A stretch of DNA of 64,000 nt, from positions 93,135-157,134 of the IMG/VR virus record IMGVR_UViG_3300030099_006646. One strand, written 5' to 3'. Positions within the stretch are counted from its first letter, which is position 1. Every line of letters begins with the position of its first letter. Below the pieces are notes generated by a model that made no database searches, had not been told where the DNA came from, and was given only the letters and a program-made list of their open reading frames with translations. Below, piece after piece: positions 1 to 64,000 of this stretch. Both the position numbers and the translations under genes were made by a program. The stretch comes from a virus.

Positions 1-567
1 ATTGCAGCTTTGGGAACTTTCTCTAGCTCTGAAAGCGCAACAAGACTTTGGTTTGCTCCTGCTGGATTCAATCGCGGCGGTCTTACAGAAGGCTCCGCTG
101 GTATCCCTATCATTGGAGTAAGAGACAAGCTTACATCTAAACAAAGAGATGATCTTTACGAAGCGAACATCAATCCTATTGCTTCTTTCCCAGCAGAAGG
201 GATCGTTATTTTCGGTCAAAAGACACTTCAGGTGACTCGTTCTGCTCTTGATAGAATCAATGTTAGAAGGCTCATGATTTTCGTTAAAAAGCAAATCTCT
301 AGAATTTCTAATGGTCTTCTTTTTGACCAGAACGTTCCTGCAACATGGGATCGTTTCTTAGCTCAGGTTGATCCTTTCTTAGAAGGTATTAAAACTGACT
401 TTGGCTTGACTGATTTTAAAGTTGTACTTGATGAAACTACAACAACGCCAGATTTGATTGATAGAAATATCATGTATGCTAAAATCTTCCTCAAGCCAGC
501 CCGCGCCATCGAGTATATTGCGATTGACTTTAATATCACAAATACAGGCGCATCTTTTGAGGACTAA
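1..567 (+). CDS. Contractile tail sheath protein, C-terminal part (cut by window edge)
   Basis: The reading frame is open at base 1, so this is the last 188 residues of a longer protein. Sheath subunits polymerise around the tail tube and contract to drive DNA injection. The C-terminal half matches the family: an early APAG..NRGG segment, then VRRLMIFVKKQI, and near the end a strand reading IEYIAIDFNITNTGASFED, the conserved sheath C-terminal beta strand. The tail tube gene follows after 42 nt, the usual sheath-tube order in myoviruses. The family call rests on motif recall, not a search. Confidence 0.9.
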   Translation: MAALGTFSSSESATRLWFAPAGFNRGGLTEGSAGIPIIGVRDKLTSKQRDDLYEANINPIASFPAEGIVIFGQKTLQVTRSALDRINVRRLMIFVKKQISRISNGLLFDQNVPATWDRFLAQVDPFLEGIKTDFGLTDFKVVLDETTTTPDLIDRNIMYAKIFLKPARAIEYIAIDFNITNTGASFED

Positions 568-581
568 AAAACACTTAATAC

Positions 582-591
582 CTATTTAATA
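582..591 (+). promoter_or_regulatory. Candidate late element CTATTTAATA before tail tube gene
   Basis: CTATTTAATA lies 18 nt before the tail tube start and is followed by the Shine-Dalgarno AAAGGAG. It belongs to the ACTATTTA(A)TA family seen before several virion-type genes. Promoter function is inferred; there is no conserved -35. Confidence 0.45.
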
Positions 592-609
592 TAAAGGAGA
601 AAACATAAC

Positions 610-1203
610 ATGGCAGCGAAAGGATTTTGGGGTGGACAAGGAGGAGCTATAGTTGATCCAAAAAGATCATTTAGATGGCTCGTTTCTTTTGGAAACAACG
701 TACAACAACAAAACGGTCAAAACGTAGTAGGATTGCAGGAATGGTATGCTAAATCCGCAAATAAGCCAAGCTTTGAAATTACGGAAACCCCACATAACTT
801 TATTAATCATACCTTTTATTACCCTGGTCGTGTTCAATGGCAAACTATTGACATTACATTAGTTGACCCTTCTTACCCAAATGATGCTTCTCAAGCTCTT
901 GTTAAGGCTTTGCAAAACTCTGGTTATTACTTACCTACAGATGTTCGCTCTGCTTCTAATACAATCATGAAGTCTAGTGCTGTCAGCGCTCTTGGTGGAC
1001 AGGTTAAACTTAAGCAACTTGGACAAGATAACAGCGATATTTTAGAAACTTGGACCTTGATTAATCCTTGGATTAAGAATGTTACCTTCGGTGATTTAGC
1101 TTATGACACAGAAGACATGGTAGAAATTACTTTAACAGTTAGATATGATTATGCTACTATCGATGTTAAAGGAGACAAATCTCCTACTTCCAAACCACAA
1201 TAG
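610..1203 (+). CDS. Tail tube protein
   Basis: This 197-residue protein has the size of T4 gp19-type tube subunits, which stack as hexamers inside the sheath. Recognisable parts are an N-terminal SFRWLVSFGN segment, a central FYYPGRVQWQTIDITLVDP strand pair and a C-terminal VEITLTVRYDYATID strand. Start choice: ATG 610 has AAGGAG about 11 nt upstream. It sits directly after the sheath gene and 8 nt before the gp26-like gene. The candidate late element at 582 would suit a protein needed in many copies. Confidence 0.88.
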   Translation: MAAKGFWGGQGGAIVDPKRSFRWLVSFGNNVQQQNGQNVVGLQEWYAKSANKPSFEITETPHNFINHTFYYPGRVQWQTIDITLVDPSYPNDASQALVKALQNSGYYLPTDVRSASNTIMKSSAVSALGGQVKLKQLGQDNSDILETWTLINPWIKNVTFGDLAYDTEDMVEITLTVRYDYATIDVKGDKSPTSKPQ

Positions 1204-1211
1204 AGGTATAA

Positions 1212-2099
1212 ATGTCTAGAAATAATTCTGATCGTCTCGGGTTGGACGATAATACAACCCCTGACGGCGGCGCAGACGCCCCTGTAGCTGCCGTTGAAGG
1301 AGGATCACAAGGGTTATCCTTCTCTATGCCTACGGAACACGTAGAGCTGCCTTCAGGGGGGCGATACTACTCTGAAAACCATCCTTTATACAATCAAGAA
1401 ACGATTGAAATTAAATACATGACTGCAAAGGAAGAAGACATTCTAACTTCTCCTTCTCTTGTCAAAAAAGGACTTACAGTTGAAAGGCTTTTAAGAAGCA
1501 TTATCATCGATAAAACAATCGATCCACAACATCTTCTTATCGGAGATAGAAATGCTATTATTATTGCATCCAGAGTTACTGGGTATGGTCCTGAATACAA
1601 GGCTCAAACTGTATGCCCTGCTTGCATGGCTCAAGACAAGTGGGAGGTTGATCTTTCTAACTTGAATATCAATCCAGGTGGCGTTGCTTCCGCTAATGGA
1701 TATGAAGTTGCTGAAGGAAAAAACGATGGCGAGTATGATATTATTGTACCCAAGACAAAAGTAACAGTAACTGTTAAGCTCTTGACAGGTCGCGACGAAC
1801 TTTCTATTGCTCAAAGAACAAAGAAAAGAAAAAAACACACACAAGAAGAAACAAGCTTGGTAACACAAATGAAGTCTATGATTGTAGCCGTTAACGGAAG
1901 CCGCAAGGAATCAGATATTGAAAGACTTATTGAATTTTTACCTGCTTTAGATTCTCGCTACATTCGTAATGCTTATTCAAATATCAATCCAAACTTGGAC
2001 ATGAAATATCCTTTTGAATGTCAAAACTGTGGACATGAGGACACACTGGAGGTCCCGCTGACTGCGGAGTTTTTTTGGCCTAAGGGAAGAACAAGCTGA
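1212..2099 (+). CDS. gp26-like baseplate hub / tail assembly protein
   Basis: This 295-residue protein resembles T4 gp26-like baseplate hub proteins. The hallmark stretch runs from VELPSGGRYY (about residue 45) through IEIKYMTAKEEDILTS to LLIGDRNAIIIASRVTGYG (about residue 105-125). Two Cys pairs, CPAC near residue 135 and CQNCGHE near residue 270, look like a split zinc site. SD GAGG plus the cassette TATAAATG decides the start. The gene lies between tube and tape measure, where lambda-type phages carry frameshifting tail chaperones, and it ends in a run of seven T with a conserved-looking second frame beyond (next entry). It could therefore act as tail assembly chaperone, hub component, or both. 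Confidence 0.75.
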   Translation: MSRNNSDRLGLDDNTTPDGGADAPVAAVEGGSQGLSFSMPTEHVELPSGGRYYSENHPLYNQETIEIKYMTAKEEDILTSPSLVKKGLTVERLLRSIIIDKTIDPQHLLIGDRNAIIIASRVTGYGPEYKAQTVCPACMAQDKWEVDLSNLNINPGGVASANGYEVAEGKNDGEYDIIVPKTKVTVTVKLLTGRDELSIAQRTKKRKKHTQEETSLVTQMKSMIVAVNGSRKESDIERLIEFLPALDSRYIRNAYSNINPNLDMKYPFECQNCGHEDTLEVPLTAEFFWPKGRTS

Positions 2100-2265
2100 A
2101 CTGGTGTATGAAGAGATTTTTAATCTTAAATACCACGGAGGGTGGAGCTTTATCGAGGCATACAACCTTCCTGTAGTTCTAAGAAAATGGTTCTTGGCTC
2201 GCCTTAACAAACAATTCCTCAAAGAAAAAGAAGATATTGAAAAGGCTAGAAAAAAGAATAGATAA
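2074..2265 (+). CDS. Probable frameshift extension of the gp26-like gene (gp51-like region)
   Basis: After the T7 run at 2070-2076 the +1 frame (equivalently -2) stays open for about 62 codons to the stop at 2263-2265. The peptide reads GLREEQAELVYEEIF, then a GGWSFIEAYNLP segment and a basic tail, and has real coding character. No ATG exists in this frame. The only alternative starts are GTG 2104 or CTG/TTG-like codons with poor ribosome sites. A slip on the T run would give a fusion of about 350 residues. It resembles the small hub assembly catalyst (gp51-like) proteins of T4-like marine phages as I recall them. A terminator follows. Confidence 0.6.
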   Translation, partial: FGLREEQAELVYEEIFNLKYHGGWSFIEAYNLPVVLRKWFLARLNKQFLKEKEDIEKARKKNR

Positions 2266-2272
2266 ATCTATA

Positions 2273-2306
2273 AATGCTCTCTTGTTTTCAAGAGAGCATT
2301 ATTTTT
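2273..2306 (+). terminator. Rho-independent terminator
   Basis: A 12-bp perfect stem (2273-2284 with 2289-2300, loop TTTT) is followed by ATTTTTATT. It closes the sheath-tube-gp26 transcription unit before the tape measure block. Confidence 0.85.
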
Positions 2307-2347
2307 ATTAAAACACTAATTACTAATAATCATAGGGATTCCATATC

Positions 2348-2683
2348 ATGAAAGAAGAAAATGAACTTGCAACACAAATCATTGATCTAGGAGCCAAGCG
2401 CAAAGGCGAGCTTAACGAAACAATCCTTGCAGCTTTTGGTGAATGGATAAAGACTATCATGAAATGGACATTTGGAGAAAATGTATTCTTTCCTTCCAAA
2501 GTAAGAGGAACTCAGTCTGAGGTTAATTCCTTTATGAGCGCTTTGAAAAATGAAAGAAGGTATATGAATGCATACAAGAATCATGGTCTTGGAGACAAGA
2601 GAACCTATGATAGCAAATACAAGCTAGACGCTGCCGTAAAGAAGTTTGAGCAAACAACAGGTTTAAAGTGGCCGTTTAAATAA
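2348..2683 (+). CDS. Uncharacterised tail-region protein, 111 aa
   Basis: I do not recognise this protein. It is small, charged and mostly helical-looking, with aromatic clusters (EWIKTIMKWTFGENVFF about residues 36-52) and a C-terminal LKWPFK. No signal peptide or metal site is visible. It sits between the gp26-like gene and the tape measure, 11 nt before the latter, so a role in tail assembly or as a tape-measure partner is inferred from position only. Confidence 0.7.
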   Translation: MKEENELATQIIDLGAKRKGELNETILAAFGEWIKTIMKWTFGENVFFPSKVRGTQSEVNSFMSALKNERRYMNAYKNHGLGDKRTYDSKYKLDAAVKKFEQTTGLKWPFK

Positions 2684-2694
2684 GGAGAGTTTAA

Positions 2695-5148
2695 ATGGCT
2701 GAAGAAACAGATGTAGAAAGTGTGGTCCAGAGAGTCGCTGCTCTTCAAAAAGAAAAAGCTTTGCTGGATACCATTAGAGATGCTTATAACGATATAGCTG
2801 GCAAGAAGTCAGAAATAACAGAAGCACAGCGAAACGATTTAGACAAGCTTCAAGAAGAGTATGATGTTCAAAAGCAGCTTTTTGATGAATCAGCTAAACA
2901 GGTCAAACTCCTCACAGAAAAAGTAGATCTCGGAAAAGAACTCACAGAAGATGAGCAGGACCGCTTAAAAGCAGCGGAGAAGATTGCTGAAGGAGCCGCA
3001 AAAGAGCTTGGCACCAAAAAAGCTTTGCTTAAGATAGGTCAAAAACAAAACGACGCAATGGAAGACTTGCAAGACGGCTTTTCTTCTCTTCTTCTTAGAG
3101 TGACTGGCGTTGGTGATGCCTGGAAAAGAGGTATTATTGGACAATTCCTAAAAGCTAAGAAAGAAGGCTTATCTCTAGGAGATATGTTCAAAAAACTGGG
3201 CGAAACATTCAAAAAGCAGTTCACCATTGGAAATATAGTTGGTTCTTTAGCTGCTAGTATGGCTCAAATAACAGCCCAGGCTATTTTCTCTATCGATCAA
3301 GCTCAAGCAGATTTTGTTAAGACTGTCGGAACTTCAATGACGTCAGAAGACAAAAAAGTTGTCGCGGAGATCTCAGAAGAACAACACAAGTTTGGGATGA
3401 CCATTGAAGAAAACACTGCTAATCTTGGCAAGTTAAGAAGTCAAATCTCTGGTTTTAGAAACCTTACTATGGAAACTCAAGCGGAAGTTTTGAAAGCGAC
3501 AAATCAATTTGAAGCTCTTGGCATTGCAACAGAAAACTCAGCACAGTTTATTGATTTTGCTACAAAAGCAATGGGGAAATCCGCTACAGGTGCTATTGAC
3601 ATGCAAAAGCAGCTTTTTGGTCTTTCTCAGATAGTGTCTGCTTCTGGCGACCAGCTTATGCAACAAATGCAACAAATGGGCGGCGATTTAGCACAGTTTG
3701 GAGACAACATGGGTCAAGAGTTTACAAACTTGGCTTTATTGGCAGACAAGACAGGTGTCTCGATGGACAAACTGGTCGGCATCGCTAAAAAGTTTGACAC
3801 TTTCCGAGGCGCAGCTTCAGCAGTTGGTCGTTTGAACACTCTTCTTGGTCGAAATCTTATTGACATGAAAAAGATTGTAGGATTAGATTTTGCAGATAAA
3901 ATTAAATATCTCTCCGAACAGCTTAATAAATCTGGTCAAAGTTTTGAGACAATGGGTCGCCACAGAAAACAAGCTTTTGCAGCAGCCTTAGAAACAGATG
4001 TCGCTACAATGATGCAGGTTGTAACAGGAGCAGCAGATGCACAGGAAAAGAAGTTTGAAGAACTTGGCGTAACTAACGAAGAAATGGCAGAAGCTGCAAA
4101 ATCAGCAACACCTATCATGAGAATGCTCAAGGCATCTTTGCAAAAGCTTCTTGTGGCTGCTCAACCAATTATAGAAATGTTCAGGAGCATTGTCGAAGCT
4201 TTTGCTTCTATGTCTCCTGAGACAAAGAAAATGATTGGATATGTTATAGGGGTTATTGCAGCCCTTAAAGGACTTACAATGCTCGGCGGGCTTCTTGCTC
4301 CTTTGTTTACTCTAATGAAAGCAGGCTTTGCAGCTTTGTCCGTTTCCGCACCTGCCGCTGGTGCAGGTATTGCTACAATGATTAAAACGGTAGGAACTGC
4401 GGCTGTAGCTGCCGGTAAAGGCATTCTTGTTTTCGGAGGTTTTGCCCTTGCCCTCGGAGGCGTAGCTGCCGCAGTATTTCTTTTAGGAAAAGCTTTTGCC
4501 GAGCTTATAACCATAGATATGGGAGATTTTGTTTCCGTAATTGGAGCACTTGTTACTTCTATGCTTGGTTTTGCCGTAGCGGGAGTTTCGGCTTTGATCG
4601 GCTTGGCGGCATTTTCTATTGGGCTGGGTCTTTTGGGTATCGCGCTACTTACTGTCAAGACCGAAGATCTTAGAGCGATGGCTGATCTGTTCATGGCAGT
4701 TGCAAAAATGCCAAATCCACCCTGGCAGTCCTGGACAGAAGGTCTTGATAAATTCTCTGATGCAGTAGAAAATAATATCGGAAAGATTTTACCAGGATTA
4801 ACTTCTTTAATGCTGGCTATGGGCTTGATTGATATCTTAGGTAAAGGCGAAGGCATGGAAGCCACTGTCAAACTAGTGACTGCGATGGGAGAAATAGATG
4901 AATCTTCAGTAGAAGGCTTGGAGGCAACAACTACACTTGTAAAAGAGCTAAGACTCGCAGCAGAGGCAGATACGGCGGAAGCAATGGAAAAGCTTCTTAA
5001 AGCGGTAGACACAGCATTTAAGAAAAAACAGGAAATGGCACCCATTATTGTAAAAATTGGAGAGTACGAGTTATTTAAACTCATGGACAAGAAAGCAAGC
5101 AAGTCAATAAACCCAGGTATGTCTGGTTACTTTCAATCATTAAAATAG
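2695..5148 (+). CDS. Tail tape measure protein
   Basis: This 817-residue protein follows the tube and chaperone-like genes, the expected place for the protein that sets tail length and is ejected with DNA. Residues about 1-140 are Lys/Glu/Gln-rich coiled coil. Residues about 150-500 are Ala/Gln/Met-rich and helical. Residues about 515-680 contain several hydrophobic Gly/Ala-rich segments typical of tape measures that may cross the host membrane. SD GGAGAG lies 6 nt before the ATG. The long open frame on the opposite strand here (4161-5102) is a shadow of the biased composition. Confidence 0.9.
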   Translation: MAEETDVESVVQRVAALQKEKALLDTIRDAYNDIAGKKSEITEAQRNDLDKLQEEYDVQKQLFDESAKQVKLLTEKVDLGKELTEDEQDRLKAAEKIAEGAAKELGTKKALLKIGQKQNDAMEDLQDGFSSLLLRVTGVGDAWKRGIIGQFLKAKKEGLSLGDMFKKLGETFKKQFTIGNIVGSLAASMAQITAQAIFSIDQAQADFVKTVGTSMTSEDKKVVAEISEEQHKFGMTIEENTANLGKLRSQISGFRNLTMETQAEVLKATNQFEALGIATENSAQFIDFATKAMGKSATGAIDMQKQLFGLSQIVSASGDQLMQQMQQMGGDLAQFGDNMGQEFTNLALLADKTGVSMDKLVGIAKKFDTFRGAASAVGRLNTLLGRNLIDMKKIVGLDFADKIKYLSEQLNKSGQSFETMGRHRKQAFAAALETDVATMMQVVTGAADAQEKKFEELGVTNEEMAEAAKSATPIMRMLKASLQKLLVAAQPIIEMFRSIVEAFASMSPETKKMIGYVIGVIAALKGLTMLGGLLAPLFTLMKAGFAALSVSAPAAGAGIATMIKTVGTAAVAAGKGILVFGGFALALGGVAAAVFLLGKAFAELITIDMGDFVSVIGALVTSMLGFAVAGVSALIGLAAFSIGLGLLGIALLTVKTEDLRAMADLFMAVAKMPNPPWQSWTEGLDKFSDAVENNIGKILPGLTSLMLAMGLIDILGKGEGMEATVKLVTAMGEIDESSVEGLEATTTLVKELRLAAEADTAEAMEKLLKAVDTAFKKKQEMAPIIVKIGEYELFKLMDKKASKSINPGMSGYFQSLK

Positions 5149-5161
5149 AGGACATTGACAA

Positions 5162-6097
5162 ATGGCAGATTTTAAAAATTTTACAACAAATTTCAATGAT
5201 CCGAGTACTTCTTTTGCAAATCAGAAAAAAGGATTGACTCTTCGTCTATGGTCTATAACTTATATGAAAAAAGCTTCAGAGGAAATAGTTTTTAAAGCTT
5301 TCCTTACGGACTTTTCTGATGAATATACATCAAACTGGACAGAAGATGTAGTCTATGGAAGAATGGACCCTCTCTCTGTTTTCCAAAACACTCAAAGAGT
5401 GGCTAATGTTGCTTTAGACATTCCAGCCTCTAGCGAAGCAGAAGCTAAAAGTAATTTGATAAAAGTTCAAAACCTAGTAAAAGGAGTTTATCCTGTTTAT
5501 GAATCGATTACTGGAGTTCCAGTTCTTCAAGGAGCACCATTATGGAAAGTCAAACTTAGTAATCTATTGACTTCAAGCCCTTCTGTTAATTCTACAGCCA
5601 AGTCGGGTGGATTAACTTGCAGACTAGGAGGCGTCACATTTCTTCCAGATTTTGAGCCTGGAATGTTTATAGATAATGGTAAAATGTATCCAAAAAATAT
5701 AAAATTAAGTCTTAGTTTTTATATATTTCATGATCATACTGTTGGTTTTGATTCTAACAAGCGCTTTCAATCAAAGAATAGCTTGAACTTTCCATATGCC
5801 GCTGGCGCTCTTAATACATACGACGAAAGTAAAGTTGATGGCGGCGCAACCATTGTCGTTGACGGCGCTCCTATGTCAGGAGATCCAAATGATCCAAATT
5901 TCAGTACATCTGGATTTAGCTCTGCTGATCCAAATGCTGGACTTACTCCTGATGGAGAACAAGAGCAACCATCTCCAACTTCTAAGCCTGCTTCGCTTGA
6001 GCCCGAAGACGGCACAAATCCTCAAAATGGCAAATCAAAGGGAATAAAGAACAAAGTAAGCAAAAATAAAGTCAAAAGCATGACAAGTGGAGGTTAA
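5162..6097 (+). CDS. Baseplate / tail-tube-proximal structural protein, 311 aa
   Basis: It follows the tape measure by 13 nt. Residues about 45-110 contain a NWTEDVVYGRMDPLSVFQNT segment followed by strands and DIPASSEAEAKSNL, a pattern I associate with baseplate or tube-initiator proteins of myoviruses (possible gp48/gp54 role). Residues about 110-200 carry a second beta-rich part ending in FYIFHDHTVGFD. The last 80 residues are a Pro/Ser/Asn-rich, then Lys-rich, low-complexity tail. Structural role is likely; the exact baseplate position is not assignable by eye. Confidence 0.65.
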   Translation: MADFKNFTTNFNDPSTSFANQKKGLTLRLWSITYMKKASEEIVFKAFLTDFSDEYTSNWTEDVVYGRMDPLSVFQNTQRVANVALDIPASSEAEAKSNLIKVQNLVKGVYPVYESITGVPVLQGAPLWKVKLSNLLTSSPSVNSTAKSGGLTCRLGGVTFLPDFEPGMFIDNGKMYPKNIKLSLSFYIFHDHTVGFDSNKRFQSKNSLNFPYAAGALNTYDESKVDGGATIVVDGAPMSGDPNDPNFSTSGFSSADPNAGLTPDGEQEQPSPTSKPASLEPEDGTNPQNGKSKGIKNKVSKNKVKSMTSGG

Positions 6098-6099
6098 AA

Positions 6100-6435
6100 A
6101 TGAGAAATAACTCAAGAGATGCATTTTTCAATGCAACAGAGGAATATGAAAATATTCTTTCTAAGAGAAATCTAAAAAAAATATTACAATACGACACTCC
6201 TACAATTTCAACCTTAAGCGAAGATGATTATGATTTTATAACATTCGTGGAGCATACCTGGAAAACCGGAGATAGATTTTACAAGTTGGCAAATATCTAT
6301 TATAATGAACCAAAATACTGGTGGTTGATTGCGCTTGTAAACGAAAAGCCAACAGAAGCTCACTGCAAAGCAGGTGATTTAATCATGATTCCAACTCCGC
6401 TAACAGAAGTATTATCATTAATAGAGTATAGTTAA
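6100..6435 (+). CDS. LysM-like baseplate wedge protein (gp53-like)
   Basis: This 111-residue protein has a LysM-like core: TGDRFYKLANIYYNEP, then KYWWLIALVN, then KAGDLIMIPTPL (residues about 55-105). This arrangement (repetitive-use motif, WW-L-I-A-x-x-N, G-D-x-I-x-I-P) is seen in small phage baseplate LysM proteins and in T4 gp53. It is 2 nt downstream of the 311-residue structural gene and 1 nt upstream of the giant structural gene, so the three are probably translationally coupled. Confidence 0.7.
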   Translation: MRNNSRDAFFNATEEYENILSKRNLKKILQYDTPTISTLSEDDYDFITFVEHTWKTGDRFYKLANIYYNEPKYWWLIALVNEKPTEAHCKAGDLIMIPTPLTEVLSLIEYS

Positions 6436-6436
6436 A

Positions 6437-9400
6437 ATGTCACTTAAAGATCCCTCAAAATTTTTCAGCAACGACAAAGAGTTCAGAGACTGGACTTTTT
6501 TTAGTGTTCGCGGAACTGGCGGCAAAACAAACGGAGTCACTATAGGACCAGAAGGTAAAGTGGGCGCTTGTACTGGGATAACTTTCGAACAAATGAAAAA
6601 AATGTATGATGCATTTGGCGATATTGATTTGACAAAATGCATTTCATGGTCTTATAAGCTTCTCTGGGAAGCCGTGGAAAGACAAGTGAAACAATTTCCC
6701 AACTCTCCCATGTCAAAGGCGGGAAACAGCGGCTATATTTCATACTGGAACAAAATGGAGTGGTGGGATGGAATGGCGCACTTTGAACCCACCGAACGCG
6801 AGTGGAATCAAGAAGAGATCATCGATGAAATATTTGGGGTAAATGGCATGGGAGCTGCTAATGAACTAACTGGTCGATTGAGCGTAGTGAGCGACGGCGG
6901 CAGTCAAATAAAGATACCCGGCTTATATGGTAATCTAAACTCTGGCGAGCAAAAACTTGTACGAATAATGGAAAGTCTGGGCGGCGGGGAGACTTACCCT
7001 TCAGCAATGGCGAAACTCACAAGCGACCATCCCGGCTTGGCAAAGATGGTTCGCAACGACAAGATGGGAACGCTTGCCACCTACGGACTGTGGACCCGTA
7101 AAGCAGAGAATTTCCCATACAGAACATTTGTTTTTACTCCAATTCGCCGTCATAATGATGAAGCTTTCGGAGGTAGACCTTCTTTTGATAGACCTAAATG
7201 TCCTAAATGGCTTGATGCCTGGTGTCTAAAATATGTAGAAAAGGATTACTATTTTTGGTGGCATAGCTCACCAGTCGCAGGCGAACAGCATGGCTGGAGA
7301 GGTGCTCCATACAGAAAAGAAGCAAAAGGGGAAATTAAAGATTGGACACCTCGTAGTTATTCTCAAAGAAAAAGGAACATGGACCCTCTTGTTCAGCAGA
7401 CTTTTGAATTTCACAGAGGCTGGGAGACACTTGATAACCTGACGGGGCATGGCAAAACTGGGGTTAAGGACACTTTTGCAACCAAGACGGATAAGTATAA
7501 AACTCATTATTCTGCTTACAATCCTTTTACGGACGATAATGGAGCCCCTTATTCGTCGAAAGAAGCATGGAATCTCGCAAACGAGACAACAGGTGGGAAT
7601 CCAAAATTTGAACAATGGGCAGGTGGCACTTGGAATGGCGGTGATTCCAACATTCTCTTATGGTACGAAAATAAGATTACTAACGGCGAAAGCATGCTTA
7701 ATATTGCCGAGTTTACAAGGGGTGCGGACGACCTTAAAGCAGCTTGGTATCCTGGCGGTTATCAAAAACATGATATTGAAACCATAATTCACACATTAAG
7801 GCATGGTCCAGGATTCGCCGGAGGCAGTCTGGAAAATAAAACTAAGCTTAAGCAATGGGTCGATGATATTTTTGCAAGACAACTTGGCATGGGAAGAAAC
7901 CCAAGTGATTTTGGCACCCGCGATGGTGAAATACCTGTTGAGAACGAAAAAATTAACATACTCCAGAAAGGCAAATCTTACCAAAATCTTCGATGGTATC
8001 TTTTAGATCCTGTCTACAAAGTTCAAGTTAATAGACCTTGGATGATGTGGTCAATGAGATTGGTTCTGTATATCATTGATTGCGTTAATAACGGAGTCTT
8101 TAAAAATCTACCAAAAGATGCAAAGCCGTTTTCAAAAGACTCAAAGTGGGGAAAATATTTCCTTAAGTTTCTTATTAATATTATTTGGCAAATGTTCGAG
8201 AAGTTCGCCAAGATTAAGAAAGCAGTTGATAATGCTCAAAAAGAGAATGATAAAGTAGATGCCAAATCATCTGGAGTAGCTAAAAGCAAAAATGTTGCCA
8301 AACAAATAAGAAAAAACATGCAATGTTTCATGTTGAACTTGATTGATGAGTTTGAAAACTATCACCATTCTTTTGGCTCTAAAGATATAAAAAATTATGA
8401 ATTTCTAAGGATAACAGGTCCAAACACAAATATTTTTAATCTGATAGGCTACAAACCTAGAACTATCAATAGGATGCTGAATATCCAGCCACATCAATTG
8501 GCGATGATGCAACCTAGAATCAAACTTTATAAAGAAAGAAAAACTAGAAAAGCTAACTCGAAAATGTTTGAAACTTATACAGTAGAAGTTGAAGGTCCAT
8601 TTAGCACCCACACAAACACATCTACATTACAAACCATGCTCCAAGCGGGAGGTGGTCGTTCTATGGGGGCTGGTATTAAAGAAATTGTCTACAAAGCACA
8701 CAGTGGAGATAAAGACTTTGATACCCCGCATACAACTGAAGTAGAAATTACTTTTATATTCAATACATTACAGGAGATATTTTTAAACTTTCCTTCTTTC
8801 GATCCGAAAGGAAAGGTGTCTTTTCCTTATGGAGTTGACCCTAAATATGCCTCGCTGGCTGGCTCTAATGACAAAGAAAAATTAAAAAGAATACCTGCTT
8901 CTTACGCAGAACTAGTATTTCCTATTAATACTAAAAATACTGATTTTCTTCAAGTTATATCCATGTCAGAAGAATCTGCCAATGTTATTCTTGAGGTTGG
9001 ATGGACAACCCCCGAAGATATCAAAAAACTTAACGAACAAGATTCAAAGTTTTTTAAAAACTTAAATGAACAATCTTTATTTAAATCTTATGTTTTGAAT
9101 CCTTATGATTCTGAGTTTAATTTCACAAATGAAGGTCAAGTAGAGTTAATAGCAAGATATTACGGCATAGAAAGGTCTTTAGAGGTAAATCCAAAAAATA
9201 AACTTTTTCCTGCCGCTGGTCAAGCTCAAATAGCAGGCAAAGAATCTTTAGATCAAAACCAGACACTAAAGACCAACGTGGAAAAACTTCGCAAGTTAGA
9301 GCAACTGCAAAACTCTGGTAAAGTATTGACCAGAAGACAAACCTCAGATCTTGCCAATTTTAAAGAAATTATAAAAAGGGAAGTTTTGTATGCTAAAGCA

Positions 9401-11158
9401 AATCAGTATGATGATTACGTGCGTCATCAACTTTCTGACTTTCTATCATCAATTTTTGACGAGGACAGAAATATTTATACTTGCGCCGTTCCCAAGGCAT
9501 TTCTCGGAGCCCGCTCCGATGGAAATGTTTTAAAATGGTCTCCAACAAGAGATATTAATATGCTTAGAGACTCGCCCAGGACTGTTCAAAGAGGCGTCGG
9601 CTCGAAAGCAACAACTTTGAGCAAAGTCAAAGGAGGTATTAGCAAAGGAGTCAAAGAAAACAACGCAAATGTAGACGAAGAACAACTTAAACTTAAGATT
9701 GGTCAACTGAGGATAAAGTTAACACTTGAAAAAAAGACCGAAGAGGAAATAAAAAAAGAAATTCAAAAGTTAAGAGATGAGTTTGAAAAGTCTAAAAAAG
9801 TATCGAAAATGAGCAGTACAATCAAAAAGAACGCCACTGAAGCTTTGAAAAGCCACGGCGCAGGCTTTGATACTTCAAAAGATGTTTGGCCAATTCATTT
9901 TGTTTATTTTGGAGATCTTGTACAGGCAGTGTTTAGAGAGTCTTTTAAATCATATAAGTTTTTTGCTGGAAACATCGGTGTTGAGGACGATCTGGGACCC
10001 ACTGAAAAACTCAACTATATCTTAGGAACTGTTCTTGTTCCTATCGTCAAAGGAGAAAATCAAGTTCTCTATTCTATAAACATTGCTGATATTCCATTGA
10101 CTTTATCTCATTTTTCAAATTATATTGTAGAAAAGCTAGTCTCCCCACAGGCGTATAAAATGACTAGATACAACTTTATTCAAGGTCTTTTAAAAAGCAT
10201 CTTAAGAGATTATTTCAACTCAGATTGTTTTGTAGGGCAAGTAGATATACAAAGAACTACTCCTCAAACTGTATTGTTCAGTATGCCTTCTTTTAGTAAA
10301 AAAGATAAAAAGGGAGATGGTACTGGAGGAATATGGAAACTGTCTGGTTTCAAGGGTAAGAAACGCGACCTTGGCAGGTCATATACAAAAAATACCTTCA
10401 AAGCTAGAATGCAACAGTTTGAAACAAATATCAAGGCTAACTCTAAAGATATAAGCAAGAGACCGCATTATAAATATGTCTTTTTAGGATCTAGAGGTCT
10501 AACTAGACAATCTTACGACAGAAAATCTGATCTTCAAGATAACATACATCATTTTTATTTTGGAGCAGGAAAAGGATTGGTTAAAAATGTATCTTTCAAA
10601 TCAGAAGAATTGCCACATCAAACCGAAGCTCTGCTTTTAGAAGGAATTTCAGCAGTGAATCCACAAGCAACGGCTTTTATCCCTCGATTGTTTAACTGTT
10701 CTTTAACAATGATAGGAAACTCGCTGTTCGATCCAGGTCATACTTTTTTTGTTGATCCCACAATGGGAACCATGATTGGTCAAACTGGCAGGAAAAAAGA
10801 CAATGCAGGTATAAATGTTATTAAGGATACAGGACTCGGCGGCTATTTTTATGTTGCTTCTGTAGAAACCAGAATTGGACCAGGAGTATATGAGACTGTC
10901 CTTGAGGGCATCAAGACAGGTGTTGCCAAGAAAGGGGACAATAAACGACCGTTCTATCCAGCTCCAACAGAAGAGATAAAAGACAAAGGGGTGCCGTATA
11001 CTTCTCCTGAAAATGCTAGGGACAAAAAGCTAGGCGCAGGAAAAGGTAAAAAACCAAAACCTACGCCAGAACAAGCAGCAGCAGCAGCAGCTCAACAAGC
11101 TATGGAAGGGATATCAGGCATCGGAAAAGCGACGTCAGCCTGGACAGAACTCTTTTAG
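6437..11158 (+). CDS. Giant baseplate/tail structural protein, 1573 aa
   Basis: This is the longest gene in the window. No enzymatic motif stands out. The first 500 residues are very rich in Trp, Gly and Asn. A coiled coil lies at about residues 1075-1130 (Lys/Glu heptads). The C-terminal 250 residues include FIPRLFNCSLTMIGNSLF and a YETVLEGIK strand, then a Lys/Pro/Ala tail with an Ala run. Such C-terminal parts occur in baseplate hub proteins. Its position, coupled to the LysM protein, supports a baseplate hub or wedge role. The exact function is unknown. Confidence 0.65.
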   Translation: MSLKDPSKFFSNDKEFRDWTFFSVRGTGGKTNGVTIGPEGKVGACTGITFEQMKKMYDAFGDIDLTKCISWSYKLLWEAVERQVKQFPNSPMSKAGNSGYISYWNKMEWWDGMAHFEPTEREWNQEEIIDEIFGVNGMGAANELTGRLSVVSDGGSQIKIPGLYGNLNSGEQKLVRIMESLGGGETYPSAMAKLTSDHPGLAKMVRNDKMGTLATYGLWTRKAENFPYRTFVFTPIRRHNDEAFGGRPSFDRPKCPKWLDAWCLKYVEKDYYFWWHSSPVAGEQHGWRGAPYRKEAKGEIKDWTPRSYSQRKRNMDPLVQQTFEFHRGWETLDNLTGHGKTGVKDTFATKTDKYKTHYSAYNPFTDDNGAPYSSKEAWNLANETTGGNPKFEQWAGGTWNGGDSNILLWYENKITNGESMLNIAEFTRGADDLKAAWYPGGYQKHDIETIIHTLRHGPGFAGGSLENKTKLKQWVDDIFARQLGMGRNPSDFGTRDGEIPVENEKINILQKGKSYQNLRWYLLDPVYKVQVNRPWMMWSMRLVLYIIDCVNNGVFKNLPKDAKPFSKDSKWGKYFLKFLINIIWQMFEKFAKIKKAVDNAQKENDKVDAKSSGVAKSKNVAKQIRKNMQCFMLNLIDEFENYHHSFGSKDIKNYEFLRITGPNTNIFNLIGYKPRTINRMLNIQPHQLAMMQPRIKLYKERKTRKANSKMFETYTVEVEGPFSTHTNTSTLQTMLQAGGGRSMGAGIKEIVYKAHSGDKDFDTPHTTEVEITFIFNTLQEIFLNFPSFDPKGKVSFPYGVDPKYASLAGSNDKEKLKRIPASYAELVFPINTKNTDFLQVISMSEESANVILEVGWTTPEDIKKLNEQDSKFFKNLNEQSLFKSYVLNPYDSEFNFTNEGQVELIARYYGIERSLEVNPKNKLFPAAGQAQIAGKESLDQNQTLKTNVEKLRKLEQLQNSGKVLTRRQTSDLANFKEIIKREVLYAKANQYDDYVRHQLSDFLSSIFDEDRNIYTCAVPKAFLGARSDGNVLKWSPTRDINMLRDSPRTVQRGVGSKATTLSKVKGGISKGVKENNANVDEEQLKLKIGQLRIKLTLEKKTEEEIKKEIQKLRDEFEKSKKVSKMSSTIKKNATEALKSHGAGFDTSKDVWPIHFVYFGDLVQAVFRESFKSYKFFAGNIGVEDDLGPTEKLNYILGTVLVPIVKGENQVLYSINIADIPLTLSHFSNYIVEKLVSPQAYKMTRYNFIQGLLKSILRDYFNSDCFVGQVDIQRTTPQTVLFSMPSFSKKDKKGDGTGGIWKLSGFKGKKRDLGRSYTKNTFKARMQQFETNIKANSKDISKRPHYKYVFLGSRGLTRQSYDRKSDLQDNIHHFYFGAGKGLVKNVSFKSEELPHQTEALLLEGISAVNPQATAFIPRLFNCSLTMIGNSLFDPGHTFFVDPTMGTMIGQTGRKKDNAGINVIKDTGLGGYFYVASVETRIGPGVYETVLEGIKTGVAKKGDNKRPFYPAPTEEIKDKGVPYTSPENARDKKLGAGKGKKPKPTPEQAAAAAAQQAMEGISGIGKATSAWTELF

Positions 11159-11169
11159 GTATTTAAACA

Positions 11170-12504
11170 ATGGTTGAAGAATATTATGCAAAAAACAACT
11201 TAGATCCGAAAATGGCTTTTAATGAAAGGGCAATGTATAAAGAATTTGCCATGCAGGCATACGACGATTTAAACTTGACAGACTTTCTTTATGGCAATCC
11301 TTTTTATGGAAAAATAGACAGAGAAGGATATGCTGTTATTCTTGATGAGTCTCATTTAAAGCAGTACGAAACAGATACTACTTTATTTGGTTTAAATTTT
11401 GTTGTTGACGCTTTCGAAGATTTTAAGGTTAAGTTTATATATGAAGTAACAGAGAAACTAGGAATCGCTAACTACAGCACAAGATTCATGAAATTTCTAC
11501 CTAAAAGAGCCTGGATTAGCGCACATCAAGAGTATCATCAGTATCAGAAAGACATATACTCTATTATATATCAAACAATGTTCGGAAATAAAACCTTGCG
11601 AAAGAAGTATTGCAATTTTAAAAAGTTTCTAGATTTTTATTTTACTTCTATGGCTGGTGTAGCTAGGAACAGTCCAGTAACAAAGACAGCTTTTATGAAA
11701 AGCAACCTTTCTTCTCCTGGGGTTAGCGGATTAACTATAGACCTGTTTTCGAAGATTCGCGCAGATGACGATTTAAAGAAAAAAGATTTTTTGGAAGATA
11801 AGTTCTTAGATTTTTTTATTAGAACAGCGATTGAGCATGGTCTGTCATTAGATGTTAATGTTCCTTGGCGACTCGTTGCTCGTTTAGACTCTCCGCATAT
11901 GAAAAAATATATGAGACAAAGAAATCTAACAATTGAAAATGTCTTTGATAATGCTTATAATAGGGTATACAAAACAGAATACGATGATTTTAAGCTTACA
12001 GCAAGAGAATATTACAATGGCATCGTTACTAATTTTTCTGAAGAAAGTTTCCCTGATTATAATAAAAAAGGAAAGATGTTTATAAACTCTATAAAAAGAG
12101 AATACGTTTCAGAAATTGATGTTGAAAATATGCCTGAAATGTTCTGGCTTGAAAAATATTTCCTTATAAGAAATATAGAGAATGGAAAAACTATGTCAAG
12201 AAAAGAGCAAAAAGAAACAAACAAGAAGATTGGAAATTTCTATAGGAAATATGGCTTGAGCAAAACTTTAGATATGGTAGAGAAAAGACTTATTAAACTT
12301 GACCCAACAGCCATTCCAAAAAACAGAAAAGAAAAGTTTAACTATGGAAAGCTAAATCCTAGCACCAACATCTACTCTGGAAAGCCAGAGAAAGTCATGG
12401 AAAAGAAAAAGAAAGATAAAGACACTTTCTCTACCACCACTAACATCCATACAGGACAAATCACTGGCGGCTCAACCAGCGGCGGTGGTTCTAGCTCGTA
12501 CTAA
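11170..12504 (+). CDS. Uncharacterised structural-region protein, 444 aa
   Basis: I do not recognise this family. It is rich in Phe, Tyr and Lys, with long helical stretches, and ends in a flexible Thr/Ser/Gly tail (GGSTSGGGSSSY). It lies 11 nt after the giant baseplate gene and is the last gene of the tail block. Its composition resembles neighbouring structural genes, and a virion role is inferred from position. No SD is obvious before ATG 11170. Confidence 0.6.
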   Translation: MVEEYYAKNNLDPKMAFNERAMYKEFAMQAYDDLNLTDFLYGNPFYGKIDREGYAVILDESHLKQYETDTTLFGLNFVVDAFEDFKVKFIYEVTEKLGIANYSTRFMKFLPKRAWISAHQEYHQYQKDIYSIIYQTMFGNKTLRKKYCNFKKFLDFYFTSMAGVARNSPVTKTAFMKSNLSSPGVSGLTIDLFSKIRADDDLKKKDFLEDKFLDFFIRTAIEHGLSLDVNVPWRLVARLDSPHMKKYMRQRNLTIENVFDNAYNRVYKTEYDDFKLTAREYYNGIVTNFSEESFPDYNKKGKMFINSIKREYVSEIDVENMPEMFWLEKYFLIRNIENGKTMSRKEQKETNKKIGNFYRKYGLSKTLDMVEKRLIKLDPTAIPKNRKEKFNYGKLNPSTNIYSGKPEKVMEKKKKDKDTFSTTTNIHTGQITGGSTSGGGSSSY

Positions 12505-12512
12505 GAGGATAA

Positions 12513-13697
12513 ATGCTATTTCAAGTATTAGATGACAAAGAGGAGTGCGTATCTGTATGCCTCAACGGCAAGATTGTGCGCGACCCTTCGTTCGACAATC
12601 TTACCAAAACTTGGCGCTGGTTGCCTTCTATTGGCGATGCTGACGTGGAATGCGCTTTTCTTTATGCGAACGGCAAGAGCCTAAACGACCTTTGCCCCGA
12701 GGATTTAAAAGAAGAGTGGAGCGCTCTATTAAAGAAGTTCGCCGCATTCAACACTGCATTCAAGCAAGCTAGGATTGAAACTAGGGATGTTTGCCGGGAC
12801 CTTCTTATACCCGACAGGTACTTCAAAGAACTTTGCTTCTTTAAAGATAAAATTTCAGAACACGTCTTTGAAAACTACGAGAAGCCATCCAACTATGACT
12901 TTCTTTATAATCTAACCAAAATCCTTGAAGAAATCAAAACACAGAAACTTAATATTGTTCCTTATGGCTTAGAAGACCGAATGTCTGCCATAAAGACGCG
13001 CAACTTCGCTCGAAAGTTAAAGCATCTTCAGCCCTATATCAACTATGATATCTTTGGAACAATCACAGGACGCCTTACCACAAAAAGAAATAGCTTCCCT
13101 ATTCTTACCCTCGACAAAGATCATCGTCAAGTAATTCACCCTAACAACGATGACTTCATCGAACTAGACTTTAACGCAGCCGAGATAAGGGTGTTTTTAG
13201 CCCTTGCAGGCGTTTCACAACCAAAAGAAGATATTCATACCTGGATAAATGAAAACGTCTTTAAGGGGCAAAAAACTAGGGAAGAAACGAAAAAGGCTGT
13301 TTTTGCTTGGCTATACAATCCAAAAGCATCCAACAAAAAACTTGAAGAACTATTTAAAAGAGACGATGTAATTGCCAAGCATTACGATGGCACGCACGTT
13401 CATACGCCTTTCGGTCGCAAGATAGAAGTACAAACAGACAAGGCACTAAACTACATTATCCAATCAACTTCTTCAGACCTTTTCTTGCGAAGAATGATTG
13501 AGATTCACAAGAAACTTAAAGGAAAAAAGACAAAGATTGCTTTTTGTATTCACGATTCGCTTGTTTTAGATTATAATAGGCAAGACAGAAAAGTGCTAGA
13601 AGAAGTAATCAACACATTCGAAGAAACAGACCTTGGAGATTTTAAAGTAAATGTCTCCACAGGCAAGAACTTCGGCAGATTAAGAAAGATTTTATAG
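12513..13697 (+). CDS. Minimal family A (Pol I-type) DNA polymerase
   Basis: This 394-residue protein carries the three family A polymerase motifs: motif A LDFNAAEIR (catalytic Asp 219), an O-helix-like motif B around residues 255-270 (KTREETKKAVFAWLYNP) and motif C HDSL (His 347, Asp 348). TGRLTT at 185-190 and NYIIQSTSSDL at 313-323 also fit. The N-terminal 170 residues show no DxE exonuclease motif, and the whole is much shorter than a Klenow fragment (about 600). It is therefore a polymerase core without proofreading. A separate DnaE polymerase lies at 28188, so this one may do gap filling, recombination or specialised synthesis. GAGG precedes the ATG. Confidence 0.85.
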   Translation: MLFQVLDDKEECVSVCLNGKIVRDPSFDNLTKTWRWLPSIGDADVECAFLYANGKSLNDLCPEDLKEEWSALLKKFAAFNTAFKQARIETRDVCRDLLIPDRYFKELCFFKDKISEHVFENYEKPSNYDFLYNLTKILEEIKTQKLNIVPYGLEDRMSAIKTRNFARKLKHLQPYINYDIFGTITGRLTTKRNSFPILTLDKDHRQVIHPNNDDFIELDFNAAEIRVFLALAGVSQPKEDIHTWINENVFKGQKTREETKKAVFAWLYNPKASNKKLEELFKRDDVIAKHYDGTHVHTPFGRKIEVQTDKALNYIIQSTSSDLFLRRMIEIHKKLKGKKTKIAFCIHDSLVLDYNRQDRKVLEEVINTFEETDLGDFKVNVSTGKNFGRLRKIL

Positions 13698-13703
13698 GTA
13701 TAA

Positions 13704-14540
13704 ATGGAAACTATCATAGGATTAGGCAACGCAGGTTGCAACATAACAAAATTCTTCTCACAATACCCTCAGTATGACTGTTATTACATTGATTCAGAGG
13801 CAAGAAAAGAAGATAACTTCCTTAAAATACCTAAGCGCACCACACACGAGAAATACGAAAGCTCATTTCCAGTAAGGAAGGCAGAAGAGTTTCTTAAAAA
13901 AGCAAAATCACCCACCCTTTTGGTGATTGGTGGCTCTGGAACCATTTCTGGCTGTTCTTTGAGGCTATTAGAGCTTCTAAAAAAGAAAAAGCCCCACGTT
14001 CTTTACATAAAGCCTGATTTAACCACGCTTTCAGCCGATAGAAAGCTACAAGAAAGAGCAGTATACGGTATTTTACAGGAATATGCCCGGTCAGGTCTTT
14101 TAGAACGCATGTTCATCGTAGATAACACAAAGTTAGAAGAAGTATTAGGTGATGTTCCCATTATGAACTACTATAACAACCTAAACCACTTGCTTGTATC
14201 TACAATCCACATGACAAACATTTATTCTAACACGAAGCCCTTGGAAACTAACTTCTTTGGGCTTCACCCAACAAGCCGCATAGCCACATTTGGTATGCTA
14301 GACCTTGAAACATCGCAAGAGAACCTATTTTTTGACTTGGAGAACCCAAGAGACAAGACAATTTTCTATGCGATCAACAAAGAAAGTTTAGAGAAGGACG
14401 GAAGCCTTTTCAGAAAGATTAAGCAGCAAGTAAACCAGTTTTCAGACGAGAACACAAGTGTTTCTTATAAAATCTTTCCTACAAATTACGACGATGATTA
14501 TGTCTATTCATTGTCCTACGCTTCTTTTATTCAAAAATAA
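13704..14540 (+). CDS. FtsZ/tubulin-like GTPase-fold protein
   Basis: This 278-residue protein opens with IIGLGNAGCNITKFF, matching the first glycine-rich loop of FtsZ. At about residues 74-82 it has VIGGSGTISG in place of the tubulin signature GGGTGTG. Then comes YIKPDLT at the position of the FtsZ VTKPF strand, and FIVDNTKLEEVLG, matching the guanine-binding N-K-L helix. The T7 loop acidic pair (NxDxxD) is not visible: the region reads LETNFFGLHP. Nucleotide hydrolysis may therefore be weak or absent. Phage tubulins (PhuZ) centre replicating DNA in large phages; whether this one makes filaments is unknown. It sits between polymerase and SSB. The start uses the GGTATAAATG cassette. Confidence 0.62.
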   Translation: METIIGLGNAGCNITKFFSQYPQYDCYYIDSEARKEDNFLKIPKRTTHEKYESSFPVRKAEEFLKKAKSPTLLVIGGSGTISGCSLRLLELLKKKKPHVLYIKPDLTTLSADRKLQERAVYGILQEYARSGLLERMFIVDNTKLEEVLGDVPIMNYYNNLNHLLVSTIHMTNIYSNTKPLETNFFGLHPTSRIATFGMLDLETSQENLFFDLENPRDKTIFYAINKESLEKDGSLFRKIKQQVNQFSDENTSVSYKIFPTNYDDDYVYSLSYASFIQK

Positions 14541-14549
14541 ACTTTCTAC

Positions 14550-14577
14550 TTGAAACCTAGCTTTTAGGGATTATAAT
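14550..14577 (+). promoter_or_regulatory. Sigma70-like promoter for SSB gene
   Basis: TTGAAA at 14550-14555, 16-nt spacer, TATAAT at 14572-14577. It gives a leader of about 95 nt before the SSB start. Confidence 0.8.
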
Positions 14578-14678
14578 ACTACTGTGATGTTGATTCACGA
14601 CAGAAGATCTTACGAAGAATATAGAGATTCAATCTTATTTTTAGTAAATTTAATAAATAAAATTTTTAGGAGAATATA

Positions 14679-15413
14679 ATGGCAATTGATATGAAAAAAA
14701 TGAAAGCAAAGTATGCTGCTTTGCAAAATCGCGGTCGCGGTGGTGGCAATAAGAGTATGTGGTTCCGTCCTCAAGACGGCGAACAGGTTATTCGTATTGT
14801 GCCTACTGCTGATGGCGATCCTTTTAAGGAGTTTTGGCTCCATTACGGCGTTGGAAAGAACCCTGCTTTCCTTAGCCTGAAGCGTAACTATGGACAGGAT
14901 GACCCGCTTGACGATTTCGTTCGCGCCCTTTATAACGAAGGAGACGAGGAGAGCATTAAGATGGCTAAAAGCCTCTCTGCTAAACAACGTTTCTTTTCAC
15001 CTGTTCTTGTTCGAGGAGAGGAAGATAAAGGCGTGCGTATCTGGGGATACGGCAAGCAAGTCTATGAGCAACTGCTCAATCTTGTTCTAAATCCTGAATA
15101 CGGGGACATTACCGATGTTGATTCGGGAACTGATCTTACACTTCAGTATGGCAAGCCTGCGGGAGCACAATTCCCACAGACAAACCTAACTCCACGCCGC
15201 AAGTCTTCAAAGCTTGCTAAGACTACTGATGAAACTTCAACTCTTCTTGAGTCAATCCCTGATATTGAAGGTTCTTTTGACAAGAAGACGTTTGAACAAG
15301 TCCAAACTATTTTGGATGAGTTCATGGATCTCGAAGGCGATAACGATTCTGAAGGAACCAGCCAGTATGGTTCCAACGCTATTGACAACGCGCTCGCAGA
15401 TCTTGAAGGTTAA
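14679..15413 (+). CDS. Single-stranded DNA-binding protein (T4 gp32-like)
   Basis: This 244-residue gp32-type SSB coats single-stranded DNA at the fork and recruits recombination proteins. It has a basic Gly-rich N-terminus (residues 5-25), then a WFRPQDGEQVIRIVPT segment. The OB-fold core includes RFFSPVLVRGEEDKGVRIWG and NPEYGDITDVDSGTDL (about residues 105-150). The acidic C-terminus ends in NALADLEG. SD AGGAG is 8 nt upstream. Its own strong promoter at 14550 and a hairpin after the stop suggest independent, high expression. Confidence 0.88.
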   Translation: MAIDMKKMKAKYAALQNRGRGGGNKSMWFRPQDGEQVIRIVPTADGDPFKEFWLHYGVGKNPAFLSLKRNYGQDDPLDDFVRALYNEGDEESIKMAKSLSAKQRFFSPVLVRGEEDKGVRIWGYGKQVYEQLLNLVLNPEYGDITDVDSGTDLTLQYGKPAGAQFPQTNLTPRRKSSKLAKTTDETSTLLESIPDIEGSFDKKTFEQVQTILDEFMDLEGDNDSEGTSQYGSNAIDNALADLEG

Positions 15414-15414
15414 A

Positions 15415-15460
15415 TAGTCTGTCCGCAGGGAGGCACGGGGTTACAGGTGCCTCATTTTTC
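15415..15460 (+). terminator. Terminator-like hairpin, copy 1 of a duplicated spacer element
   Basis: GAGGCAC (15430-15436) pairs with GTGCCTC (15447-15453), followed by ATTTTTC. The core CGCAGGGAGGCACGGGGT and the following CACACAA recur at 15970-16013 with compensating changes in the stem. It may attenuate transcription between the SSB gene and the next gene rather than stop it fully. Confidence 0.7.
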
Positions 15461-15479
15461 ACACACAAAAAGGAATAAA

Positions 15480-15962
15480 ATGACTTTAAAAGATAATCTA
15501 ACAAAACTAAATGTAAATGAAGAAACTATGGTTACTTTTACCTTTGAAGAAGGTACAGATGTGTTTCATTTTAATGAAACGCATGTAGAGACTGCACTTG
15601 AAGAAACAAATGTAGTTGATAAATTAGCAGAAGCTATTACTTCTGGACTTGAAGTGACAACTGAATACGGACATAATCCTCTAACTCAATTGCGAGATTC
15701 AGAGCTTCTTAACGGCTATGAAAGAGGCACAGGTCAGTTTACAGATTTTGTTAGCTCAACAATTAAAGAAAACTTTTGGGATGCTGACCTTGTTTCGGAA
15801 AGCACGGAACGTTTTGACCACAAGCGAGGGTGGACTACCCTCTCAACAACACTTACAGCACCAGCAAAAGAGGTTCTTAATAACTCTGCTTATGAAACTG
15901 CTTTTGCTGGATGGACAGCGCAAGTTAATGTAAACGGTGGAACGTTTTCTTTTACTGTTTAA
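15480..15962 (+). CDS. Uncharacterised 160-aa protein
   Basis: I do not recognise it. ATG 15480 has AAAGGAAT immediately upstream and is preferred over upstream in-frame codons that overlap the hairpin. The protein is acidic and Thr-rich (FTFEEGTDVFHFNETHVETALEE), with no Cys, no signal and no membrane segment. It is flanked on both sides by copies of the same hairpin spacer, so it may be expressed at a set ratio to SSB and to the FKBP isomerase. Confidence 0.65.
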   Translation: MTLKDNLTKLNVNEETMVTFTFEEGTDVFHFNETHVETALEETNVVDKLAEAITSGLEVTTEYGHNPLTQLRDSELLNGYERGTGQFTDFVSSTIKENFWDADLVSESTERFDHKRGWTTLSTTLTAPAKEVLNNSAYETAFAGWTAQVNVNGGTFSFTV

Positions 15963-15969
15963 ATAAAAC

Positions 15970-16013
15970 CCGCAGGTAGGCATGGGGTATACAGATGCCT
16001 TATTTTAACACAC
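15970..16013 (+). terminator. Terminator-like hairpin, copy 2 of a duplicated spacer element
   Basis: AGGCAT (15978-15983) pairs with ATGCCT (15995-16000), then TATTTT. The element matches copy 1 in order and spacing, but its stem differs by a base-pair-preserving change (CAC/GTG to CAT/ATG). Confidence 0.65.
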
Positions 16014-16026
16014 AAGGAATAAAAAA

Positions 16027-16458
16027 ATGAGTACAGTTGAAAAAGGTACAAAGATTAAAGTCCACTATAAAGGGACTTTGGAAGATGGAACAGAATTTGA
16101 TAACTCTAAAAATAGAGGCTCTACCCTTGACTTTGAGGTTGGAGCAGGTCTAATGATTAAGGGATTTGATGAAAATGTAGTTGGTATGGGCGAAGGTGAG
16201 GTTAGAACCTTTACTCTAGCACCAGAAGAAGCATATGGACCTATTCACGAAGAAGCTTTTCGTCTTTTCCCAAAAGATGTTTTTGGAGACAACGACATTG
16301 AAGTCGGTGGCTTTGTCGAAGGCAACAATGGACAGGGACAGCCAATGATGGCTCGCATCGCAGATATTTCAGATGAAGGGATTCTTCTAGATCTAAATCA
16401 TCCACTAGCAGGAAAAAATCTTACATTTGAAGTAGAACTTATTGAAATTGAAGCATAA
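16027..16458 (+). CDS. FKBP-type (SlyD-like) peptidyl-prolyl isomerase
   Basis: This 143-residue protein catalyses cis-trans isomerisation of prolyl bonds. The FKBP N-terminal half is plain: KVHYKGTLEDGTEFDNS, then GLMIKGFDENVVGMGEGE and the AYGP turn. An insert-in-flap-like segment follows (about residues 75-120), and a closing NHPLAGKNLTFEVELIEI strand is typical of SlyD. The His/Cys-rich metal tail of E. coli SlyD is absent. It belongs to a set of folding genes in this window (GroEL, GroES-like, Hsp20, ClpP, deformylase). Confidence 0.9.
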   Translation: MSTVEKGTKIKVHYKGTLEDGTEFDNSKNRGSTLDFEVGAGLMIKGFDENVVGMGEGEVRTFTLAPEEAYGPIHEEAFRLFPKDVFGDNDIEVGGFVEGNNGQGQPMMARIADISDEGILLDLNHPLAGKNLTFEVELIEIEA

Positions 16459-16469
16459 AGGAGGTATAA

Positions 16470-17564
16470 ATGTCAGTAGGTAAAATGTCGCCAGACGACA
16501 TAAGAAGACTTTTAAATAAAACTGCTGGACAGCAAATCTCCCATAATCTTAATAAAGATAACCCTACAAATGTAACAGAATGGATTCCAACTGGCTCACG
16601 CTGGTTGGATTCTATTGTTTGTAGAGGGAAACTTGCAGGCATTCCAGTAGGTAAAGTAACAGAGATTGCTGGTCTAGAATCAACTGGTAAATCTTATATG
16701 GCTGCTCAGGTAGCAGCAAACGCTCAGAAGATGGGTATTCAGGTTGTTTACTTTGATTCTGAGTCTGCGCTTGATTCTACTTTCTTGGAAAGATCAGGCT
16801 GTAATGTAGACGATATTGTTTATACTCAAGCAGTCTCAGTAGAGAAGGTCTTGGAAATGATCGAGATGCTTATGGTAAACAACGAACAAAAAATGTTGTT
16901 TATCTGGGATTCTCTGGCTCTTACTCCAACGGAAAAGACTATCGAAGGAGACTTTAATCCTCAGTCTTCTATGGCAGTAAAAGCAAGAGTTTTGTCGAAA
17001 GGAATGCAGAAACTTACAGTTCCTATTGCCAATACTCAAAGCACCATGCTTGTTCTTAATCAGCTTAAGACCAACATTACCAACAACATTGCGGAGACTT
17101 TGACTACTCCCTATGTAACACCAGGAGGCAAGACTCTTCCCTACACTTATTCGCTAAGGGTTTGGCTGACTTCTCGTAAAGCAAAGAATTCTTTTGTTAC
17201 CGATAGCAAAGGCTTCAGGATTGGTTCAGAAGTCAAGTGTACGCTAAAGAAAAGCCGCTTTGGAACTCAAGGTCGTCAATGTACATTCAAAATCTTGTGG
17301 GGCGAGAACATCGGCGTCCAAGATGAAGAAAGTTGGTTTGAAGCCGTCAAAGGAGCACCACAGATTGAATCTAAGGGTGCTTGGTATACTTTAACTTACA
17401 AAGACGGCAAGACTGAAAAGTTTCAAGCAGCTAAATGGATGGACAAACTTAAGAATGAAAAGTTTAAAAACCGCATCCTTGAAATTATGGATGAAGAGGT
17501 TATAATGAAGTTTGACACCAGAGAAGGCAATGCATCAGATTTTTACGAAATAGACGAAGAATAA
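16470..17564 (+). CDS. RecA/UvsX-like recombinase
   Basis: This 364-residue strand-exchange ATPase has Walker A GLESTGKS at about residues 68-75, a Walker B strand at MLFIWDSLAL, and a loop region rich in Gln/Asn (NTQSTMLVLNQLKTNI). It would coat single-stranded DNA with help from the SSB gene upstream and support recombination-dependent replication. SD GGAGG with the TATAAATG start cassette decides the start. The gene is 11 nt from the FKBP gene and 13 nt from the next. Confidence 0.9.
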   Translation: MSVGKMSPDDIRRLLNKTAGQQISHNLNKDNPTNVTEWIPTGSRWLDSIVCRGKLAGIPVGKVTEIAGLESTGKSYMAAQVAANAQKMGIQVVYFDSESALDSTFLERSGCNVDDIVYTQAVSVEKVLEMIEMLMVNNEQKMLFIWDSLALTPTEKTIEGDFNPQSSMAVKARVLSKGMQKLTVPIANTQSTMLVLNQLKTNITNNIAETLTTPYVTPGGKTLPYTYSLRVWLTSRKAKNSFVTDSKGFRIGSEVKCTLKKSRFGTQGRQCTFKILWGENIGVQDEESWFEAVKGAPQIESKGAWYTLTYKDGKTEKFQAAKWMDKLKNEKFKNRILEIMDEEVIMKFDTREGNASDFYEIDEE

Positions 17565-17574
17565 ACTATTTATA
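17565..17574 (+). promoter_or_regulatory. Candidate late element ACTATTTATA, 3 nt before ATG
   Basis: ACTATTTATA ends 3 nt before ATG 17578, with no Shine-Dalgarno in between. The same spacing is found at 46399 and 59106. If CTATTT acts as a -10 box, transcription would begin at the ATG (leaderless). Confidence 0.45.
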
Positions 17575-17577
17575 CTT

Positions 17578-17901
17578 ATGGATCATATCGTAGAAAAAGT
17601 GTATAGACGGATAGTAGAAGCAACCGAGGAAGATCTAATGAAGTTGGATGCTCAACTTATTATTAGCACCAACTATCAGATCTCCGACATTCTAACTACT
17701 ATTCGTGCCTTCTCCGGGGTTGTTATTGTAACGCCAGGAGGAGATTCTAGAAAAATGGGAGAACTTAAAGAAAAGTCCTCTCTTAAGATGAAGATCTTAC
17801 CTCCTGCTGATTTAAAATCGTATGTCGAGGCGCTAAGAGAGAAAATCAACTCTGTACCAGGAGTTCTTTCTTTCAAGATGCGCCCAGCACGCGACAAATA
17901 A
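17578..17901 (+). CDS. Uncharacterised 107-aa protein
   Basis: I do not recognise it. It has an alternating alpha/beta look: QISDILTTIRAFSGVVIVTPGG, then KMKILPPADLKSYVEALREKI and GVLSFKM. This could be a small ferredoxin-like or ACT-like fold. It lacks a Shine-Dalgarno and is preceded at fixed distance by the ACTATTTATA element. It lies between the recombinase and FEN genes but may be expressed late, apart from them. Confidence 0.65.
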   Translation: MDHIVEKVYRRIVEATEEDLMKLDAQLIISTNYQISDILTTIRAFSGVVIVTPGGDSRKMGELKEKSSLKMKILPPADLKSYVEALREKINSVPGVLSFKMRPARDK

Positions 17902-17913
17902 AAAGAGGTAAAA

Positions 17914-18897
17914 ATGTCTGATAAACGAGTGATTGTTCTCGACATGAACAATTTGTTTCTGCGGTCGTATATTATGGACCCAACCATATCTCTCAATGGA
18001 CCTCCGATTGGAGGCATAAGAGGTTTTTTTCGTTCCCTTCAAAAGATTTGTAGAGAGTTAAACCCAACAAAGATTGTTGCTTGTTGGGATGGTGAAGGTG
18101 GTTCCCAAAAACGTCGCAAGATAACGAAAGAATATAAAGAAGGTCGCAAGCCTTTAAAGCTTAATAGGTCTGTCCAAGCTTTGACCCCAAACCAAGTCCA
18201 GCAAAATCAAGTATGGCAAAACATGCGGGTAATGGAGTACATGAACGAGACACCCATTATTCAACTTGGTTTCCCAGGAGTAGAAGCTGATGATGTTATA
18301 TCAAAGGTAGTTCAGTCTACCAACCTTGAAGACTATAAAAAGATTATTGTGTCGGCTGATAAAGACTTTTGGCAACTTATTACAGACGACACGATTGTTT
18401 ATCGCCCTATTGGCTCAGAAACCATAACAAAAGAAATTGTTTTAGAAAAAGAAAACATTCATCCTACTAATTTTGTTTTGGCTAGATCTATCGCGGGTGA
18501 CAAAAGCGACAACTTAGATGGAATCCCAGGAGCAGGATTAAAGACCATTGCTAAAAGATTTCCATTTCTAAAAGAAGAAAAAGAATACTCAATCAGCGAC
18601 TTATTAGAATATTCTGACAAAATGTTGAATGAGACAAAACTGAAGTTCTATCCCTCTGTTATAGAGGGTCGCCAAGTTATTCTGCGAAACTATAAAATGA
18701 TGCAACTTAAAACCCCCATGTTAAGTGCTCAAGCAGCGATAGCAGTTAGGCGCACTCTTGCAGAATCAGAATACAAGTTTAATAGAACTGCATTTAGGGC
18801 GCATATGATGAAAGACGGATTTGACATGGAGAGAAATAATTTCTCTGAACTCTTTGCTTTCTTCAATAATATATGCCTTGAAAATCGCTCTAAATGA
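17914..18897 (+). CDS. 5'-3' exonuclease (FEN / T4 RNase H type)
   Basis: This 327-residue flap nuclease removes RNA primers and flaps. It carries an N-terminal VLDMNN metal-site strand (residues 9-14), an arch region with WDGEGGSQKRRKITKEYK and a Gly-Val-Glu-Ala-Asp-Asp cluster (EADDVI about residue 126). ADKDFWQL and GDKSDNLDGIPGAG, the helix-hairpin-helix metal and DNA site (about residues 196-210), follow. All match the PIN-like FEN family. SD AGAGG is 8 nt upstream. Confidence 0.9.
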   Translation: MSDKRVIVLDMNNLFLRSYIMDPTISLNGPPIGGIRGFFRSLQKICRELNPTKIVACWDGEGGSQKRRKITKEYKEGRKPLKLNRSVQALTPNQVQQNQVWQNMRVMEYMNETPIIQLGFPGVEADDVISKVVQSTNLEDYKKIIVSADKDFWQLITDDTIVYRPIGSETITKEIVLEKENIHPTNFVLARSIAGDKSDNLDGIPGAGLKTIAKRFPFLKEEKEYSISDLLEYSDKMLNETKLKFYPSVIEGRQVILRNYKMMQLKTPMLSAQAAIAVRRTLAESEYKFNRTAFRAHMMKDGFDMERNNFSELFAFFNNICLENRSK

Positions 18898-18906
18898 GCT
18901 TATAAT
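18878..18906 (+). promoter_or_regulatory. Sigma70-like promoter for helicase gene
   Basis: TTGAAA at 18878-18883, 17-nt spacer, TATAAT at 18901-18906 within a GAGCT-TATAAT context. It overlaps the end of the FEN gene and drives the helicase and RNR genes. Confidence 0.75.
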
Positions 18907-18929
18907 ATACCTTACAAAAGGAAAGCAAT

Positions 18930-20285
18930 ATGAAAGAAGATGTAACCTTTTCCAACTATGGAAAAGCATTCCAAGAAACCCTGTCGCAGTTAATATTTGA
19001 AGACCGTGCTTTTTCCGAGCAAATGGAAGAGGTTCTCGATATTAACTTTTTTGAGTTAAAATATTTACAAGAATTTGTTCGTCTAGTGTTTGGATACCGC
19101 CACAAGTATGGAGTCCATCCGTCAGAAGACATAATGTCTTCCATACTCAGAACTGAGATTGATGAAGAAAGTGATTTAATCAAAAAACAACTGAGAGATT
19201 ATTTTGCTCGCTCTATTGCCACAAAAGTCAAAGATGTTGATTATATTAAAGAAACTGCCCTTGACTTTTGTAAAAAGCAAAAGCTCAAAGAGGCGATGAT
19301 TAAATCAGTAGCCTTACTCCAGCGCTCTTCTTTTGGCGAGATTAAGACCATTATCGATGAAGCTTTAAAACTAGGGACCGATAACAAATTTGGTCATGAC
19401 TATAAAAAAGATTTTGAGTTTAGATATATTGATCGCCCAAGACACCCAGTATCCACTGGCTGGATTGAAATGGATAAGATTACCAAAGGCGGTCTCGGAA
19501 AAGGCGAACTTGGCGTAGGTATTGCCGCTACAGGAGCAGGAAAGTCTATGGCTCTTGTTCATCTAGGAGCAGCAGCACTCAAAGCAGGTAAAAACGTTGT
19601 TCATTACACGCTAGAGCTTACAGAACCTGTAGTTGGTCTGAGATATGACAGTTGTTTAAGCGGTGTTCCTATCGGAGATCTAAAAGCATACAAAGACCAT
19701 GTGTTTGAAACTTGCTCTGATGTGGAAGGAAATCTTATTATTAAAGAATACCCAACAAAGACAGCCTCAACCAATACAATCCGCGCTCACTTGGACAAAC
19801 TTAAGAAAAGAAATCATCAAATTGACTTGATAATCGTCGATTACGGTGACCTTCTTAAGCCTGTTTCAAACTTTAAAGAAAAAAGAAATGAACTAGAGTC
19901 TATTTACGAAGAACTGCGAGGAATCGCCCAAGAACAAGAGTGTCCTTTATGGACAGTCTCACAAACTAATAGGTCGGGATTGAACACAGAAGTAATCACA
20001 ATGGAATCCATTTCAGAAGCATTTAGCAAGTGCTTTGTAGCAGATTTTATCTTCTCTCTTTCCCGTACAATCAAGCATAAAAATGAAAATACAGGGCGAG
20101 TTTTTATTGCCAAGAACAGAAATGGTCCAGACGGTTTAGTTTATCCAATCTTTATGGATACATCTAATGTAAGAATAAATGTTCTTCCTCAAGACCATGA
20201 AACAATCGAAAGCTTAAATCAAAAATCCTTACAGGACGAGAAGAATAACTTAAAAGAGAAGTATAAGAATTTTAGAAAAAAATAA
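18930..20285 (+). CDS. Replicative DNA helicase (DnaB/gp41-like)
   Basis: This 451-residue RecA-fold hexameric helicase has an N-terminal helical region (residues 1-160). A RecA core follows with Walker A GAGKS near residue 202, Walker B DLIIVDYGDLL and the Gln-Thr-Asn motif SQTNRSG. These match the DnaB/gp41 order. It should unwind the fork ahead of a phage polymerase. No primase gene is visible in the window. SD AAAGGAAAG precedes the ATG, and the promoter at 18878 supplies the transcript. Confidence 0.87.
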   Translation: MKEDVTFSNYGKAFQETLSQLIFEDRAFSEQMEEVLDINFFELKYLQEFVRLVFGYRHKYGVHPSEDIMSSILRTEIDEESDLIKKQLRDYFARSIATKVKDVDYIKETALDFCKKQKLKEAMIKSVALLQRSSFGEIKTIIDEALKLGTDNKFGHDYKKDFEFRYIDRPRHPVSTGWIEMDKITKGGLGKGELGVGIAATGAGKSMALVHLGAAALKAGKNVVHYTLELTEPVVGLRYDSCLSGVPIGDLKAYKDHVFETCSDVEGNLIIKEYPTKTASTNTIRAHLDKLKKRNHQIDLIIVDYGDLLKPVSNFKEKRNELESIYEELRGIAQEQECPLWTVSQTNRSGLNTEVITMESISEAFSKCFVADFIFSLSRTIKHKNENTGRVFIAKNRNGPDGLVYPIFMDTSNVRINVLPQDHETIESLNQKSLQDEKNNLKEKYKNFRKK

Positions 20286-20296
20286 AGGATTTAACA

Positions 20297-22153
20297 ATGG
20301 ACATAACTAAACAGATTTTATCAGATATCACAGTGCATATGAAGTATGCGCGTTATTTGCCCAAGAAAGAAAGAAGAGAAACTTGGAAAGAACTTGTTAC
20401 CAGAAACAAGAAGATGCACTTAAAAAAATATCCTGATTTGAAGGAAGAAATAAATCGGGCGTATAAATACGTCTATGATAAAAAAGTTCTCCCTTCTATG
20501 CGCTCTATGCAATTTGGCGGTAAACCCATTGAGGTTGCTCCTAACCGTATTTATAATTGTTGTTTTTTGCCTATTGACGATTGGCGTTCTTTTTCAGAGA
20601 CTATGTTTCTACTTCTTGGGGGAACAGGAGTGGGATACTCCGTTCAAAAGCACCATGTTGAGAAACTACCAGAAATTCAAAAGCCTAATTCGAAAAGAAC
20701 CCGACGATTCTTAATCGCAGATTCTATTGAAGGATGGGCTGATTCTGTTAAAGCTCTTATGCGAACTTACTTTCAAGGCGGATCAAAACTACGCTTTGAT
20801 TTCTCTGATATTCGCCCTAAAGGCTCTCGCCTTCTTACATCAGGCGGAAAGGCTCCAGGAGCACAGCCTCTTAAAGAGTGTCTTTTGAAAGTAGAAGGTA
20901 TTTTAAGTGAGAAAGAAGATGGCGAGCAGCTTTCAACGATTGAAGTCCATGATATTGTTTGTCATATTGCTGACGCTGTACTTGCCGGCGGCATTCGTCG
21001 CGCTGCTCTTATCTCACTTTTTAGTGCCGATGATGATGAAATGCTCGCCGCCAAAACAGGTAATTGGTGGGAAAAGAACCCACAAAGAGGACGAGCAAAC
21101 AACTCTGTTGTCTTAATGAGGCACAGGATAACAAAAGATTATTTTATTGACCTATGGAACCGCGTAAAAGCGTCTGGCGCAGGAGAACCAGGGTTTTATT
21201 TCACCAATGATAAAGACTGGGGAACTAACCCTTGCTGTGAAATCGCTCTCCGCCCTTATCAGTTCTGCAACCTTTGCGAAGTAAACGTCAGCGACATTGA
21301 AACCCAAGAAGAATATGAAGCCAGAGTGACCGCAGCGGCATTTATTGGCACCCTACAGGCAGGCTACACCGACTTCCATTACTTGCGTGACGTTTGGCGT
21401 AGAAATACCGAGAAGGACGCATTAATTGGCGTTTCCATGACTGGCATCGCCTCGGGTAAAGTTTTAGAACTTGATATGAAAAAAGCAGCCCAGGCAGTAA
21501 AAAAAGAAAATAAAAGAGTTGCTGCTCTTATAGGCATCAAGCCAGCAAATCGCACCACCTGCGTAAAACCTGCTGGAACCACGTCGCTTACATTGGGCAC
21601 ATCCAGCGGTATTCACGCTTGGCACAACGATTTCTACATTAGACGCCTTAGAGTTGGAAAGAATGAGCCAATTTATACTTATCTTACGATAAACCATGAA
21701 AACTTAATTGAAGATGAGTATTTCAGACCTCACGATACAGCGGTCATATCAATCCCTCAGAAAGCCCCAGAAAGCGCTATTACACGCACTGAGAGCGCTC
21801 TTCAGCTCTTACGAAGGGTAAAGGGCGTAAGCGAGGAGTGGGTTCGAAATGGACACGTTAGAGGGCAGAATACGCACAATGTCTCTGCCACCATCTCTAT
21901 CAAAGAAGCAGAGTGGATTGATGTAGGTGAGTGGATGTGGGAGAATAGAACCTCCTATAATGGTTTATCAGTCCTTCCTCATGATGGAGGAACTTATGTT
22001 CAAGCACCATTTGAAGATTGCTCTAAGGAGCGATATGAAGCACTTTTGGAAGATTTAAAAAATATTGACTTAACAAAAGTGGTCGAAATGGAGGATAATA
22101 CTGATCTCAAAGGCGAACAAGCATGTTCCGCTGGCGGCTGTGAAGTTATTTAA
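20297..22153 (+). CDS. nrdJ: Ribonucleotide reductase, class II (adenosylcobalamin-dependent)
   Basis: This 618-residue monomeric-type reductase turns ribonucleotides into deoxyribonucleotides. Visible are PNRIYNCCF near residue 85, LLLGGTGVGYSVQ near residue 112, the radical-site region NPCCEIALRPYQFCN near residue 313, KPAGTTSLTLGTSSGIHAW and the C-terminal redox pair CSAGGC. No small-subunit (NrdB) or activase (NrdG) gene accompanies it, which with the motifs points to class II, common in aquatic phages. A glutaredoxin at 44490 could supply electrons. The odd Cys-Cys (NPCC for NPCG) is noted. Confidence 0.85.
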   Translation: MDITKQILSDITVHMKYARYLPKKERRETWKELVTRNKKMHLKKYPDLKEEINRAYKYVYDKKVLPSMRSMQFGGKPIEVAPNRIYNCCFLPIDDWRSFSETMFLLLGGTGVGYSVQKHHVEKLPEIQKPNSKRTRRFLIADSIEGWADSVKALMRTYFQGGSKLRFDFSDIRPKGSRLLTSGGKAPGAQPLKECLLKVEGILSEKEDGEQLSTIEVHDIVCHIADAVLAGGIRRAALISLFSADDDEMLAAKTGNWWEKNPQRGRANNSVVLMRHRITKDYFIDLWNRVKASGAGEPGFYFTNDKDWGTNPCCEIALRPYQFCNLCEVNVSDIETQEEYEARVTAAAFIGTLQAGYTDFHYLRDVWRRNTEKDALIGVSMTGIASGKVLELDMKKAAQAVKKENKRVAALIGIKPANRTTCVKPAGTTSLTLGTSSGIHAWHNDFYIRRLRVGKNEPIYTYLTINHENLIEDEYFRPHDTAVISIPQKAPESAITRTESALQLLRRVKGVSEEWVRNGHVRGQNTHNVSATISIKEAEWIDVGEWMWENRTSYNGLSVLPHDGGTYVQAPFEDCSKERYEALLEDLKNIDLTKVVEMEDNTDLKGEQACSAGGCEVI

Positions 22154-22156
22154 CAC

Positions 22157-22184
22157 TTGAACTATTAAAAACAGTGCTTATATT
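22157..22184 (+). promoter_or_regulatory. Sigma70-like promoter
   Basis: TTGAAC at 22157-22162, 16-nt spacer, TATATT at 22179-22184 in a GTGCT-TATATT context. It precedes the 84-aa gene and the GroES-like gene. Confidence 0.7.
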
Positions 22185-22213
22185 AAAGGTATCAAATTAA
22201 ACAGGAGAGACTA

Positions 22214-22468
22214 ATGTCCGATCAAGATAAAACAAAAGAAGAATATGTAGTTGATTTCATCAAGGCATTCGACGAGAATGAACGAGCGATGGAACCTTTC
22301 AAAGAGCACCGACGAGATCTTCGCAAGAACTATGTCGAGAACGGCTGGCTGTCGAAAGATGAAATGAAACAAGCTGTTCGTGCTTACCGAATGCTTCAAA
22401 AAGATGAAGACTTCAATACACTACAGGATATCTATGACCGTCTTAGGAAGACCTTGGGGGTATTCTAA
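22214..22468 (+). CDS. Small helical protein, 84 aa (weak GapR/DUF2312 resemblance)
   Basis: It is highly charged and almost entirely helical. The order of features is long helix, KNYVENGW turn, ARAYRML-type helix, then DIYDRLRKTLG, reminiscent of GapR (DUF2312), an alphaproteobacterial DNA-associated protein. The similarity is weak and by eye only. It has SD AGGAGAG and its stop overlaps the start of the GroES-like gene by 1 nt, so the two are coupled. Confidence 0.6.
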   Translation: MSDQDKTKEEYVVDFIKAFDENERAMEPFKEHRRDLRKNYVENGWLSKDEMKQAVRAYRMLQKDEDFNTLQDIYDRLRKTLGVF

Positions 22469-22731
22469 TGAAGCCTTTCAACAGACACTTGTTGATTCAG
22501 CCTATAGCGAAGGAGACAGAACAAGAAAGCTTTGTGCTAGTTCCAGATAACTATAAGCCAGTTTCACCATATATCAGTGCAAAAGTTCTAGATTTTGCCG
22601 ATGATTGCAAATTAAATGTAAAAAAAGACCAAACAATCATCATTGACAATTCTATGGTTCAACAAGTTGAAATCAATAGAGAAACAAAGTTTCTTATTCT
22701 TGAAAACTATGTTATGGGAGCGCTCGATTAA
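22468..22731 (+). CDS. GroES-like co-chaperonin
   Basis: This 87-residue protein has the GroES outline: an N-terminal KPFNRHLLIQPI strand (compare KPLxDRVLVK), a mobile-loop-length region with FVLVPDNYKP, and a closing LILENYVMGALD strand (compare YLILREEDILAVL). T4 gp31 is likewise a diverged GroES that adapts GroEL to fold capsid protein. This phage also encodes a GroEL (41740), so the pair could form a phage-own folding chamber. The GGG roof hairpin and IVL motif of bacterial GroES are not obvious. Confidence 0.72.
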   Translation: MKPFNRHLLIQPIAKETEQESFVLVPDNYKPVSPYISAKVLDFADDCKLNVKKDQTIIIDNSMVQQVEINRETKFLILENYVMGALD

Positions 22732-22773
22732 GCTCAAAACGGGATTTTCCTCAAGGAATATTCTAGTTATGAG

Positions 22774-22779
22774 TATAAT
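22774..22779 (+). promoter_or_regulatory. TATAAT box exactly 6 nt before ATG 22786
   Basis: TATAAT at 22774-22779 puts a standard start of transcription at the ATG itself, and no Shine-Dalgarno is present. No good -35 is seen 16 nt upstream. See the leaderless-gene finding. Confidence 0.4.
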
Positions 22780-22785
22780 ATTCTT

Positions 22786-23376
22786 ATGAATGCTTTACTT
22801 ACAGCGCTGATTTCTTCAGCAATAATGGGGGGTTATCCTCAAGATAACAATATCCCACAAGATATTTATGATGATTATGCTAGCATCGTAGACCAGGCAA
22901 CTTATAAGTGCCCTTACGCTAAACCTGAAAAGGTTAACGTAAAATTATTATGGGATCTAGTCAAGATTGAAGCAAAACATAATCCACCTCCCGAGCTACA
23001 AGGTATGCTTTTGGCTGCTGCTTGTCACGAATCAGGGTACAACCCTAAAGCTCTTGGCGACTACACCAAGAAGACTCGCTATCCTCGTGCCCAAGGAATA
23101 CTACAGCAGTGGGTTTGGGTTAAGAAATACGGCGTTGACCGCTTCAATCCCCACCAAGCTGCTGAGTTTTGGATGAAGCATGTTGTAAGACAATTGAAGA
23201 AAGTGAAGAAACAATGTCGCTTTCGTTCACAAAAGAAACTATGGATAGCGGCTTGGGTTACCTCTATTAGGTATCCTAAACCTTCGGGACGATGCTACGA
23301 AAGACCCTTACATTTAAGGATTTTAAAGAAATGGCAAAGGAATATAAAGAGGAAGACGAAACTCACCGGCTGCTAA
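22786..23376 (+). CDS. Lytic transglycosylase / lysozyme-like protein
   Basis: This 196-residue protein has a lysozyme-fold signature: ACHESGYNPKALGD with catalytic Glu near residue 85, then RAQGILQQW (compare G-x-x-Q of SLT domains) and a basic C-terminus. A hydrophobic N-terminus (LLTALISSAIMGG) may export it or anchor it. It would cleave peptidoglycan, either as a virion entry enzyme or as a lysis accessory. The last 46 nt overlap the next gene. No ribosome site is seen before the ATG. Confidence 0.75.
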   Translation: MNALLTALISSAIMGGYPQDNNIPQDIYDDYASIVDQATYKCPYAKPEKVNVKLLWDLVKIEAKHNPPPELQGMLLAAACHESGYNPKALGDYTKKTRYPRAQGILQQWVWVKKYGVDRFNPHQAAEFWMKHVVRQLKKVKKQCRFRSQKKLWIAAWVTSIRYPKPSGRCYERPLHLRILKKWQRNIKRKTKLTGC

Positions 23377-24191
23377 AAAATCACCTCTTCCATTGGAAAG
23401 AGATAGTTATAGGAGGCAACTTAAATGCTCACATCTACGCAAATGAAAAAAGTTCTTATATCATCAATAATACTCTGGACAGCGTTTTTACTTTCGACGC
23501 CACCAGCTTTGGTTATGATCTGGGGATAGGCGAACCCTTTCCCGAGGGTTCCAAGAAGATTGATTTGTTTGATGCGTTAGCGTATAAGCTATCCTTCCAG
23601 GGATTAAACCCGTTCGCTGATAAAGTTTCTTCTATTCGCTTAGAAGAAAACAATACGCTTAAGATAGCAACCAAGAATGCTCGCGTCTTTCGCGTATCAT
23701 ACGATAAACTACGCATCTTTGACACAACAAATGTCCATGATTTACCCTTTGAGGCAGAAAAAGTCACAAAGGGTTTTCGTGTTTATGATTGGTTTGATGT
23801 AAATAAAGGCGCTCAACACGATGTGGATTTGATTGAAGATGATAATTCCAGCTTGGTTAGAAAAATAACATTCTATCCAAACGAAAGAGACCCAGGAAAC
23901 AATAATAATAAAGATCTTGTGGCTGAATCTTTTCTTACAGAAGAACAACTCTACGACCCTGAATATTCTGACACATATGCCCGTTTAAAAGTTCTTTCAA
24001 TGATGAAGCAAAGCGGCATAAAAGGTCCCTTAAATGGAACAGACAGAAATGGTAAAGTAGTATACAGACCTTTAAAGATCGAACTTAATAGAAGAGAAAT
24101 TATTCCAGTCACAGAAATAAAAAGCATGGAATGTGGAGATATTGTAGTTGACGGTAGAAGTACAGAAGAGATCCTCGAATCAGGGACCTAA
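23331..24191 (+). CDS. Uncharacterised 286-aa protein
   Basis: I do not recognise it. ATG 23331 has AAGGA about 10 nt upstream; an earlier in-frame ATG at 23292 lacks one. The sequence is mixed alpha/beta, acidic, with no Cys cluster, signal or membrane segment. The C-terminal third (YRPLKIELNRREIIPVTEIKSM) is beta-rich. It overlaps the transglycosylase gene by 46 nt and the next gene by 44 nt, so the three are tightly coupled. Confidence 0.6.
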   Translation: MAKEYKEEDETHRLLKNHLFHWKEIVIGGNLNAHIYANEKSSYIINNTLDSVFTFDATSFGYDLGIGEPFPEGSKKIDLFDALAYKLSFQGLNPFADKVSSIRLEENNTLKIATKNARVFRVSYDKLRIFDTTNVHDLPFEAEKVTKGFRVYDWFDVNKGAQHDVDLIEDDNSSLVRKITFYPNERDPGNNNNKDLVAESFLTEEQLYDPEYSDTYARLKVLSMMKQSGIKGPLNGTDRNGKVVYRPLKIELNRREIIPVTEIKSMECGDIVVDGRSTEEILESGT

Positions 24192-25002
24192 CTTCCATTT
24201 AGCGGGAGTTATCCCGGCTTCACATCCACCGCTTGATTTCAATATGCCTTGGTCGGATGTTATGATGCCCATAGCCCCTAACTATTTAGCCGTAGAACGA
24301 TCCGTAATGGAATGTGCGTATGCTGGGTGCGAAACAATATGGATTGTTTGTAGCGACGACATAGAGCCTCTTATAAGGAAGCGGCTTGGAGATTACGTCC
24401 AAGATCCTGTTATGCTTTATCGCCATTTTGATGACTTTCTCTACGACAAAACCCTTCGTCAAAAGCCTATTCCTATCTATTATGTCCCTATTTCTGTCCA
24501 TGATAGAAATCATAAAGACTCAATGGGCTGGGCTTCCCTCCACGGGGCTTTTACCTGTCATAAAATCACAAGAAACATTAGTCGCTGGTTAAAGCCAGAC
24601 ATGTTTTATTTCGCTTTTCCCTTTGGAATCTATAACATAGGATTTTTGCGAGAACACAGAAGATTAATTTCTTCAAAAAAGAACTTTTTTTTGGAGTTTG
24701 AGGGTGAGACTGTACTAAATAATAAGCCTTGGGCGTTTACCTTGTCCTGGGAGCAGGTAAAAGAAGTAAGACATCAATGTCTCTCGAATATTCCTTCTAT
24801 CAGGGATGCTTCCTTGGAACAAATCTTTGGATATTTGGAACTTGGTGATTATAATAAAGCAGACATTCCCGAGGCACAAGAAATAAAAGATTGGGAATCA
24901 TATTGCGATGTTATAAATGGTGTCGCTAAAAAAATCAAAAGACCAAGTGAAAGACTACTTAAATATAGAGAATTTGAGGGCATACCGAAATCAGAAGACT
25001 AA
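24148..25002 (+). CDS. Nucleotidyltransferase-like (GT-A-type) protein, 284 aa
   Basis: The N-terminal part reads HLAGVIPAS, then VERSVMECAYAGCETIWIVCSDD, the layout of sugar-phosphate nucleotidyltransferases and related GT-A folds (G-V-I-P-A loop, then helix and V-C-S-D-D strand). The usual G-x-G-x-R signature is missing, so activity is uncertain. The start is probably TTG 24148, with GGAG 10 nt upstream; there is no in-frame ATG before 24243. It could take part in nucleotide or sugar modification. Confidence 0.5.
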   Translation: MTVEVQKRSSNQGPNFHLAGVIPASHPPLDFNMPWSDVMMPIAPNYLAVERSVMECAYAGCETIWIVCSDDIEPLIRKRLGDYVQDPVMLYRHFDDFLYDKTLRQKPIPIYYVPISVHDRNHKDSMGWASLHGAFTCHKITRNISRWLKPDMFYFAFPFGIYNIGFLREHRRLISSKKNFFLEFEGETVLNNKPWAFTLSWEQVKEVRHQCLSNIPSIRDASLEQIFGYLELGDYNKADIPEAQEIKDWESYCDVINGVAKKIKRPSERLLKYREFEGIPKSED

Positions 25003-25029
25003 TTAGTGTGTCCTCGGGAGGATAATAAA

Positions 25030-25131
25030 ATGAAGAAGTTTCTACGCAGACTAAGAAATCTATTTAGCGAGTACTGCTGTCACTGTTGCGAGAAAGCTTG
25101 CAAGGCAGGAGAAAAGCGCGCTTGCTGCTAA
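25030..25131 (+). CDS. Cysteine-rich 33-aa micro-protein
   Basis: This tiny open frame has a strong SD (GGGAGG, 7 nt upstream of ATG). It encodes a basic N-terminal helix followed by seven Cys in 18 residues (positions 16, 17, 19, 20, 24, 32, 33) with His 18. The pattern suggests metal binding or disulfide linkage. No family is recognised. It lies between the GT-A-like gene and the first leader-tagged gene. Confidence 0.55.
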   Translation: MKKFLRRLRNLFSEYCCHCCEKACKAGEKRACC

Positions 25132-25142
25132 AAGGAAGTAAA

Positions 25143-25469
25143 ATGAAAATCACAAAATCTAGACTTAAAGAAATCATTAAAGAAGAAGTTGAGAAAGTTC
25201 TCAAAGAAGGCTTGGAAGATTCTGAAGCAGGCTCTCGCCACTACCAGAATGTAAAAAGAAAAGAACGCATACTTAAAAAAGCTATTAAAGATGGGTTGAC
25301 TTTTGATCAAGTCCAAGACAAATACACAGAGTTCTATGATTTAGATCCAGAATACTATAAACATTTAAAAACAGAGAAGCCAGACGAAGCGCTTGAAGAA
25401 GAAGTAGACGAGACAATGGACTCGGGATACTTACCAGAACCTAAAAATAAAAAAGATGAAGATAAGTAA
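25143..25469 (+). CDS. Leader-tagged (class A) protein, 108 aa
   Basis: ATG 25143 with SD AAAGGAAG is preferred over an upstream in-frame codon at 25086. The first 23 residues (MKITKSRLKEIIKEEVEKVL, then KEG) are the class A leader shared with genes at 25456, 27584, 32668 and 47404. The body is short, charged and helical, with a Glu-rich C-terminus. The last 14 nt overlap the next tagged gene. A virion-packaged role is inferred from the leader; the function of the body is unknown. Confidence 0.7.
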   Translation: MKITKSRLKEIIKEEVEKVLKEGLEDSEAGSRHYQNVKRKERILKKAIKDGLTFDQVQDKYTEFYDLDPEYYKHLKTEKPDEALEEEVDETMDSGYLPEPKNKKDEDK

Positions 25470-26697
25470 AGAACATCTAAACAAGATTATCACCGAAGAA
25501 GTCCAAAGAGCTTTATCAGAGATTACTGATGATGAGCTTGATCGCCTTCTTGCTATGGGACGCGAAAAGCAAAGCCCCAAAGAGAAAATAACTCAGGTTA
25601 TTGGTGACAATCCCGAAGAAGCAACCGATGCTATGTTTAACATTCTGGGTGCCGATGGGATTAAAGATATTATGATTGCCTTGGCTCACGCTTCTGGTGA
25701 CGAAGAACTATTAAACTACACCAAAACAATGAACGAGCAGGAAGGTGTTGAGAATAAAGGTGATAAATCTTTTACTTTAAAATTGCCGAAGTTTAGAATT
25801 TCTGAAGAATGGGGAAGACCCGGCTCTGATGATAGAAAGATTATTGAAATGTTCACCTCTAAGATTAAAGGGGGCACTTTGGCAGAAAAAATAAGCTCTT
25901 TGAATAGCTTTGTAGCCGAGTGTGACGCAGCTTGCGCTTCTACAAAAGACGTAGCAGAAATTTTAGCTAATTTGGTTTTTCTAGATTCTTTAGCCACTGT
26001 GGTTTATGATTTTAACCCTATGACCGGGGGGTTTCTTTTTGAATCTCTAATGGCTGCTTTGCTTGGTGGAGATGCGAAACAAATTGACACCAAAGGAGGC
26101 ATCGACCAAGATGTTACAGATATTATGGACCACAATGGTCGCCCCATGAGCCTAAAATTTTTCTTTGAAACCGGCTCTCAATACATTAAAGCCTCGTATA
26201 ACAACCTTTTGGCTAGCATAGAAAGACACAAGCAGCCTATGATTTACTTGATAGGTATAAAAAACAGAGAGTTTGAAACTGGTAAAGTTTTAGCTATTGA
26301 TTTTTATGAGTTTTCTGTTGGGAATGGGGAAGACATCCCAGGAGACTACAGCGCGAGTGATTTAGGATCTGATAATGGCTTGCCGACAAGCTGGATTATT
26401 GGGGGAAAAAGAAGAGGACGTGCTCCAAAAGGGCAGGAAAACGTACCAAATGTTAGAATGAAAAAAACCAACTATTATCTAGGGACTCTTAATTTTGGCA
26501 ACAGAGATGAAATGGTTCAAATTGCTCAAAATTATGTAACACGTCTCGGGTCTGTATTGGTAGAAATTTACCAACAAATAGACGCTTTGTCTAATAACGT
26601 AAACGAGTATTTCCTTGGCGCACCCGATGCTAAAGGTTCCGCATTGGCAGCGCAACAAAATGCCCTTACCTTAAAGGCAGACACCGAAGCACTATAA
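25456..26697 (+). CDS. Leader-tagged (class A) protein with possible PD-(D/E)XK nuclease fold, 413 aa
   Basis: The N-terminus MKISKEHLNKIITEEVQRAL is the class A leader, with a possible cleavage-type motif LSE at 20-22. The central part has FE (195-196) on a helix, then GIDQDVTDI with Asp 222 and SLK at 232-234. This is a Glu...Asp...xLK layout like restriction-endonuclease folds, although Ser replaces the usual Glu of E-x-K. A similar but canonical arrangement occurs in the tagged gene at 32668. It may be a packaged nuclease or an inactive relative. No hydrophobic segments are seen. Confidence 0.6.
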   Translation: MKISKEHLNKIITEEVQRALSEITDDELDRLLAMGREKQSPKEKITQVIGDNPEEATDAMFNILGADGIKDIMIALAHASGDEELLNYTKTMNEQEGVENKGDKSFTLKLPKFRISEEWGRPGSDDRKIIEMFTSKIKGGTLAEKISSLNSFVAECDAACASTKDVAEILANLVFLDSLATVVYDFNPMTGGFLFESLMAALLGGDAKQIDTKGGIDQDVTDIMDHNGRPMSLKFFFETGSQYIKASYNNLLASIERHKQPMIYLIGIKNREFETGKVLAIDFYEFSVGNGEDIPGDYSASDLGSDNGLPTSWIIGGKRRGRAPKGQENVPNVRMKKTNYYLGTLNFGNRDEMVQIAQNYVTRLGSVLVEIYQQIDALSNNVNEYFLGAPDAKGSALAAQQNALTLKADTEAL

Positions 26698-26707
26698 AAG
26701 GAATAAA

Positions 26708-27556
26708 ATGAACCTTGTAGGAAACACGCCTCTTGTAAAGTTGGGCGATAAACTTTACGCTAAGTTCGAAGCATACAACCCATCCGGCTCTATCAAAGAC
26801 AGGATGGCTGCTTACATTCTCCAAAAAGCCGAAGAGAACGGCGATTTAAGAGAAGGCTATACTATTGTAGAAGCTTCATCAGGAAACACAGGTATAGCCT
26901 TTGCTATGCTCGCAGCAGCCAAAGGATACGGCTGTATTATTGTTATGCCTCGTAACATGAGTGAAGAGCGCAAGCAAATGATGCGCTCCTTCGGTGCTCG
27001 TATTATTGAAGTAGGCGACAATGCTTTTAAAGATGCGATTGAGCAGAGAGATCAACTAGTCCACAACTTTGGAACTTATTGGTCTCCACGGCAGTTTAGC
27101 AATATTCATAACATTGAATGTCACGAGAAAACCACAGCAGCAGAAATCGCACAAGCCGTTTTGGATATGCCCGCCCGTCTTTCTGCCCTTGTATCAGGAG
27201 CAGGCACAGGCGGAACTATTATGGGCTGTCAGCGAAGATTGAGCAAGCTATGGAGTGATGCCCGCTTTCTGCTTACAACGCCCTTAGAGGACGCAGCAAG
27301 CCACGGCATACAAGGCATTAACGATGGCGCAGACTTTTTGGTTGATAAAACTCTTATTGATGAAGAACTTGTTGTTTCCACACAAGAAGCAAAAGAAAGA
27401 GCTTGTCGTTTAGCAAAAGAAAATGGCTTGCTTGTAGGCATTAGTTCTGGTGCCAATGTGCTCGCAGCAGAGCGATGGATAGAAAAAAATAACCCCACCG
27501 GAGTGGTGGTAACCTTTCTTTGTGACAGAGGAGAAAGGTATTTGAGTTGTATGTAA
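26708..27556 (+). CDS. Cysteine synthase (O-acetylserine sulfhydrylase)
   Basis: This 282-residue PLP enzyme makes cysteine from O-acetylserine and sulfide. Family marks are present: GNTPLVKL near the N-terminus, PLP lysine 30 in NPSGSIKDR, SSGNTG for substrate binding, the phosphate loop GAGTGGT and a C-terminal GISSGAN. It is slightly shorter than bacterial CysK/CysM (about 300-320). It lies between two leader-tagged genes but has no leader itself. In a phage it may sustain cysteine supply or alter sulfur flow; that is inference. Confidence 0.88.
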   Translation: MNLVGNTPLVKLGDKLYAKFEAYNPSGSIKDRMAAYILQKAEENGDLREGYTIVEASSGNTGIAFAMLAAAKGYGCIIVMPRNMSEERKQMMRSFGARIIEVGDNAFKDAIEQRDQLVHNFGTYWSPRQFSNIHNIECHEKTTAAEIAQAVLDMPARLSALVSGAGTGGTIMGCQRRLSKLWSDARFLLTTPLEDAASHGIQGINDGADFLVDKTLIDEELVVSTQEAKERACRLAKENGLLVGISSGANVLAAERWIEKNNPTGVVVTFLCDRGERYLSCM

Positions 27557-27566
27557 CTATTTAATA
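27556..27566 (+). promoter_or_regulatory. Candidate late element ACTATTTAATA
   Basis: The 11-nt element follows the cysteine synthase stop and lies 17 nt before the start of a leader-tagged gene, which has its own SD (CGGAG). Confidence 0.45.
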
Positions 27567-27583
27567 AAGACGGAGATTTAAAA

Positions 27584-28021
27584 ATGAAACTTAACGAACT
27601 ACGAAACTTAATAAAAGAAGTTATCAAAGAACAGCAAGAGTCTGATTTCAGTAATCACCCAAATAGAAGCGTTGCTTCATATTTTAGAGCAATGCTTAGG
27701 CAACCACCGTCTAGGCACCAAAATCTAGCTGATTTGTACGACATCATGATTAGCGCTCCCGACAGCGCCCTAGACCGAGCAGAAGAGATGGGCTTTACTC
27801 GTGGCTTAGTTAAATTCCATCTAAGAGGATTAAAGGACGCTTCTGGCTTACCGGCTGGACAAGAGTTGTTTGCCGCAGCACAAGCAGCAGCACAAGCCCG
27901 AAGAGACGCAGAGGAAAAAGCCCGCGCAGAGCGAGAAGCAAATCCACCGCCGCCAAAAGATATGGCAGACCTAGTTTACCCAAGAGATTCTCGTGGAAAG
28001 ATCATCGGTCGTGCTGATTAA
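27584..28021 (+). CDS. Leader-tagged (class A) protein, 145 aa
   Basis: The N-terminus MKLNELRNLIKEVIKEQQE is a class A leader variant. The middle is helical, and residues about 100-125 form an Ala/Glu/Arg-rich helix (AAAQAAAQARRDAEEKARAE), then PPPPKD and a short C-terminal segment. The body is not recognised. It has the candidate late element upstream, consistent with a virion protein. Confidence 0.65.
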   Translation: MKLNELRNLIKEVIKEQQESDFSNHPNRSVASYFRAMLRQPPSRHQNLADLYDIMISAPDSALDRAEEMGFTRGLVKFHLRGLKDASGLPAGQELFAAAQAAAQARRDAEEKARAEREANPPPPKDMADLVYPRDSRGKIIGRAD

Positions 28022-28036
28022 AAAGGAAACCATCTC

Positions 28037-28126
28037 ATGAGCCTATTGGCAGGATTAGGAATGTTCGTTGTTATGAGCCTCTTCATCCTGCTTGTTTTGG
28101 TTGATGATGAAAAGAAAGAGAAATAA
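28037..28126 (+). CDS. Tiny membrane protein, 29 aa
   Basis: ATG 28037 starts a frame of one hydrophobic helix (residues 3-23: MSLLAGLG through ILLVLV) with a charged DDEKKEK end. AAAGGAAA lies about 12 nt upstream. It may be a small membrane peptide. No family is recognised, and chance cannot be excluded at this size. Confidence 0.4.
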   Translation: MSLLAGLGMFVVMSLFILLVLVDDEKKEK

Positions 28127-28136
28127 ATCTTTTACC

Positions 28137-28164
28137 TTGAAAACACTCTAATCACGCTTATAAT
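28137..28164 (+). promoter_or_regulatory. Sigma70-like promoter for dnaE
   Basis: TTGAAA at 28137-28142, 16-nt spacer, TATAAT at 28159-28164 (ACGCT-TATAAT context). Leader of about 18 nt with AAAGGAG. Confidence 0.85.
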
Positions 28165-28187
28165 ATAGGCATTAAAAGGAGTATATT

Positions 28188-31100
28188 ATGAGTAGGAAGA
28201 CGCCTTCCATTCCGTTCGTCAATTTGCACGGACATTCAACGTTTAGCATCAATGATGGCTTTGGGTTCCCACAAGAACACATGGACTTTGCTTACAACAA
28301 CGGCTGCGATGCCTTGGCTCTTACTGACCACGGTCACGCCAATGGTATGAGTTACCAACTTCTTCACGCAAAGAAGATGAAAGCAGAAGGCAAAGACTTC
28401 AAGCCAATCTTTGGCGTTGAAGCATACTTCCTGCCATCTATTGAAGACTGGCTTGCAGAAGTTGAAGAACTCAAAGAAGACAAGAAAGCTGCCAGAAAGC
28501 TAAAGAAGCACACTGGCACTATGGAGTCTGAAGATGAAGGCGAAACAAAAGACAGCAAACGTGTGCGTAACCGCAGACGTCATTTAATTCTTCTTGCTCA
28601 AAGTCAAAAAGGATTGAGCAACATATTTAAACTTATTTCGGAAAGTTTCACAAACGACAACTTTTATCGCTTTCCGAGAATCGACTACAAACTATTGGAG
28701 AAATACAATGAAGGGGTTATGGCTTCGTCTGCTTGCCTTGGTGGTGTTTACGCAGGTGACTATTGGGCTAATCGTGACAGCGGCAGCGATGCTGTTTTAG
28801 ATGCTATGCGCCGAACAACAACCAAGATGCAATCCATCTTTGGTGATCGTTGGTTCGGTGAGGTGCAGTGGAACAACATTCCAGAACAGCATGAACTAAA
28901 CAAATACATTCTACAAATCAAAGACGAGTTTAATCTTAAAGTTATTTCCACAGCAGACAGTCATTACCCGACTGACACTGCTTGGAAAGATAGAGAACTA
29001 TACAAGCGTCTTGGTTTTCTTAATCGTCCAACAAAGCCTGAATGGCTTTCGGACCATCTACCAGAAGACATCGAAGAAATTGGTTACGAGCTTTATCCAA
29101 AGAACGGCGACCAAATGTTCGAGGCTTACAAGAAGTATTCTGCTGAATGCGGTGTAGAGTACGACGATGAAGAAGTAAAAGAAACTATCTCTTATACTTA
29201 TCACATCGCACATGAAGTTATTGAAGACTTTATGCCGGATGATTCAATCAAGCTTCCTGACTTTGTTATTCCAGATGGAATGGAAGCAGAGACGGTTCTA
29301 GAAGAATACGCTCTTCTAGCTTTAAAAGAGAAAGAACTTCACCTAGATAAAGAATACTCTGACCGATTGAAGCATGAGCTTGAGGTAATCAACGGTCAGG
29401 GCTTTGCTAAATACTTTCTTACAATGAAGGCTATTGCTGATAAAGCAAACGAAGGTTGGCTTACAGGTCTAGGTCGAGGCTCTGCTGCTTCGTCTCTTGT
29501 GTCTTATGTCTTGGGCATTACGCAGATTGACCCTATCAAGTACAATCTAATCTTCTCGCGCTTTATGTCTGAGAACCAAGCACAGATTGGTATGCCTGAT
29601 ATTGATTACGATGTAAGTGATCGTATGGCTCTTACAGAAAAACTAATTGAAGATTGGGGTGAGACATCTGTTGTCCCTATCTCTAACTATAATACCCTGC
29701 AACTTCGCTCTCTAATCAAAGATATCTCCAAGTTTTATGAGATTCCTTTCATAGAAGTAAATAAAGTTACAGGTGCTATGATTAATGAAGCTATGCCCCA
29801 CGCCAAAGCAAAGCACGGCATTAAAGCAGGCGTCTATAATCCTACCTTTGAAGAAGTAAAAGAGTTCTCTTCAAGCCTTCAGGCGTTCTTTCGTAAGTAT
29901 CCTCATGTTGCTACGCACGTCGATGGTATCTACGGCTCTATTCGCGCTGTATCCCGTCACGCTGGTGGTGTTGTGATTGGTCAAGAGCTAGACAAGCACA
30001 TGCCACTTATCTCTTCTGGTGGAGTGCGACAAACTCCCTGGTCAGAAGGAATGAATGTTCGTCACTTGGAGCCACTAGGCTTTATTAAGTTTGACTTGCT
30101 TGGTCTTTCTACGCTGGCTATGATGGAGAATGCTATTAAAGCAATCTTAAAGCGTCATCACAATGTAGAGAACCCAACATTCAAAGACATTAAAAAGTAT
30201 TACGACAAAACTCTTCACCCAGATGTTATTGACTTTGATGACCAGAAGGTGTACAAGAATGTATTCCACAAAGGTAAGTTTGTAGGTACATTCCAGTTTA
30301 CACAAGCAGGCGTCCAAAACTTCTGCAAACGAGCCAAGCCTACTTGTCTTGATGACCTTTCGGCTATTACATCTATCTATCGTCCAGGTCCTCTCAGCGC
30401 CAAAGTAGATAGGCTATACACCAAAGCCAAGAATAACAAAGATAGTGTAAATTATCTTCACCCTCTTATCGAAGAAGAGACGAGAGAGACATTCGGCTTT
30501 GTTCTTTACCAGGAGCAGATTGCTACAATCACTCACAAGATTGGTAAAAACATTACGCTTGACGAAGGAAACATTATTCGTAAGCTCTTAACCAAGCGAG
30601 GAACAGGTAAAGAAAAACAACTTAAAAAGTTCCACGACAGGTTTATCCAAGGAGCTTTGGAAAAGAAGATTGATAAAACTACAGCACAGGAAATCTGGCA
30701 GACCCTAGAAAACTTCGCTAAGTATGGGTTCAACAAAGCTCACTCAACTTCTTATGCTGCTATTTCTTATCAGTGTGCTTGGCTCTACACTTACTATCCA
30801 GCAGAGTGGATGGCTGCTTTCTTGGACAAAGAGCCCGAGGCAAGAAAAGAAAAAGCAATCAATATTGCAAAATCTTTCGGTTTTAACATTCGAGGGCTTG
30901 ATGTAAATCTTTCAGGAATTGAATGGGAGATTGACCCTGACGATGATAAAACTCTTATCCAGCCGCTTAACTCTCTTAAAGGACTAGGAGATAAAGCTAT
31001 TGAGCAGATTCTCAATCATCGACCTTTTAGTTCAGTTGAAGATTTAATCTTTAACGAAGAGATTGTATATTCTAAACTTAACAAAAAGGCTCTAAATGTT

Positions 31101-31643
31101 TTAGCATTGAGTGGAGCTTTGGATTGTCTTAAAGACGACAGGTTTAAAGGAATGAAACACTTCTGGTCTTCTGTTGTTGTTGATAGACCAAAGAATAAGA
31201 AGAAGTTAGATGAAAATATTCAAGCATATCAAGAAGAAGCTGAATTTTCGATTGATGAAAAGATTGCTAATCTTTCTGATCTTACCGGCATCTTTCCTCT
31301 TGATCTTGTTATTAATGATTCTCTACACCAGCGCTTTCGTGACCGCGCTATTCCCCCTTTAGGAGACGAGGATAATCGCTTCTCTTATCAAGTAAACGAT
31401 GGCTATATTACTTGGTGTATCCCACGAGAAGTAATTAAAAAGAAAACCAGAAATAAAAAGGATTTTTGGATAGTTAGAGTAACGGACGAAACCTGCGTTG
31501 ATAGCAAGATTAAATGCTGGGGCGTAAACTCAGATAAAGACAATCTTTACTTGAATCGTCCTTATATTGTAAAAGTAAACTTTAGCGACCAGTGGGGGTT
31601 CTCTACCAAGAGAGGCACTTCTAACTGGAAATTGATGGGATAA
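28188..31643 (+). CDS. dnaE: DNA polymerase III alpha subunit (family C, DnaE)
   Basis: This 1151-residue protein is close to full bacterial DnaE length. The N-terminal PHP domain starts with NLHGHSTFS (His 14, His 16) and has LTDHGHANG. The polymerase core has GRGSAASSLVSYVLGIT, the catalytic pair in PDIDYDVSDR (Asp about 471 and 473) and the third Asp in IKFDLLGL (about 635). The C-terminal part has a helix-hairpin-helix (LNSLKGLGDKAIEQIL) and an OB-like end. It has its own promoter and a good SD. Beside the small family A polymerase at 12513 it is the likely replicase. No clamp-binding peptide or epsilon exonuclease was identified. Confidence 0.93.
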   Translation: MSRKTPSIPFVNLHGHSTFSINDGFGFPQEHMDFAYNNGCDALALTDHGHANGMSYQLLHAKKMKAEGKDFKPIFGVEAYFLPSIEDWLAEVEELKEDKKAARKLKKHTGTMESEDEGETKDSKRVRNRRRHLILLAQSQKGLSNIFKLISESFTNDNFYRFPRIDYKLLEKYNEGVMASSACLGGVYAGDYWANRDSGSDAVLDAMRRTTTKMQSIFGDRWFGEVQWNNIPEQHELNKYILQIKDEFNLKVISTADSHYPTDTAWKDRELYKRLGFLNRPTKPEWLSDHLPEDIEEIGYELYPKNGDQMFEAYKKYSAECGVEYDDEEVKETISYTYHIAHEVIEDFMPDDSIKLPDFVIPDGMEAETVLEEYALLALKEKELHLDKEYSDRLKHELEVINGQGFAKYFLTMKAIADKANEGWLTGLGRGSAASSLVSYVLGITQIDPIKYNLIFSRFMSENQAQIGMPDIDYDVSDRMALTEKLIEDWGETSVVPISNYNTLQLRSLIKDISKFYEIPFIEVNKVTGAMINEAMPHAKAKHGIKAGVYNPTFEEVKEFSSSLQAFFRKYPHVATHVDGIYGSIRAVSRHAGGVVIGQELDKHMPLISSGGVRQTPWSEGMNVRHLEPLGFIKFDLLGLSTLAMMENAIKAILKRHHNVENPTFKDIKKYYDKTLHPDVIDFDDQKVYKNVFHKGKFVGTFQFTQAGVQNFCKRAKPTCLDDLSAITSIYRPGPLSAKVDRLYTKAKNNKDSVNYLHPLIEEETRETFGFVLYQEQIATITHKIGKNITLDEGNIIRKLLTKRGTGKEKQLKKFHDRFIQGALEKKIDKTTAQEIWQTLENFAKYGFNKAHSTSYAAISYQCAWLYTYYPAEWMAAFLDKEPEARKEKAINIAKSFGFNIRGLDVNLSGIEWEIDPDDDKTLIQPLNSLKGLGDKAIEQILNHRPFSSVEDLIFNEEIVYSKLNKKALNVLALSGALDCLKDDRFKGMKHFWSSVVVDRPKNKKKLDENIQAYQEEAEFSIDEKIANLSDLTGIFPLDLVINDSLHQRFRDRAIPPLGDEDNRFSYQVNDGYITWCIPREVIKKKTRNKKDFWIVRVTDETCVDSKIKCWGVNSDKDNLYLNRPYIVKVNFSDQWGFSTKRGTSNWKLMG

Positions 31644-31645
31644 TA

Positions 31646-31750
31646 ATGAGCGACTTCGAGATTATAGGAATATTCTTTGGATTTTTGACAGGGCTAGTAT
31701 TAGCTCCTGGTATCATCCTTAAGATTAAAGAATATTTGGACAGAAAATGA
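31646..31750 (+). CDS. Tiny membrane protein, 34 aa
   Basis: The frame begins just after the dnaE stop. One hydrophobic helix (IIGIFFGFLTGLVLAPGIIL) is followed by a basic KIKEYLDRK tail. Its stop overlaps the start of the next tiny membrane gene (ATGA). A pair of coupled small membrane proteins could be a holin-type or host-membrane function; this is speculative. Confidence 0.45.
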   Translation: MSDFEIIGIFFGFLTGLVLAPGIILKIKEYLDRK

Positions 31751-31869
31751 AATGGGAAACCAAAGATAAACTAAGAAAAGGAGGATTTGTTCTTTTTCTT
31801 ATATTGTGGGGGCTAGCGATCGGCTATTTCTTTACAAACTGTCAAGATACACCTATAATAATGTTCTAG
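31747..31869 (+). CDS. Tiny membrane protein, 40 aa
   Basis: ATG 31747 overlaps the preceding stop by 4 nt. A basic N-terminus (MKWETKDKLRKGG) is followed by one membrane helix (FVLFLILWGLAIGYFF) and a short polar end with one Cys. It is 7 nt before the Dam methylase gene. No family recognised. Confidence 0.45.
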   Translation: MKWETKDKLRKGGFVLFLILWGLAIGYFFTNCQDTPIIMF

Positions 31870-31876
31870 GAGAACC

Positions 31877-32671
31877 ATGAAATCACCTTTAAGATATCCA
31901 GGCGGTAAATCAAGAGGCGCTAAATACATCACAACCTTTGTTCCAAACGATGCAGAAGAGTTCTGCTCTCCTTTTATCGGAGGAGGCTCAGTAGAGTTGA
32001 TGATTGCAGCCAGAGGCACAAAGGTTTATGGTTATGATATATTCCAGCCTTTGACTTGCTTCTGGAAACATCTTCTTAAGTCCCCTATGGCTCTTGCCAC
32101 GCTCTCTGATACATATCGCACTCCGCTTGATGGAAACAGAGGACTCACAAGGCAAGACTTTCTGCGATTTAAGAAAGATCTTTGTGAAGAGCCTGCGACT
32201 ACTTTGACACACGCAGCAAAATTCTATGCACTCAATCGCAGTTCATTCTCAGGCGCTACACTTTCAGGCGGCTACTCAAAGCAAGCAGCCTATAAGCGCT
32301 TCACAACTAGCTCTATTGAGCGCGTAAGGAAGTTTCAAGAGCCTAACCTAGAGGTGGATTGCCTAGACTTTAAAGAGTCCATATCTAAGCATCCTGATGC
32401 GTTCTTGTATTGTGACCCTCCCTACATGCTAGAGAAGAACAACAATCTTTATGGAAAGAATGGCGATACCCACTCAGGCTTTGACCACGAAGGACTATTT
32501 AATCTATTGAATAAAAGAAAAGGATGGTTATTATCTTATAATAATACTCCTGAAATCAGAGAGATGTATAAGGATTACGAAATCTTTGATGCACACTGGG
32601 CTTATGGCATGAAAAATGTTTCAACAAAAACGATGGGTTCCAGTTCTGAAATACTAATTATAGGGCAATGA
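31877..32671 (+). CDS. Dam-type N6-adenine DNA methyltransferase (D12 class), first copy
   Basis: This 264-residue enzyme has SAM-binding motif I at LRYPGGKSRGAKY near the N-terminus, an FCSPFIGGGSVELM segment and catalytic motif IV DPPY in LYCDPPYML (about residue 177). These define D12-class methylases such as Dam, which methylate adenine, often in GATC. It may protect phage DNA from host nucleases. A second, more distant member lies at 57017. No cognate restriction gene is adjacent, although the next gene has a nuclease-like fold. Confidence 0.9.
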   Translation: MKSPLRYPGGKSRGAKYITTFVPNDAEEFCSPFIGGGSVELMIAARGTKVYGYDIFQPLTCFWKHLLKSPMALATLSDTYRTPLDGNRGLTRQDFLRFKKDLCEEPATTLTHAAKFYALNRSSFSGATLSGGYSKQAAYKRFTTSSIERVRKFQEPNLEVDCLDFKESISKHPDAFLYCDPPYMLEKNNNLYGKNGDTHSGFDHEGLFNLLNKRKGWLLSYNNTPEIREMYKDYEIFDAHWAYGMKNVSTKTMGSSSEILIIGQ

Positions 32672-33795
32672 ACATGAACAAAGATCTTAGAAAGCTTGTA
32701 GTATCTGTAGTGAAAGAGGAAGTAGAAAACTTCAAGGTTCCTCCTGAGATGAAAAAGAGCCTAGATGGTCCTATGCCCAGCCCGCAAGATAGTGAAGAAA
32801 GAAATCTTCAGAAAGCGATTAGGGCTATTGAAGCAGAGGGGTACGATTACGAGATTCGCGGAAAAAACACCATTATTATTAGGGATGATGATAGAATAGA
32901 GACTCTTGAGAAAATGAAATCTATGCTCATTCCGCAAGGTTTCAGGCACAACCCAATTGGAGGTGGCAGTAGCATTGGACGCCTTGAGGTTAAAGATAAA
33001 ACCCTTGGAAACGTTTATATCCTAATTAAGCCAAAATCGCGCAGAGCAGCAGCTACGGCTGGTATGGATTTCGAAGATAAGATGGCGCAACTTATAAATG
33101 ACAAATATGCAACGATGGGAGTAAAAGCATCAACAGCCGGGTTTGGACCCGGATCAGACCTCACTATAAAGACTCCCACAAAAACGATTACCGCAGAACT
33201 TAAGACAGCTTTGTCTGCCGATTTCGGTCAGTTTAGAGCACAATATAATCAAGAATCTGAATCATGGGAGCCTAGAAGAACATCTGGATTTGTGAAGAAT
33301 GAGAGTATATTTACTCCTTTGTTTGAGCAGTATTTGAGAAATTGGCTTAATGTAAACGCAACGTTCCGCAATCCCGCAGACTCTAGACTAAGAAAAGACG
33401 GGCTTAAAATAACAGGTCTTGCCCGTTCAGAGGGCACTGGCGAACTAAAAAGACAACTTCAGAACGATTGGTTTAGTGGCAAGACAGATTACAAAGTCCC
33501 TTTTCCATTCCAAATGATTGCCTCTTATTATGCTGATAAAGGCGATGAGTATATACAAATCAACGGTCGAGGATTGTACGCGCTTACACCCGAAGCTTCA
33601 AAAAAGCTAGGTGTTCCTATGTTTAAGGATCTTGGCTTGATATCTTACCTAAGATTTAGATTTAAACCAAGCCAGGGAGTTAATAGCGCTACTTCTTTTA
33701 CTGTAGCGGTAAAACTTAAAGGAAGGTATAAAGATTCTAATTTAAGCCTAACAAACGCTGAAGATTTGGATATAATAATAAACAAACTTCTATAG
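32668..33795 (+). CDS. Leader-tagged (class A-like) PD-(D/E)XK nuclease-like protein, 375 aa
   Basis: The start overlaps the Dam stop (ATGA-like). The N-terminus NKDLRKLVVSVVKEEVENF is a diverged class A leader. Residues about 45-120 form a small alpha/beta module. Then FE (135-136), GPGSDLTI with Asp 164 and ITAELK with Glu 177 and Lys 179 give the canonical restriction-fold active site E...D...ExK. The rest is helical and unassigned. Coupled to a methylase, it could be its nuclease partner, or a packaged nuclease used on entry. Confidence 0.62.
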   Translation: MNMNKDLRKLVVSVVKEEVENFKVPPEMKKSLDGPMPSPQDSEERNLQKAIRAIEAEGYDYEIRGKNTIIIRDDDRIETLEKMKSMLIPQGFRHNPIGGGSSIGRLEVKDKTLGNVYILIKPKSRRAAATAGMDFEDKMAQLINDKYATMGVKASTAGFGPGSDLTIKTPTKTITAELKTALSADFGQFRAQYNQESESWEPRRTSGFVKNESIFTPLFEQYLRNWLNVNATFRNPADSRLRKDGLKITGLARSEGTGELKRQLQNDWFSGKTDYKVPFPFQMIASYYADKGDEYIQINGRGLYALTPEASKKLGVPMFKDLGLISYLRFRFKPSQGVNSATSFTVAVKLKGRYKDSNLSLTNAEDLDIIINKLL

Positions 33796-33802
33796 GTGGT
33801 AT

Positions 33803-35257
33803 ATGAAAAATTTATGTCGTGCGGATTTAATCCGCGAAGCTTTATTGCGTGGCGAGAACAGCGCCACCCTAACTAACGATGGTGCACTGGTAGTCAACAC
33901 TACCCCCCACACTGGACGTTCACCAGAAGCAAAGTTTATTGTCGAGGACGATATAACAAAAGACTTGGTAGATTGGAAAAACAACCAAAAAATGACCAAG
34001 CAAAATTTTGAGATCTTTAAAAAAGAATATAAAATCCCTAATGATCTCTTTGTTCAAGAAGTATATGCAGGAGCAGACCCATCGCACCGTTTAAAGGTTC
34101 GCGTTCACACAAAGAACGCTTGGCACTCGGTCTTTGCACGAAACATGTTCTTTCTTCCTACAGAAGAGGAACTCCAAGGTTTCGAACCAGACTTTAATCT
34201 TTACTACATTCCCGGAAACACAACAGACCCACGAGTCATTATCTCTATGGAAGATAAGGAAATATATATCTCGGGAACTTCTTATGCTGGAGAGATGAAG
34301 AAAAGCGTCTTTTCGGTGCTTAACTTCTTATTACCCCAAAAGGGTATACTGCCCATGCATTGCTCCGTAAATGTCACCAGAACTTCCATGAGTTCTACAG
34401 TGTTCTTTGGATTATCAGGGACCGGTAAGACAACCCTTTCTGCCGACATAGATAACTGGCTTGTGGGAGACGACGAACACGGCTGGTCTGATGAAGGAGT
34501 TTTTAATTTTGAGGGCGGCTGCTACGCAAAGACAATCAACTTATCCCAAGAAGACGAACCCCTCATTCATCGCGCCTGCCACAAATTTGGGACTGTGCTT
34601 GAAAATGTAGTTACAAAAGACGGCACACCTGACTTTGAGGATTCTTCTATTGCTCAAAACAGCCGCGCTTCTTATCCGCTAGAGTTTGTAAAGAACACTT
34701 GGATGAACGCTAAAAGTGACCATCCTAAGAATGTTATTATGCTTACTTGTGATGCATATGGTATTTTACCTCCCGTCGCTCGCCTTAACACTCTAAATGC
34801 TGTAGAGCAATTCCTTTTAGGATATACAGCCAAGGTAGCAGGAACTGAGAAAGGAGTTAAAGAGCCTGAAGCGACCTTCTCGCACTGTTTTGGAGCACCC
34901 TTTATGCCCTTGAAGCCAAGGGTATACGCAAACCTCCTCAAAGAAAAAGTAAAAAAACACGATGTAACCTGCTGGCTTGTAAATACAGGTTGGACAGGAG
35001 GTCCTTACGGAGAAGGTAAAAGAATGCCTATCGCCTTAACCAGAAGGATTGTTCAATCTATTCAGAATGGATGGATGAAGGAATATAACTTTGAGAAGCA
35101 TATTTATACTGATTTAGATATACCAACGGACTGCAAATGGATTCCCGAGGAGATATTAAAGCCAGAAATGGGATGGAAAGATAAGAAAAAATATGTTGCG
35201 GAAGCTAATAAGTTAATGAGTATGTTTATTAAACGTTTAAAAGACGGGATGTTTTAA
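33803..35257 (+). CDS. pckA: Phosphoenolpyruvate carboxykinase (ATP type)
   Basis: This 484-residue enzyme interconverts oxaloacetate plus ATP and PEP plus CO2. All key parts are visible: TGRSP (Arg 39), SYAGEMKKSVFS (Tyr 161, Lys 166/167), MHCSVNV (His 186), the kinase loop GLSGTGKTTLS (203-213), the metal pair in GDDEHGW (223-224) and FNFEGGCYAK. A C-terminal NTGWTGGPYGEGKRM adenine-side loop is present. It is about 55 residues shorter than E. coli PckA, mainly at the N-terminus, but keeps the catalytic set. GGTGG is a weak SD. It sits between a tagged nuclease-like gene and small zinc-ribbon and dUTPase genes, with phage-like base composition and no mobile element nearby. Confidence 0.93.
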   Translation: MKNLCRADLIREALLRGENSATLTNDGALVVNTTPHTGRSPEAKFIVEDDITKDLVDWKNNQKMTKQNFEIFKKEYKIPNDLFVQEVYAGADPSHRLKVRVHTKNAWHSVFARNMFFLPTEEELQGFEPDFNLYYIPGNTTDPRVIISMEDKEIYISGTSYAGEMKKSVFSVLNFLLPQKGILPMHCSVNVTRTSMSSTVFFGLSGTGKTTLSADIDNWLVGDDEHGWSDEGVFNFEGGCYAKTINLSQEDEPLIHRACHKFGTVLENVVTKDGTPDFEDSSIAQNSRASYPLEFVKNTWMNAKSDHPKNVIMLTCDAYGILPPVARLNTLNAVEQFLLGYTAKVAGTEKGVKEPEATFSHCFGAPFMPLKPRVYANLLKEKVKKHDVTCWLVNTGWTGGPYGEGKRMPIALTRRIVQSIQNGWMKEYNFEKHIYTDLDIPTDCKWIPEEILKPEMGWKDKKKYVAEANKLMSMFIKRLKDGMF

Positions 35258-35271
35258 AGAGGTGAATATGT

Positions 35272-35499
35272 TTGAAAGTTGGAGATTTAGTAAAGTGGTG
35301 TGAAGAGATAGAAGGTAGAGTCTACTACGGCATGATTGTATGCGATGATGTCTATGAGAAATACCAGAACACCTTTTTAATAGAGATACTTCACGAAGCA
35401 GATATTCACGAATTGGTTGAGATATATTGGTTTGAAGACAAGTTCAGCGAACTTATTTGGAAAAGATATATTGATGTAGTTTCTGATTTTAACCCTTGA
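35272..35499 (+). CDS. Small SH3-like protein, 75 aa (TTG start)
   Basis: LKVGDLVKW opens a small beta-barrel-like domain, as in two other small genes here (43927 KKGDLVWVP, 63786 MGDLVECRH). TTG 35272 has GAGGTG about 7 nt upstream. An ATG at 35268 is out of frame and stops after 11 codons. The frame ends inside the promoter region for the next gene. Function unknown. Confidence 0.6.
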   Translation: MKVGDLVKWCEEIEGRVYYGMIVCDDVYEKYQNTFLIEILHEADIHELVEIYWFEDKFSELIWKRYIDVVSDFNP

Positions 35500-35523
35500 A
35501 AAGCTAAAAAAAGCGATTATAAT
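35496..35523 (+). promoter_or_regulatory. Sigma70-like promoter giving a leaderless transcript
   Basis: TTGAAA at 35496-35501, 16-nt spacer, TATAAT at 35518-35523. The ATG at 35530 is 6 nt after the box, so the expected first base of the RNA is the A of ATG. Confidence 0.8.
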
Positions 35524-35529
35524 ATACAA

Positions 35530-35820
35530 ATGGGAAATAGTTTTAGTAGACAAGTAAAACGTAACAAACTCAAAAAAGCCAAGAAAGCCATGAAGAAAGA
35601 CATCGCAACAAAGATGTCACTTTTTGGTCACCTTGGTGATGAGTGCATGGTTTGTTCTAAACCTTTTGACAAGAAAGACAAAAAACAAGTAATGTCTTGG
35701 TCTGTTGTCGTAAAGGAAAATGAAAACCAAGTAAACTTATATTGCCCCGATTGCTGGAATAAAGCAAGGGCTATTGTTGATGATTTCAAAAAACGAGTGG
35801 AGGAAAGAAATGATCGTTGA
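35530..35820 (+). CDS. Zinc-ribbon protein, 96 aa
   Basis: A basic N-terminal helix (RQVKRNKLKKAKKAMKK) is followed by a zinc-ribbon-like CMVC near residue 38 and CPDC near residue 76. It is probably a nucleic-acid-binding protein. No Shine-Dalgarno precedes the ATG; with the promoter geometry this points to leaderless translation. It overlaps the dUTPase gene by 11 nt. Confidence 0.7.
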   Translation: MGNSFSRQVKRNKLKKAKKAMKKDIATKMSLFGHLGDECMVCSKPFDKKDKKQVMSWSVVVKENENQVNLYCPDCWNKARAIVDDFKKRVEERNDR

Positions 35821-36268
35821 ATACGCTAGATTAAGAGAAGATGTATTGCCACCAACAAGAGGCAACCCAAGCGATGCTGGTTTGGATGTTTATTTTAATC
35901 CAGAAGATGGGAATTCTATCTCTTTAACTCCTGGTCAAAGCGCCAGGTTCCAAACAGGCTTGCGCTTTGGTATTCCGCATGGATACATGTTGCAGGTAAT
36001 GAACAGATCTTCTGTAGCAGCCAAGAAAAACTTGATTGTGGGAGCACATGTTGTTGATTCTGGTTATGATGGAGAGGTTTTTATTGACATGCACAATATA
36101 GGGACCACAACACAAACTATTGGACCACATGTTAAAATCGCTCAGGTAGTTCTTATCCCGGTTGTTTCTTTCCGAGCCCTCGAAACAAGCTCAGGCAACC
36201 TTTACGACTGGTATCCAATCACAATCTCTGAAAGAGGAGAAGGAGCCCTTGGGAGCACAGGCGAATGA
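35810..36268 (+). CDS. dut: dUTPase
   Basis: This 152-residue trimeric dUTP pyrophosphatase keeps uracil out of DNA and feeds dUMP to dTMP synthesis. The motifs are clear: SDAGLDVYF (motif 1), MNRSSVAAKKNL (motif 2), AHVVDSGYDGEV (motif 3, catalytic Asp/Tyr) and a C-terminal RGEGALGSTGE (motif 5). ATG 35810 with SD AGGAAAG is chosen over an upstream in-frame codon at 35774 inside the zinc-ribbon gene. Confidence 0.93.
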   Translation: MIVEYARLREDVLPPTRGNPSDAGLDVYFNPEDGNSISLTPGQSARFQTGLRFGIPHGYMLQVMNRSSVAAKKNLIVGAHVVDSGYDGEVFIDMHNIGTTTQTIGPHVKIAQVVLIPVVSFRALETSSGNLYDWYPITISERGEGALGSTGE

Positions 36269-36546
36269 GTAATTTAGTACCACCAGGATCTTATACACTA
36301 GCCGGTCATGACATGGGCTTTGGAGATGTAAATGAAGAAAAAGTCAACCACCCGCCACACTATAACGCTGGCAAAATCGAAGCGATCGATGCGATTGAAG
36401 ATTGGGACCTTGGTTTTCACGACGGAAATGCGCTTAAATATATTGCGAGACATAAACATAAACAAAACCCTTGCGAAGATATTGAAAAAGCTATCTGGTA
36501 TCTCCAAAGACACCTCGAAATCTTAAAGGCAAACAATGAAAAGTGA
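36265..36546 (+). CDS. DUF3310 family protein
   Basis: This 93-residue protein carries the DUF3310 signature: VNHPPHYNAGKIEAIDAIEDW, then GNALKYIARHKHK and EDIEKAIWYLQRHLE. The family is common in phages and often listed as nucleotide-kinase-like without proof. Overlaps of 4 nt with dUTPase and 11 nt with the HNH gene suggest coupled translation in a nucleotide-metabolism cluster. Confidence 0.88.
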   Translation: MSNLVPPGSYTLAGHDMGFGDVNEEKVNHPPHYNAGKIEAIDAIEDWDLGFHDGNALKYIARHKHKQNPCEDIEKAIWYLQRHLEILKANNEK

Positions 36547-37102
36547 AAATCAGCAAGAAAAAATCACTAAACAAGATCATGCTAAATACATTGAATCTGT
36601 ACAGTGGAAAGAGAGAAAACAAAAACTTTTTAAAGATTATAACCTTGGAGCCCGTTGTGAAGTGTGCTGTAAAGAACTAACAGAACACCGAGGTCCCTCA
36701 CAAAGACAAGTACATCATAACAATTATTATAGAAAAAACAATGGAGTGATGGAGAGAGACGAAGATTTGATTGTACTTTGCTATGCTTGCCACGATCTAT
36801 TTCACACAAAATCCAGAGCTTCATCTCAACCAGTGTCATCATATGACGTTCAGTGCTCAACATGCGGGACTTTCCTTTACCCAAAACTACCCCAAAACCG
36901 CTCCAGTAGACGATTTGCATCTCGATTGAAATACCGCGACATTCGCTTGTGCTATAAATGCAAAGACATCTTTTCTTCAAAGCCAGAGAAGACTTATAAA
37001 AAGCCACACCCAAAAGAGGAACCACCACCACGCAAGAAGCCATCAGGAAAGATAATAAGAAGGCGCAAGGGCTTGGTAATGGAAAGGAAAGAAAATGATT
37101 AA
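36536..37102 (+). CDS. HNH endonuclease-like protein
   Basis: This 188-residue protein has a zinc-bound HNH core: CEVCCKEL, then QVHHNNYYR, and LIVLCYACHDLFH (His-His, Asn, His with structural Cys pairs; residues about 38-90). A second Cys quartet (CSTC, CYKC) and a very basic Pro-rich C-terminus follow. It is free-standing, and no intron is visible around it. It could be a homing-type nicking enzyme or have a packaging or repair role. Confidence 0.78.
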   Translation: MKSENQQEKITKQDHAKYIESVQWKERKQKLFKDYNLGARCEVCCKELTEHRGPSQRQVHHNNYYRKNNGVMERDEDLIVLCYACHDLFHTKSRASSQPVSSYDVQCSTCGTFLYPKLPQNRSSRRFASRLKYRDIRLCYKCKDIFSSKPEKTYKKPHPKEEPPPRKKPSGKIIRRRKGLVMERKEND

Positions 37103-38162
37103 AGTTATGAGCCCGTCCGATTGGACAAGAGAGAATAAAATGAAAGAAGCAGTATCATTCGACGATGTTCTAATGGTCCCTCAATACAGCGACATAGAAA
37201 GTCGCTCTGAGGTAAACATCAACAGCGACCTCGACGACAACATTACCCTTCATCTACCAGTCATTTCCAGCCCTATGGATACTATCACCGAAGGTGCGAT
37301 GGCTCAAGAGATGAGCAAAGCAGGTGGTTTAGGAATTATTCACCGTTACAACTCAATCCAGGAGCAGTGCAAGATGATAACTGAAGCTGTTGAAGATTTG
37401 GTTGACCATCCTGCCGCAGCCATTGGAGTGACAGGAGATTATCTTGATCGAGCAGAGTCTTTGGTTATGAGTGGTGCAAAGATTCTTTGCGTGGATGTGG
37501 CTCATGGTCATCACGCTATGATGAAGAATGCACTCACAATGTTAAAGAAAACATTTAGTGACACAGTTCACATCATGGCAGGAAATGTAGGCACACTAGA
37601 AGGTCTCAATGCTTTAGCCGAATGGGGCGCTGATTCTGTCCGATGTGGAATTGGAGGAGGCTCTATTTGTTCTACTCGCCTAGTTTCAGGGCATGGAGTG
37701 CCTACCTTGCAGAATATTATTGACTGCGCCAGAACCCACCACGATGTAAAGATTATTGCTGACGGCGGTATTAAGAAAAGCGGAGACATTGTAAAAGCCC
37801 TTGCTGCTGGTGCTGACTTTGTAATGGTTGGCTCTATGTTCGCAGGGACAGACGAAACCCCAGGGCAAGTATTTACAAGCCAGTCAGGCAAGAAGTATAA
37901 AGTATATAGAGGTATGGCTTCGAAAGACGCCCAAACGGACTGGAGGGGTAAATCTTCCACGCCAGAAGGCATCTCAACTACAGTTGCTTACAAAGGGTCA
38001 GCCAAACAGGTATTAAAAGATTTGGCAGGCGGCATCAGAAGTGGGCTTTCTTATACAGGTGCAAGAAATCTTATGCAACTTCGCACCAAGGCTCAATTTA
38101 TTAAACAAACTAACGCAGGTCAACAAGAAAGCTTCACTCACATTCTAATGAGGAATAAATAG
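37095..38162 (+). CDS. IMP dehydrogenase / GMP reductase family enzyme (no CBS domains)
   Basis: This 355-residue TIM-barrel enzyme has FDDVLMVPQYSD, SSPMDTITE, the NAD site ADGGIKKSGDIVKAL and the catalytic Cys in GIGGGSICSTR. IMPDH oxidises IMP to XMP; GMP reductase turns GMP into IMP. It lacks the CBS pair of typical IMPDH, and the flap between YRGM and PEG is short, as in GMP reductase. The tail (AYKGSA, SAG-like NAGQQES) looks more like IMPDH. I leave the reaction open. A PurA at 48522 uses IMP. SD GGAAAGG supports ATG 37095. Confidence 0.85.
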   Translation: MIKVMSPSDWTRENKMKEAVSFDDVLMVPQYSDIESRSEVNINSDLDDNITLHLPVISSPMDTITEGAMAQEMSKAGGLGIIHRYNSIQEQCKMITEAVEDLVDHPAAAIGVTGDYLDRAESLVMSGAKILCVDVAHGHHAMMKNALTMLKKTFSDTVHIMAGNVGTLEGLNALAEWGADSVRCGIGGGSICSTRLVSGHGVPTLQNIIDCARTHHDVKIIADGGIKKSGDIVKALAAGADFVMVGSMFAGTDETPGQVFTSQSGKKYKVYRGMASKDAQTDWRGKSSTPEGISTTVAYKGSAKQVLKDLAGGIRSGLSYTGARNLMQLRTKAQFIKQTNAGQQESFTHILMRNK

Positions 38163-38512
38163 TGGGAAGAGCTAAGTATCCACCAGCCCCTTCAGAGGAC
38201 GAGCGTAAGAAGTTTATGTTCTATGATACGGAGAAGAACCAAATTGACCTCCGCATCCGATTACAATACGATGGGATGAACCAGTCAAACTTTTTCCGAG
38301 CTATGATTGCAGGATATTTAGCCAAAGATGAACATATCATGGCTTACATTGCCGAGTATAAAGAAAAATATGTTATTCACAACAAGAAGAAACGAAAAGA
38401 AACAAAAAAGCTATTAGAAGAAGGCAGAGAACTTGAACAAGACTTTGCCCTTAATGAAGATGACATTGAGAACATCTTTGATATTTTAGAAAAGGAACAT
38501 CCAGATTTATGA
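38162..38512 (+). CDS. Uncharacterised 116-aa protein (GTG start)
   Basis: The GTG start overlaps the preceding stop by 1 nt. The segment IDLRIRLQYDGMNQSNFFRAMIAGYLAKDE resembles ribbon-helix-helix-like or RNA-associated phage proteins; the rest is charged helix (KKRKETKKLLEEG). It overlaps the sigma-like gene by 4 nt. A regulatory role is possible from both content and context, but no family is firmly recognised. Confidence 0.6.
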   Translation: MGRAKYPPAPSEDERKKFMFYDTEKNQIDLRIRLQYDGMNQSNFFRAMIAGYLAKDEHIMAYIAEYKEKYVIHNKKKRKETKKLLEEGRELEQDFALNEDDIENIFDILEKEHPDL

Positions 38513-38817
38513 AAAAGAAATGTTTTGACATGTGTATTGACAACGAAGTGTCATGCCCAGTAAACGATTGTCGTTACTGGATAAACTATGAAGAGGACTT
38601 AAACTGTGCTATTATATGCGCCAACGAAAATGGACCTCTTTCCTTGAGAGAAATTTCAGACCGCATGGGCGTTAGCTTTGTAAGGATTAAACAAATCCAA
38701 GATATTACAGTAGATAAGTTTGTAAAACGCCTTGCCCGAAAGGGAATCAGAGAGGAAGATGTGTGGGCTGCGCTTGGTTCTTTGAAGAGCGGAGAGGAAG
38801 ACCATTCACTAAAGTAA
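38509..38817 (+). CDS. Sigma-70 region 4-like DNA-binding protein, 102 aa
   Basis: Residues about 44-76 (PLSLREISDRMGVSFVRIKQ then IQDITVDKFVKRL) follow the pattern of sigma region 4.2, which contacts -35 elements (compare LEEVG..F.VTRERIRQIE). The N-terminal 40 residues hold five Cys (CFDMC, CPVNDC, and others), suggesting metal binding. There is no region 2, so it is not a full sigma factor. It may redirect host RNA polymerase or act as a co-activator for the late element. Coupled to the preceding gene by a 4-nt overlap. Confidence 0.65.
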   Translation: MKKKCFDMCIDNEVSCPVNDCRYWINYEEDLNCAIICANENGPLSLREISDRMGVSFVRIKQIQDITVDKFVKRLARKGIREEDVWAALGSLKSGEEDHSLK

Positions 38818-38844
38818 TAAAAAGTGCTTTTCTCTATATTAAAG

Positions 38845-38855
38845 ACTATTTAATA
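38845..38855 (+). promoter_or_regulatory. Candidate late element ACTATTTAATA
   Basis: It lies 39 nt before the acidic 236-aa gene, in a short spacer that also holds a weak TATATT box at 38834. Confidence 0.4.
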
Positions 38856-38894
38856 GAGACAAATGCTGTTTTTCACCTTAAGGAGTTAGAAAAA

Positions 38895-39605
38895 ATGAGC
38901 GACAAGAAAATGCTAAACGAAGCAGCTATTCGCAAGATGATGAAGCTTGCAAATATCCCTGCTCTTACAGACAAATTTATTAAAGAAAACTATTTCGAGT
39001 ATAATGAAGAAATGGCTTACCAGCGCGATGACGAAGAGCCAGAGATGCCAATGGATGATGCTCCAGTGGATGAACCAGAAATGGATCTCGATGCTGAAGT
39101 AGACATTGAAGAGCCTGCTGGAGAGGAACTTCCCGCTGCTGAAGAACTCGTACAAGACCTTATGGGTGTCCTTGAAAAGCATTTTGACGAAGTAGAGTTC
39201 AATGTTGACGTCGAAGGTGAAGACGACGAACCGGCTATGGATATGGATGCCGAGCCAGAAATGGATCTCGAAGAGCCTGCGCCTGAAGAGCCTATGGACG
39301 ACGCCCCTATGGGTGACGAACCTTCTGCTATGGACGATGAAGAAGAAGAACCTATGATGGAAACTGACCTTGAGGAAGGCGATAGTCAAGCAGCAACAGA
39401 CTTACCCTACACTCAATCATCTGACGAAGAAGGCGCTGCTGCTGAAGTTGCCGCTGACGAAGCTTTCATGGAAGAAGAAACACTCGGAGAAGAGGAAGAA
39501 TTAGAAGAGATGGAAGATGCTGACGCTCACAGCAAGCTCATCGACGCTATTGCAGCCAAGGTTGCTGAACGTCTTCTTGCCGAGGCAAAGAAAACAAACG
39601 AATAA
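38895..39605 (+). CDS. Very acidic 236-aa protein, possible scaffold or internal virion protein
   Basis: ATG 38895 with SD AAGGAG is the true start; an open extension upstream overlaps the sigma-like gene. The N-terminus (MLNEAAIRKMMKLANIPALT) recalls short phage leader helices. Residues about 35-215 are extremely acidic, with repeats of EPEMDLD/EPAPEEPMDD type, and the C-terminus is a helix (LIDAIAAKVAERLLAEAKK). Such acidic bodies with terminal helices occur in head core or scaffold proteins; the role is inferred. Confidence 0.6.
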   Translation: MSDKKMLNEAAIRKMMKLANIPALTDKFIKENYFEYNEEMAYQRDDEEPEMPMDDAPVDEPEMDLDAEVDIEEPAGEELPAAEELVQDLMGVLEKHFDEVEFNVDVEGEDDEPAMDMDAEPEMDLEEPAPEEPMDDAPMGDEPSAMDDEEEEPMMETDLEEGDSQAATDLPYTQSSDEEGAAAEVAADEAFMEEETLGEEEELEEMEDADAHSKLIDAIAAKVAERLLAEAKKTNE

Positions 39606-39636
39606 ATAATAATAAAAAAGTTTGTTAAACAAGTTA

Positions 39637-39665
39637 AGCCGGGAAAAATCCCGGCTTTCTTTTTA
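39637..39665 (+). terminator. Rho-independent terminator
   Basis: AGCCGGGA (39637-39644) pairs with TCCCGGCT (39649-39656), loop AAAA, followed by TTCTTTTT. It ends the unit of the acidic protein. Confidence 0.92.
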
Positions 39666-39677
39666 TGTTCCGGTGTT

Positions 39678-39683
39678 TATAAT
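39678..39683 (+). promoter_or_regulatory. Promoter -10 box for the ClpP-endolysin unit
   Basis: TATAAT at 39678-39683 in the GTGTT-TATAAT-AT context seen elsewhere. The -35 position (39656-39661, TTTCTT) is poor and lies in the terminator T tract. Confidence 0.55.
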
Positions 39684-39708
39684 ATAAGTACAGTATTGCG
39701 GAGGACTG

Positions 39709-40086
39709 ATGGATTTTTGGACAGCATTGTTTTTATTTTTAGCAGGTGTCTTATCCCACAAGATAGGAAGTTACCTTTTCTTCTATACAAAGCAGCTTTT
39801 ATTTTTTAATGATTGTGCTTTTGCCAGCTTGAGAATCTTTAAATTTGTAGGCGAAGCAGCAAAACAAGTTAATGAACTTAAATACGCAGATATGAAAAAG
39901 CGCGGAGCCAGCGAAGAAGAAATATACAAAGAAAAATCTGCTGATGAAAAAATGTTGATGGTGTGGCAAGAGATTGCTATATCTGGCATAAAGAACTTAT
40001 TCCCACCTAAACTTCGCCCAATGTTAAGATTTAATAACTGGGAAGAAGCCATGAGACTACTTACTAATAGAGACAAAAAGGAATAA
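39709..40086 (+). CDS. Membrane-anchored 125-aa protein
   Basis: An N-terminal membrane segment (WTALFLFLAGVLSHKIGSYLFF, residues 3-24) is followed by a cytoplasmic-looking helical domain. GCGGAGG is the ribosome site. It lies 4 nt before ClpP. It is not recognised; it could anchor or recruit partners at the membrane. Confidence 0.6.
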   Translation: MDFWTALFLFLAGVLSHKIGSYLFFYTKQLLFFNDCAFASLRIFKFVGEAAKQVNELKYADMKKRGASEEEIYKEKSADEKMLMVWQEIAISGIKNLFPPKLRPMLRFNNWEEAMRLLTNRDKKE

Positions 40087-40090
40087 TGTC

Positions 40091-40801
40091 ATGCCATCCC
40101 TAACACCTGACAAGCCAAAAAAGACAAGAAAGAAAAAGTCCAAGAAAGAAGAAGAGAAAGCTCCCGAAGAGGATATTGGCGGATTACCTGATTTTCCTAT
40201 CATTTTTCAAATGAATGAAAATGAACCAAAGGAAAAGCCAGAGATTAGAACTATCGGCTTATATGGAACAATCAAAGAGGATGTATGTTCAGAAATTGTA
40301 TACTCTCTTATAATACTCGACAAAACCGGGAAAAAGATTATTCCTCCCCCTGTTGACGACCCCAAAGGCATAGAAGAAATAGAATACAAACCTATTGAAA
40401 TGATTATTTCATCTTACGGTGGCTCCGCAGCAGATATGTTCTCTGTCTATGATACAATGAGAGACGTAAGACAACGCTGCGATATTGAAACACAAGGACT
40501 TGGAAAGATAATGTCTGCTGCTGTTCTCCTTCTCGCAGCAGGAACCAAAGGCAAGCGCAAGATTGGTAAGCACTGTCGAGTTATGATTCACGGTGTTATT
40601 TCAGGTCAACACGGACACATCTCAGACCTTGAAAACGAGATGGAAGAAGCCAAATGGACGCAAGGACAATACATAAGGGCTCTCGCCGCAGAAACAAACA
40701 TGACTGAAAAGTACATTAAAAAACTAATCGATAAAAAAGTAAACATTTATTTAGACGCAGAAGATGCAGTGGATTTAGGAATTGCTGATATTATCGTATG
40801 A
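40091..40801 (+). CDS. ClpP-like serine protease
   Basis: This 236-residue protein has a Lys/Glu-rich N-terminal extension (about 50 residues) ahead of a ClpP fold. Visible are ISSYGGSAADMFSVYDTM, catalytic Ser 142 in KIMSAAVLLLAAG and His 167 in RVMIHG, then YLDAEDAVDLGIAD. The catalytic Asp of ClpP (DRFLS in E. coli) aligns with Asn 218 (NIYLD), so the triad is Ser-His-Asn. No ClpX or ClpA is encoded in the window. Phage ClpP-like enzymes also serve as head maturation proteases, an alternative role that would fit the leader-tagged cargo. It overlaps the next gene. Confidence 0.85.
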   Translation: MPSLTPDKPKKTRKKKSKKEEEKAPEEDIGGLPDFPIIFQMNENEPKEKPEIRTIGLYGTIKEDVCSEIVYSLIILDKTGKKIIPPPVDDPKGIEEIEYKPIEMIISSYGGSAADMFSVYDTMRDVRQRCDIETQGLGKIMSAAVLLLAAGTKGKRKIGKHCRVMIHGVISGQHGHISDLENEMEEAKWTQGQYIRALAAETNMTEKYIKKLIDKKVNIYLDAEDAVDLGIADIIV

Positions 40802-40809
40802 GGTGTATT

Positions 40810-41691
40810 ATGAGTTGGCGAAAAAACTTTTACAACAGACGCTCCGCAAAGAAGCTAGGATGGAAACCTGCTTGGTTTAGTGCATCCGGCTTTAACGCAG
40901 ATCTAATAGAGAAAATAATGGCTTTTCAAGCAGAGCATGATTTAGATGTTGATGGTCTATGCGGAAACATGACTTATCGCAGGAAACTCGCTGCTCGCCA
41001 AATGCTTGAACTTGGCGACCAGGAGGTAGATAGTAGTGAAGCTCAAAATTTTATCTATTGCGATGGTTTTAAGAAAAGAATTTTATGGGATAAAGTCAAG
41101 ACTTCTTGGCTACCAGATAACTGTTATAAAGCACAAAAGAAATACCGCACACCTACTATGGTTGTAACCCACTGGGATGCTGCTCTTTCAGCGGCTTCGT
41201 GCAAACGTATCTTAGAAAAAAGAAAAATATCTACACACTTTGTTATCGACAATGACGGAACAATCCTTCAACTGGTCGATACAAATCATATTGCTTGGCA
41301 CGCAGGCATTAGAAAAGTAAACAACGCTTCTATTGGTATTGACTTTTCTAATGCTGTCTACACCAAGTATAACCTCACTTATCAACGCAGGGGTCATGGA
41401 TTGCGCCCAATCATCGAGGATTGGCGCATACACGGACGCAAGATTAAACCCTTCCTTGGGTATTACCCTGTACAGATAGAAGCCTACAAGGCACTATTAA
41501 CTGCCCTTCATGAGCATTATGATATAGAGCTTAAATGCCCTCTTACAGAAAACGGTAATCTTGTCCAAGGAGTTGACCCTGACGCAAGAGACGCAAAGTT
41601 CAAAGGAGTTGTAAACCATTACAATCTAACAACAAAGAAGTGGGATTGTTCAGGACTACAACTTGATGAAATCTTAAAAGAAATTACTTGA
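40810..41691 (+). CDS. N-acetylmuramoyl-L-alanine amidase (endolysin)
   Basis: ATG 40810 has GAGGTG 7 nt upstream; an ATG at 40798 has none. The 293-residue protein has an N-terminal peptidoglycan-binding-like segment (IMAFQAEHDLDVDGLCGNMT). An amidase_2/T7-lysozyme-type domain follows: zinc His in VVTHWD, HFVIDNDGTILQL, AWHAG, and a C-terminal NHYNLTTKKWDCSG giving the His...Cys ligands. It cuts the stem peptide from peptidoglycan at lysis. There is no signal peptide, so a holin would be needed; an XhlA-like protein lies at 43314. Confidence 0.88.
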   Translation: MSWRKNFYNRRSAKKLGWKPAWFSASGFNADLIEKIMAFQAEHDLDVDGLCGNMTYRRKLAARQMLELGDQEVDSSEAQNFIYCDGFKKRILWDKVKTSWLPDNCYKAQKKYRTPTMVVTHWDAALSAASCKRILEKRKISTHFVIDNDGTILQLVDTNHIAWHAGIRKVNNASIGIDFSNAVYTKYNLTYQRRGHGLRPIIEDWRIHGRKIKPFLGYYPVQIEAYKALLTALHEHYDIELKCPLTENGNLVQGVDPDARDAKFKGVVNHYNLTTKKWDCSGLQLDEILKEIT

Positions 41692-41715
41692 AATTATTTC
41701 ACAGGTGTTTATAAT
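41688..41715 (+). promoter_or_regulatory. Sigma70-like promoter for groEL
   Basis: TTGAAA at 41688-41693, 16-nt spacer, TATAAT at 41710-41715. It overlaps the endolysin stop. Confidence 0.85.
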
Positions 41716-41739
41716 ATAGATTAACGCAACGAGGTATAA

Positions 41740-43311
41740 ATGTCTAAACACTACCAGTCCGGTACAGGACTAAATGAGAAGATCCTTAACGGGGTTAATA
41801 AACTTGCTGATAATGTAGCAAGCACACTTGGTCCAAAAGGACGAAATGTTATCTTACACAAAAAGGGTGGGTCACCCATTGTTACGAAAGACGGTGTAAC
41901 AGTCGCTAAGTTTATTGAGTTTGATGATCCGTTTGAAAATGTCGGAGCACAAATTCTTAAGCAAGCAGCACAAAACACCAACACTAATGCTGGAGACGGG
42001 ACAACGACTTCGACGGTGCTAGCTAGGGAAATACTAGTCCAGGCACAGAAGTATTTGGCTTCTGGCGTTTCGCCGGTCGAGCTAAAGAGAGGTATGGATA
42101 AAGCAGTTGCCGAGATTGTTAGTAATCTTGATGAGCTTTCCATTCCCGTCTCCAGCCTCCAAGACATTAAGCATATTGCTACTATCTCTGCTAATGGCGA
42201 TGAAAACATTGGCGAGCTAGTGTCAACTGCTATTGACTTGGTAGGCAAAGACGGCTCTATAACCATTGAAGAAAGCAAATCTCTTACAACTACATTAGAC
42301 ACAGTTGAAGGCTTTCGCTTTGATTCAGGTTATTTTTCCAAGTCTTTTGTAACAGATCAGCGTCGGGGTGCTGTGGTTTATGATGACCCTCTTATCTTGG
42401 TTACAGACCATCGCATCGAGCAGCTAGAGGAAATCTTACCTATTCTTGAAGTAGTAGCAAGAGAAAACAAGCCTCTAATCATCGTCGCTGAAGAAGTTGA
42501 AGGTCAAGCCCTCGCTGCTCTCATTATGAATACGGTGCGCGGTTCTATGAAAATCGCTGCTGTTAAGGCTCCTCGCTATGGTGAAGAGCGCCGGGGCATC
42601 CTTCAAGACCTTTGCATCTCCACTGGTGCTACTTTTATTTCTCGTTCAGGGGCTTTGACCTTGACAGAAACAAAACTAGAACATCTTGGACGAGCAAAGA
42701 AGATTGATGTAATAAAAAATAATACTACCATTATTGACGGAGAGTCAGATTGGGATGAAGTAGAAAAGCGTATCGCTTCTCTTAAAGAGGAAATCACCCA
42801 GACAGATGATATCCACGAGTGCGAACGCATTCAAGAGCGCATCACTCGTCTAGCATCAGGCGTAGCCATTATCAAAGTAGGTGGCGCAACTGAAATTGAA
42901 ATGATGGAGAAAAAGCATCGTGTTGAGGATGCACTTGAAGCAGTCCGTTCAGCACAACAGGAAGGAACTGTTACAGGAGGAGGCACAGCCCTTGTCCGAG
43001 CAGCCCACAAGTTAAAAGTAACAACCGATAACAATGAACAAGCCATTGGGGTGGAGATTATCAAACAGTCCCTTACAGGACCAATCAAACAAATGGCTTT
43101 AAACGCAGGTGAATCACCTGATTTAATCATCAACAGGATTGTTAAAACAAAGAATACAAGACAAGGTTGGGACTTTTCAACTGGAAAAATGGTTGACATG
43201 TATGAAGCAGGTATTATCGATCCTAAAAAAGTTACGAGAAATGCGATTGAAAACGCCACTTCAGTTTCTTCCACCCTACTTACAACGAGTTGTGCCATAG
43301 TGGAGGAATAA
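41740..43311 (+). CDS. groEL: Chaperonin GroEL
   Basis: This 523-residue group I chaperonin has the ATP site (VASTLGPKGRNVIL, GDGTTTSTVLA), apical domain (VEGFRFDSGYFS, VEGQALAALIMNTVRG) and a catalytic Asp in VEDALEAVRSAQQEGTVTGGG. It ends TSCAIVEE without the GGM repeat tail and is about 25 residues shorter than E. coli GroEL. Together with the GroES-like protein at 22468 it may fold capsid or other phage proteins. It has its own promoter and the GAGGTATAAATG start cassette. Confidence 0.95.
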   Translation: MSKHYQSGTGLNEKILNGVNKLADNVASTLGPKGRNVILHKKGGSPIVTKDGVTVAKFIEFDDPFENVGAQILKQAAQNTNTNAGDGTTTSTVLAREILVQAQKYLASGVSPVELKRGMDKAVAEIVSNLDELSIPVSSLQDIKHIATISANGDENIGELVSTAIDLVGKDGSITIEESKSLTTTLDTVEGFRFDSGYFSKSFVTDQRRGAVVYDDPLILVTDHRIEQLEEILPILEVVARENKPLIIVAEEVEGQALAALIMNTVRGSMKIAAVKAPRYGEERRGILQDLCISTGATFISRSGALTLTETKLEHLGRAKKIDVIKNNTTIIDGESDWDEVEKRIASLKEEITQTDDIHECERIQERITRLASGVAIIKVGGATEIEMMEKKHRVEDALEAVRSAQQEGTVTGGGTALVRAAHKLKVTTDNNEQAIGVEIIKQSLTGPIKQMALNAGESPDLIINRIVKTKNTRQGWDFSTGKMVDMYEAGIIDPKKVTRNAIENATSVSSTLLTTSCAIVEE

Positions 43312-43313
43312 CG

Positions 43314-43589
43314 ATGGAAGACCACAAAGAAAAGTTAGCAGATTTAGAGAAGAAGTTCTTATTATTTGAACAAAAACTTTTAAGTGGTATCGACAATATT
43401 CAAGACAACCAAAAAGAAGCGGTAGAAGCTATTGTAGATATAAAAGAAGCTATCTTTGACCCCGATAAGGGTTTGTTTGCCAGAGTAAAAGAAATTGAAA
43501 ACTGGAAAGAAACATCCAGTAAGCTACTTTGGATTATCACAACTTCAACGGTTGGTTTAGTAGTAGCGCAAATATTTAAAATGATGTAA
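43314..43589 (+). CDS. XhlA-like protein with C-terminal membrane helix, 91 aa
   Basis: ATG 43314 follows GAGGAATAAC. A coiled-coil N-terminus with NQKEAVEAIVDIKEAI is followed by GLFARVKEIENWKETSSK and one C-terminal membrane helix (LLWIITTSTVGLVVAQIF). This is the layout of XhlA-type holin-associated proteins. It is near the endolysin but separated by groEL. A lysis role is likely though not certain. Confidence 0.62.
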   Translation: MEDHKEKLADLEKKFLLFEQKLLSGIDNIQDNQKEAVEAIVDIKEAIFDPDKGLFARVKEIENWKETSSKLLWIITTSTVGLVVAQIFKMM

Positions 43590-43598
43590 GGATCTATA

Positions 43599-43934
43599 AT
43601 GAGAACAAAAATAGAATACTCAGTTGAGTTAAAAGACGTGCCAAGAGAAGTAAAGGAAAAGATTTCAGAAGTATCTGAGACGCTATATGGATTAAGCAAG
43701 TACACCTACGCAATTGCTGAAGACTTAGAAGGCGAATCTCTTGGTCCCATCTTAAGGAGAGTTGATAATTTGCGAAAAAAACTATTCCAAGTTGACAACT
43801 CTCTGGAAGACTGTATGCGTGCTCTTGCGGGATATGGGGATACCCTCACGCAAATACAACAAGAGCAAGCAGCGCAACAAATGGCGCAACAAGCACCGGT
43901 CATCCCGCCACAAGAAGCGGGGGAAGATGCTTGA
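43599..43934 (+). CDS. Uncharacterised coiled-coil protein, 111 aa
   Basis: It has helical heptads in residues 15-80 (VKEKISEVSETLYGLSK; RRVDNLRKKLFQVDNSLE) and a Gln/Ala/Pro-rich C-terminus. No motif is recognised. It is 9 nt after the XhlA-like gene and overlaps the next gene by 8 nt. Confidence 0.6.
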   Translation: MRTKIEYSVELKDVPREVKEKISEVSETLYGLSKYTYAIAEDLEGESLGPILRRVDNLRKKLFQVDNSLEDCMRALAGYGDTLTQIQQEQAAQQMAQQAPVIPPQEAGEDA

Positions 43935-44139
43935 TAAAGTAAAGAAAGGTGATTTGGTATGGGTTCCTTCTAACGTAAAGGCTCACGCAAGTTTTTCAAA
44001 ATCCTTGGTAACAAAGATTCCAAGAAACTTTCTTGTCACTGAAGTTGGAAACAACTACATTAATGTGCTCATTGATGGTCAAGAATGGACAATAAACAGG
44101 CAAGATATTTTTCCACCTAAACAGGCTAAACATGGATGA
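43927..44139 (+). CDS. Small SH3-like protein, 70 aa
   Basis: ATG 43927 follows a strong purine-rich SD (GGGGGA). KKGDLVWVPSN starts a small beta domain, closing with NVLIDGQEWTINRQDIFP. Similar openings occur at 35272 and 63786. Function unknown. Confidence 0.6.
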   Translation: MLDKVKKGDLVWVPSNVKAHASFSKSLVTKIPRNFLVTEVGNNYINVLIDGQEWTINRQDIFPPKQAKHG

Positions 44140-44488
44140 CAAAAAGCAAGTATTGTTTACATTTGGAGCGGAGCTGATGGAAGAAATATACTATGATTGC
44201 GAAGATCAAATTAACATGTCCACCAGTCTTATGAAGCACTACTTTACAGAGAACCAAGATAATAAACTGCTTTTATCCTTGCTATGTGAAAGCTATTCTC
44301 TTAACTACAAGCTAAAATACCAGATAGAAGGTTGGTACGAGAATATGCCGATGACAGTAAAAGATGAAAAAGAAATAATCACAGTTCCTCAACAAGAGGC
44401 TATGCTAATGGAAGCATCAATTTTCGCACGAGAAGAGATAAAGACAGAACTAAGAAAACATTTTCACATATCCAACCATTACAACTAA
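44132..44488 (+). CDS. Uncharacterised 118-aa protein
   Basis: A helical, acidic protein with no visible motif; it overlaps the SH3-like gene by 8 nt and abuts the glutaredoxin by 1 nt. Coupling suggests co-expression with the glutaredoxin, nothing more. Confidence 0.55.
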   Translation: MDDKKQVLFTFGAELMEEIYYDCEDQINMSTSLMKHYFTENQDNKLLLSLLCESYSLNYKLKYQIEGWYENMPMTVKDEKEIITVPQQEAMLMEASIFAREEIKTELRKHFHISNHYN

Positions 44489-44489
44489 C

Positions 44490-44753
44490 ATGTTTAAAGA
44501 ATATATCCTATACATTAAAGTAAACTGTCCTTTTTGCGTCAAGGCTATTTCGGAACTGTCACATCGAAAGATTGATTATAAAGTCCTTACAGCCGACGTA
44601 TGTCCGACAAAGTTCATACAATCGCTCAAAGAAGCATATGACCATCCTTCTTTTCCTATGGTGTTCGGTGTAGATAGAGAAACAGGAACCTACACCTGGG
44701 TTGGCGGATGCGATGATTTAGTTACTCACCTTGCCCATCCAAAAAAGTTTTAA
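44490..44753 (+). CDS. Glutaredoxin-like protein
   Basis: This 87-residue protein has the glutaredoxin fold order: YILYIKVNCPFCVKAI (active site CPFC, residues 14-17), HRKIDYKVL, FPMVFG (cis-Pro) and VGGCDDL. It could reduce the class II ribonucleotide reductase at 20297 or the thiols of other phage enzymes. No Shine-Dalgarno is seen; translation may be coupled to the gene before. Confidence 0.85.
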   Translation: MFKEYILYIKVNCPFCVKAISELSHRKIDYKVLTADVCPTKFIQSLKEAYDHPSFPMVFGVDRETGTYTWVGGCDDLVTHLAHPKKF

Positions 44754-44771
44754 AAAAAATACTTTTTTCTC

Positions 44772-44799
44772 TTGACCGAGCAAAAATGGTGCTTATTTT
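44772..44799 (+). promoter_or_regulatory. Sigma70-like promoter for Hsp20 gene
   Basis: TTGACC at 44772-44777, 16-nt spacer, TATTTT at 44794-44799 in GTGCT context. Leader of about 40 nt. Confidence 0.65.
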
Positions 44800-44846
44800 T
44801 TACGCAACCTCATTGAGGTTTAATAAAGTTACAAGGAGAAAATAAA

Positions 44847-45263
44847 ATGACTTTGATTAAACACGGAAACCCCATGAACTTAGACACGCTGCTTGACAGC
44901 TTTGTAGATAATCTTTTTAGCAGGGATATTGCACCCTACACAGTGAATCCTATCAAAAACAATTTCCCAAAGGTTTTTGTTGATGAAGGAGAAAAAGACT
45001 ACACGATTAGTTTGGCAGCACCAGGCGTAAAAAAAGAAGACTTTGAGCTTACGCTTGTAGGAACTACTTTAAAACTAGCCTACAAGACAGAAAAAAAGAC
45101 CAATAGATTCTTCAACTATTCAACCTTCAATAAAAGCTGGACGGTGCCTGATGGTACAACCAACGAAAACATCTCAGCTTCTTATGAAGATGGAATTTTT
45201 GCGATTAATGTCGTTAAACCTGTGGCAACTTTACCAAAAGTTCAAAAAATCGCAGTAAAATAA
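44847..45263 (+). CDS. Small heat-shock protein (Hsp20)
   Basis: This 138-residue holdase has an alpha-crystallin domain: KDYTISLAAPGVKKEDFELTL, then KLAYK, NKSWTVPDGT and ASYEDGIFAINVVKP. It binds unfolding proteins without ATP. It has its own promoter, SD AAGGAGA and a terminator after it, so it is a single-gene unit. T4-like cyanophages often carry Hsp20. Confidence 0.9.
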   Translation: MTLIKHGNPMNLDTLLDSFVDNLFSRDIAPYTVNPIKNNFPKVFVDEGEKDYTISLAAPGVKKEDFELTLVGTTLKLAYKTEKKTNRFFNYSTFNKSWTVPDGTTNENISASYEDGIFAINVVKPVATLPKVQKIAVK

Positions 45264-45296
45264 TGCTTTTAGTATAAAAAATGCATATTTATAAAT

Positions 45297-45343
45297 GGAT
45301 GTGCGAAAAAGATTACGCACTTGAGTAACACATCCGTCTTTTT
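45297..45343 (+). terminator. Terminator-like hairpin
   Basis: GGATGTG (45297-45303) pairs with CACATCC (45329-45335), then GTCTTTTT. A smaller inner pair GTGCG/CGCAC (45301-45305 with 45316-45320) overlaps it. It separates the Hsp20 gene from the PAP2 gene. Confidence 0.7.
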
Positions 45344-45360
45344 CATCCTGGAGACGTGGA

Positions 45361-45996
45361 ATGTCCAATATTGTTAAAGCTAAGTATCTGTCTTTTCTGA
45401 CGATATTTATCTTGGGCACTTACTTCCTAATCCAGAATATTGTATCGCATCAACACGAGCTTTTAACAGAGCTGGATACTTTTATTCCATTCATGCCTAG
45501 CTTTGTTTGGATTTATCACAGCTTGATACCCGTGATTGGCGCAACTATGTTCCTTTTGGTCAACAACCGAAGGAACTTTTTAAATACCTTTTGGGCATGT
45601 TTGAGCGCTACGTTCATCATACATTTGATTTACGTGCTCATGCCGTCCTTTTATCCAAGACCAGATATAATTCCTGCCGGATTGTCAGAACAGCTATTAG
45701 CTTTAACCTATGAGATAGATAACGGCAGCAATACATTCCCCAGCGGACACGTCTGTTATTCTTGGATATTATTTTTAGGAGTGTTTTATTCTCAAGATGC
45801 AAGGAAAACATTTGGTTTGAGAACTTTATTTTTACTATGGGCTATCGGCGTAACCTTATCCACACTTACGCTTAAGGTCCATTATGTAGTTGATGTTCTC
45901 GGAGGCTTGGCTTTAGCCTTTGTCGCTTTCTATTCTATAAGGTATTTATTTAAGAAGATGAATACTTATAGTGATGAAGTCAGTATTGTTAAATAA
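45361..45996 (+). CDS. PAP2-family membrane phosphatase
   Basis: This 211-residue integral membrane protein has about six hydrophobic helices. The PAP2 motifs are GSNTFPSGHVCYSW (PSGH, residues about 127-140) and KVHYVVDVLGG (His nucleophile and Asp, about 175-185). The first motif (KxxxxxxRP) is represented by YPRPD. The family dephosphorylates lipids such as undecaprenyl pyrophosphate or phosphatidate. In a phage it could alter envelope lipids or peptidoglycan precursor flow. GGAG precedes the ATG. Confidence 0.85.
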   Translation: MSNIVKAKYLSFLTIFILGTYFLIQNIVSHQHELLTELDTFIPFMPSFVWIYHSLIPVIGATMFLLVNNRRNFLNTFWACLSATFIIHLIYVLMPSFYPRPDIIPAGLSEQLLALTYEIDNGSNTFPSGHVCYSWILFLGVFYSQDARKTFGLRTLFLLWAIGVTLSTLTLKVHYVVDVLGGLALAFVAFYSIRYLFKKMNTYSDEVSIVK

Positions 45997-46396
45997 CGAT
46001 TTATTATCATTACCTTGTGAAGATGCCGGACTTACTGAAGGTAACGAGATTGCACAAATTTTGCTGAACTCTCTACCAGAGGAAGGTGTAGGCATAGCAG
46101 CCAACCAAATCGGCATTCAAAAGAATGTCTGCTTGGTGAACGTAGATAAGCCTATCGTTTTTATAAATCCAAAGATTGTAAAAGCATACGGCAAGACGCA
46201 TTTTGCTGAAGGCTGCCTTTCTTTCCCAGGCGAGGTCATCCTTACTGAACGCTTTACTTCTGTTACAGTTATTGCAGATAATCACGAAAAGCCACTTAAC
46301 TTTAATGAAGAAAATCTGCTAGAATGTGTTTGCGTTCAACACGAAATTGACCATTTAAATGGTATTACAATGTTTGATAGGCAATACAAAAAATAG
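45974..46396 (+). CDS. def: Peptide deformylase
   Basis: This 140-residue metal hydrolase removes N-formyl from new proteins. All three motifs are present: GVGIAANQIG, EGCLSFPG and QHEIDHLNG (metal His-His-Cys and catalytic Glu). It is shorter than bacterial enzymes (about 170) at both ends, as in cyanophage deformylases. The start lies 23 nt inside the PAP2 gene. Confidence 0.93.
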   Translation: MKSVLLNNDLLSLPCEDAGLTEGNEIAQILLNSLPEEGVGIAANQIGIQKNVCLVNVDKPIVFINPKIVKAYGKTHFAEGCLSFPGEVILTERFTSVTVIADNHEKPLNFNEENLLECVCVQHEIDHLNGITMFDRQYKK

Positions 46397-46398
46397 AA

Positions 46399-46408
46399 AC
46401 TATTTATA
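46399..46408 (+). promoter_or_regulatory. Candidate late element ACTATTTATA, 3 nt before ATG
   Basis: ACTATTTATATAG leads straight into ATG 46412 with no Shine-Dalgarno. The 37-nt block 46399-46435 is repeated at 59106-59142 with three mismatches. Confidence 0.5.
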
Positions 46409-46435
46409 TAGATGAAACAACTTCTTGAAAACTGG
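46399..46435 (+). repeat. Late element plus class B leader cassette, copy 1
   Basis: 37 nt covering the ACTATTTATA element, the ATG and eight leader codons, matching 59106-59142 at 34 of 37 positions although the two genes are otherwise unrelated. Confidence 0.75.
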
Positions 46436-47407
46436 AATAAATTTGTTGTAGAGCGAAAAGAAATGCCTTGCCCTGCTCCAACACAAGATCTTAAACTAAA
46501 CACAAAGAACCGTGATGCTGCAATACACGCAGAGCACATTCAATACGGACCACTTAATGTTGATGAACCAGGGGACTACTGGAAAGACATAGCAGAGTAT
46601 TGGAATACAACAGAAGAAGCCGCACAGAAATCCCTTTGTGGAAACTGCGTAGCCTTTGACATTTCTCCAAGAATGGATGAGTGCATGCCAGGTGAAGTTT
46701 CAGATAAAGACGGACGCCTTGGTTACTGCTGGATGCATCACTTTAAATGTCACTCTGCTCGCTCTTGTAGAACTTGGGCGAAAGGTGGACCTATCACTGA
46801 GGACAAAGTATCTTACGATTGGCAAGAGAGGAGTCAAAGTAGCGTGGAAGAAGAGAAAAAGAAGAAAGACGATCGTTGCACTCGCATCGCAAAAAGAAAG
46901 TATGATGTTTGGCCATCTGCTTATGCTTCCGGCGCTGTCGTAAAGTGCCGCCAAGGTAAAATTTGGAAAGGCGTCAAAGAAGACATCGAAAAGATTGTCC
47001 GCGAAGAAGTAGAAGCATTCCTCGCAGAAAGCGGCAAGTGCCAGAAAGGTTACAAGACACATCCTACTCAGAAGACAAAAGAAATGTATGGGAAGACATA
47101 CAGAAACTGCATTAAAGCAGAGGAAAGAGAACTCACCGAAGAAGAACTAGAAGAAAAGAAGACCGACTACTCAAAAGAAAAAGAGTCAGGTCTCCACGGA
47201 TGGTTCTCGCGCCAAGGAGGCAAAGGCAAGTCGAAAGGGTGGGTTGACTGCAACACTTGTCGCAAAGACAAGAAAACAGGGAAAAAGACTTGCAAATCTT
47301 GCGGAAGAAAAGAAGGTGAGAAGAGAGCAAAGTATCCTTCCTGCCGACCAACACCATCAGCCTGCGGAACAAAAGGCAAAGGAAAAAAATGGGGCAAAAA
47401 GAAATGA
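46412..47407 (+). CDS. Leader-tagged (class B) basic multi-module protein, 331 aa
   Basis: The leader MKQLLENWNKFVVERKE is class B. Residues about 70-125 form a Cys-rich module (CGNCVAFDIS, CWMHHFKCHSARSC) that looks metal-binding. Residues about 150-185 carry a CTRIAKRKYDVWPSAYASG module. Then comes an internal class A-like helix (EDIEKIVREEVEAFLAES, about 191-208). The C-terminus is a Lys-rich CNTC...CKSCGR...YPSCRPTPSAC module. The whole is strongly basic. A packaged DNA-binding role is inferred. The next tagged gene overlaps by 4 nt. Confidence 0.68.
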   Translation: MKQLLENWNKFVVERKEMPCPAPTQDLKLNTKNRDAAIHAEHIQYGPLNVDEPGDYWKDIAEYWNTTEEAAQKSLCGNCVAFDISPRMDECMPGEVSDKDGRLGYCWMHHFKCHSARSCRTWAKGGPITEDKVSYDWQERSQSSVEEEKKKKDDRCTRIAKRKYDVWPSAYASGAVVKCRQGKIWKGVKEDIEKIVREEVEAFLAESGKCQKGYKTHPTQKTKEMYGKTYRNCIKAEERELTEEELEEKKTDYSKEKESGLHGWFSRQGGKGKSKGWVDCNTCRKDKKTGKKTCKSCGRKEGEKRAKYPSCRPTPSACGTKGKGKKWGKKK

Positions 47408-47991
47408 AAATCACAAAAGAAAAACTAATGGAGATCATTAAAGAAGAAGTCGAGAGCACTCTTCAAGAAGACGGACACGAAGACGTCCCCTCCGCCGTCA
47501 GAGCAATGAAAACAATTATTGAAGACGCAGGTCAAATACTCCAAGCCCTTGAAGGAATGGATGGAACTCTTCCAACTTGGTGGACAAATAAAATGGCTGT
47601 TGCATCCTCCAAAATGAATTCTATGAGAGATTATCTTTTGGTTGATTCAGAAGAAGCCCTAGAAGAAGAATACAATCACATTACTGAAGCAACTTATGAC
47701 GATGGAACCATCGTAGAAGATGTAGAGTTCTGGGATGATGTGCTTGAAGAGGCAGAATACCAGGGTCGCAAAGTTACTCTGAACAAGCCCACAAGAGGCG
47801 ATGTAAAGAAGTTCAAGGTATATGTCAAAGACCCAAAGACAGGAAACGTTAAGAAGGTGAACTTTGGAGATCCTAACATGAGGATTAAAAAGTCTAACCC
47901 TAAGCGCCGTAAGTCCTTCAGGGCTCGTCACAACTGCGATAACCCTGGACCAAAGACAAAAGCACGCTATTGGTCCTGTAAAAAGTGGTAA
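47404..47991 (+). CDS. Leader-tagged (class A) protein with basic Cys/Trp C-terminal module, 195 aa
   Basis: ATG 47404 overlaps the previous stop (ATGA). The leader MKITKEKLMEIIKEEVESTL ends in a possible LQE processing motif. The middle is acidic. The C-terminal 75 residues (from YQGRKVTLNKPTRGDVKKF through KVNFGDPNM, RRKSFRARHNC and KARYWSCKKW) form a compact basic module that I recall as widespread in phage and giant-virus proteins. Probably nucleic-acid binding and packaged; inferred. Confidence 0.68.
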   Translation: MKITKEKLMEIIKEEVESTLQEDGHEDVPSAVRAMKTIIEDAGQILQALEGMDGTLPTWWTNKMAVASSKMNSMRDYLLVDSEEALEEEYNHITEATYDDGTIVEDVEFWDDVLEEAEYQGRKVTLNKPTRGDVKKFKVYVKDPKTGNVKKVNFGDPNMRIKKSNPKRRKSFRARHNCDNPGPKTKARYWSCKKW

Positions 47992-48018
47992 ACGAAATGC
48001 ATCACTAGTTATTAGTGT

Positions 48019-48462
48019 ATGCTTGTTTTTCAACGTTTAATATTTACCGCCCTCGCTCTCTTTATTATAATGTCTTGCGGGACATCCTCTTGGCAACCAA
48101 CAGCCATTCACCATCCAGAGACAGACGGCATACAATCCACAACACCAGTTCAAGGCGAATACATTGTAATGTTGTACAGCACCGACTGGTGCTACTGGTG
48201 CAAAGTCGCAAAGAAGTGGATGAAGAAAGAAAAGATAAAGTTCTTGGAAAGAGATTACGACGACCCTTTCCACAAAAAAAAAGTAAAGGAATACGCAAAG
48301 ATAATAGGCTACGAAGGGAACTTGGATTCTGTGCCTATATTTGTAATCGGGACTAAGATAATCGTAGGATACAATCCAAAGCAAATTCTTTCTGAAATTG
48401 GTAGAATCAAATCTAAGACTAATCTATATTCCACTTGGCGAACGCCACTAAAACAAGATTAA
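48019..48462 (+). CDS. Thioredoxin-fold lipoprotein
   Basis: This 147-residue protein starts with a lipoprotein signal: hydrophobic LIFTALALFIIMSC with the lipobox Cys at about residue 20. After a short linker comes a thioredoxin/glutaredoxin-like domain: YIVMLYSTDWCYWCKVAKKW (CYWC about residues 58-61), VPIFVIG (cis-Pro) and VGYNPKQILSEI. It would sit on the outer face of the inner membrane or in the outer membrane. A role in disulfide chemistry, lysis timing or superinfection exclusion is possible. Confidence 0.78.
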   Translation: MLVFQRLIFTALALFIIMSCGTSSWQPTAIHHPETDGIQSTTPVQGEYIVMLYSTDWCYWCKVAKKWMKKEKIKFLERDYDDPFHKKKVKEYAKIIGYEGNLDSVPIFVIGTKIIVGYNPKQILSEIGRIKSKTNLYSTWRTPLKQD

Positions 48463-48470
48463 CTTTCTTA

Positions 48471-48498
48471 TTGAAGCAAGCTATAATGTGATTATAAT
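48471..48498 (+). promoter_or_regulatory. Sigma70-like promoter for purA-like gene
   Basis: TTGAAG at 48471-48476, 16-nt spacer, TATAAT at 48493-48498. A second TATAAT at 48482 lacks a spaced -35. Confidence 0.75.
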
Positions 48499-48521
48499 AT
48501 TAAGTAAGCAAAGGAGATAAA

Positions 48522-49520
48522 ATGCTTGCTGATGTCGTTATCGGTCTTCAACACGGAGACGAAGCAAAAGGAAAGGTAACCCACCACCTATGTAAGAGTG
48601 GAGAATATACACACGTATTAAGATACAACGGAGGATGCAATGCAGGTCATACAATTTATCACGAGGGAAGAAAATTTATTACCCATCACATTCCTGCTGG
48701 CGTCTTTTATGGTATCAAATCTGTAATCGGCTCAGGGTGTGTAGTAAACAAAGAACAGTTCTTTAAAGAGATTGGCGAGCTAGAAGAAGGCGGCATCAAT
48801 ACAAAAGGACTTATTTTTATTGCCGAAAACACACACGTCATTACCGACGCTCACCTAGAAGAAGACGGTAAAGACACCAAGATCGGAACAACAAAGCGAG
48901 GCAACGGACCTGCTTACCGAGACAAATATAACCGAGATGGGTTACTAGCAAAAGACGACCCAGACTTGGCTGAATACACATTAAACTTATACGAAGAGTT
49001 TCACGAAAATGAAGAAGTTAAAATATTATGTGAAGGAGCCCAAGGGTTTGAGTTGGATATTGACTGGGGAGATTATCCTTTTGTTACTTCTAGTCATTGC
49101 ACAACGGCTGGTGCTCTACTAAACGCAATCCCTCCCAGTTGGATTAGAAATGTCTGGGGCGTAGGTAAAATCTACGAGACCTATGTGGGTGCCAAGAAAT
49201 TTGAGCCAGAGCAGGAAGTATTTAGCCAAATGCGCGATCTTGGAGAAGAATACGGGGCAACTACTGGACGACCAAGGCAATGCAACTGGCTGGACGTTAC
49301 TCGCCTGATACGGGCAATCAAAGTAAATGATGTTACACACGTAGTCCTTAATAAAATGGACATCTTACGACAACTTAATGCCTGGAAAGTCCTTATTGGA
49401 GGAGAAACAGTAAATCTTGGGAATGAAGACCAAGCGAGACTAGTTATTACTAGAGCGCTCGAACTTGGTGTTCCGCACGAGGTTAAAGTGTTCTTCTCAG
49501 ATCAAAAAGATAAAATATAA
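48522..49520 (+). CDS. Adenylosuccinate synthetase, short form (PurA/PurZ family)
   Basis: This 332-residue protein joins aspartate to a purine nucleotide. Visible are IGLQHGDEAKGKV with Asp 13 retained, NGGCNAGHT (His 43), IGTTKRGNGPAYRD, the aspartate loop GATTGRPRQCNWLD and VVLNKMDIL. Bacterial PurA has about 430 residues; this length is typical of archaeal PurA and phage PurZ. PurZ enzymes that make 2-aminoadenine replace the catalytic Asp, whereas here it is kept. The default call is therefore PurA acting on IMP, with an intermediate PurZ-like activity not excluded. Confidence 0.88.
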   Translation: MLADVVIGLQHGDEAKGKVTHHLCKSGEYTHVLRYNGGCNAGHTIYHEGRKFITHHIPAGVFYGIKSVIGSGCVVNKEQFFKEIGELEEGGINTKGLIFIAENTHVITDAHLEEDGKDTKIGTTKRGNGPAYRDKYNRDGLLAKDDPDLAEYTLNLYEEFHENEEVKILCEGAQGFELDIDWGDYPFVTSSHCTTAGALLNAIPPSWIRNVWGVGKIYETYVGAKKFEPEQEVFSQMRDLGEEYGATTGRPRQCNWLDVTRLIRAIKVNDVTHVVLNKMDILRQLNAWKVLIGGETVNLGNEDQARLVITRALELGVPHEVKVFFSDQKDKI

Positions 49521-49529
49521 GGAAGGCAA

Positions 49530-49691
49530 ATGGCTAAGAGCAAAGGAAGTGGTAAAACTCTCACCTCTGTGCCTAAAAAAACCCGTCAAGGAAACAGCAA
49601 ATACACCAAGACAGGTCATAAAGGCGGAGGATCGAAAGGGTCTACCACATCTAAATGTTACAAAAAAAAGTATCGCGGACAAGGAAAGTAA
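49530..49691 (+). CDS. Small basic protein, 53 aa
   Basis: ATG 49530 has SD AAGGAAGG. The peptide (MAKSKGSGKTLTSVPKKTRQ, then GHKGGGSKGS and a KKKYRGQGK end) is strongly basic and Gly/Ser-rich, with one Cys. Similar short basic proteins occur in T4-like phages. Possibly nucleic-acid binding. It abuts the next gene. Confidence 0.6.
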   Translation: MAKSKGSGKTLTSVPKKTRQGNSKYTKTGHKGGGSKGSTTSKCYKKKYRGQGK

Positions 49692-49997
49692 ATGGGTTTA
49701 AGAACAGTCGGCTTTGGAAATATCCTTGATGAGATAAGAAAAGCCGAAGAAGATGTATGGGTTCCAAATTTTTCTACTGTTATTGAATGTGAAAAGTGCG
49801 AAACAAAACTTTATTATCATGACTTAGTAGAAGGAAAAAAAGTCAAACCTACTTCTTGCGAATGCGGCGCTATTAAGATAGAGGCAATCAAAGCTACTCT
49901 ATGTCGCTATGACCATTTCATTGGAGTGAAACCTACCGGGGTCAAGCCAAAGATTTACGAAGTACCATACGAAGAATACTTGAAGACAAAAGAATAA
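49692..49997 (+). CDS. Zinc-ribbon protein, 101 aa
   Basis: Four Cys in two pairs (CEKC near residue 33 and CECG near residue 57) form a zinc ribbon. The C-terminal part (YDHFIGVKPTGVKPKIYEVP) is not recognised. ATG follows the previous stop directly and its own stop overlaps the next ATG (TAATG). Confidence 0.65.
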   Translation: MGLRTVGFGNILDEIRKAEEDVWVPNFSTVIECEKCETKLYYHDLVEGKKVKPTSCECGAIKIEAIKATLCRYDHFIGVKPTGVKPKIYEVPYEEYLKTKE

Positions 49998-50170
49998 TGG
50001 TTAAAACCGGGGGAATGATTTTGTATAATAAAGAAAAAGATCTTTCCCTTTTAATACAGGAAGCCAAAGAAAGAATAAAGCACATTAAAGAGTGTGGAAA
50101 TGCTTTTGTAACTGACTGGCTTCTAATAGAGATACTCGAAACTATTATTGAAAAAATAGAAAAAGAATAA
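49997..50170 (+). CDS. Small helical protein, 57 aa
   Basis: The TAATG overlap suggests coupling to the zinc-ribbon gene. The peptide has a long charged helix (IQEAKERIKHIKE) and a C-terminal one (ETIIEKIEKE). No family recognised. Confidence 0.5.
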   Translation: MVKTGGMILYNKEKDLSLLIQEAKERIKHIKECGNAFVTDWLLIEILETIIEKIEKE

Positions 50171-50174
50171 TATT

Positions 50175-50248
50175 CCTTTGCCCTTGTTAAGGTTCTCCCT
50201 TGTTATATGTTTTAAGATTTTATATCCCTTACAAGGGCAAAGGTTTTT
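50175..50248 (+). terminator. Long-stem terminator with competing 5' arm
   Basis: A 13-bp perfect stem (50175-50187 with 50231-50243) is followed by TTTTT. The loop holds a second CCCTTGT (50198-50204) that could pair with the same 3' arm, so two hairpins compete. Confidence 0.7.
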
Positions 50249-50291
50249 CCCACTATTAAATAGTATATTATCTTAAGAGGAAGGAAATTTT

Positions 50292-50456
50292 ATGAGGGTT
50301 CATGTGCCTAAAAAAGAAAACAAGATTATAGACGACGTTTTAACGCAGTTATATCTTATGAAAACTGCCGTCGAGCACGAAAAAGTAGAACAACTGATAA
50401 AACGTATTAATAAAATGAGAGAACAGTTGTTAAAATTAAAAGAAAGTAGTATTTAG
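50292..50456 (+). CDS. Small helical protein, 54 aa
   Basis: ATG 50292 has GAGGAAGG upstream. The peptide is charged, with a coiled-coil-like C-terminus (EQLIKRINKMREQLLKLK). It follows the long-stem terminator. No family recognised. Confidence 0.5.
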   Translation: MRVHVPKKENKIIDDVLTQLYLMKTAVEHEKVEQLIKRINKMREQLLKLKESSI

Positions 50457-50465
50457 AGTGAGTTG

Positions 50466-50687
50466 ATGAAAGAGATAACTTTAATCATATATGAAAACAA
50501 TGGCGGCATGGACGTGTTTCCGTGCAAAAACAGGCAAGTTGCAGATGGACTAGCGCTGGCTATTGTACAAGAAAAAAGAAAAGAAAAGAAAATACCCAAG
50601 CAAATATCAGATCAGGAAGCCCTTAAAAACTGGGCAAACTTGACTGATGAAAATATTTTTATCCAAGAAGTGGATATTATTGAATGA
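50466..50687 (+). CDS. Uncharacterised 73-aa protein
   Basis: ATG 50466 is preferred over TTG 50463. An N-terminal strand (ITLIIYENNGGMDVFPC) is followed by a helix (RQVADGLALAIVQEKRK). It may be a small alpha/beta protein of unknown function; the next gene begins 10 nt after its stop. Confidence 0.5.
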   Translation: MKEITLIIYENNGGMDVFPCKNRQVADGLALAIVQEKRKEKKIPKQISDQEALKNWANLTDENIFIQEVDIIE

Positions 50688-50697
50688 GGAACAAAAA

Positions 50698-50874
50698 ATG
50701 ACAACAGAGAAAGTAGAGTTAGTCGCGCAGAAGATTAGCGAAGCAACTTCTAATAGCGAAGTTTTAGAGCTTTGGAGTGATTTTGGAAATAAAAATTCAA
50801 CTGAAGAGATTGTTGAGTTGTATAAGAAAGTCGCAGAAAAAATCTTTAATGCTGTTAAAGAAGCAGTTGAATAA
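50698..50874 (+). CDS. Uncharacterised 58-aa helical protein
   Basis: ATG 50698 with GAGGAA upstream. All-helical acidic peptide (VELVAQKISEATSNSEVLEL and a KVAEKIFNAVKEAVE end). The longer upstream frame lacks a ribosome site and overlaps the preceding gene. Confidence 0.5.
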   Translation: MTTEKVELVAQKISEATSNSEVLELWSDFGNKNSTEEIVELYKKVAEKIFNAVKEAVE

Positions 50875-50894
50875 GACAAATCAGTGCTTATTAT
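50867..50894 (+). promoter_or_regulatory. Sigma70-like promoter
   Basis: TTGAAT at 50867-50872, 16-nt spacer, TATTAT at 50889-50894 in GTGCT context; drives the 204-aa gene. Confidence 0.7.
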
Positions 50895-50923
50895 CTTATA
50901 GTAACAAAATGATGGAGATAATA

Positions 50924-51538
50924 ATGGACAACGCAAAAATCAAAGAAGCATTCGAGTTCCTTTCCAAACAAGAATTAGTTGGTTGGGATAAGAATTTTGT
51001 TGAATCCGTTACCGACTGGTTTGAAAGGCACGATACCTTGAGCGAAAAGCAATATGCTATTCTTGCTCGCATTGTAGAGAAGTTCAGCCCTGAAAATCTT
51101 CAAGCAAAAGAAGAGTGGGCAGCAGAATACAAAGACAAGCACTTAAAAAACGCTAAGATTGTTGCCAAGTATTACGAAGGAACAGGATATTTCACTGCCC
51201 TGTCGCGGGACATTCTGTATGAAGAAACATTTGTTCCCAGCAAAAAGCAGTGGAAAGCCATTGCTGAAAACAAATACGCACAGAAAGTGCTTGCTACTTA
51301 CTACCAAGAACCTGCTTATGCAGTAGGAGACATGGTTTCTTTTCGCCAGACTGATGAGATTAAGCGCTTCATGCGCCGAAACGATATTCCATTCAATGGA
51401 GCGGTTGTTTTGGAATATCTCGACGAAGTAATAAGCCATGCCAAAGGAGCAAAGCGACTTACAGTTCTTCCTGTTGGTTCTAATGAACCGGTGCATACAG
51501 AAGAACGTCATCTTAAAAAGTTTAGGAAGAAGAAGTGA
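50924..51538 (+). CDS. Uncharacterised 204-aa protein
   Basis: ATG 50924 with GGAGA is chosen; ATG 50909 lies almost at the expected RNA start. The N-terminal half is helical (FEFLSKQELVGWDKNFVESV; KQYAILARIVEKFSP), recalling small phage proteins linked to replication. The C-terminal half has a beta region (YAVGDMVSFRQ, GAVVLEY) and a basic end. No known domain is identified. It has its own promoter, so it is probably early or middle. Confidence 0.62.
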   Translation: MDNAKIKEAFEFLSKQELVGWDKNFVESVTDWFERHDTLSEKQYAILARIVEKFSPENLQAKEEWAAEYKDKHLKNAKIVAKYYEGTGYFTALSRDILYEETFVPSKKQWKAIAENKYAQKVLATYYQEPAYAVGDMVSFRQTDEIKRFMRRNDIPFNGAVVLEYLDEVISHAKGAKRLTVLPVGSNEPVHTEERHLKKFRKKK

Positions 51539-51708
51539 TAGACATATATGCAATACCGAATATCATTATGCATATTCCAAAAAAGATTAAAGAGTCGTAT
51601 ACAAAGATACGACCAATCAAAAGAACAGAAGATTATCTTGACGAGTTCAGTTCTAAATACAAAGACTGTAAAAACAATTTGATTAAAAAATATTTAAAGT
51701 ATGAGTAA
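51535..51708 (+). CDS. Small protein, 57 aa (GTG start)
   Basis: GTG 51535 overlaps the preceding stop (GTGA), and the stop overlaps the next gene by 8 nt. The peptide is basic (IPKKIKESYTKIRPIKR). It is supported only by the tight overlaps on both sides. Confidence 0.45.
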   Translation: MIDIYAIPNIIMHIPKKIKESYTKIRPIKRTEDYLDEFSSKYKDCKNNLIKKYLKYE

Positions 51709-52030
51709 AGAAGATCCAAAGTTTTTCGATGTAAAACATATCATCGAGACCAATAGAGAAAATAATCACTATTTTTTCATGGAACACACCATAAAATACA
51801 TGGGAACAAAGTTTTATCCTCATGTGTTTCATCATTGTTATTTTATTTCATCTGAGATTTATCCCCACCAAGACCCAAACGGAGTTGAGAAATTTACCAT
51901 ACGCCGAGCCGATGAAGAAGGTTCAGTAACATCCGTAGGGATAATAGGTAGGTTTGAAACTCTACAAGAAGCCCTTGATAATATTGAAGAAATCATCAAA
52001 GAAGACAAAAAAGAAAGAGGTGTTGAATAA
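51701..52030 (+). CDS. Uncharacterised 109-aa protein
   Basis: An acidic alpha/beta protein with several His and Tyr (YFMEHTIKYMGTKFYPHVFHH is longer than a motif I can assign). It ends in a charged helix. The next gene starts at its stop (TAATG). No family recognised. Confidence 0.55.
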   Translation: MSKEDPKFFDVKHIIETNRENNHYFFMEHTIKYMGTKFYPHVFHHCYFISSEIYPHQDPNGVEKFTIRRADEEGSVTSVGIIGRFETLQEALDNIEEIIKEDKKERGVE

Positions 52031-52278
52031 TGAAACTTTACCTATTAACTCAAGATAGTAACCAAAGCGAAGGGAGCTTTGAATCGTGTGTAGTTGTCGC
52101 AGAAGACGAAGAAGGAGCACAGAATGTGCATCCCTTTGGAGACTGGGATCGAGTAGACGTTTGGACCTATAACCCTGAAGAAGTTACTGTAACTTATCTA
52201 GGAGAAGCACGAGATGACCTTGAAAAAGCAGGTTTCGCGCTTAAAGTAAATAATGTAATATGCGGATCATTCAGCTAA
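52030..52278 (+). CDS. Uncharacterised 82-aa protein
   Basis: The start overlaps the previous stop by 1 nt. The opening YLLTQDSNQSEGSFESCVVVA and EDEEGAQNVHPFGDW suggest a small beta-rich fold; it closes with YLGEARDDLEKAGFAL. I have seen such short proteins in other phages but cannot name a function. Confidence 0.55.
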   Translation: MKLYLLTQDSNQSEGSFESCVVVAEDEEGAQNVHPFGDWDRVDVWTYNPEEVTVTYLGEARDDLEKAGFALKVNNVICGSFS

Positions 52279-52287
52279 GGAACAAAC

Positions 52288-52506
52288 ATGACCAAACTAA
52301 TTTACACTAAAGTATCGCCCACTTTTCATGTTTATCCAGAAAAACCTAAAGGTATGTTGATACAAATTACTTGTGCTAATCTGGACCAATGTCTAGGGAC
52401 AGTCCGATCGCATCGCTATTATCCTGCGGTAATCAAAGATCCGAATAATGAAAAAGAATATTACATGGACGAAAACAGGAATGTAGAAGAACGCGAGGGC
52501 TCTTAG
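52288..52506 (+). CDS. Uncharacterised 72-aa protein whose stop lies in a tRNA
   Basis: SD AAGGAA precedes the ATG. The body is not recognised. The last codons (EREGS, stop TAG at 52504-52506) fall within the first 10 nt of the tRNA-Met gene, so the tRNA supplies the gene end. Confidence 0.55.
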   Translation: MTKLIYTKVSPTFHVYPEKPKGMLIQITCANLDQCLGTVRSHRYYPAVIKDPNNEKEYYMDENRNVEEREGS

Positions 52507-52569
52507 CTCAGTGGTTAGAGCTGCCGGCTCATAACCGGTAGGTCGTTGGTTCAAATCCAACAGAGCCCA
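52497..52569 (+). tRNA. tRNA-Met (anticodon CAT)
   Basis: Acceptor GGGCTCT/AGAGCCC, D arm GCTC...GAGC, anticodon loop CTCATAA, T arm with GGTTCAAATCC. Discriminator A; no encoded CCA. CAT could also be an Ile-2 tRNA if the C is modified to lysidine. Confidence 0.9.
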
Positions 52570-52578
52570 CTATTTATA
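52569..52578 (+). promoter_or_regulatory. Candidate late element ACTATTTATA
   Basis: It begins at the last base of the tRNA-Met gene and lies 11 nt before ATG 52590, with AAGGC as a weak SD between. Confidence 0.4.
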
Positions 52579-52589
52579 CAAGGCAAGTT

Positions 52590-53042
52590 ATGAAAGAAAA
52601 AAGACAAGTAATCGCACTTTCAGGAGGCTTCGATCCTCCAAGAAAAGATCACGTCGCAATGATTTTAGACGCATCTCAAATAGGAGATGTTGTAATAATT
52701 CTCAACAGCGACGATTGGTGTTCTCGCCACAGGTGGAACAATAAAGTATTTGCTAAATACGAAAACAGAGCATCAGTTCTTAGTAAAATCCCTGGCGTTG
52801 TAAAAGTAGTGCCAGCCGATGATACTGATGACACTGTTTGCAAAACCCTAGCAGAACTCAAGCCAGATTTCTTTGGAAACGGCGGCAGCAGGGACATGAC
52901 CAACACTCCAGAAGTCCAGCTTTGCAAGGAGCTTGGCATTGGAATGATGTGGTATCTTGGAGATACTAAAGACGAAAAGGTTTTACAGAAAGCTGATAGC
53001 TATTTAAAGATAGCAATTGAAGAAACTTATAATGCGCGGTAG
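52590..53042 (+). CDS. Cytidylyltransferase-like nucleotidyltransferase
   Basis: This 150-residue protein has the HIGH-superfamily layout: IALSGGFDPPRKDHVAMI (GGFD...DH in place of GxFDxxHxGH), VVIILNSDDW, and FFGNGGSRDMTNTPE near the ISSTxxR position. It may transfer nucleotides to a phosphate or alcohol substrate (as in TagD, RfaE or NadD); the true substrate is unknown. Its C-terminal Ala-Arg-stop is encoded by the 5' end of tRNA-Asn. Confidence 0.75.
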   Translation: MKEKRQVIALSGGFDPPRKDHVAMILDASQIGDVVIILNSDDWCSRHRWNNKVFAKYENRASVLSKIPGVVKVVPADDTDDTVCKTLAELKPDFFGNGGSRDMTNTPEVQLCKELGIGMMWYLGDTKDEKVLQKADSYLKIAIEETYNAR

Positions 53043-53105
53043 CTCAGTCGGTAGAGCAGACGGCTGTTAACCGTCCGGTCGCAGGTTCGAGCCCTGCCCG
53101 CGCAG
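53033..53105 (+). tRNA. tRNA-Asn (anticodon GTT)
   Basis: Acceptor TGCGCGG/CCGCGCA, D arm GCTC...GAGC, anticodon loop CTGTTAA, T arm GGTTCGAGCC. Discriminator G. The first 10 nt overlap the preceding gene's end (stop TAG 53040-53042). Confidence 0.92.
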
Positions 53106-53122
53106 TTTTTAAAGGATTAATA

Positions 53123-53356
53123 ATGCCTATATATGAGTATAAATGTCTGAGTTGCGGACATGAGTTTGAAAAAATAGTTAAGTTAAACTCGCCCAACCCT
53201 ATTTGCAATATGGCTGTCCCCACAGAGAACCCCAAGGTTCTTGTTAAGTGCGAGGGCGAGACTAAAAAGATAATGTCTCGCAGCGAGTTTCACTTAAAAG
53301 GAGAATGCTGGGCTAAAGATGGCTACACCTATCATGACGGAATGGACAGGGATTAG
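53123..53356 (+). CDS. FmdB-type zinc-ribbon protein, 77 aa
   Basis: MPIYEYKCLSCGHEFEKIVK is the typical start of FmdB/CxxC_CxxC_SSSS small zinc ribbons, and MSRSEFHLKG matches its C-terminal half. The second Cys pair of the ribbon is partly replaced (one Cys at NPIC, one at VKCEG). Likely nucleic-acid or regulatory binding; the family has no firm function. AAAGGA precedes the ATG. Confidence 0.85.
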   Translation: MPIYEYKCLSCGHEFEKIVKLNSPNPICNMAVPTENPKVLVKCEGETKKIMSRSEFHLKGECWAKDGYTYHDGMDRD

Positions 53357-53358
53357 AA

Positions 53359-53577
53359 ATGACTACACGAAAAAATAGAACACAAAATAATTTATTGTTA
53401 GCAGCAGAAGCGCACTACAAAGCTAAAGTTGAAGAAGCTAGGGCTCATCTTGAGATTTTATTCAACTATGCTGTAGGTATTGGCGAGCACACAAACTTGC
53501 TTGATGAAGTTAAAAAGTGGACAAAAGAACTTGCCGAGGCAGAAGAATGTCTCGTGACCTTGGAAGAGAACTTTTAA
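53359..53577 (+). CDS. Uncharacterised 72-aa helical protein
   Basis: Helical peptide (LLLAAEAHYKAKVEEARAHLE, KWTKELAEAEECLVTLEENF); 2 nt after the FmdB-type gene. Possibly a small coiled coil. No family recognised. Confidence 0.5.
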   Translation: MTTRKNRTQNNLLLAAEAHYKAKVEEARAHLEILFNYAVGIGEHTNLLDEVKKWTKELAEAEECLVTLEENF

Positions 53578-53580
53578 GCC

Positions 53581-53778
53581 ATGCGATTTGGAAACAAAAA
53601 GACAGTTCATCTTACGATCTTCGAGATGAAAGAGGCTTTGATGGATTATTTTATTAAAAGAGGATTCGAAGAGCTTGCGGAGCATCTCAACAATAATTCG
53701 TGGAATCTTGACCTTTTAGTACGTCAGAAGTATTGGCTTCTTTCGATGGAAGGCGAAACATCCGTAGAGGATGAATAA
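53581..53778 (+). CDS. Uncharacterised 65-aa protein
   Basis: Starts 3 nt after the previous stop and ends directly before tRNA-Leu. Short alpha/beta peptide (KTVHLTIFEMKEALMDYF; GFEELAEHLNN). No family recognised. Confidence 0.5.
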   Translation: MRFGNKKTVHLTIFEMKEALMDYFIKRGFEELAEHLNNNSWNLDLLVRQKYWLLSMEGETSVEDE

Positions 53779-53863
53779 GCCAAAGTGGTGGAATTGGTAT
53801 ACACAACAGACTTAAAATCTGTCGCTCCTTGTGGGCTTGCGGGTTCGAGTCCCGCCTTTGGTA
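53779..53863 (+). tRNA. tRNA-Leu (anticodon TAA)
   Basis: 85 nt with a variable arm. Acceptor GCCAAAG/CTTTGGT, D arm GTGG...ATTGGTATAC, anticodon loop CTTAAAA, variable arm near 53822-53840, T arm GGTTCGAGTCC. Discriminator A. It reads UUA, common in AT-rich genes. Confidence 0.92.
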
Positions 53864-53877
53864 CTTAGACAAAACAT

Positions 53878-53964
53878 AGAAGCGTGACCGAGTGGCTTAA
53901 GGAGCACGATTGGAAATCGTGTGTAGGTGAGAATCTACCGAGGGTTCGAATCCCTCCGCTTCTG
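53878..53964 (+). tRNA. tRNA-Ser (anticodon GGA)
   Basis: 87 nt with a long variable arm. Acceptor AGAAGCG/CGCTTCT, anticodon stem CACGAT/ATCGTG around TTGGAAA, variable arm GTAGGTGAGAATCTAC, T arm GGTTCGAATCC, discriminator G as usual for Ser. Confidence 0.92.
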
Positions 53965-53994
53965 TTCTTATTTTGTCCTTCTTCAGTAAAATAA

Positions 53995-54004
53995 ACTATT
54001 TATT
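53995..54004 (+). promoter_or_regulatory. Candidate late element ACTATTTATT, 2 nt before ATG
   Basis: It precedes the 139-aa structural-type gene with no Shine-Dalgarno, the same close spacing as at 17565, 46399 and 59106. Confidence 0.45.
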
Positions 54005-54006
54005 AT

Positions 54007-54426
54007 ATGTCTATTTTTGAGAAGTATGATGTAGGGTTACATAATGTAGGTTCTTATCAGGTATCAGGTCGCCCTTTTGTTACAAGTTCGGCGATCCCAG
54101 CATCCGGCGCTCAACCGAACTATTGGAAGGTTGAGTTTCCTATGGTTACAAAAGAAATAACCATAGCAAATAATAGTAACCAAACAAATAAAGATATTAG
54201 GATTGCTTTCTCTGAAAATGGATTAAATGATACAGTTAGAAACTATTTTTTAAAGCATCCGGCAAAAGATGGTGTTGGTCCTACGACATTTAATGTTAAA
54301 GCAACAGAGATATACATTATGAGTGACGATTCCCACGAGCCAGAAGTATCTGTTTATGCCGCTTTAACAAGCATTCCTACCGCCCGTATCCCTGATAATT
54401 GGTCCGGCGAAGATGGAGTAGGATAA
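54007..54426 (+). CDS. Probable virion structural protein, 139 aa
   Basis: MSIFEKYDVGLHNVGSYQVS and WKVEFPMVTKEITIANNS suggest an all-beta protein of the kind found in phage head decoration or fibre-associated proteins. It lacks Cys and hydrophobic helices. It is preceded at close range by the candidate late element. Structural role is inferred from sequence style and promoter class. Confidence 0.55.
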   Translation: MSIFEKYDVGLHNVGSYQVSGRPFVTSSAIPASGAQPNYWKVEFPMVTKEITIANNSNQTNKDIRIAFSENGLNDTVRNYFLKHPAKDGVGPTTFNVKATEIYIMSDDSHEPEVSVYAALTSIPTARIPDNWSGEDGVG

Positions 54427-54443
54427 AAGATACTACTTATATT

Positions 54444-55751
54444 ATGGACTTCCCCTGGAGACATTTCAGAGACGATGAGTGGTGGCGTCAAATCCCTGCT
54501 TGGAAGGATGTAGATTACAAAACTTTCATTGATCACAAGTGGCAAGAAAAGAATGCCATTACAAATCACAAGAAACTTTTAAAAACTATACAAGACCTTG
54601 TAAGTCAGGACTTTCTAGAAGACGCCAAAAACGGCTTTCTAAAGGCTCCAATGGCGATAAGGGTGTCTCCCTATCTATTGTCGCTAATGTCCTGGGAAAC
54701 GCCCGATACTTGCCCGATACGGCGACAATTCTTGCCCCTCGCCTCACAACTTTTACCAGACCATCCAATGTTGAGGTTTGATAGTCTAAATGAACAAGAA
54801 GATTCACCAGTTAAGGGACTTACTCACCGCTACCAAGATAAGGTTTTATTCTTGGCTCTTGATACTTGTCCTGTTTATTGTCGTTTCTGCACTCGTGCTT
54901 ACGCAGTGGGTTCAAGCACAGCCACAGCAGAAAAAGTGTCCATTAAAGCATCAAAAGAAAGATGGACAGACATATTCAAATACTTGCGAGAACATAAAGA
55001 AGTAGAGGATGTGGTAATATCTGGAGGTGATGCTTATCGCCTCAAAGCATCGCAGATAAAAGAAATAGGCGATGAACTTTTAAAGATAGACCACATAAGA
55101 CGCTTCCGTTTCGCAACCAAAGGGCTTTCAGTTATGCCCATGAAACTTTTAACTGATAGCGACTGGATTGATTCTGTGGCTTCAATTGCCAACAAAGCCA
55201 GAAGCCAATATAAAGAGGTCTGCATTCACACGCACTTTAATCACGCGAATGAACTAACCAACATTACAAAGGACGCTATGGATCTTTTAATGTGTAAAGA
55301 CGTCAAGGTTAGAAACCAAACAGTATTTCAAAAAGGCGTCAACGACACGCCCGAAGCCATGATAGATCTGGTAAGAAGGATGAGTTATCTTAACGTCCAG
55401 CCCTACTATGTCTATGTCCATGACCTCACAGCAGGAACAGAAGACATGAGAACATCAGTCCAAACAGCCCTAGACGTTGAGAAGCACGTCAGAGGCGTCA
55501 CTGCTGGCTTTAACACTCCAACCTTTGTTGTAGACGCTCCAGGTGGAGGAGGCAAGCGTTGTGCTCATTCCTTCGAGCACTACAATCGTGAGACAGGCAT
55601 CTCTGTCTATACAGCCCCGAGCGTCAAGTCAGGACAAAAGTTTCTTTATTTCGACCCTCTTCACTCCCTTTCGGAAGACAAGCAAATCGCTTGGACAAAG
55701 AAAGTATTTCAGGAAGAAATGGTAAGAAACGCACTTAGAGCGGCAAAATAA
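54444..55751 (+). CDS. Lysine 2,3-aminomutase-type radical SAM enzyme (KamA family)
   Basis: This 435-residue protein matches KamA along its length: a DDEWWRQIPAW start, PIRRQFLP, SPVKGLTHRY, and the radical SAM cluster CPVYCRFC (Cys 142, 146, 149). VVISGGDAYRL, THFNHANE, NQTVFQKGVND and VVDAPGGGGK (PLP and substrate side) follow, with a YNRETGISVYTAPSV end. KamA turns L-lysine into beta-lysine with SAM, PLP and an iron-sulfur cluster. The length suits KamA rather than the shorter EF-P modifier EpmB (about 340). ATG 54444 lacks a clear SD. Confidence 0.88.
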   Translation: MDFPWRHFRDDEWWRQIPAWKDVDYKTFIDHKWQEKNAITNHKKLLKTIQDLVSQDFLEDAKNGFLKAPMAIRVSPYLLSLMSWETPDTCPIRRQFLPLASQLLPDHPMLRFDSLNEQEDSPVKGLTHRYQDKVLFLALDTCPVYCRFCTRAYAVGSSTATAEKVSIKASKERWTDIFKYLREHKEVEDVVISGGDAYRLKASQIKEIGDELLKIDHIRRFRFATKGLSVMPMKLLTDSDWIDSVASIANKARSQYKEVCIHTHFNHANELTNITKDAMDLLMCKDVKVRNQTVFQKGVNDTPEAMIDLVRRMSYLNVQPYYVYVHDLTAGTEDMRTSVQTALDVEKHVRGVTAGFNTPTFVVDAPGGGGKRCAHSFEHYNRETGISVYTAPSVKSGQKFLYFDPLHSLSEDKQIAWTKKVFQEEMVRNALRAAK

Positions 55752-55770
55752 AAAAAGTTTATTTTTTTCC

Positions 55771-55798
55771 TTGAAAGCCAGATTTTCAGGCTTATAGT
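55771..55798 (+). promoter_or_regulatory. Sigma70-like promoter (TATAGT class) for ParB-like gene
   Basis: TTGAAA at 55771-55776, 16-nt spacer, TATAGT at 55793-55798 in GGCT context. Leader of about 70 nt. Confidence 0.75.
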
Positions 55799-55871
55799 AA
55801 TAATGTAAGAAGTCACATAACCAAGAAGAGTTCGACTTCATTATGCTTATTAAATACAATAGGAGAAAACA

Positions 55872-56906
55872 ATGAGTAAATATATTATGTCAAAAGGTGA
55901 GCAACTAAATTATGCTCAGGTTAGTAAAGAGATTAGGGAGAAGTGGCCAGTAAGAAACATGCCGCCAATGAACGCACTGGACTATGTGTCAGTTCTTGAA
56001 GATGTTTCTGTTGATATTCCTTCCCTTGTGAATCGACCAACTGAAAAATCAGCTATTGAAAAAATTATTGCTTCAAAGGATGGTTTCGATGGGGCTGTCT
56101 GGGACCCTCCCAGGGTTGCGAGGATCAAGAGCACGGGAAAAATGTATCTTTTCGACGGAGATCATAGAAGGGCTCTATGGAAAGTGTTTTTCCCAAATGA
56201 AAAAACAATGCCAATGCGAGTTGTTGAAGTAGATTCAATAGAAGATATTCATGCAAATTTTGTCCAGGTTAATCACTCTGGAAAAAACAAAATGACTGCT
56301 GAACAGATTTTTGTTCACGATTTTCTTTCGGGTGACGTAGAAGCAAAGCAGTATGAAAAAGACTTCAAATCTGCCGGTATTAAAATTTTCTGTAGCTGGG
56401 ATGCAAAAGGAACTGCTGGTGACTCTGACGGCGTATACATGAAGTATCATGGAGCTAAAAAGCTGATCTCTCTAGCTAAAAAGGCGAACAAGAAAGGTCT
56501 AAAGGGCAACCTTGCACAACAAACTATTGATCTTTTGAGACAAGTTTGTGATGAGAATGACGTCTCAGCTTGGCAATCTGATCCAGCCAAACCTCTCAAA
56601 GCAGAGCTTGCTGGCGGATTGTTGCTGGCGCTAGGAGCTTGGGCAAATGTATGCACTTCTCCTGAGTTTTCTAGGTGGCTTAAAAGCAAACTAGAATACA
56701 GCAGCGTTTCTCAACTCGCAGAAGATTTTAAATCTACAGGAGGTTCTATTGTAAATCATGCACAATACTCTATTTGCAAGGGTATTCAAAGTGAAATTAA
56801 CAAAGCCTATGACAGCGGGAAGTTTCCTACTATGGAGAAAAAGCTAAGTACGCAGAGGCTTCATCACTTTTACAAGAAGCCAACTCCAAGGCAAGGTAAA
56901 AAGTAA
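55872..56906 (+). CDS. ParB/sulfiredoxin-like domain protein, 344 aa
   Basis: Residues about 55-125 hold a ParB-like N-terminal domain: VWDPPRVARIKSTGKMYLFD then GDHRRALWKVFF (compare G-x-H-R of ParB-like NTPases/nucleases) and MPMRVVEVDS. The remainder is helical and not recognised. Such proteins in phages may act as CTPase clamps, nucleases or transcription modulators. It has its own promoter, SD AGGAG and a strong terminator, so it is a single-gene unit. Confidence 0.68.
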   Translation: MSKYIMSKGEQLNYAQVSKEIREKWPVRNMPPMNALDYVSVLEDVSVDIPSLVNRPTEKSAIEKIIASKDGFDGAVWDPPRVARIKSTGKMYLFDGDHRRALWKVFFPNEKTMPMRVVEVDSIEDIHANFVQVNHSGKNKMTAEQIFVHDFLSGDVEAKQYEKDFKSAGIKIFCSWDAKGTAGDSDGVYMKYHGAKKLISLAKKANKKGLKGNLAQQTIDLLRQVCDENDVSAWQSDPAKPLKAELAGGLLLALGAWANVCTSPEFSRWLKSKLEYSSVSQLAEDFKSTGGSIVNHAQYSICKGIQSEINKAYDSGKFPTMEKKLSTQRLHHFYKKPTPRQGKK

Positions 56907-56927
56907 CTTTTCTTAACCACTCTAGCA

Positions 56928-56957
56928 CCCCGCTTGGTCTTCCAAGCGGGGTTTTTT
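56928..56957 (+). terminator. Rho-independent terminator
   Basis: CCCCGCTTGG (56928-56937) pairs with CCAAGCGGGG (56942-56951), then TTTTTT. Very strong stem after the ParB-like gene. Confidence 0.95.
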
Positions 56958-56966
56958 ACTTTGAAC

Positions 56967-56995
56967 TTGAATCTATTTCTTACTGTGTTTATAAT
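56967..56995 (+). promoter_or_regulatory. Sigma70-like promoter for second Dam gene
   Basis: TTGAAT at 56967-56972, 17-nt spacer, TATAAT at 56990-56995. Confidence 0.7.
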
Positions 56996-57016
56996 AAATG
57001 GAAGGAGGTAAATAAT

Positions 57017-58045
57017 TTGAAACCTATATTCATGTGGGCAGGAGGCAAAACTAAAATGCTTGAAAAGTATGAGCCTTACTTGCCCAAGTCTTTTAAAGGA
57101 TACTGTGAACCTTTTCTTGGTGGAGGAGCAATGTTCATCTGGGCTTACAAAACAAGCCCAAACGCCAAGTTTATTTTAAACGATGTCAATGAGCCTATTA
57201 TGAACATTTACAGAGCAATTAAGAATGACAATGACAAGTTCTGCTCTGTCCTTGATACGCTATCAGGCGAGTACCTTCCTTTAGATCCGCCTCCCAAGCC
57301 CTTAAAGAAAGGCGCGACACAAGAAGAGAAAGAAGCTCTCGCAAAGATAAAGAAAGAAACCAAAGAGTTCGAGAAGCAACACAAGAATGGTGTTGAGAAT
57401 GATTGGCGCAGGCTATACGAACTTAACCCAACCAGACGGAGCTTCTATTTTAAAACAAGAATAGATTATCAGTATCACTTCGATAAATTCAACTCTACCG
57501 AAGAGGCTGCGACCCTGTACTTCTTAATGAAGACGGGGTTTAATGGCATTTGGCAATTGAAAGGTCGCGCTAACGAAGATAAGGCGCTAGGGAGGTTCAA
57601 CACTCCTTGTGGTCTTATGAACCAAACTGCCAAAGTCTACGACAAAGAGAATGTCTTAGAGTGGCACAAAGCCTTGCAAAATGCAACCCTTCTTACAGGG
57701 GACTTTAAAGACACGATAAGGCATATTAAAGAAGGGTTTTATGTATTCATGGACCCTCCTTACCGTGGGTCTTTTGCAGACTATGGTACTCAATCAGACG
57801 ATCAGTTTCAAGATAGCGTTGTGAAATTTGCCCATCAGTGCAGAGACAAAGGAGCCTTGACCCTTCTGTCTAATCGAGAGATGGATGATGGTTTCTTTGA
57901 GGAAAGAGCAGATGGTGATACGATTGTTAAGTTCGATGTAACTTATACAGCAGGTCGCAGAAAAGCTAATGTTGATGAGAATGGCAATGAAATCTTCACA
58001 GCTACAAAAGCAGAAGAAATTTTAATGATTGGTAAAAAGACTTGA
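57017..58045 (+). CDS. Dam-type N6-adenine DNA methyltransferase, second copy (TTG start)
   Basis: This 342-residue D12-class methylase has FMWAGGKTKMLEKY (motif I), YCEPFLGGGAMF, and DPPY in VFMDPPYRGSFADYG (about residue 253). An insertion at residues 85-130 (Lys-rich, PPPKPLKKG) makes it longer than the copy at 31877. TTG 57017 is set by a near-perfect SD (GGAAGGAGGT) 8 nt upstream. The two copies are too different to be a recent duplication and may have different target sites. Confidence 0.88.
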   Translation: MKPIFMWAGGKTKMLEKYEPYLPKSFKGYCEPFLGGGAMFIWAYKTSPNAKFILNDVNEPIMNIYRAIKNDNDKFCSVLDTLSGEYLPLDPPPKPLKKGATQEEKEALAKIKKETKEFEKQHKNGVENDWRRLYELNPTRRSFYFKTRIDYQYHFDKFNSTEEAATLYFLMKTGFNGIWQLKGRANEDKALGRFNTPCGLMNQTAKVYDKENVLEWHKALQNATLLTGDFKDTIRHIKEGFYVFMDPPYRGSFADYGTQSDDQFQDSVVKFAHQCRDKGALTLLSNREMDDGFFEERADGDTIVKFDVTYTAGRRKANVDENGNEIFTATKAEEILMIGKKT

Positions 58046-58069
58046 ATCTATCAATAAGGTTACTATAGT
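58042..58069 (+). promoter_or_regulatory. Sigma70-like promoter giving a leaderless transcript (uvdE)
   Basis: TTGAAT at 58042-58047, 16-nt spacer, TATAGT at 58064-58069, ATG at 58076, 6 nt after the box. Confidence 0.75.
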
Positions 58070-58075
58070 TAAGAC

Positions 58076-59091
<1,016 letters not shown>

Positions 59092-59105
59092 AACACAAAT
59101 TAGAT

Positions 59106-59115
59106 ACTATTTATA
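59106..59115 (+). promoter_or_regulatory. Candidate late element ACTATTTATA, 3 nt before ATG
   Basis: Identical element and spacing to 46399-46408; no Shine-Dalgarno before ATG 59119. Confidence 0.5.
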
Positions 59116-59142
59116 TAGATGAAACTCCTACTTGAAAACTGG
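59106..59142 (+). repeat. Late element plus class B leader cassette, copy 2
   Basis: 37 nt matching 46399-46435 with three mismatches; covers the element, the ATG and eight leader codons. Confidence 0.75.
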
Positions 59143-60264
59143 CGAAGGTTCTTAAAAGAAGAGGACAGAGACACTTACGACGACGAAGTAGTAAAAAGAA
59201 ATAAAGCTACATTCACAAGCAACTCGCTCGCTGAAGAAGACGAAGTAGAAGAAGGAATAGGCGCTTTTGTTCCCGGTTCTTCTGAATACAAGATGAACAA
59301 GGCAGTAAGACAGCTAAAGAAAGAGCTAGCAGATGAAAAACACAAGACCACCTGGGAAAGAATAGCTCAGGAGTTAAAAGAAACGCAAGAGGCTTGGCGA
59401 CTACTTAAGAAATGGAAAACTCTAGGCGATTTTGAAAAAGAATTTGTATGGGATCAAATCAAAGACGTTGCCAAGGCTACAACTCTAGGTGCAGTGCTTG
59501 CTGCTCCGCTTGGTGCGGCTGTATGGATGCCATTGGTAATGCCTTTTTTAAAGAAGCATGGTCTTGTAGCTTCTTCTTTTATGAATGAAGAAGAGACATC
59601 CTGTCCAGATAGTCTTGTAGTCTTTATGGCAGGCGGTCCAGGTTCAGGCAAGTCCTCGGTCATTAGCGGACTAGGACTAGACAACTTTGTAGTTCTTAAC
59701 CCTGACGATGACTTTGAAAGCGAGCTTGCTTCGCTAGGCATCAGCGCAAATATGCAGGGAATGTCAGACAGGCGGAAAGAACTTAAAGCACAACTTGAAG
59801 TCGAGCCTAATCCCGAAGCACAAGCCGAGGTGGACAAGATTACAGCCGACTTCTCTGCTGCTATGAAAGCATTCAGCAGCGCCAACAGAAAGCACGAGGA
59901 TGAAGTTGAAAGACTAATCAACAGTGAAGAGTGTAACAGTTTCGTTGTGGATGGAACTGGTGCTACATTCAGCAGAATGGAAAACAGAGTAGAACGATTA
60001 AGAGAGAAAGGATACAAGGTTGCTATGGTCTTTGTTGATGTAGACCCTGCCGCAGCCGAAAAAAGAAACCTTGCTCGTTCATCCACAGGTGGCAGGTCTT
60101 TGCCCACCAAAGTAATAGCGAAGACACACGACAAAGTACAAGCCAACAAGGCGGCATATGCCAAAATGTTCGGTGATAACTTTATTTCTGTAGACAATAG
60201 TGGTTCAGAGGAACAGCTAAAAGGTGCTATGAAATCAGCTATTTCCAAACTTTCTTTAATTTAA
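59119..60264 (+). CDS. Leader-tagged (class B) P-loop kinase, zeta-toxin-like, 381 aa
   Basis: The leader MKLLLENWRRFLKEED is class B. A helical region (about 55-115) and a hydrophobic stretch (about 118-146, TTLGAVLAAPLGAAVWMPLV) follow. The kinase domain has Walker A GGPGSGKS at 172-179, then VVLNPDD, VVDGTGAT and VAMVFVDVDP..A..RN, the order seen in zeta-toxin and polynucleotide-kinase folds. Zeta toxins phosphorylate UDP-sugars; the substrate here is unknown. The leader suggests packaging in the virion and delivery at infection. Confidence 0.7.
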   Translation: MKLLLENWRRFLKEEDRDTYDDEVVKRNKATFTSNSLAEEDEVEEGIGAFVPGSSEYKMNKAVRQLKKELADEKHKTTWERIAQELKETQEAWRLLKKWKTLGDFEKEFVWDQIKDVAKATTLGAVLAAPLGAAVWMPLVMPFLKKHGLVASSFMNEEETSCPDSLVVFMAGGPGSGKSSVISGLGLDNFVVLNPDDDFESELASLGISANMQGMSDRRKELKAQLEVEPNPEAQAEVDKITADFSAAMKAFSSANRKHEDEVERLINSEECNSFVVDGTGATFSRMENRVERLREKGYKVAMVFVDVDPAAAEKRNLARSSTGGRSLPTKVIAKTHDKVQANKAAYAKMFGDNFISVDNSGSEEQLKGAMKSAISKLSLI

Positions 60265-60275
60265 TAAAAAAGATG

Positions 60276-60303
60276 TTGAAAATAGGGATACCGCGCCTAT
60301 AGT
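60276..60303 (+). promoter_or_regulatory. Sigma70-like promoter (TATAGT class) for MoxR gene
   Basis: TTGAAA at 60276-60281, 16-nt spacer, TATAGT at 60298-60303. Leader of about 35 nt with GGAAGGA. Confidence 0.78.
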
Positions 60304-60344
60304 TATTGTATAGGAAGTTTAACTCCAAACGGAAGGAAAACAAA

Positions 60345-61400
60345 ATGTCAGTAGATTTCAAAACCTTTTTGAACATCGTGCCTCACGTCGTCGATATTAA
60401 GAAGCCTGTGCTTCTTCGCGGTCGCCACGGCATTGGCAAAAGTGAGATTGTTTATCAATTCGCAGAAGCGAAAGAACTTCCCGTTGTGGAACGTCGCGCT
60501 TCTCAAATGACTGAAGGTGACCTTCTTGGTCTTCCTTCTGTTGAAGGCGGTGTTACTGCCTGGTGTGCTCCTGATTGGTTACACCGAGCTTGCACGGAGC
60601 CTGTGATTCTTTTCCTCGATGAGGTAGACCGCGCTACATCTGAAGTGCGTCAAGGTATCTTTGAACTTACGGATTCTCGTAAGATCTCAGGCAACGTCCT
60701 TCACCCTGATACTCTAATCTTTGCTGCTGTTAATGGTGGCGAGCACGGCTCTCAGTATCAAGTTGGGGAGATGGACCCTGCGGAACTTGACCGCTGGACT
60801 GTCTTCGATGTCGAGCCTACAGTCGAGGACTGGCTCAACTGGGCTAAGGATAATGTAAATTCTATGGTATGGGATTTCATTAACCAGAATCGTTCTCACT
60901 TGGAACATTCAGGTGAGTTTGAGCCTAACAAGGTTTACCCTTCCCGTCGCTCTTGGAAGCGATTTAATGACTGCCTTGAGGTATCAGGCTTGCTTGATGA
61001 GGAAGGTAACGACATATTCCATCTTGCTTCTGCCTTCGTAGGTTTTGAAGCTGGAATCGCGTTCAATGACTTTGTGTCTAACTACGAAAAGAACGTGACC
61101 GTTGAGAACATACTCGACGAAGGTAAGATTGAACTTACAGAAGAGTTCAACATTAACGACCACTGCGCTCTCATCGATAAGATGGAAGCCGCCGATACGT
61201 TCATCTCAGTACTCACTGATGATCAGGTCCAGAATCTTGCTGATTACTTTGTTACTCTTGGCTCTGAGCCCGCTATGAAAATGTGGACTGCCATTGGTAA
61301 AGGCGAGCAAGAGAACGTGATTAAACTTCACAAGTCAGTAGCCACTAATGGTGAAAAAGTCGCCACGCGATTGGTTACGCTCCTTACAGGTAATAATTAA
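60345..61400 (+). CDS. MoxR-type AAA+ ATPase
   Basis: This 351-residue ATPase has Walker A GRHGIGKS at 26-33, Walker B VILFLDEVDRA near residue 86 and a sensor region LIFAAVNGG. Residues after 150 are a helical lid and an acidic C-terminal part. MoxR ATPases remodel partner complexes and usually pair with a VWA protein. One lies at 62348, separated by an RNA and a zinc-knuckle gene. All three transcripts have the same TATAGT-type promoter, so co-regulation is likely. Confidence 0.85.
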   Translation: MSVDFKTFLNIVPHVVDIKKPVLLRGRHGIGKSEIVYQFAEAKELPVVERRASQMTEGDLLGLPSVEGGVTAWCAPDWLHRACTEPVILFLDEVDRATSEVRQGIFELTDSRKISGNVLHPDTLIFAAVNGGEHGSQYQVGEMDPAELDRWTVFDVEPTVEDWLNWAKDNVNSMVWDFINQNRSHLEHSGEFEPNKVYPSRRSWKRFNDCLEVSGLLDEEGNDIFHLASAFVGFEAGIAFNDFVSNYEKNVTVENILDEGKIELTEEFNINDHCALIDKMEAADTFISVLTDDQVQNLADYFVTLGSEPAMKMWTAIGKGEQENVIKLHKSVATNGEKVATRLVTLLTGNN

Positions 61401-61418
61401 AGTAGGAGACTATGAGGT

Positions 61419-61538
61419 GAACTGGAGGGAGTAAACTACGACTGCCGCGCTCAGTGCCTACCATGAGCGCCTGATAAATTCAAAGTAGGCTAGCATGGTT
61501 GGCTCTGTGAAAACCACCAACCCCCTCCAGTTCTTTTT
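61419..61538 (+). ncRNA. Candidate structured RNA with pseudoknot
   Basis: The 3' region after the MoxR gene folds by eye as follows. An 11-bp closing stem P1 (61419-61429 with 61523-61533) is followed by TTTTT. A 7-bp hairpin P2 (61447-61453 with 61464-61470) has a 10-nt loop holding GCCTAC (61456-61461). That loop pairs perfectly with GTAGGC (61485-61490) as a 6-bp pseudoknot. A 6-bp stem P3 (61497-61502 with 61517-61522) abuts P1. P1 with the T run also acts as terminator. No open frame covers it. It could be a riboswitch-like 3' element, a ribozyme or a phage small RNA. No known class was recognised. Confidence 0.65.
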
Positions 61539-61564
61539 GAAAACTTTTTATATGTGCTTGTAGT
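61537..61564 (+). promoter_or_regulatory. Sigma70-like promoter for zinc-knuckle gene
   Basis: TTGAAA at 61537-61542 (overlapping the RNA's T tract), 16-nt spacer, TGTAGT at 61559-61564 in GTGCT context. Confidence 0.6.
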
Positions 61565-61590
61565 TGTTACAAGAAATAAGGGAGATAGAA

Positions 61591-62289
61591 ATGTCTTACA
61601 AAAGAACAACAAGATGTAGTTACTGTGGTCAGACAGGACACAACCGGCGCACATGCCCTGAGATTACCAAGTTGGCTAAGGAATGGGAAAAGAGCGATGA
61701 CCCTTATTACAAAGAACGTGCAGAGCGCTTGAACAAGCAACGTAAAGGTCGCGCTAAACGATGCAGTCATTGTGGTGAAACAGGACACACGATTAGAACC
61801 TGCGATAAGCACAAAGCACAAGTAAATACTATCGCTCAGTCTTGGCTTGATGCTAGGAATCTCATTAAAGATAGAATGAATCAGCACAACTTTGGTATTG
61901 GCTCGCTGGTTAAGATGAAGAAGACAAGATGGTGTAACAACACCGCAGAGATTATTGCCACCACTGAACTTGGAATGGTCACTGACATACTGCACTGCAA
62001 AATTACAAATCGAGCACTGACGAACAACACGTACTTTAGAAGTCACACGCCAGTTGTATACGTTTACATGACCGGAGAAAAAGCCGGTCAAAGATTTTAT
62101 GGCAGACTCCCTCTTTGTATCGTAGATAACGGACACGAAGAGAACGATTACTACGGAGAGAACCAATACGAGAAACATAAACATGATTACATCTTGGTTT
62201 CTTCTACAGAAGCCATGACCCCAGATGACTTCCTCGAATGGGATAAAATTTATAAAGGAGCGTATGAACATTCCAGGGGAAGAAAATAA
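61591..62289 (+). CDS. Double zinc-knuckle (CCHC) protein, 232 aa
   Basis: Two CCHC knuckles, C-x2-C-x4-H-x4-C, lie at residues 9-22 (CSYCGQTGHNRRTC) and 58-71 (CSHCGETGHTIRTC), joined by a basic helix. The C-terminal 140 residues include a beta region (GIGSLVKMKKTRW, PVVYVYMTGEKAGQRFYG). CCHC knuckles bind single-stranded nucleic acid and are unusual in phages. SD GGGAG is 9 nt upstream. The gene lies between the MoxR gene with its RNA and the VWA gene. Confidence 0.8.
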   Translation: MSYKRTTRCSYCGQTGHNRRTCPEITKLAKEWEKSDDPYYKERAERLNKQRKGRAKRCSHCGETGHTIRTCDKHKAQVNTIAQSWLDARNLIKDRMNQHNFGIGSLVKMKKTRWCNNTAEIIATTELGMVTDILHCKITNRALTNNTYFRSHTPVVYVYMTGEKAGQRFYGRLPLCIVDNGHEENDYYGENQYEKHKHDYILVSSTEAMTPDDFLEWDKIYKGAYEHSRGRK

Positions 62290-62290
62290 C

Positions 62291-62318
62291 TTGAAATAAG
62301 AGTATCGGTTCTTATAGT
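62291..62318 (+). promoter_or_regulatory. Sigma70-like promoter (TATAGT class) for VWA gene
   Basis: TTGAAA at 62291-62296, 16-nt spacer, TATAGT at 62313-62318. It overlaps the zinc-knuckle stop region. Confidence 0.78.
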
Positions 62319-62347
62319 TATACTGTAACCGATAGAGGATACTTCTC

Positions 62348-63598
62348 ATGCAAGAAGAAAAGTTTAATCTAAACGACCATGTTCACAGGCTTCTACTACA
62401 GGAGCCTTTTTTTGCTTCTATATCTCGCACTATTGAGAAGATTGAAAGCAAAGGGGTCCCTACTGCGGGTGTCCGTATCGACCCTGAGACAGGATACTTT
62501 GAGCTTTACTACAACCCTGACTTCTTTTTGAAGATAAATGATAAACAAAAGTCAGGCGTGCTTGTACATGAGTTCTATCACCTTATCTTTGAACACGTTA
62601 CAGGTCGTTTACCTGATGAACTCCAGGGCGTCATGAAGTCCGGGGCTGCGATGAAGGATATTCCTTCTGACACCCGTGCGCTCTTTATGCTTTGGAACAT
62701 TGCTACGGATTTGTCTATCAATTGTCTGATCGGACAAGAGAGACTACCAGAACAATGCGTGTTCCCTGGGGTGGATAAGTTTGAACACTTGCCTTCTGAA
62801 ATGAATGCAGAGTGGTATTACCAGGAACTTAAAAAGAAAGCCGAACAAGAAGCAAAGGATTCTGACGGAGAGAAGAGCCTGGAAGACGTTGTAAGCGAGA
62901 TGATTGGCGACGGTCAATTCGATGAGCACGGTCAGTGGGCAGAAGTGGATGAAACAACTGCATCCATCGCAAAGGAACGACTCAAAGAGACGCTCAAAGA
63001 AGCTGCCAAGGAAGCAAGCAAAAGCAACTCTTGGGGCTCTGTGTCGGCTTCTACTAGGAAAGAAATCATAGAGAAAGTCACGGCTAAGATTAACTGGCGC
63101 AGTGTCTTGCGTTACTTTGTAAAGACCTGTATCCGCGCTGAGAAGCGCTCTACAGTGCGTCGTATCAACAAACGCTACCCTTACATCCATCCGGGCAAGA
63201 AAGTCACTAGAGCGCCCCGTATAGCCATCTCTATCGACCAGTCAGGATCGGTGTCTGACTCTATGCTTGCTGCGTTCTTTAGCGAGCTTAACAATCTTTC
63301 GGACATTTGCACCTTCACAGTGGTTCCTTTTGATACGGAAGTTGCAGAAGACAAAGTATTTGAATGGAAGAAAGGACAAAAGAAGAAGTGGGAGCGAGTT
63401 CTTTATGGCGGAACTGACTTTGATGCCCCTACTGCTTATGTAAATAAGACCGGTTTTGATGGACACATCGTCTTGACCGACATGTGCGCTCCTAAGCCTA
63501 AGCCTTCTAAGTGCCAGCGCATGTGGATGACTGACGCTCAGAACGCTCGCAATCCTTACTTTAAGACAAATGAGCGTGTTATTCCAATCGACCACTAA
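62348..63598 (+). CDS. VWA-like protein with metallopeptidase motif (DUF2201 type)
   Basis: This 416-residue protein has HEFYHLIFEH near residues 74-83, an HExxH zinc-protease-like motif. A charged central region follows (about 160-230). The C-terminal VWA domain carries the metal-binding start DQSGSVSD near residue 297 and the later LYGGTDF and VLTDM parts. DUF2201-type proteins pair with MoxR ATPases in bacteria, and the MoxR gene is at 60345. Together they may form a chaperone or protein-processing machine. The target is unknown. Confidence 0.85.
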   Translation: MQEEKFNLNDHVHRLLLQEPFFASISRTIEKIESKGVPTAGVRIDPETGYFELYYNPDFFLKINDKQKSGVLVHEFYHLIFEHVTGRLPDELQGVMKSGAAMKDIPSDTRALFMLWNIATDLSINCLIGQERLPEQCVFPGVDKFEHLPSEMNAEWYYQELKKKAEQEAKDSDGEKSLEDVVSEMIGDGQFDEHGQWAEVDETTASIAKERLKETLKEAAKEASKSNSWGSVSASTRKEIIEKVTAKINWRSVLRYFVKTCIRAEKRSTVRRINKRYPYIHPGKKVTRAPRIAISIDQSGSVSDSMLAAFFSELNNLSDICTFTVVPFDTEVAEDKVFEWKKGQKKKWERVLYGGTDFDAPTAYVNKTGFDGHIVLTDMCAPKPKPSKCQRMWMTDAQNARNPYFKTNERVIPIDH

Positions 63599-63642
63599 AA
63601 TTTGAAAACGCCACTACATATTAAATAAAGGAGGTGTTTCAA

Positions 63643-63786
63643 ATGAGCGATAACATAGAGAGATTATTAGACAATATGGAAGAAACTATTGTCCACCTTC
63701 AGGACGAAGGTGATGATTGGCTTGCAAACATAGTTCAGCAGGCATTTGATTTTATTGAAGAAAAGCTGCAAGAAGAGGTGATGTAG
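63643..63786 (+). CDS. Small acidic protein, 47 aa
   Basis: ATG 63643 has a near-perfect SD (AAAGGAGGTG) 8 nt upstream. The peptide is acidic and helical (IERLLDNMEETIVHLQDEG; FDFIEEKLQEEV). Its stop overlaps the next start. A TTGAAA at 63602 upstream lacks a matching -10 at 16 nt. Confidence 0.6.
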   Translation: MSDNIERLLDNMEETIVHLQDEGDDWLANIVQQAFDFIEEKLQEEVM

Positions 63787-63977
63787 TGAAAATGGGCGAC
63801 TTGGTAGAGTGCCGACACACAAAAGACAGAGGCTTTATTGTGGGAACCAGAACTTCTATTGGAGGCAAGGGTCCAGCAATCTCTGTTGCATATTCAATCG
63901 ATTGGTTGGCAAAGAGTACAGAGAAGGATTCTTGGATACCTTCAGACAAACTTAAAGTGGTAAACTCCAATGAATAA
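63786..63977 (+). CDS. Small SH3-like protein, 63 aa (GTG start)
   Basis: GTG 63786 overlaps the preceding stop by 1 nt, with GAGGTG 7 nt upstream. MGDLVECRHTKDRGFIVGT opens a small beta-barrel-like domain as at 35272 and 43927. Function unknown. Confidence 0.6.
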   Translation: MKMGDLVECRHTKDRGFIVGTRTSIGGKGPAISVAYSIDWLAKSTEKDSWIPSDKLKVVNSNE

Positions 63978-64000
63978 GGAGCGAACAAATCCAGTAATTG
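63970..64000 (+). CDS. Possible start of next gene (cut by window edge)
   Basis: ATG 63970 overlaps the end of the 63-aa gene and remains open to base 64000 (MNKERTNPVI). Only ten codons are visible. The GGAG at 63978 could instead serve a start beyond the window. Confidence 0.25.
   Translation, partial: MNKERTNPVI

What the first reader, a model, noticed from the sequence alone, without database searches (positions are those of the whole stretch)
25143..60264. Shared N-terminal leaders on unrelated proteins: a candidate virion cargo-tagging system
At least seven genes start with one of two short amphipathic leaders. Class A (MK-I-x-K-x-x-L-x-x-I-I-K-E-E-V-x-x-x-L-x-E) is at 25143, 25456, 47404, with variants at 27584 and 32668 and an internal copy in 46412. 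Class B (MK-x-LLENW-x-x-F) is at 46412 and 59119. The bodies are unrelated: nuclease-like folds, a P-loop kinase, basic Cys-rich modules and unknowns. Several leaders end in L-x-E, the kind of site cut by T4 prohead protease in the capsid-targeting sequence of T4 internal proteins (MKTYQEFIAE...). The hypothesis is that these are capsid-targeting propeptides that load effector enzymes into the head for delivery with the DNA.
Basis: partly seen in the sequence, partly recalled or inferred. Interest (0 to 1): 0.9.

Follow-up and report, generated by a model that had tools for sequence, protein, structure and literature searches.

The report
Capsid-targeting leader tags on phage cargo
A marine T4-like virus of bacteria, and many of its relatives, put one of a few short, interchangeable start sequences on many otherwise unrelated proteins, and these look like postal tags that load the proteins into the virus head for delivery, so cargo could be predicted from sequence.

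Summary
The observation largely holds. A fourth class A gene lies outside the window. 27584 is a weak variant; 32668 is not distinguishable from chance. Both leaders are widespread in IMG/VR T4-like viruses, up to 12 per genome, on hundreds of unrelated bodies.

Capsid-targeting propeptides are the best explanation (about 0.7). The genome has a T4-type prohead protease (S77, E=6e-32). Class B matches the functionally mapped positions of the T4 capsid targeting sequence, and its conservation stops after the predicted P1 Glu. Homologous bodies swap between A, B and T4-CTS-like leaders. Leader-bearing large records have gp21 whenever they have gp23 (19/19). In three cyanophages with published virion proteomes, 7 of 9 proteins with T4-CTS-like starts were found in particles, against 1.8 expected (p=2.5e-4).

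Packaging and cleavage of the class A/B proteins themselves are inferred, not shown. New variant of a known kind.

The parts
25143..25469 (+). class A leader gene, 108 aa; leader MKITKSRLKEIIKEEVEKVLKE = 25143-25208; acidic body of unknown function
   Evidence: PSSM 50.5 bits; near-identical homolog with the same leader in relative L047; no Pfam or PHROG hit
25456..26697 (+). class A leader gene, 413 aa; leader MKISKEHLNKIITEEVQRALSE = 25456-25521; body of no known family
   Evidence: PSSM 31.0 bits; homologous bodies in L381, L184 and L114 carry leader B instead
27584..28021 (+). weak class A-like start (MKLNELRNLIKEVIKEQQE), 145 aa protein
   Evidence: 2.9 bits at residue 1 with the softened matrix; late-promoter-like site upstream; similar starts in immuto phage
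27554..27566 (+). late-promoter-like motif TAACTATTTAATA upstream of 27584
   Evidence: motif scan
32668..33795 (+). claimed class A variant, 375 aa; leader not confirmed
   Evidence: not among the top matches of the leader matrices; phrog_26930 (unknown function) E=4e-7; late-promoter-like site upstream
32651..32663 (+). late-promoter-like motif ATACTAATTATAG upstream of 32668
   Evidence: motif scan
46397..46409 (+). late-promoter-like motif AAACTATTTATAT, 2 bases before the start codon of 46412
   Evidence: motif model from head and tail genes outside the window
46412..47407 (+). class B leader gene, 331 aa; leader MKQLLENWNKFVVE = 46412-46453; Cys-rich module, then a basic module (CTRIAKRKYDVWPSAYASGAVVKCR...)
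   Evidence: PSSM 39.4 bits; phrog_727; a cyanophage homolog of the basic module (S-SCSM1_29) is in the virion proteome
46970..47029 (+). internal class A-like segment GVKEDIEKIVREEVEAFLAE (aa 187-206), ending in L-A-E
   Evidence: 12.5 bits, second-best internal window of the genome; suggestive only
47404..47991 (+). class A leader gene, 195 aa; leader MKITKEKLMEIIKEEVESTLQE = 47404-47469; C-terminal basic domain ...RRKSFRARHNCDNPGPKTKARYWSCKKW
   Evidence: PSSM 43.8 bits; phrog_7595; homologs carry leader B (L141) or T4-CTS-like starts (L321; L395-L474)
59104..59116 (+). late-promoter-like motif ATACTATTTATAT, 2 bases before the start codon of 59119
59119..60264 (+). class B leader gene, 381 aa; leader MKLLLENWRRFLKE = 59119-59160; spacer domain, then P-loop kinase (Zeta toxin / AAA_33)
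   Evidence: PSSM 49.0 bits; Pfam Zeta_toxin E=5.8e-13; in L382 and L383 leader B is joined directly to a 96-97% identical kinase domain without the spacer

Best explanation
The leaders are N-terminal capsid-targeting propeptides of the T4 internal-protein kind. The leader binds the assembling prohead core, so whatever is fused behind it is enclosed in the prohead. The phage's gp21-type (S77) protease then cuts after the terminal Glu ([LIV]-x-E), the leader leaves, and the freed protein is packed with the DNA and injected into the host. Shown here: the leaders, their spread, their interchange on homologous bodies, the protease, the CTS-like residue pattern of B, and the link between CTS-like starts and virion presence in cyanophages. 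Inferred: binding to the core, cleavage, packaging and injection in this phage, and that A works like B.
For: (1) Protease: S77 at record 76557-77177, E=6e-32. (2) Register: T4 CTS targeting depends on residues 4 and 7 and processing on 8 and 10 (PMC9026906). Leader B aligns as W8 / F,Y11 / L,I,V12 / E14, the same spacing. W8 and F/Y11 were fixed by my search pattern, but L/I/V/M12 (92%) and E14 (80%) were not, and conservation falls from 2.5 bits at E14 to 0.3 two residues later. (3) Leader A: [LIVM]-x-E at residues 17-25 in 65%, against 18% in shuffles. (4) Swap: seven body families occur with both A and B; one of them also with a T4-CTS-like MKKFKQYIDE. 25456 body: A here, B in three relatives. 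47404 body: A, B or CTS-like starts; strict CTS-like 12/73 against 3/235 neighbouring ORFs, p=4e-6. (5) Of 25 leader-bearing records of 100 kb or more, 19 have S77 and Gp23 and the same six lack both; random contigs 4/47 have S77. (6) Virion proteomes: S-CREM2 5/5 CTS-like proteins detected, S-SCSM1 1/2, S-SZBM1 1/2; stratified p=2.5e-4. (7) Leader genes sit directly after gp21 in L245, L287 and L320. (8) Bodies resemble known virion cargo: S-AdoMet lyase, protein kinase, Zeta kinase, NUDIX.
Against: No mass spectrum of any class A or B protein. Leader A lacks the aromatic CTS positions and is not strongly amphipathic. 46412 has V-V-E and 65745 has no clean L-x-E. In S-SCSM1 and S-SZBM1 one short CTS-like protein (apparently orthologous in the two) was not detected. 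The late-promoter-like motif is not enriched upstream of leaders across relatives (A 4%, B 10%, other genes 7%). Co-occurrence with gp21 also follows from shared ancestry. The S-CREM2 test pattern was written after I had seen part of that genome.
Confidence: 0.7

Rival explanations
1. Leader B is a true capsid-targeting propeptide, but leader A is something else: a short helical docking or oligomerisation segment that attaches proteins to a virion or intracellular partner and is not removed.
For: A lacks the aromatic CTS positions, has lysines where B has W and F, and its conservation fades without a sharp edge. A proteins are short (median 110 aa against 198 for B).
Against: A and B swap on seven body families, A also tends to [LIVM]-x-E at residues 21-22, and A genes occur next to gp21.
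Confidence: 0.17
2. The leaders target proteins elsewhere during infection, for example to the host membrane or to a phage replication compartment, as amphipathic helices.
For: Leader B is amphipathic; the bodies include enzymes that could work in the cell.
Against: A is not especially amphipathic. No replication, nucleotide or chaperonin enzyme of this genome carries a leader. Conservation of B stops at a protease-type Glu. CTS-like starts track virion presence in cyanophages.
Confidence: 0.08
3. The shared starts are by-products of 5'-end recombination that copies promoter, ribosome site and first codons between genes, with no role for the peptide.
For: Some leader copies are nearly identical in DNA, e.g. 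ATGAAACTCCTACTTGAAAAYTGGCG in several genomes, and 46412 and 59119 share ACTATTTATATAGATGAAA.
Against: Other copies differ at the DNA level but keep the peptide (25456 against 25143). Upstream motifs are not shared across relatives. Peptide conservation ends at a defined Glu and is attached to unrelated bodies.
Confidence: 0.05

Closest known systems
T4 capsid targeting sequence (CTS) of internal proteins IPI-III, with gp21 processing (Mullaney and Black 1996; reviewed in PMC9026906)
   Same: short N-terminal peptide on unrelated bodies; aromatic-xx-aromatic-aliphatic-x-Glu in leader B; S77 prohead protease in the same genome
   Different: class A and B sequences are longer (14 and about 22 residues) and distinct; four A plus two B genes here and up to 12 A copies in one relative; bodies include kinases, NUDIX, GNAT and S-AdoMet lyase rather than small basic internal proteins; packaging not shown
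Virion-associated enzymes of T4-like cyanophages S-CREM2, S-SCSM1 and S-SZBM1 (PMC10665884, PMC9602691, PMC9146016)
   Same: SAM hydrolase, kinase and cytidylyltransferase detected in particles; I find that several begin with MKxFxxFLxE
   Different: they carry T4-CTS-like starts, not leaders A or B; the passages read in those papers do not mention a targeting peptide
P1 DarB capsid targeting by its N-terminal 30 residues (PMC9024508)
   Same: N-terminal segment sufficient to send a reporter to the capsid; defence-blocking cargo
   Different: unrelated phage and leader; no family of genes sharing one tag was described in the passages read
Propeptides of ejection proteins in giant phages phiKZ and SPN3US (PMC5694885)
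   Same: propeptides removed by a gp21-related protease after a Glu
   Different: different protease family (S80), long propeptides and fewer processed proteins

Membership tests
T4-type capsid targeting sequence | located at the extreme N-terminus of otherwise unrelated proteins | tested here: met
   PSSM matches at residue 1 in six genes; bodies without mutual similarity
T4-type capsid targeting sequence | targeting residues at positions 4 and 7 (aromatic in IPIII) and processing residues 8 and 10 (Ile, Glu) | tested here: inconclusive
   Leader B met in the same register (W8, F/Y11 fixed by the search; L/I/V/M12 92% and E14 80% independent; all four in 138/177). Leader A not met: aliphatic instead of aromatic, all-four analogue in 26%
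T4-type capsid targeting sequence | phage encodes a gp21-type (S77) prohead protease | tested here: met
   record 76557-77177, PF03420 E=6e-32; 19/19 large leader-bearing records that hold gp23
T4-type capsid targeting sequence | leader interchangeable with known CTS-like starts on one body | tested here: met
   47404 body: leader A, leader B, MKKFKQYIDE, MKNFKEYLSE, MKSFREYLAE
T4-type capsid targeting sequence | tagged protein present in the virion | not testable with these tools
   no proteome for this virus; only indirect support from cyanophages with CTS-like starts
T4-type capsid targeting sequence | leader removed after Glu during head maturation | not testable with these tools
   needs N-terminal peptides by mass spectrometry
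T4-type capsid targeting sequence | leader sufficient to package a reporter | not testable with these tools
   needs a fusion experiment

The most novel reading that the evidence does not exclude
Marine T4-like phages use at least two further families of capsid-targeting leader, besides the T4 CTS, as exchangeable tags. Any gene that acquires one is loaded into the head, giving each virus a fast-changing cargo of up to a dozen or more injected proteins that can be listed from sequence alone.
Probability: 0.5. Interest if true: 0.85.

Novelty: new variant of a known kind. Interest (0 to 1): 0.72.

Why it matters
If true, the injected cargo of a very common group of ocean viruses could be predicted by searching for two short N-terminal patterns, instead of needing a virion proteome for each isolate. 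It would extend the T4 internal-protein principle from a handful of anti-restriction proteins to kinases, NUDIX hydrolases, acetyltransferases, S-AdoMet lyases and many unknown proteins, and would supply new tags for packaging enzymes into phage heads. It would also explain why non-structural enzymes keep turning up in cyanophage virion proteomes.

Tried and rejected
tblastn of 23-residue leaders against the phage collection gave nothing, probably because of length and the low-complexity filter. Idea that leader B mimics the gp23 propeptide (ALLEKWERTGLLE, RLLENQAAQLLKE): those windows rank only 33rd and 46th of 48,212, not significant. Structure of 25456: AlphaFold with four sequences gave pLDDT 47, so no fold search was run and 'nuclease-like' stays unproven. 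PADLOC: no meaningful hit. Literature search for capsid targeting sequence with cyanophage or metagenome: one review and none.
Full report
What the window is. The window is positions 93,135-157,134 of a 158,608-base IMG/VR virus record. The record has the T4-type head order: large terminase (71243), portal (72821), S77 prohead protease (76557-77177, PF03420 E=6e-32), scaffold (83903) and gp23-like capsid protein (85085) (terminase, portal, scaffold and capsid named from sequence resemblance and gene order). No near relative is in the phage collection at the nucleotide level for the stretch tested; a relative of 185,507 bases is in IMG/VR (L047/L243/L383).

Noticed in passing
33803-35257: ATP-type phosphoenolpyruvate carboxykinase gene (PF01293, E=4e-181) in a phage; also IMP dehydrogenase (37095), adenylosuccinate synthetase (48522), a PALP-family enzyme (26708) and a GroEL-like chaperonin (41740).
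   Followed up: partly
L329 (Flavobacterium phage immuto) 18763-19311, 32588-33888, 40198-40425: A further shared start, M(E)xxFDLKKFLVENKLTxNSxxLxE, on three proteins, with a looser version on the gene right after gp21; possibly another leader class.
   Followed up: no
L384, L386, L390, L392: Distant kinases related to 59119 start with MISLLQILKE / MINLVNLKE, again ending in L-x-E or similar; another possible leader class.
   Followed up: no
46397-46409, 59104-59116, 53993-54005 and elsewhere in the record: Motif nACTATTTATA (15 plus-strand, 2 minus-strand copies of CTATTTAT) upstream of head and tail genes; looks like the late promoter of this group, differing from T4 TATAAATA.
   Followed up: partly
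54007-54426: Paralog (38% identity, E=5e-21) of a gene in the head cluster (record 77806-78279), under a strong late-promoter-like site.
   Followed up: partly
52590-53042: Cytidylyltransferase-like protein (PF01467) with a late-promoter-like site but no leader; related enzymes are found in cyanophage virions.
   Followed up: no
   Followed up: partly
L330/L331 (S-CREM2) gp12, gp15: Two more virion-detected proteins have near-CTS segments outside the strict pattern (gp12 ...LRFASFMAEA near residue 17, gp15 MNFSEFNESL).
   Followed up: no
38895-39605: Acidic Asp/Glu-rich protein starting MSDKKMLNEAAIRKMMKLANIPALTDKFIKE; resembles an immuto start MKKQILSEQFRRMQKLAGIITE.
   Followed up: no

Follow-up and report, generated by a model that had tools for sequence, protein, structure and literature searches.

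Among phage-encoded genes of carbon metabolism, those best understood are the auxiliary metabolic genes of cyanophages (talC, cp12, zwf and gnd), by which T4-like phages divert the carbon of their hosts into pentose phosphates and nucleotides. These genes work in the Calvin and pentose-phosphate pathways of phototrophs, whereas a phage pckA, encoding the ATP-dependent phosphoenolpyruvate (PEP) carboxykinase (PEPCK), would place a virus gene at the junction of the TCA cycle and gluconeogenesis, presumably in a heterotrophic host. Virus-borne PEPCK is known from giant viruses of the Mimiviridae, where the enzyme has been filed under reaction R00341 / EC 4.1.1.32 (PMC9270025); the klosneuvirus copies (Catovirus and KNV1), the only PEPCK structures found in BFVD, are annotated as ATP-type, and the hosts of these viruses are eukaryotes. 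Phage lambda acts on the same metabolic node through its CI protein, which represses the host pckA (PMC6359870); it thus turns the host gene down, whereas the phage described here supplies an enzyme of its own. In addition, viral pckA has already been listed as a putative auxiliary metabolic gene, with a KEGG-derived label, in viromes of the Kermadec and Diamantina trench sediments (PMC12448302), with the same gene name on viral contigs and the same proposed metabolic step as here; the accessible part of that report is a listing of labels, in which no phylogeny, active-site or lineage analysis was found. A search of the open-access literature (subscription journals and preprints being outside its scope) turned up no characterisation of a PEPCK encoded by a phage, and PEPCK is not mentioned in Hurwitz 2013.

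The stretch of DNA analysed here, hereafter the window, comprises 64,000 nucleotides and corresponds to bases 93135–157134 of a 158,608-base IMG/VR record. Its pckA gene occupied exactly positions 33803–35257 of the plus strand, as an uninterrupted ORF of 484 codons plus a stop. A Shine-Dalgarno sequence, AGGTGG, was found just 5' of the ATG, with a gap of only 7 nt after the stop codon of the upstream ORF (33790–33802, +), an arrangement which suggests that pckA would be translated within an operon. The encoded protein matched the Pfam family PF01293 (PEPCK_ATP) along its whole length (E = 3.8e-181, 603 bits against a cut-off of 26.5) and scored above the curated cut-off of the NCBIfam subfamily NF006820 (646.8 against 636 bits), with a score below that of the pckA equivalog TIGR00224 (539.7 against 590 bits) and no match in PHROG. 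Alignment with E. coli Pck, in which the roles of the following residues in binding oxaloacetate/PEP, Mn2+/Mg2+ and ATP are established, revealed identity at R65, Y207, K212, K213, H232, D268, D269, E297, R333, R449 and T455 (E. coli numbering), and the P-loop GLSGTGKTT (248–256, same numbering) was also kept. With practically no exception, the same catalytic residues were conserved across about 30 phage PckAs.

The AlphaFold2 model of the window protein (mean pLDDT 92.5, pTM 0.90) retrieved only ATP-type PEPCKs as top Foldseek matches, with TM values of 0.94 to the Thermus thermophilus enzyme (1xkv), first among the solved relatives, and about 0.91 to E. coli Pck, and with the GTP-type enzymes ranking far below. 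These results confirm, as far as sequence and predicted structure can, what the first-pass annotation had proposed, an ATP-type PEP carboxykinase with an intact active site: every residue checked against the E. coli enzyme was present. The window protein shares with bacterial PckA (EC 4.1.1.49; T. thermophilus 1j3b/1xkv, E. coli 1ayl) its fold, P-loop, metal and substrate residues and ATP-type character, but it differs in its length (484 residues against about 530–540, with shorter ends), its identity to sampled cellular proteins (54% at most), its position in a separate phage-only clade and its phage genomic context. The Catovirus model is more distant (34% identity, TM 0.85).

Analysis of the whole record revealed a terminase (PF03237) at 71.4–72.0 kb, the T4-type major capsid protein Gp23 (PF07068) at 85.3–86.8 kb, the Gp20 portal (PF07230), a prohead protease (PF03420) and gp25 (PF04965). 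By this gene content the record belongs to a large T4-like (Gp23) phage, in agreement with the earlier assignment of pckA to a phage. Its capsid protein is related to those of Flavobacterium phage immuto and Rhodothermus phage RM378, a kinship that only hints at a host among the Bacteroidota or Rhodothermota. Genes for glycosyltransferases, a UDP-GlcNAc 2-epimerase, GDP-mannose dehydratase-like, WbqC-like and C-methyltransferase proteins and a PfkB-type kinase were located at 6–26 kb of the contig (L157, L158), making up a phage-encoded glycan pathway.

The pckA gene and its flanking phage genes recurred in the viral contigs L002 (99% identity), L003, L006 (84%), L004 and L005 (77%), and overall at least seven other viral contigs carried pckA at 60–99% identity, in two distinct genomic positions. 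In L007, L008 and L017, which are sister phages (61–65% identity), the gene adjoined the ribonucleotide-reductase block, between homologues of window positions 22468–22731 and 22786–23376, a site (22731–22786, +) that holds no pckA in the window phage. A more distant relative, G728, had its DnaE and dUTPase genes spaced too closely for a pckA to fit. The two positions and this empty site indicate that pckA is an optional gene that has changed its place in phage genomes. In GC content (41.6%, the window as a whole having 40.2%) and in third-position GC it resembled the phage genes around it. That the gene is host cargo, picked up recently and of no selected use, or an artefact of assembly joining phage and bacterial DNA, the latter being one of the findings that the first-pass annotation had named as undoing its reading, is already contradicted by the independent contigs sharing the same phage flanks, the two positions, a dN/dS below 0.1, the GC values and the lack of close cellular homologues among the genomes searched; we consider it extremely improbable, and the independent contigs exclude a chimera, even though some pckA-bearing viral contigs do resemble bacterial DNA, among them UPMK_1 and the contigs L009, L011 and L031, whose PckAs cluster with bacterial or cellular sequences and which may be host DNA.

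A profile scan of IMG/VR identified 72 pckA loci, many of them in phages. Both Gp23 and terminase were present in records G001, G002, G009–G012, G016, G017, G019 and G025, which are therefore phages, as well as in W01 (LR756504). This last one, an uncultured phage of 636 kb, was also the sole credible match in INPHARED, where no credible copy was detected in a cultured phage: the apparent cultured carriers were rejected, since the pckA-bearing sequences of UPMK_1, the AFYI/AGRM Salmonella records and the OR8* fragments resemble host DNA and not phage genes. In Staphylococcus phage UPMK_1 (MG543995.1), pckA is found beside menaquinone genes encoding O-succinylbenzoate synthase and 2-succinylbenzoate-CoA ligase, in what looks like a bacterial chromosome. 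Consequently, the initial impression that few or no characterised phage examples exist holds for cultured phages but not for viruses generally, given the 72 loci, the phage-only clades, the giant viruses and the trench virome listing. Within the lineage, pckA was present in 2 of the 23 long records bearing a cysK-like gene and in none of 17 capsid-related records above 30 kb, many of which, being fragments, may stop short of the locus; pckA is an accessory, minority trait of this lineage and is not essential to it.

Pairwise dN/dS values among close phage pckA copies ranged from 0.04 to 0.10, so the gene is under purifying selection and has been maintained in phages. In a tree of 94 sequences, the window protein fell within a clade of 13 proteins, all from phages (SH-aLRT 100), divided into a group containing the window and L007 and another from other large phages (L019, L020, L023, L024, L027, L033). 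The corresponding 11 rows of a more careful 50-row tree also grouped together (91 bootstrap, 100 SH-aLRT). A second phage-only clade, of the L032–L075 type and with long branches, was placed elsewhere in the tree; the free tree separates the two, although a single clade for all phage PckAs was not rejected (AU p = 0.11). Phylogeny thus delivered one of the two things expected from it, other phage copies, but not a donor lineage, as the phage clade nested in no sampled cellular group, in a sampling that did not specifically include Bacteroidota. Across the cellular genomes searched, 399 of Pseudomonadota and 293 of Thermoplasmatota, the best homologue was 54% identical.

The strong divergence of these proteins, the branch leading to the second phage clade being very long, and the score below the TIGR00224 cut-off are features that could be expected if the PEPCK fold had been recruited for another task, such as sensing of ATP or oxaloacetate or dominant interference with the host Pck, in which catalysis would be of little importance. 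We consider this quite improbable, as hardly any phage copy has lost a catalytic, metal or nucleotide residue and the protein is under strong selection.

Capsid and PckA trees of ten records agreed in their main splits: the window and L006 grouped with L007, L019/L020/L027/L033 came next, and L026 with LR756504 stood apart. Such agreement would be expected if the gene had resided in phages for a long time, with losses or with transfer from phage to phage, and exchange alone could also produce it. Judging from the trees, the window PckA is neither a lone nor a recent acquisition, but part of a phage-only clade, with 11 to 13 sampled members, drawn from several deep T4-like lineages. A more far-reaching history, which we put forward tentatively and think doubtful, would have pckA acquired a single time by an ancestor of several deep T4-like lineages and passed on since then by inheritance and exchange among phages, giving rise to a virus-specific PEPCK family that sets gluconeogenic flux in infected heterotrophic bacteria.

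From the gene itself, its fold and catalytic residues, the phage context, the purifying selection and the phage-only clade, we infer a role in infection. The reading that we favour, and that is probably correct, is that of a functional, phage-owned ATP-PEPCK, an accessory metabolic gene that only a minority of the large T4-like phages possess, in viromes of marine and other origin, with a long evolution inside phages, that would drive oxaloacetate towards PEP in the infected cell; an auxiliary metabolic gene is a plausible, and the best, explanation of phage pckA. The enzyme would convert oxaloacetate and ATP into PEP and CO2 during infection, bypassing or replacing the host's own, tightly regulated pckA, so that cells growing on TCA-cycle substrates such as amino acids and organic acids could sustain their synthesis of triose phosphates, pentose phosphates and serine. 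Serine would in turn yield glycine and one-carbon units which, together with the pentose (ribose), would feed phage nucleotides. The same phage encodes an IMP dehydrogenase, an adenylosuccinate synthetase, a class II ribonucleotide reductase (20297–22153), a dUTPase and sugar-nucleotide enzymes, all of which could make use of this PEP-derived supply. No dedicated PEP-consuming phage enzyme was found, and no other gluconeogenic or pentose-phosphate enzymes appeared among the Pfam matches listed for this contig. If this role is true, phages of heterotrophs would also reroute central carbon, with effects on the CO2 release and biomass yield of infected marine bacteria.

The PEPCK reaction is reversible, and the phage enzyme could also work in the carboxylating direction, from PEP, HCO3- and ADP to oxaloacetate and ATP, providing aspartate for pyrimidines and for the phage adenylosuccinate synthetase, an aspartate-consuming enzyme that some other pckA phages encode as well. 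We regard this direction as unlikely: Pck is gluconeogenic in most bacteria, net carboxylation requires high CO2 and PEP, and the adenylosuccinate synthetase, tried as a partner of pckA, showed a patchy distribution (PurA in 6 of 16 pckA records and 1 of 5 relatives without pckA) with no clear link. A cysteine-synthase-like (cysK-like) PLP enzyme (26708–27556, +; PF00291, E = 3.5e-59) looked at first sight a strong partner, being present in all 11 pckA records of the window clade and in none of five relatives lacking pckA. However, relatives of this gene occur in 316 viral stretches, many of them without pckA, so it is a common gene of the lineage and, with pckA in so few of its long carriers, a functional linkage between the two is unsupported.

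The sialic-acid synthase NeuB, considered as a PEP consumer, was present in only 1 of 17 records, being absent from this contig and from 15 of the 16 other records searched. This absence also bears on the proposal that phage pckA would serve mainly to supply sugar to pathways for surface glycans or nucleotide sugars, and less to make nucleotides. The cluster encoding glycosyltransferases, UDP-GlcNAc 2-epimerase, GDP-mannose dehydratase-like protein and PfkB-type kinase on the same contig speaks for it, but this cluster lies about 100 kb from pckA and its co-occurrence with pckA across phages is putative, and we give the proposal very little credence. With NeuB, adenylosuccinate synthetase and the cysK-like gene all having failed, no genetic partner was found from which the direction of the reaction could be settled.

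In the window, pckA had been described as lying between a nuclease-like gene and a dUTPase, of which the dUTPase was confirmed (35807–36268, +; PF00692, E = 1.4e-14; the ORF list permits a TTG start upstream, at 35774) and the nuclease is putative. The upstream ORF (32668–33795, +; 375 aa) contains a possible PD-(D/E)XK-like motif (SDLTI...AELK), with no Pfam match and only a weak one to PHROG 26930, of function not known. Directly downstream, a small ORF of 75 aa (35272–35499, +), with neither Pfam nor PHROG match, was kept after pckA in the close relatives L003–L006. Further downstream is the IMP dehydrogenase/GMP reductase family enzyme of purine synthesis (37095–38162, +; PF00478, E = 3.8e-110). 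A scan for promoters and terminators gave no excess over shuffled sequences worth interpreting.

The adenylosuccinate synthetase-like protein (48522–49520; only 332 aa) had as its best PHROG match the family of PurZ, the 2-aminooxy-adenylosuccinate synthetase. Near its N-terminus, the motif GLQHGDEAKGK carries an Asp at a position where PurZ presumably has a Ser, and homologues were found in some other pckA phages. The GroEL protein of the window (41740–43311) was 99.6% identical to that of L005 (7514–9085), in comparison with 77% for pckA and mostly 65–90% for neighbouring genes, and DNA identity between both contigs climbed from about 76% to 95–100% across the GroEL gene, suggesting that the chaperonin gene recombined or was exchanged recently. 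In addition, a lysine-2,3-aminomutase-like radical-SAM protein with a LAM_C match (54399–55751) was 76% identical to a copy in the pckA phage L033. Finally, a DUF3310 protein is encoded about 1 kb downstream of pckA in the window (36265–36546), whereas in many members of the second phage clade (e.g., L060, L063, L074) pckA is preceded, at a distance of about 1 kb, by a homologue of this gene.
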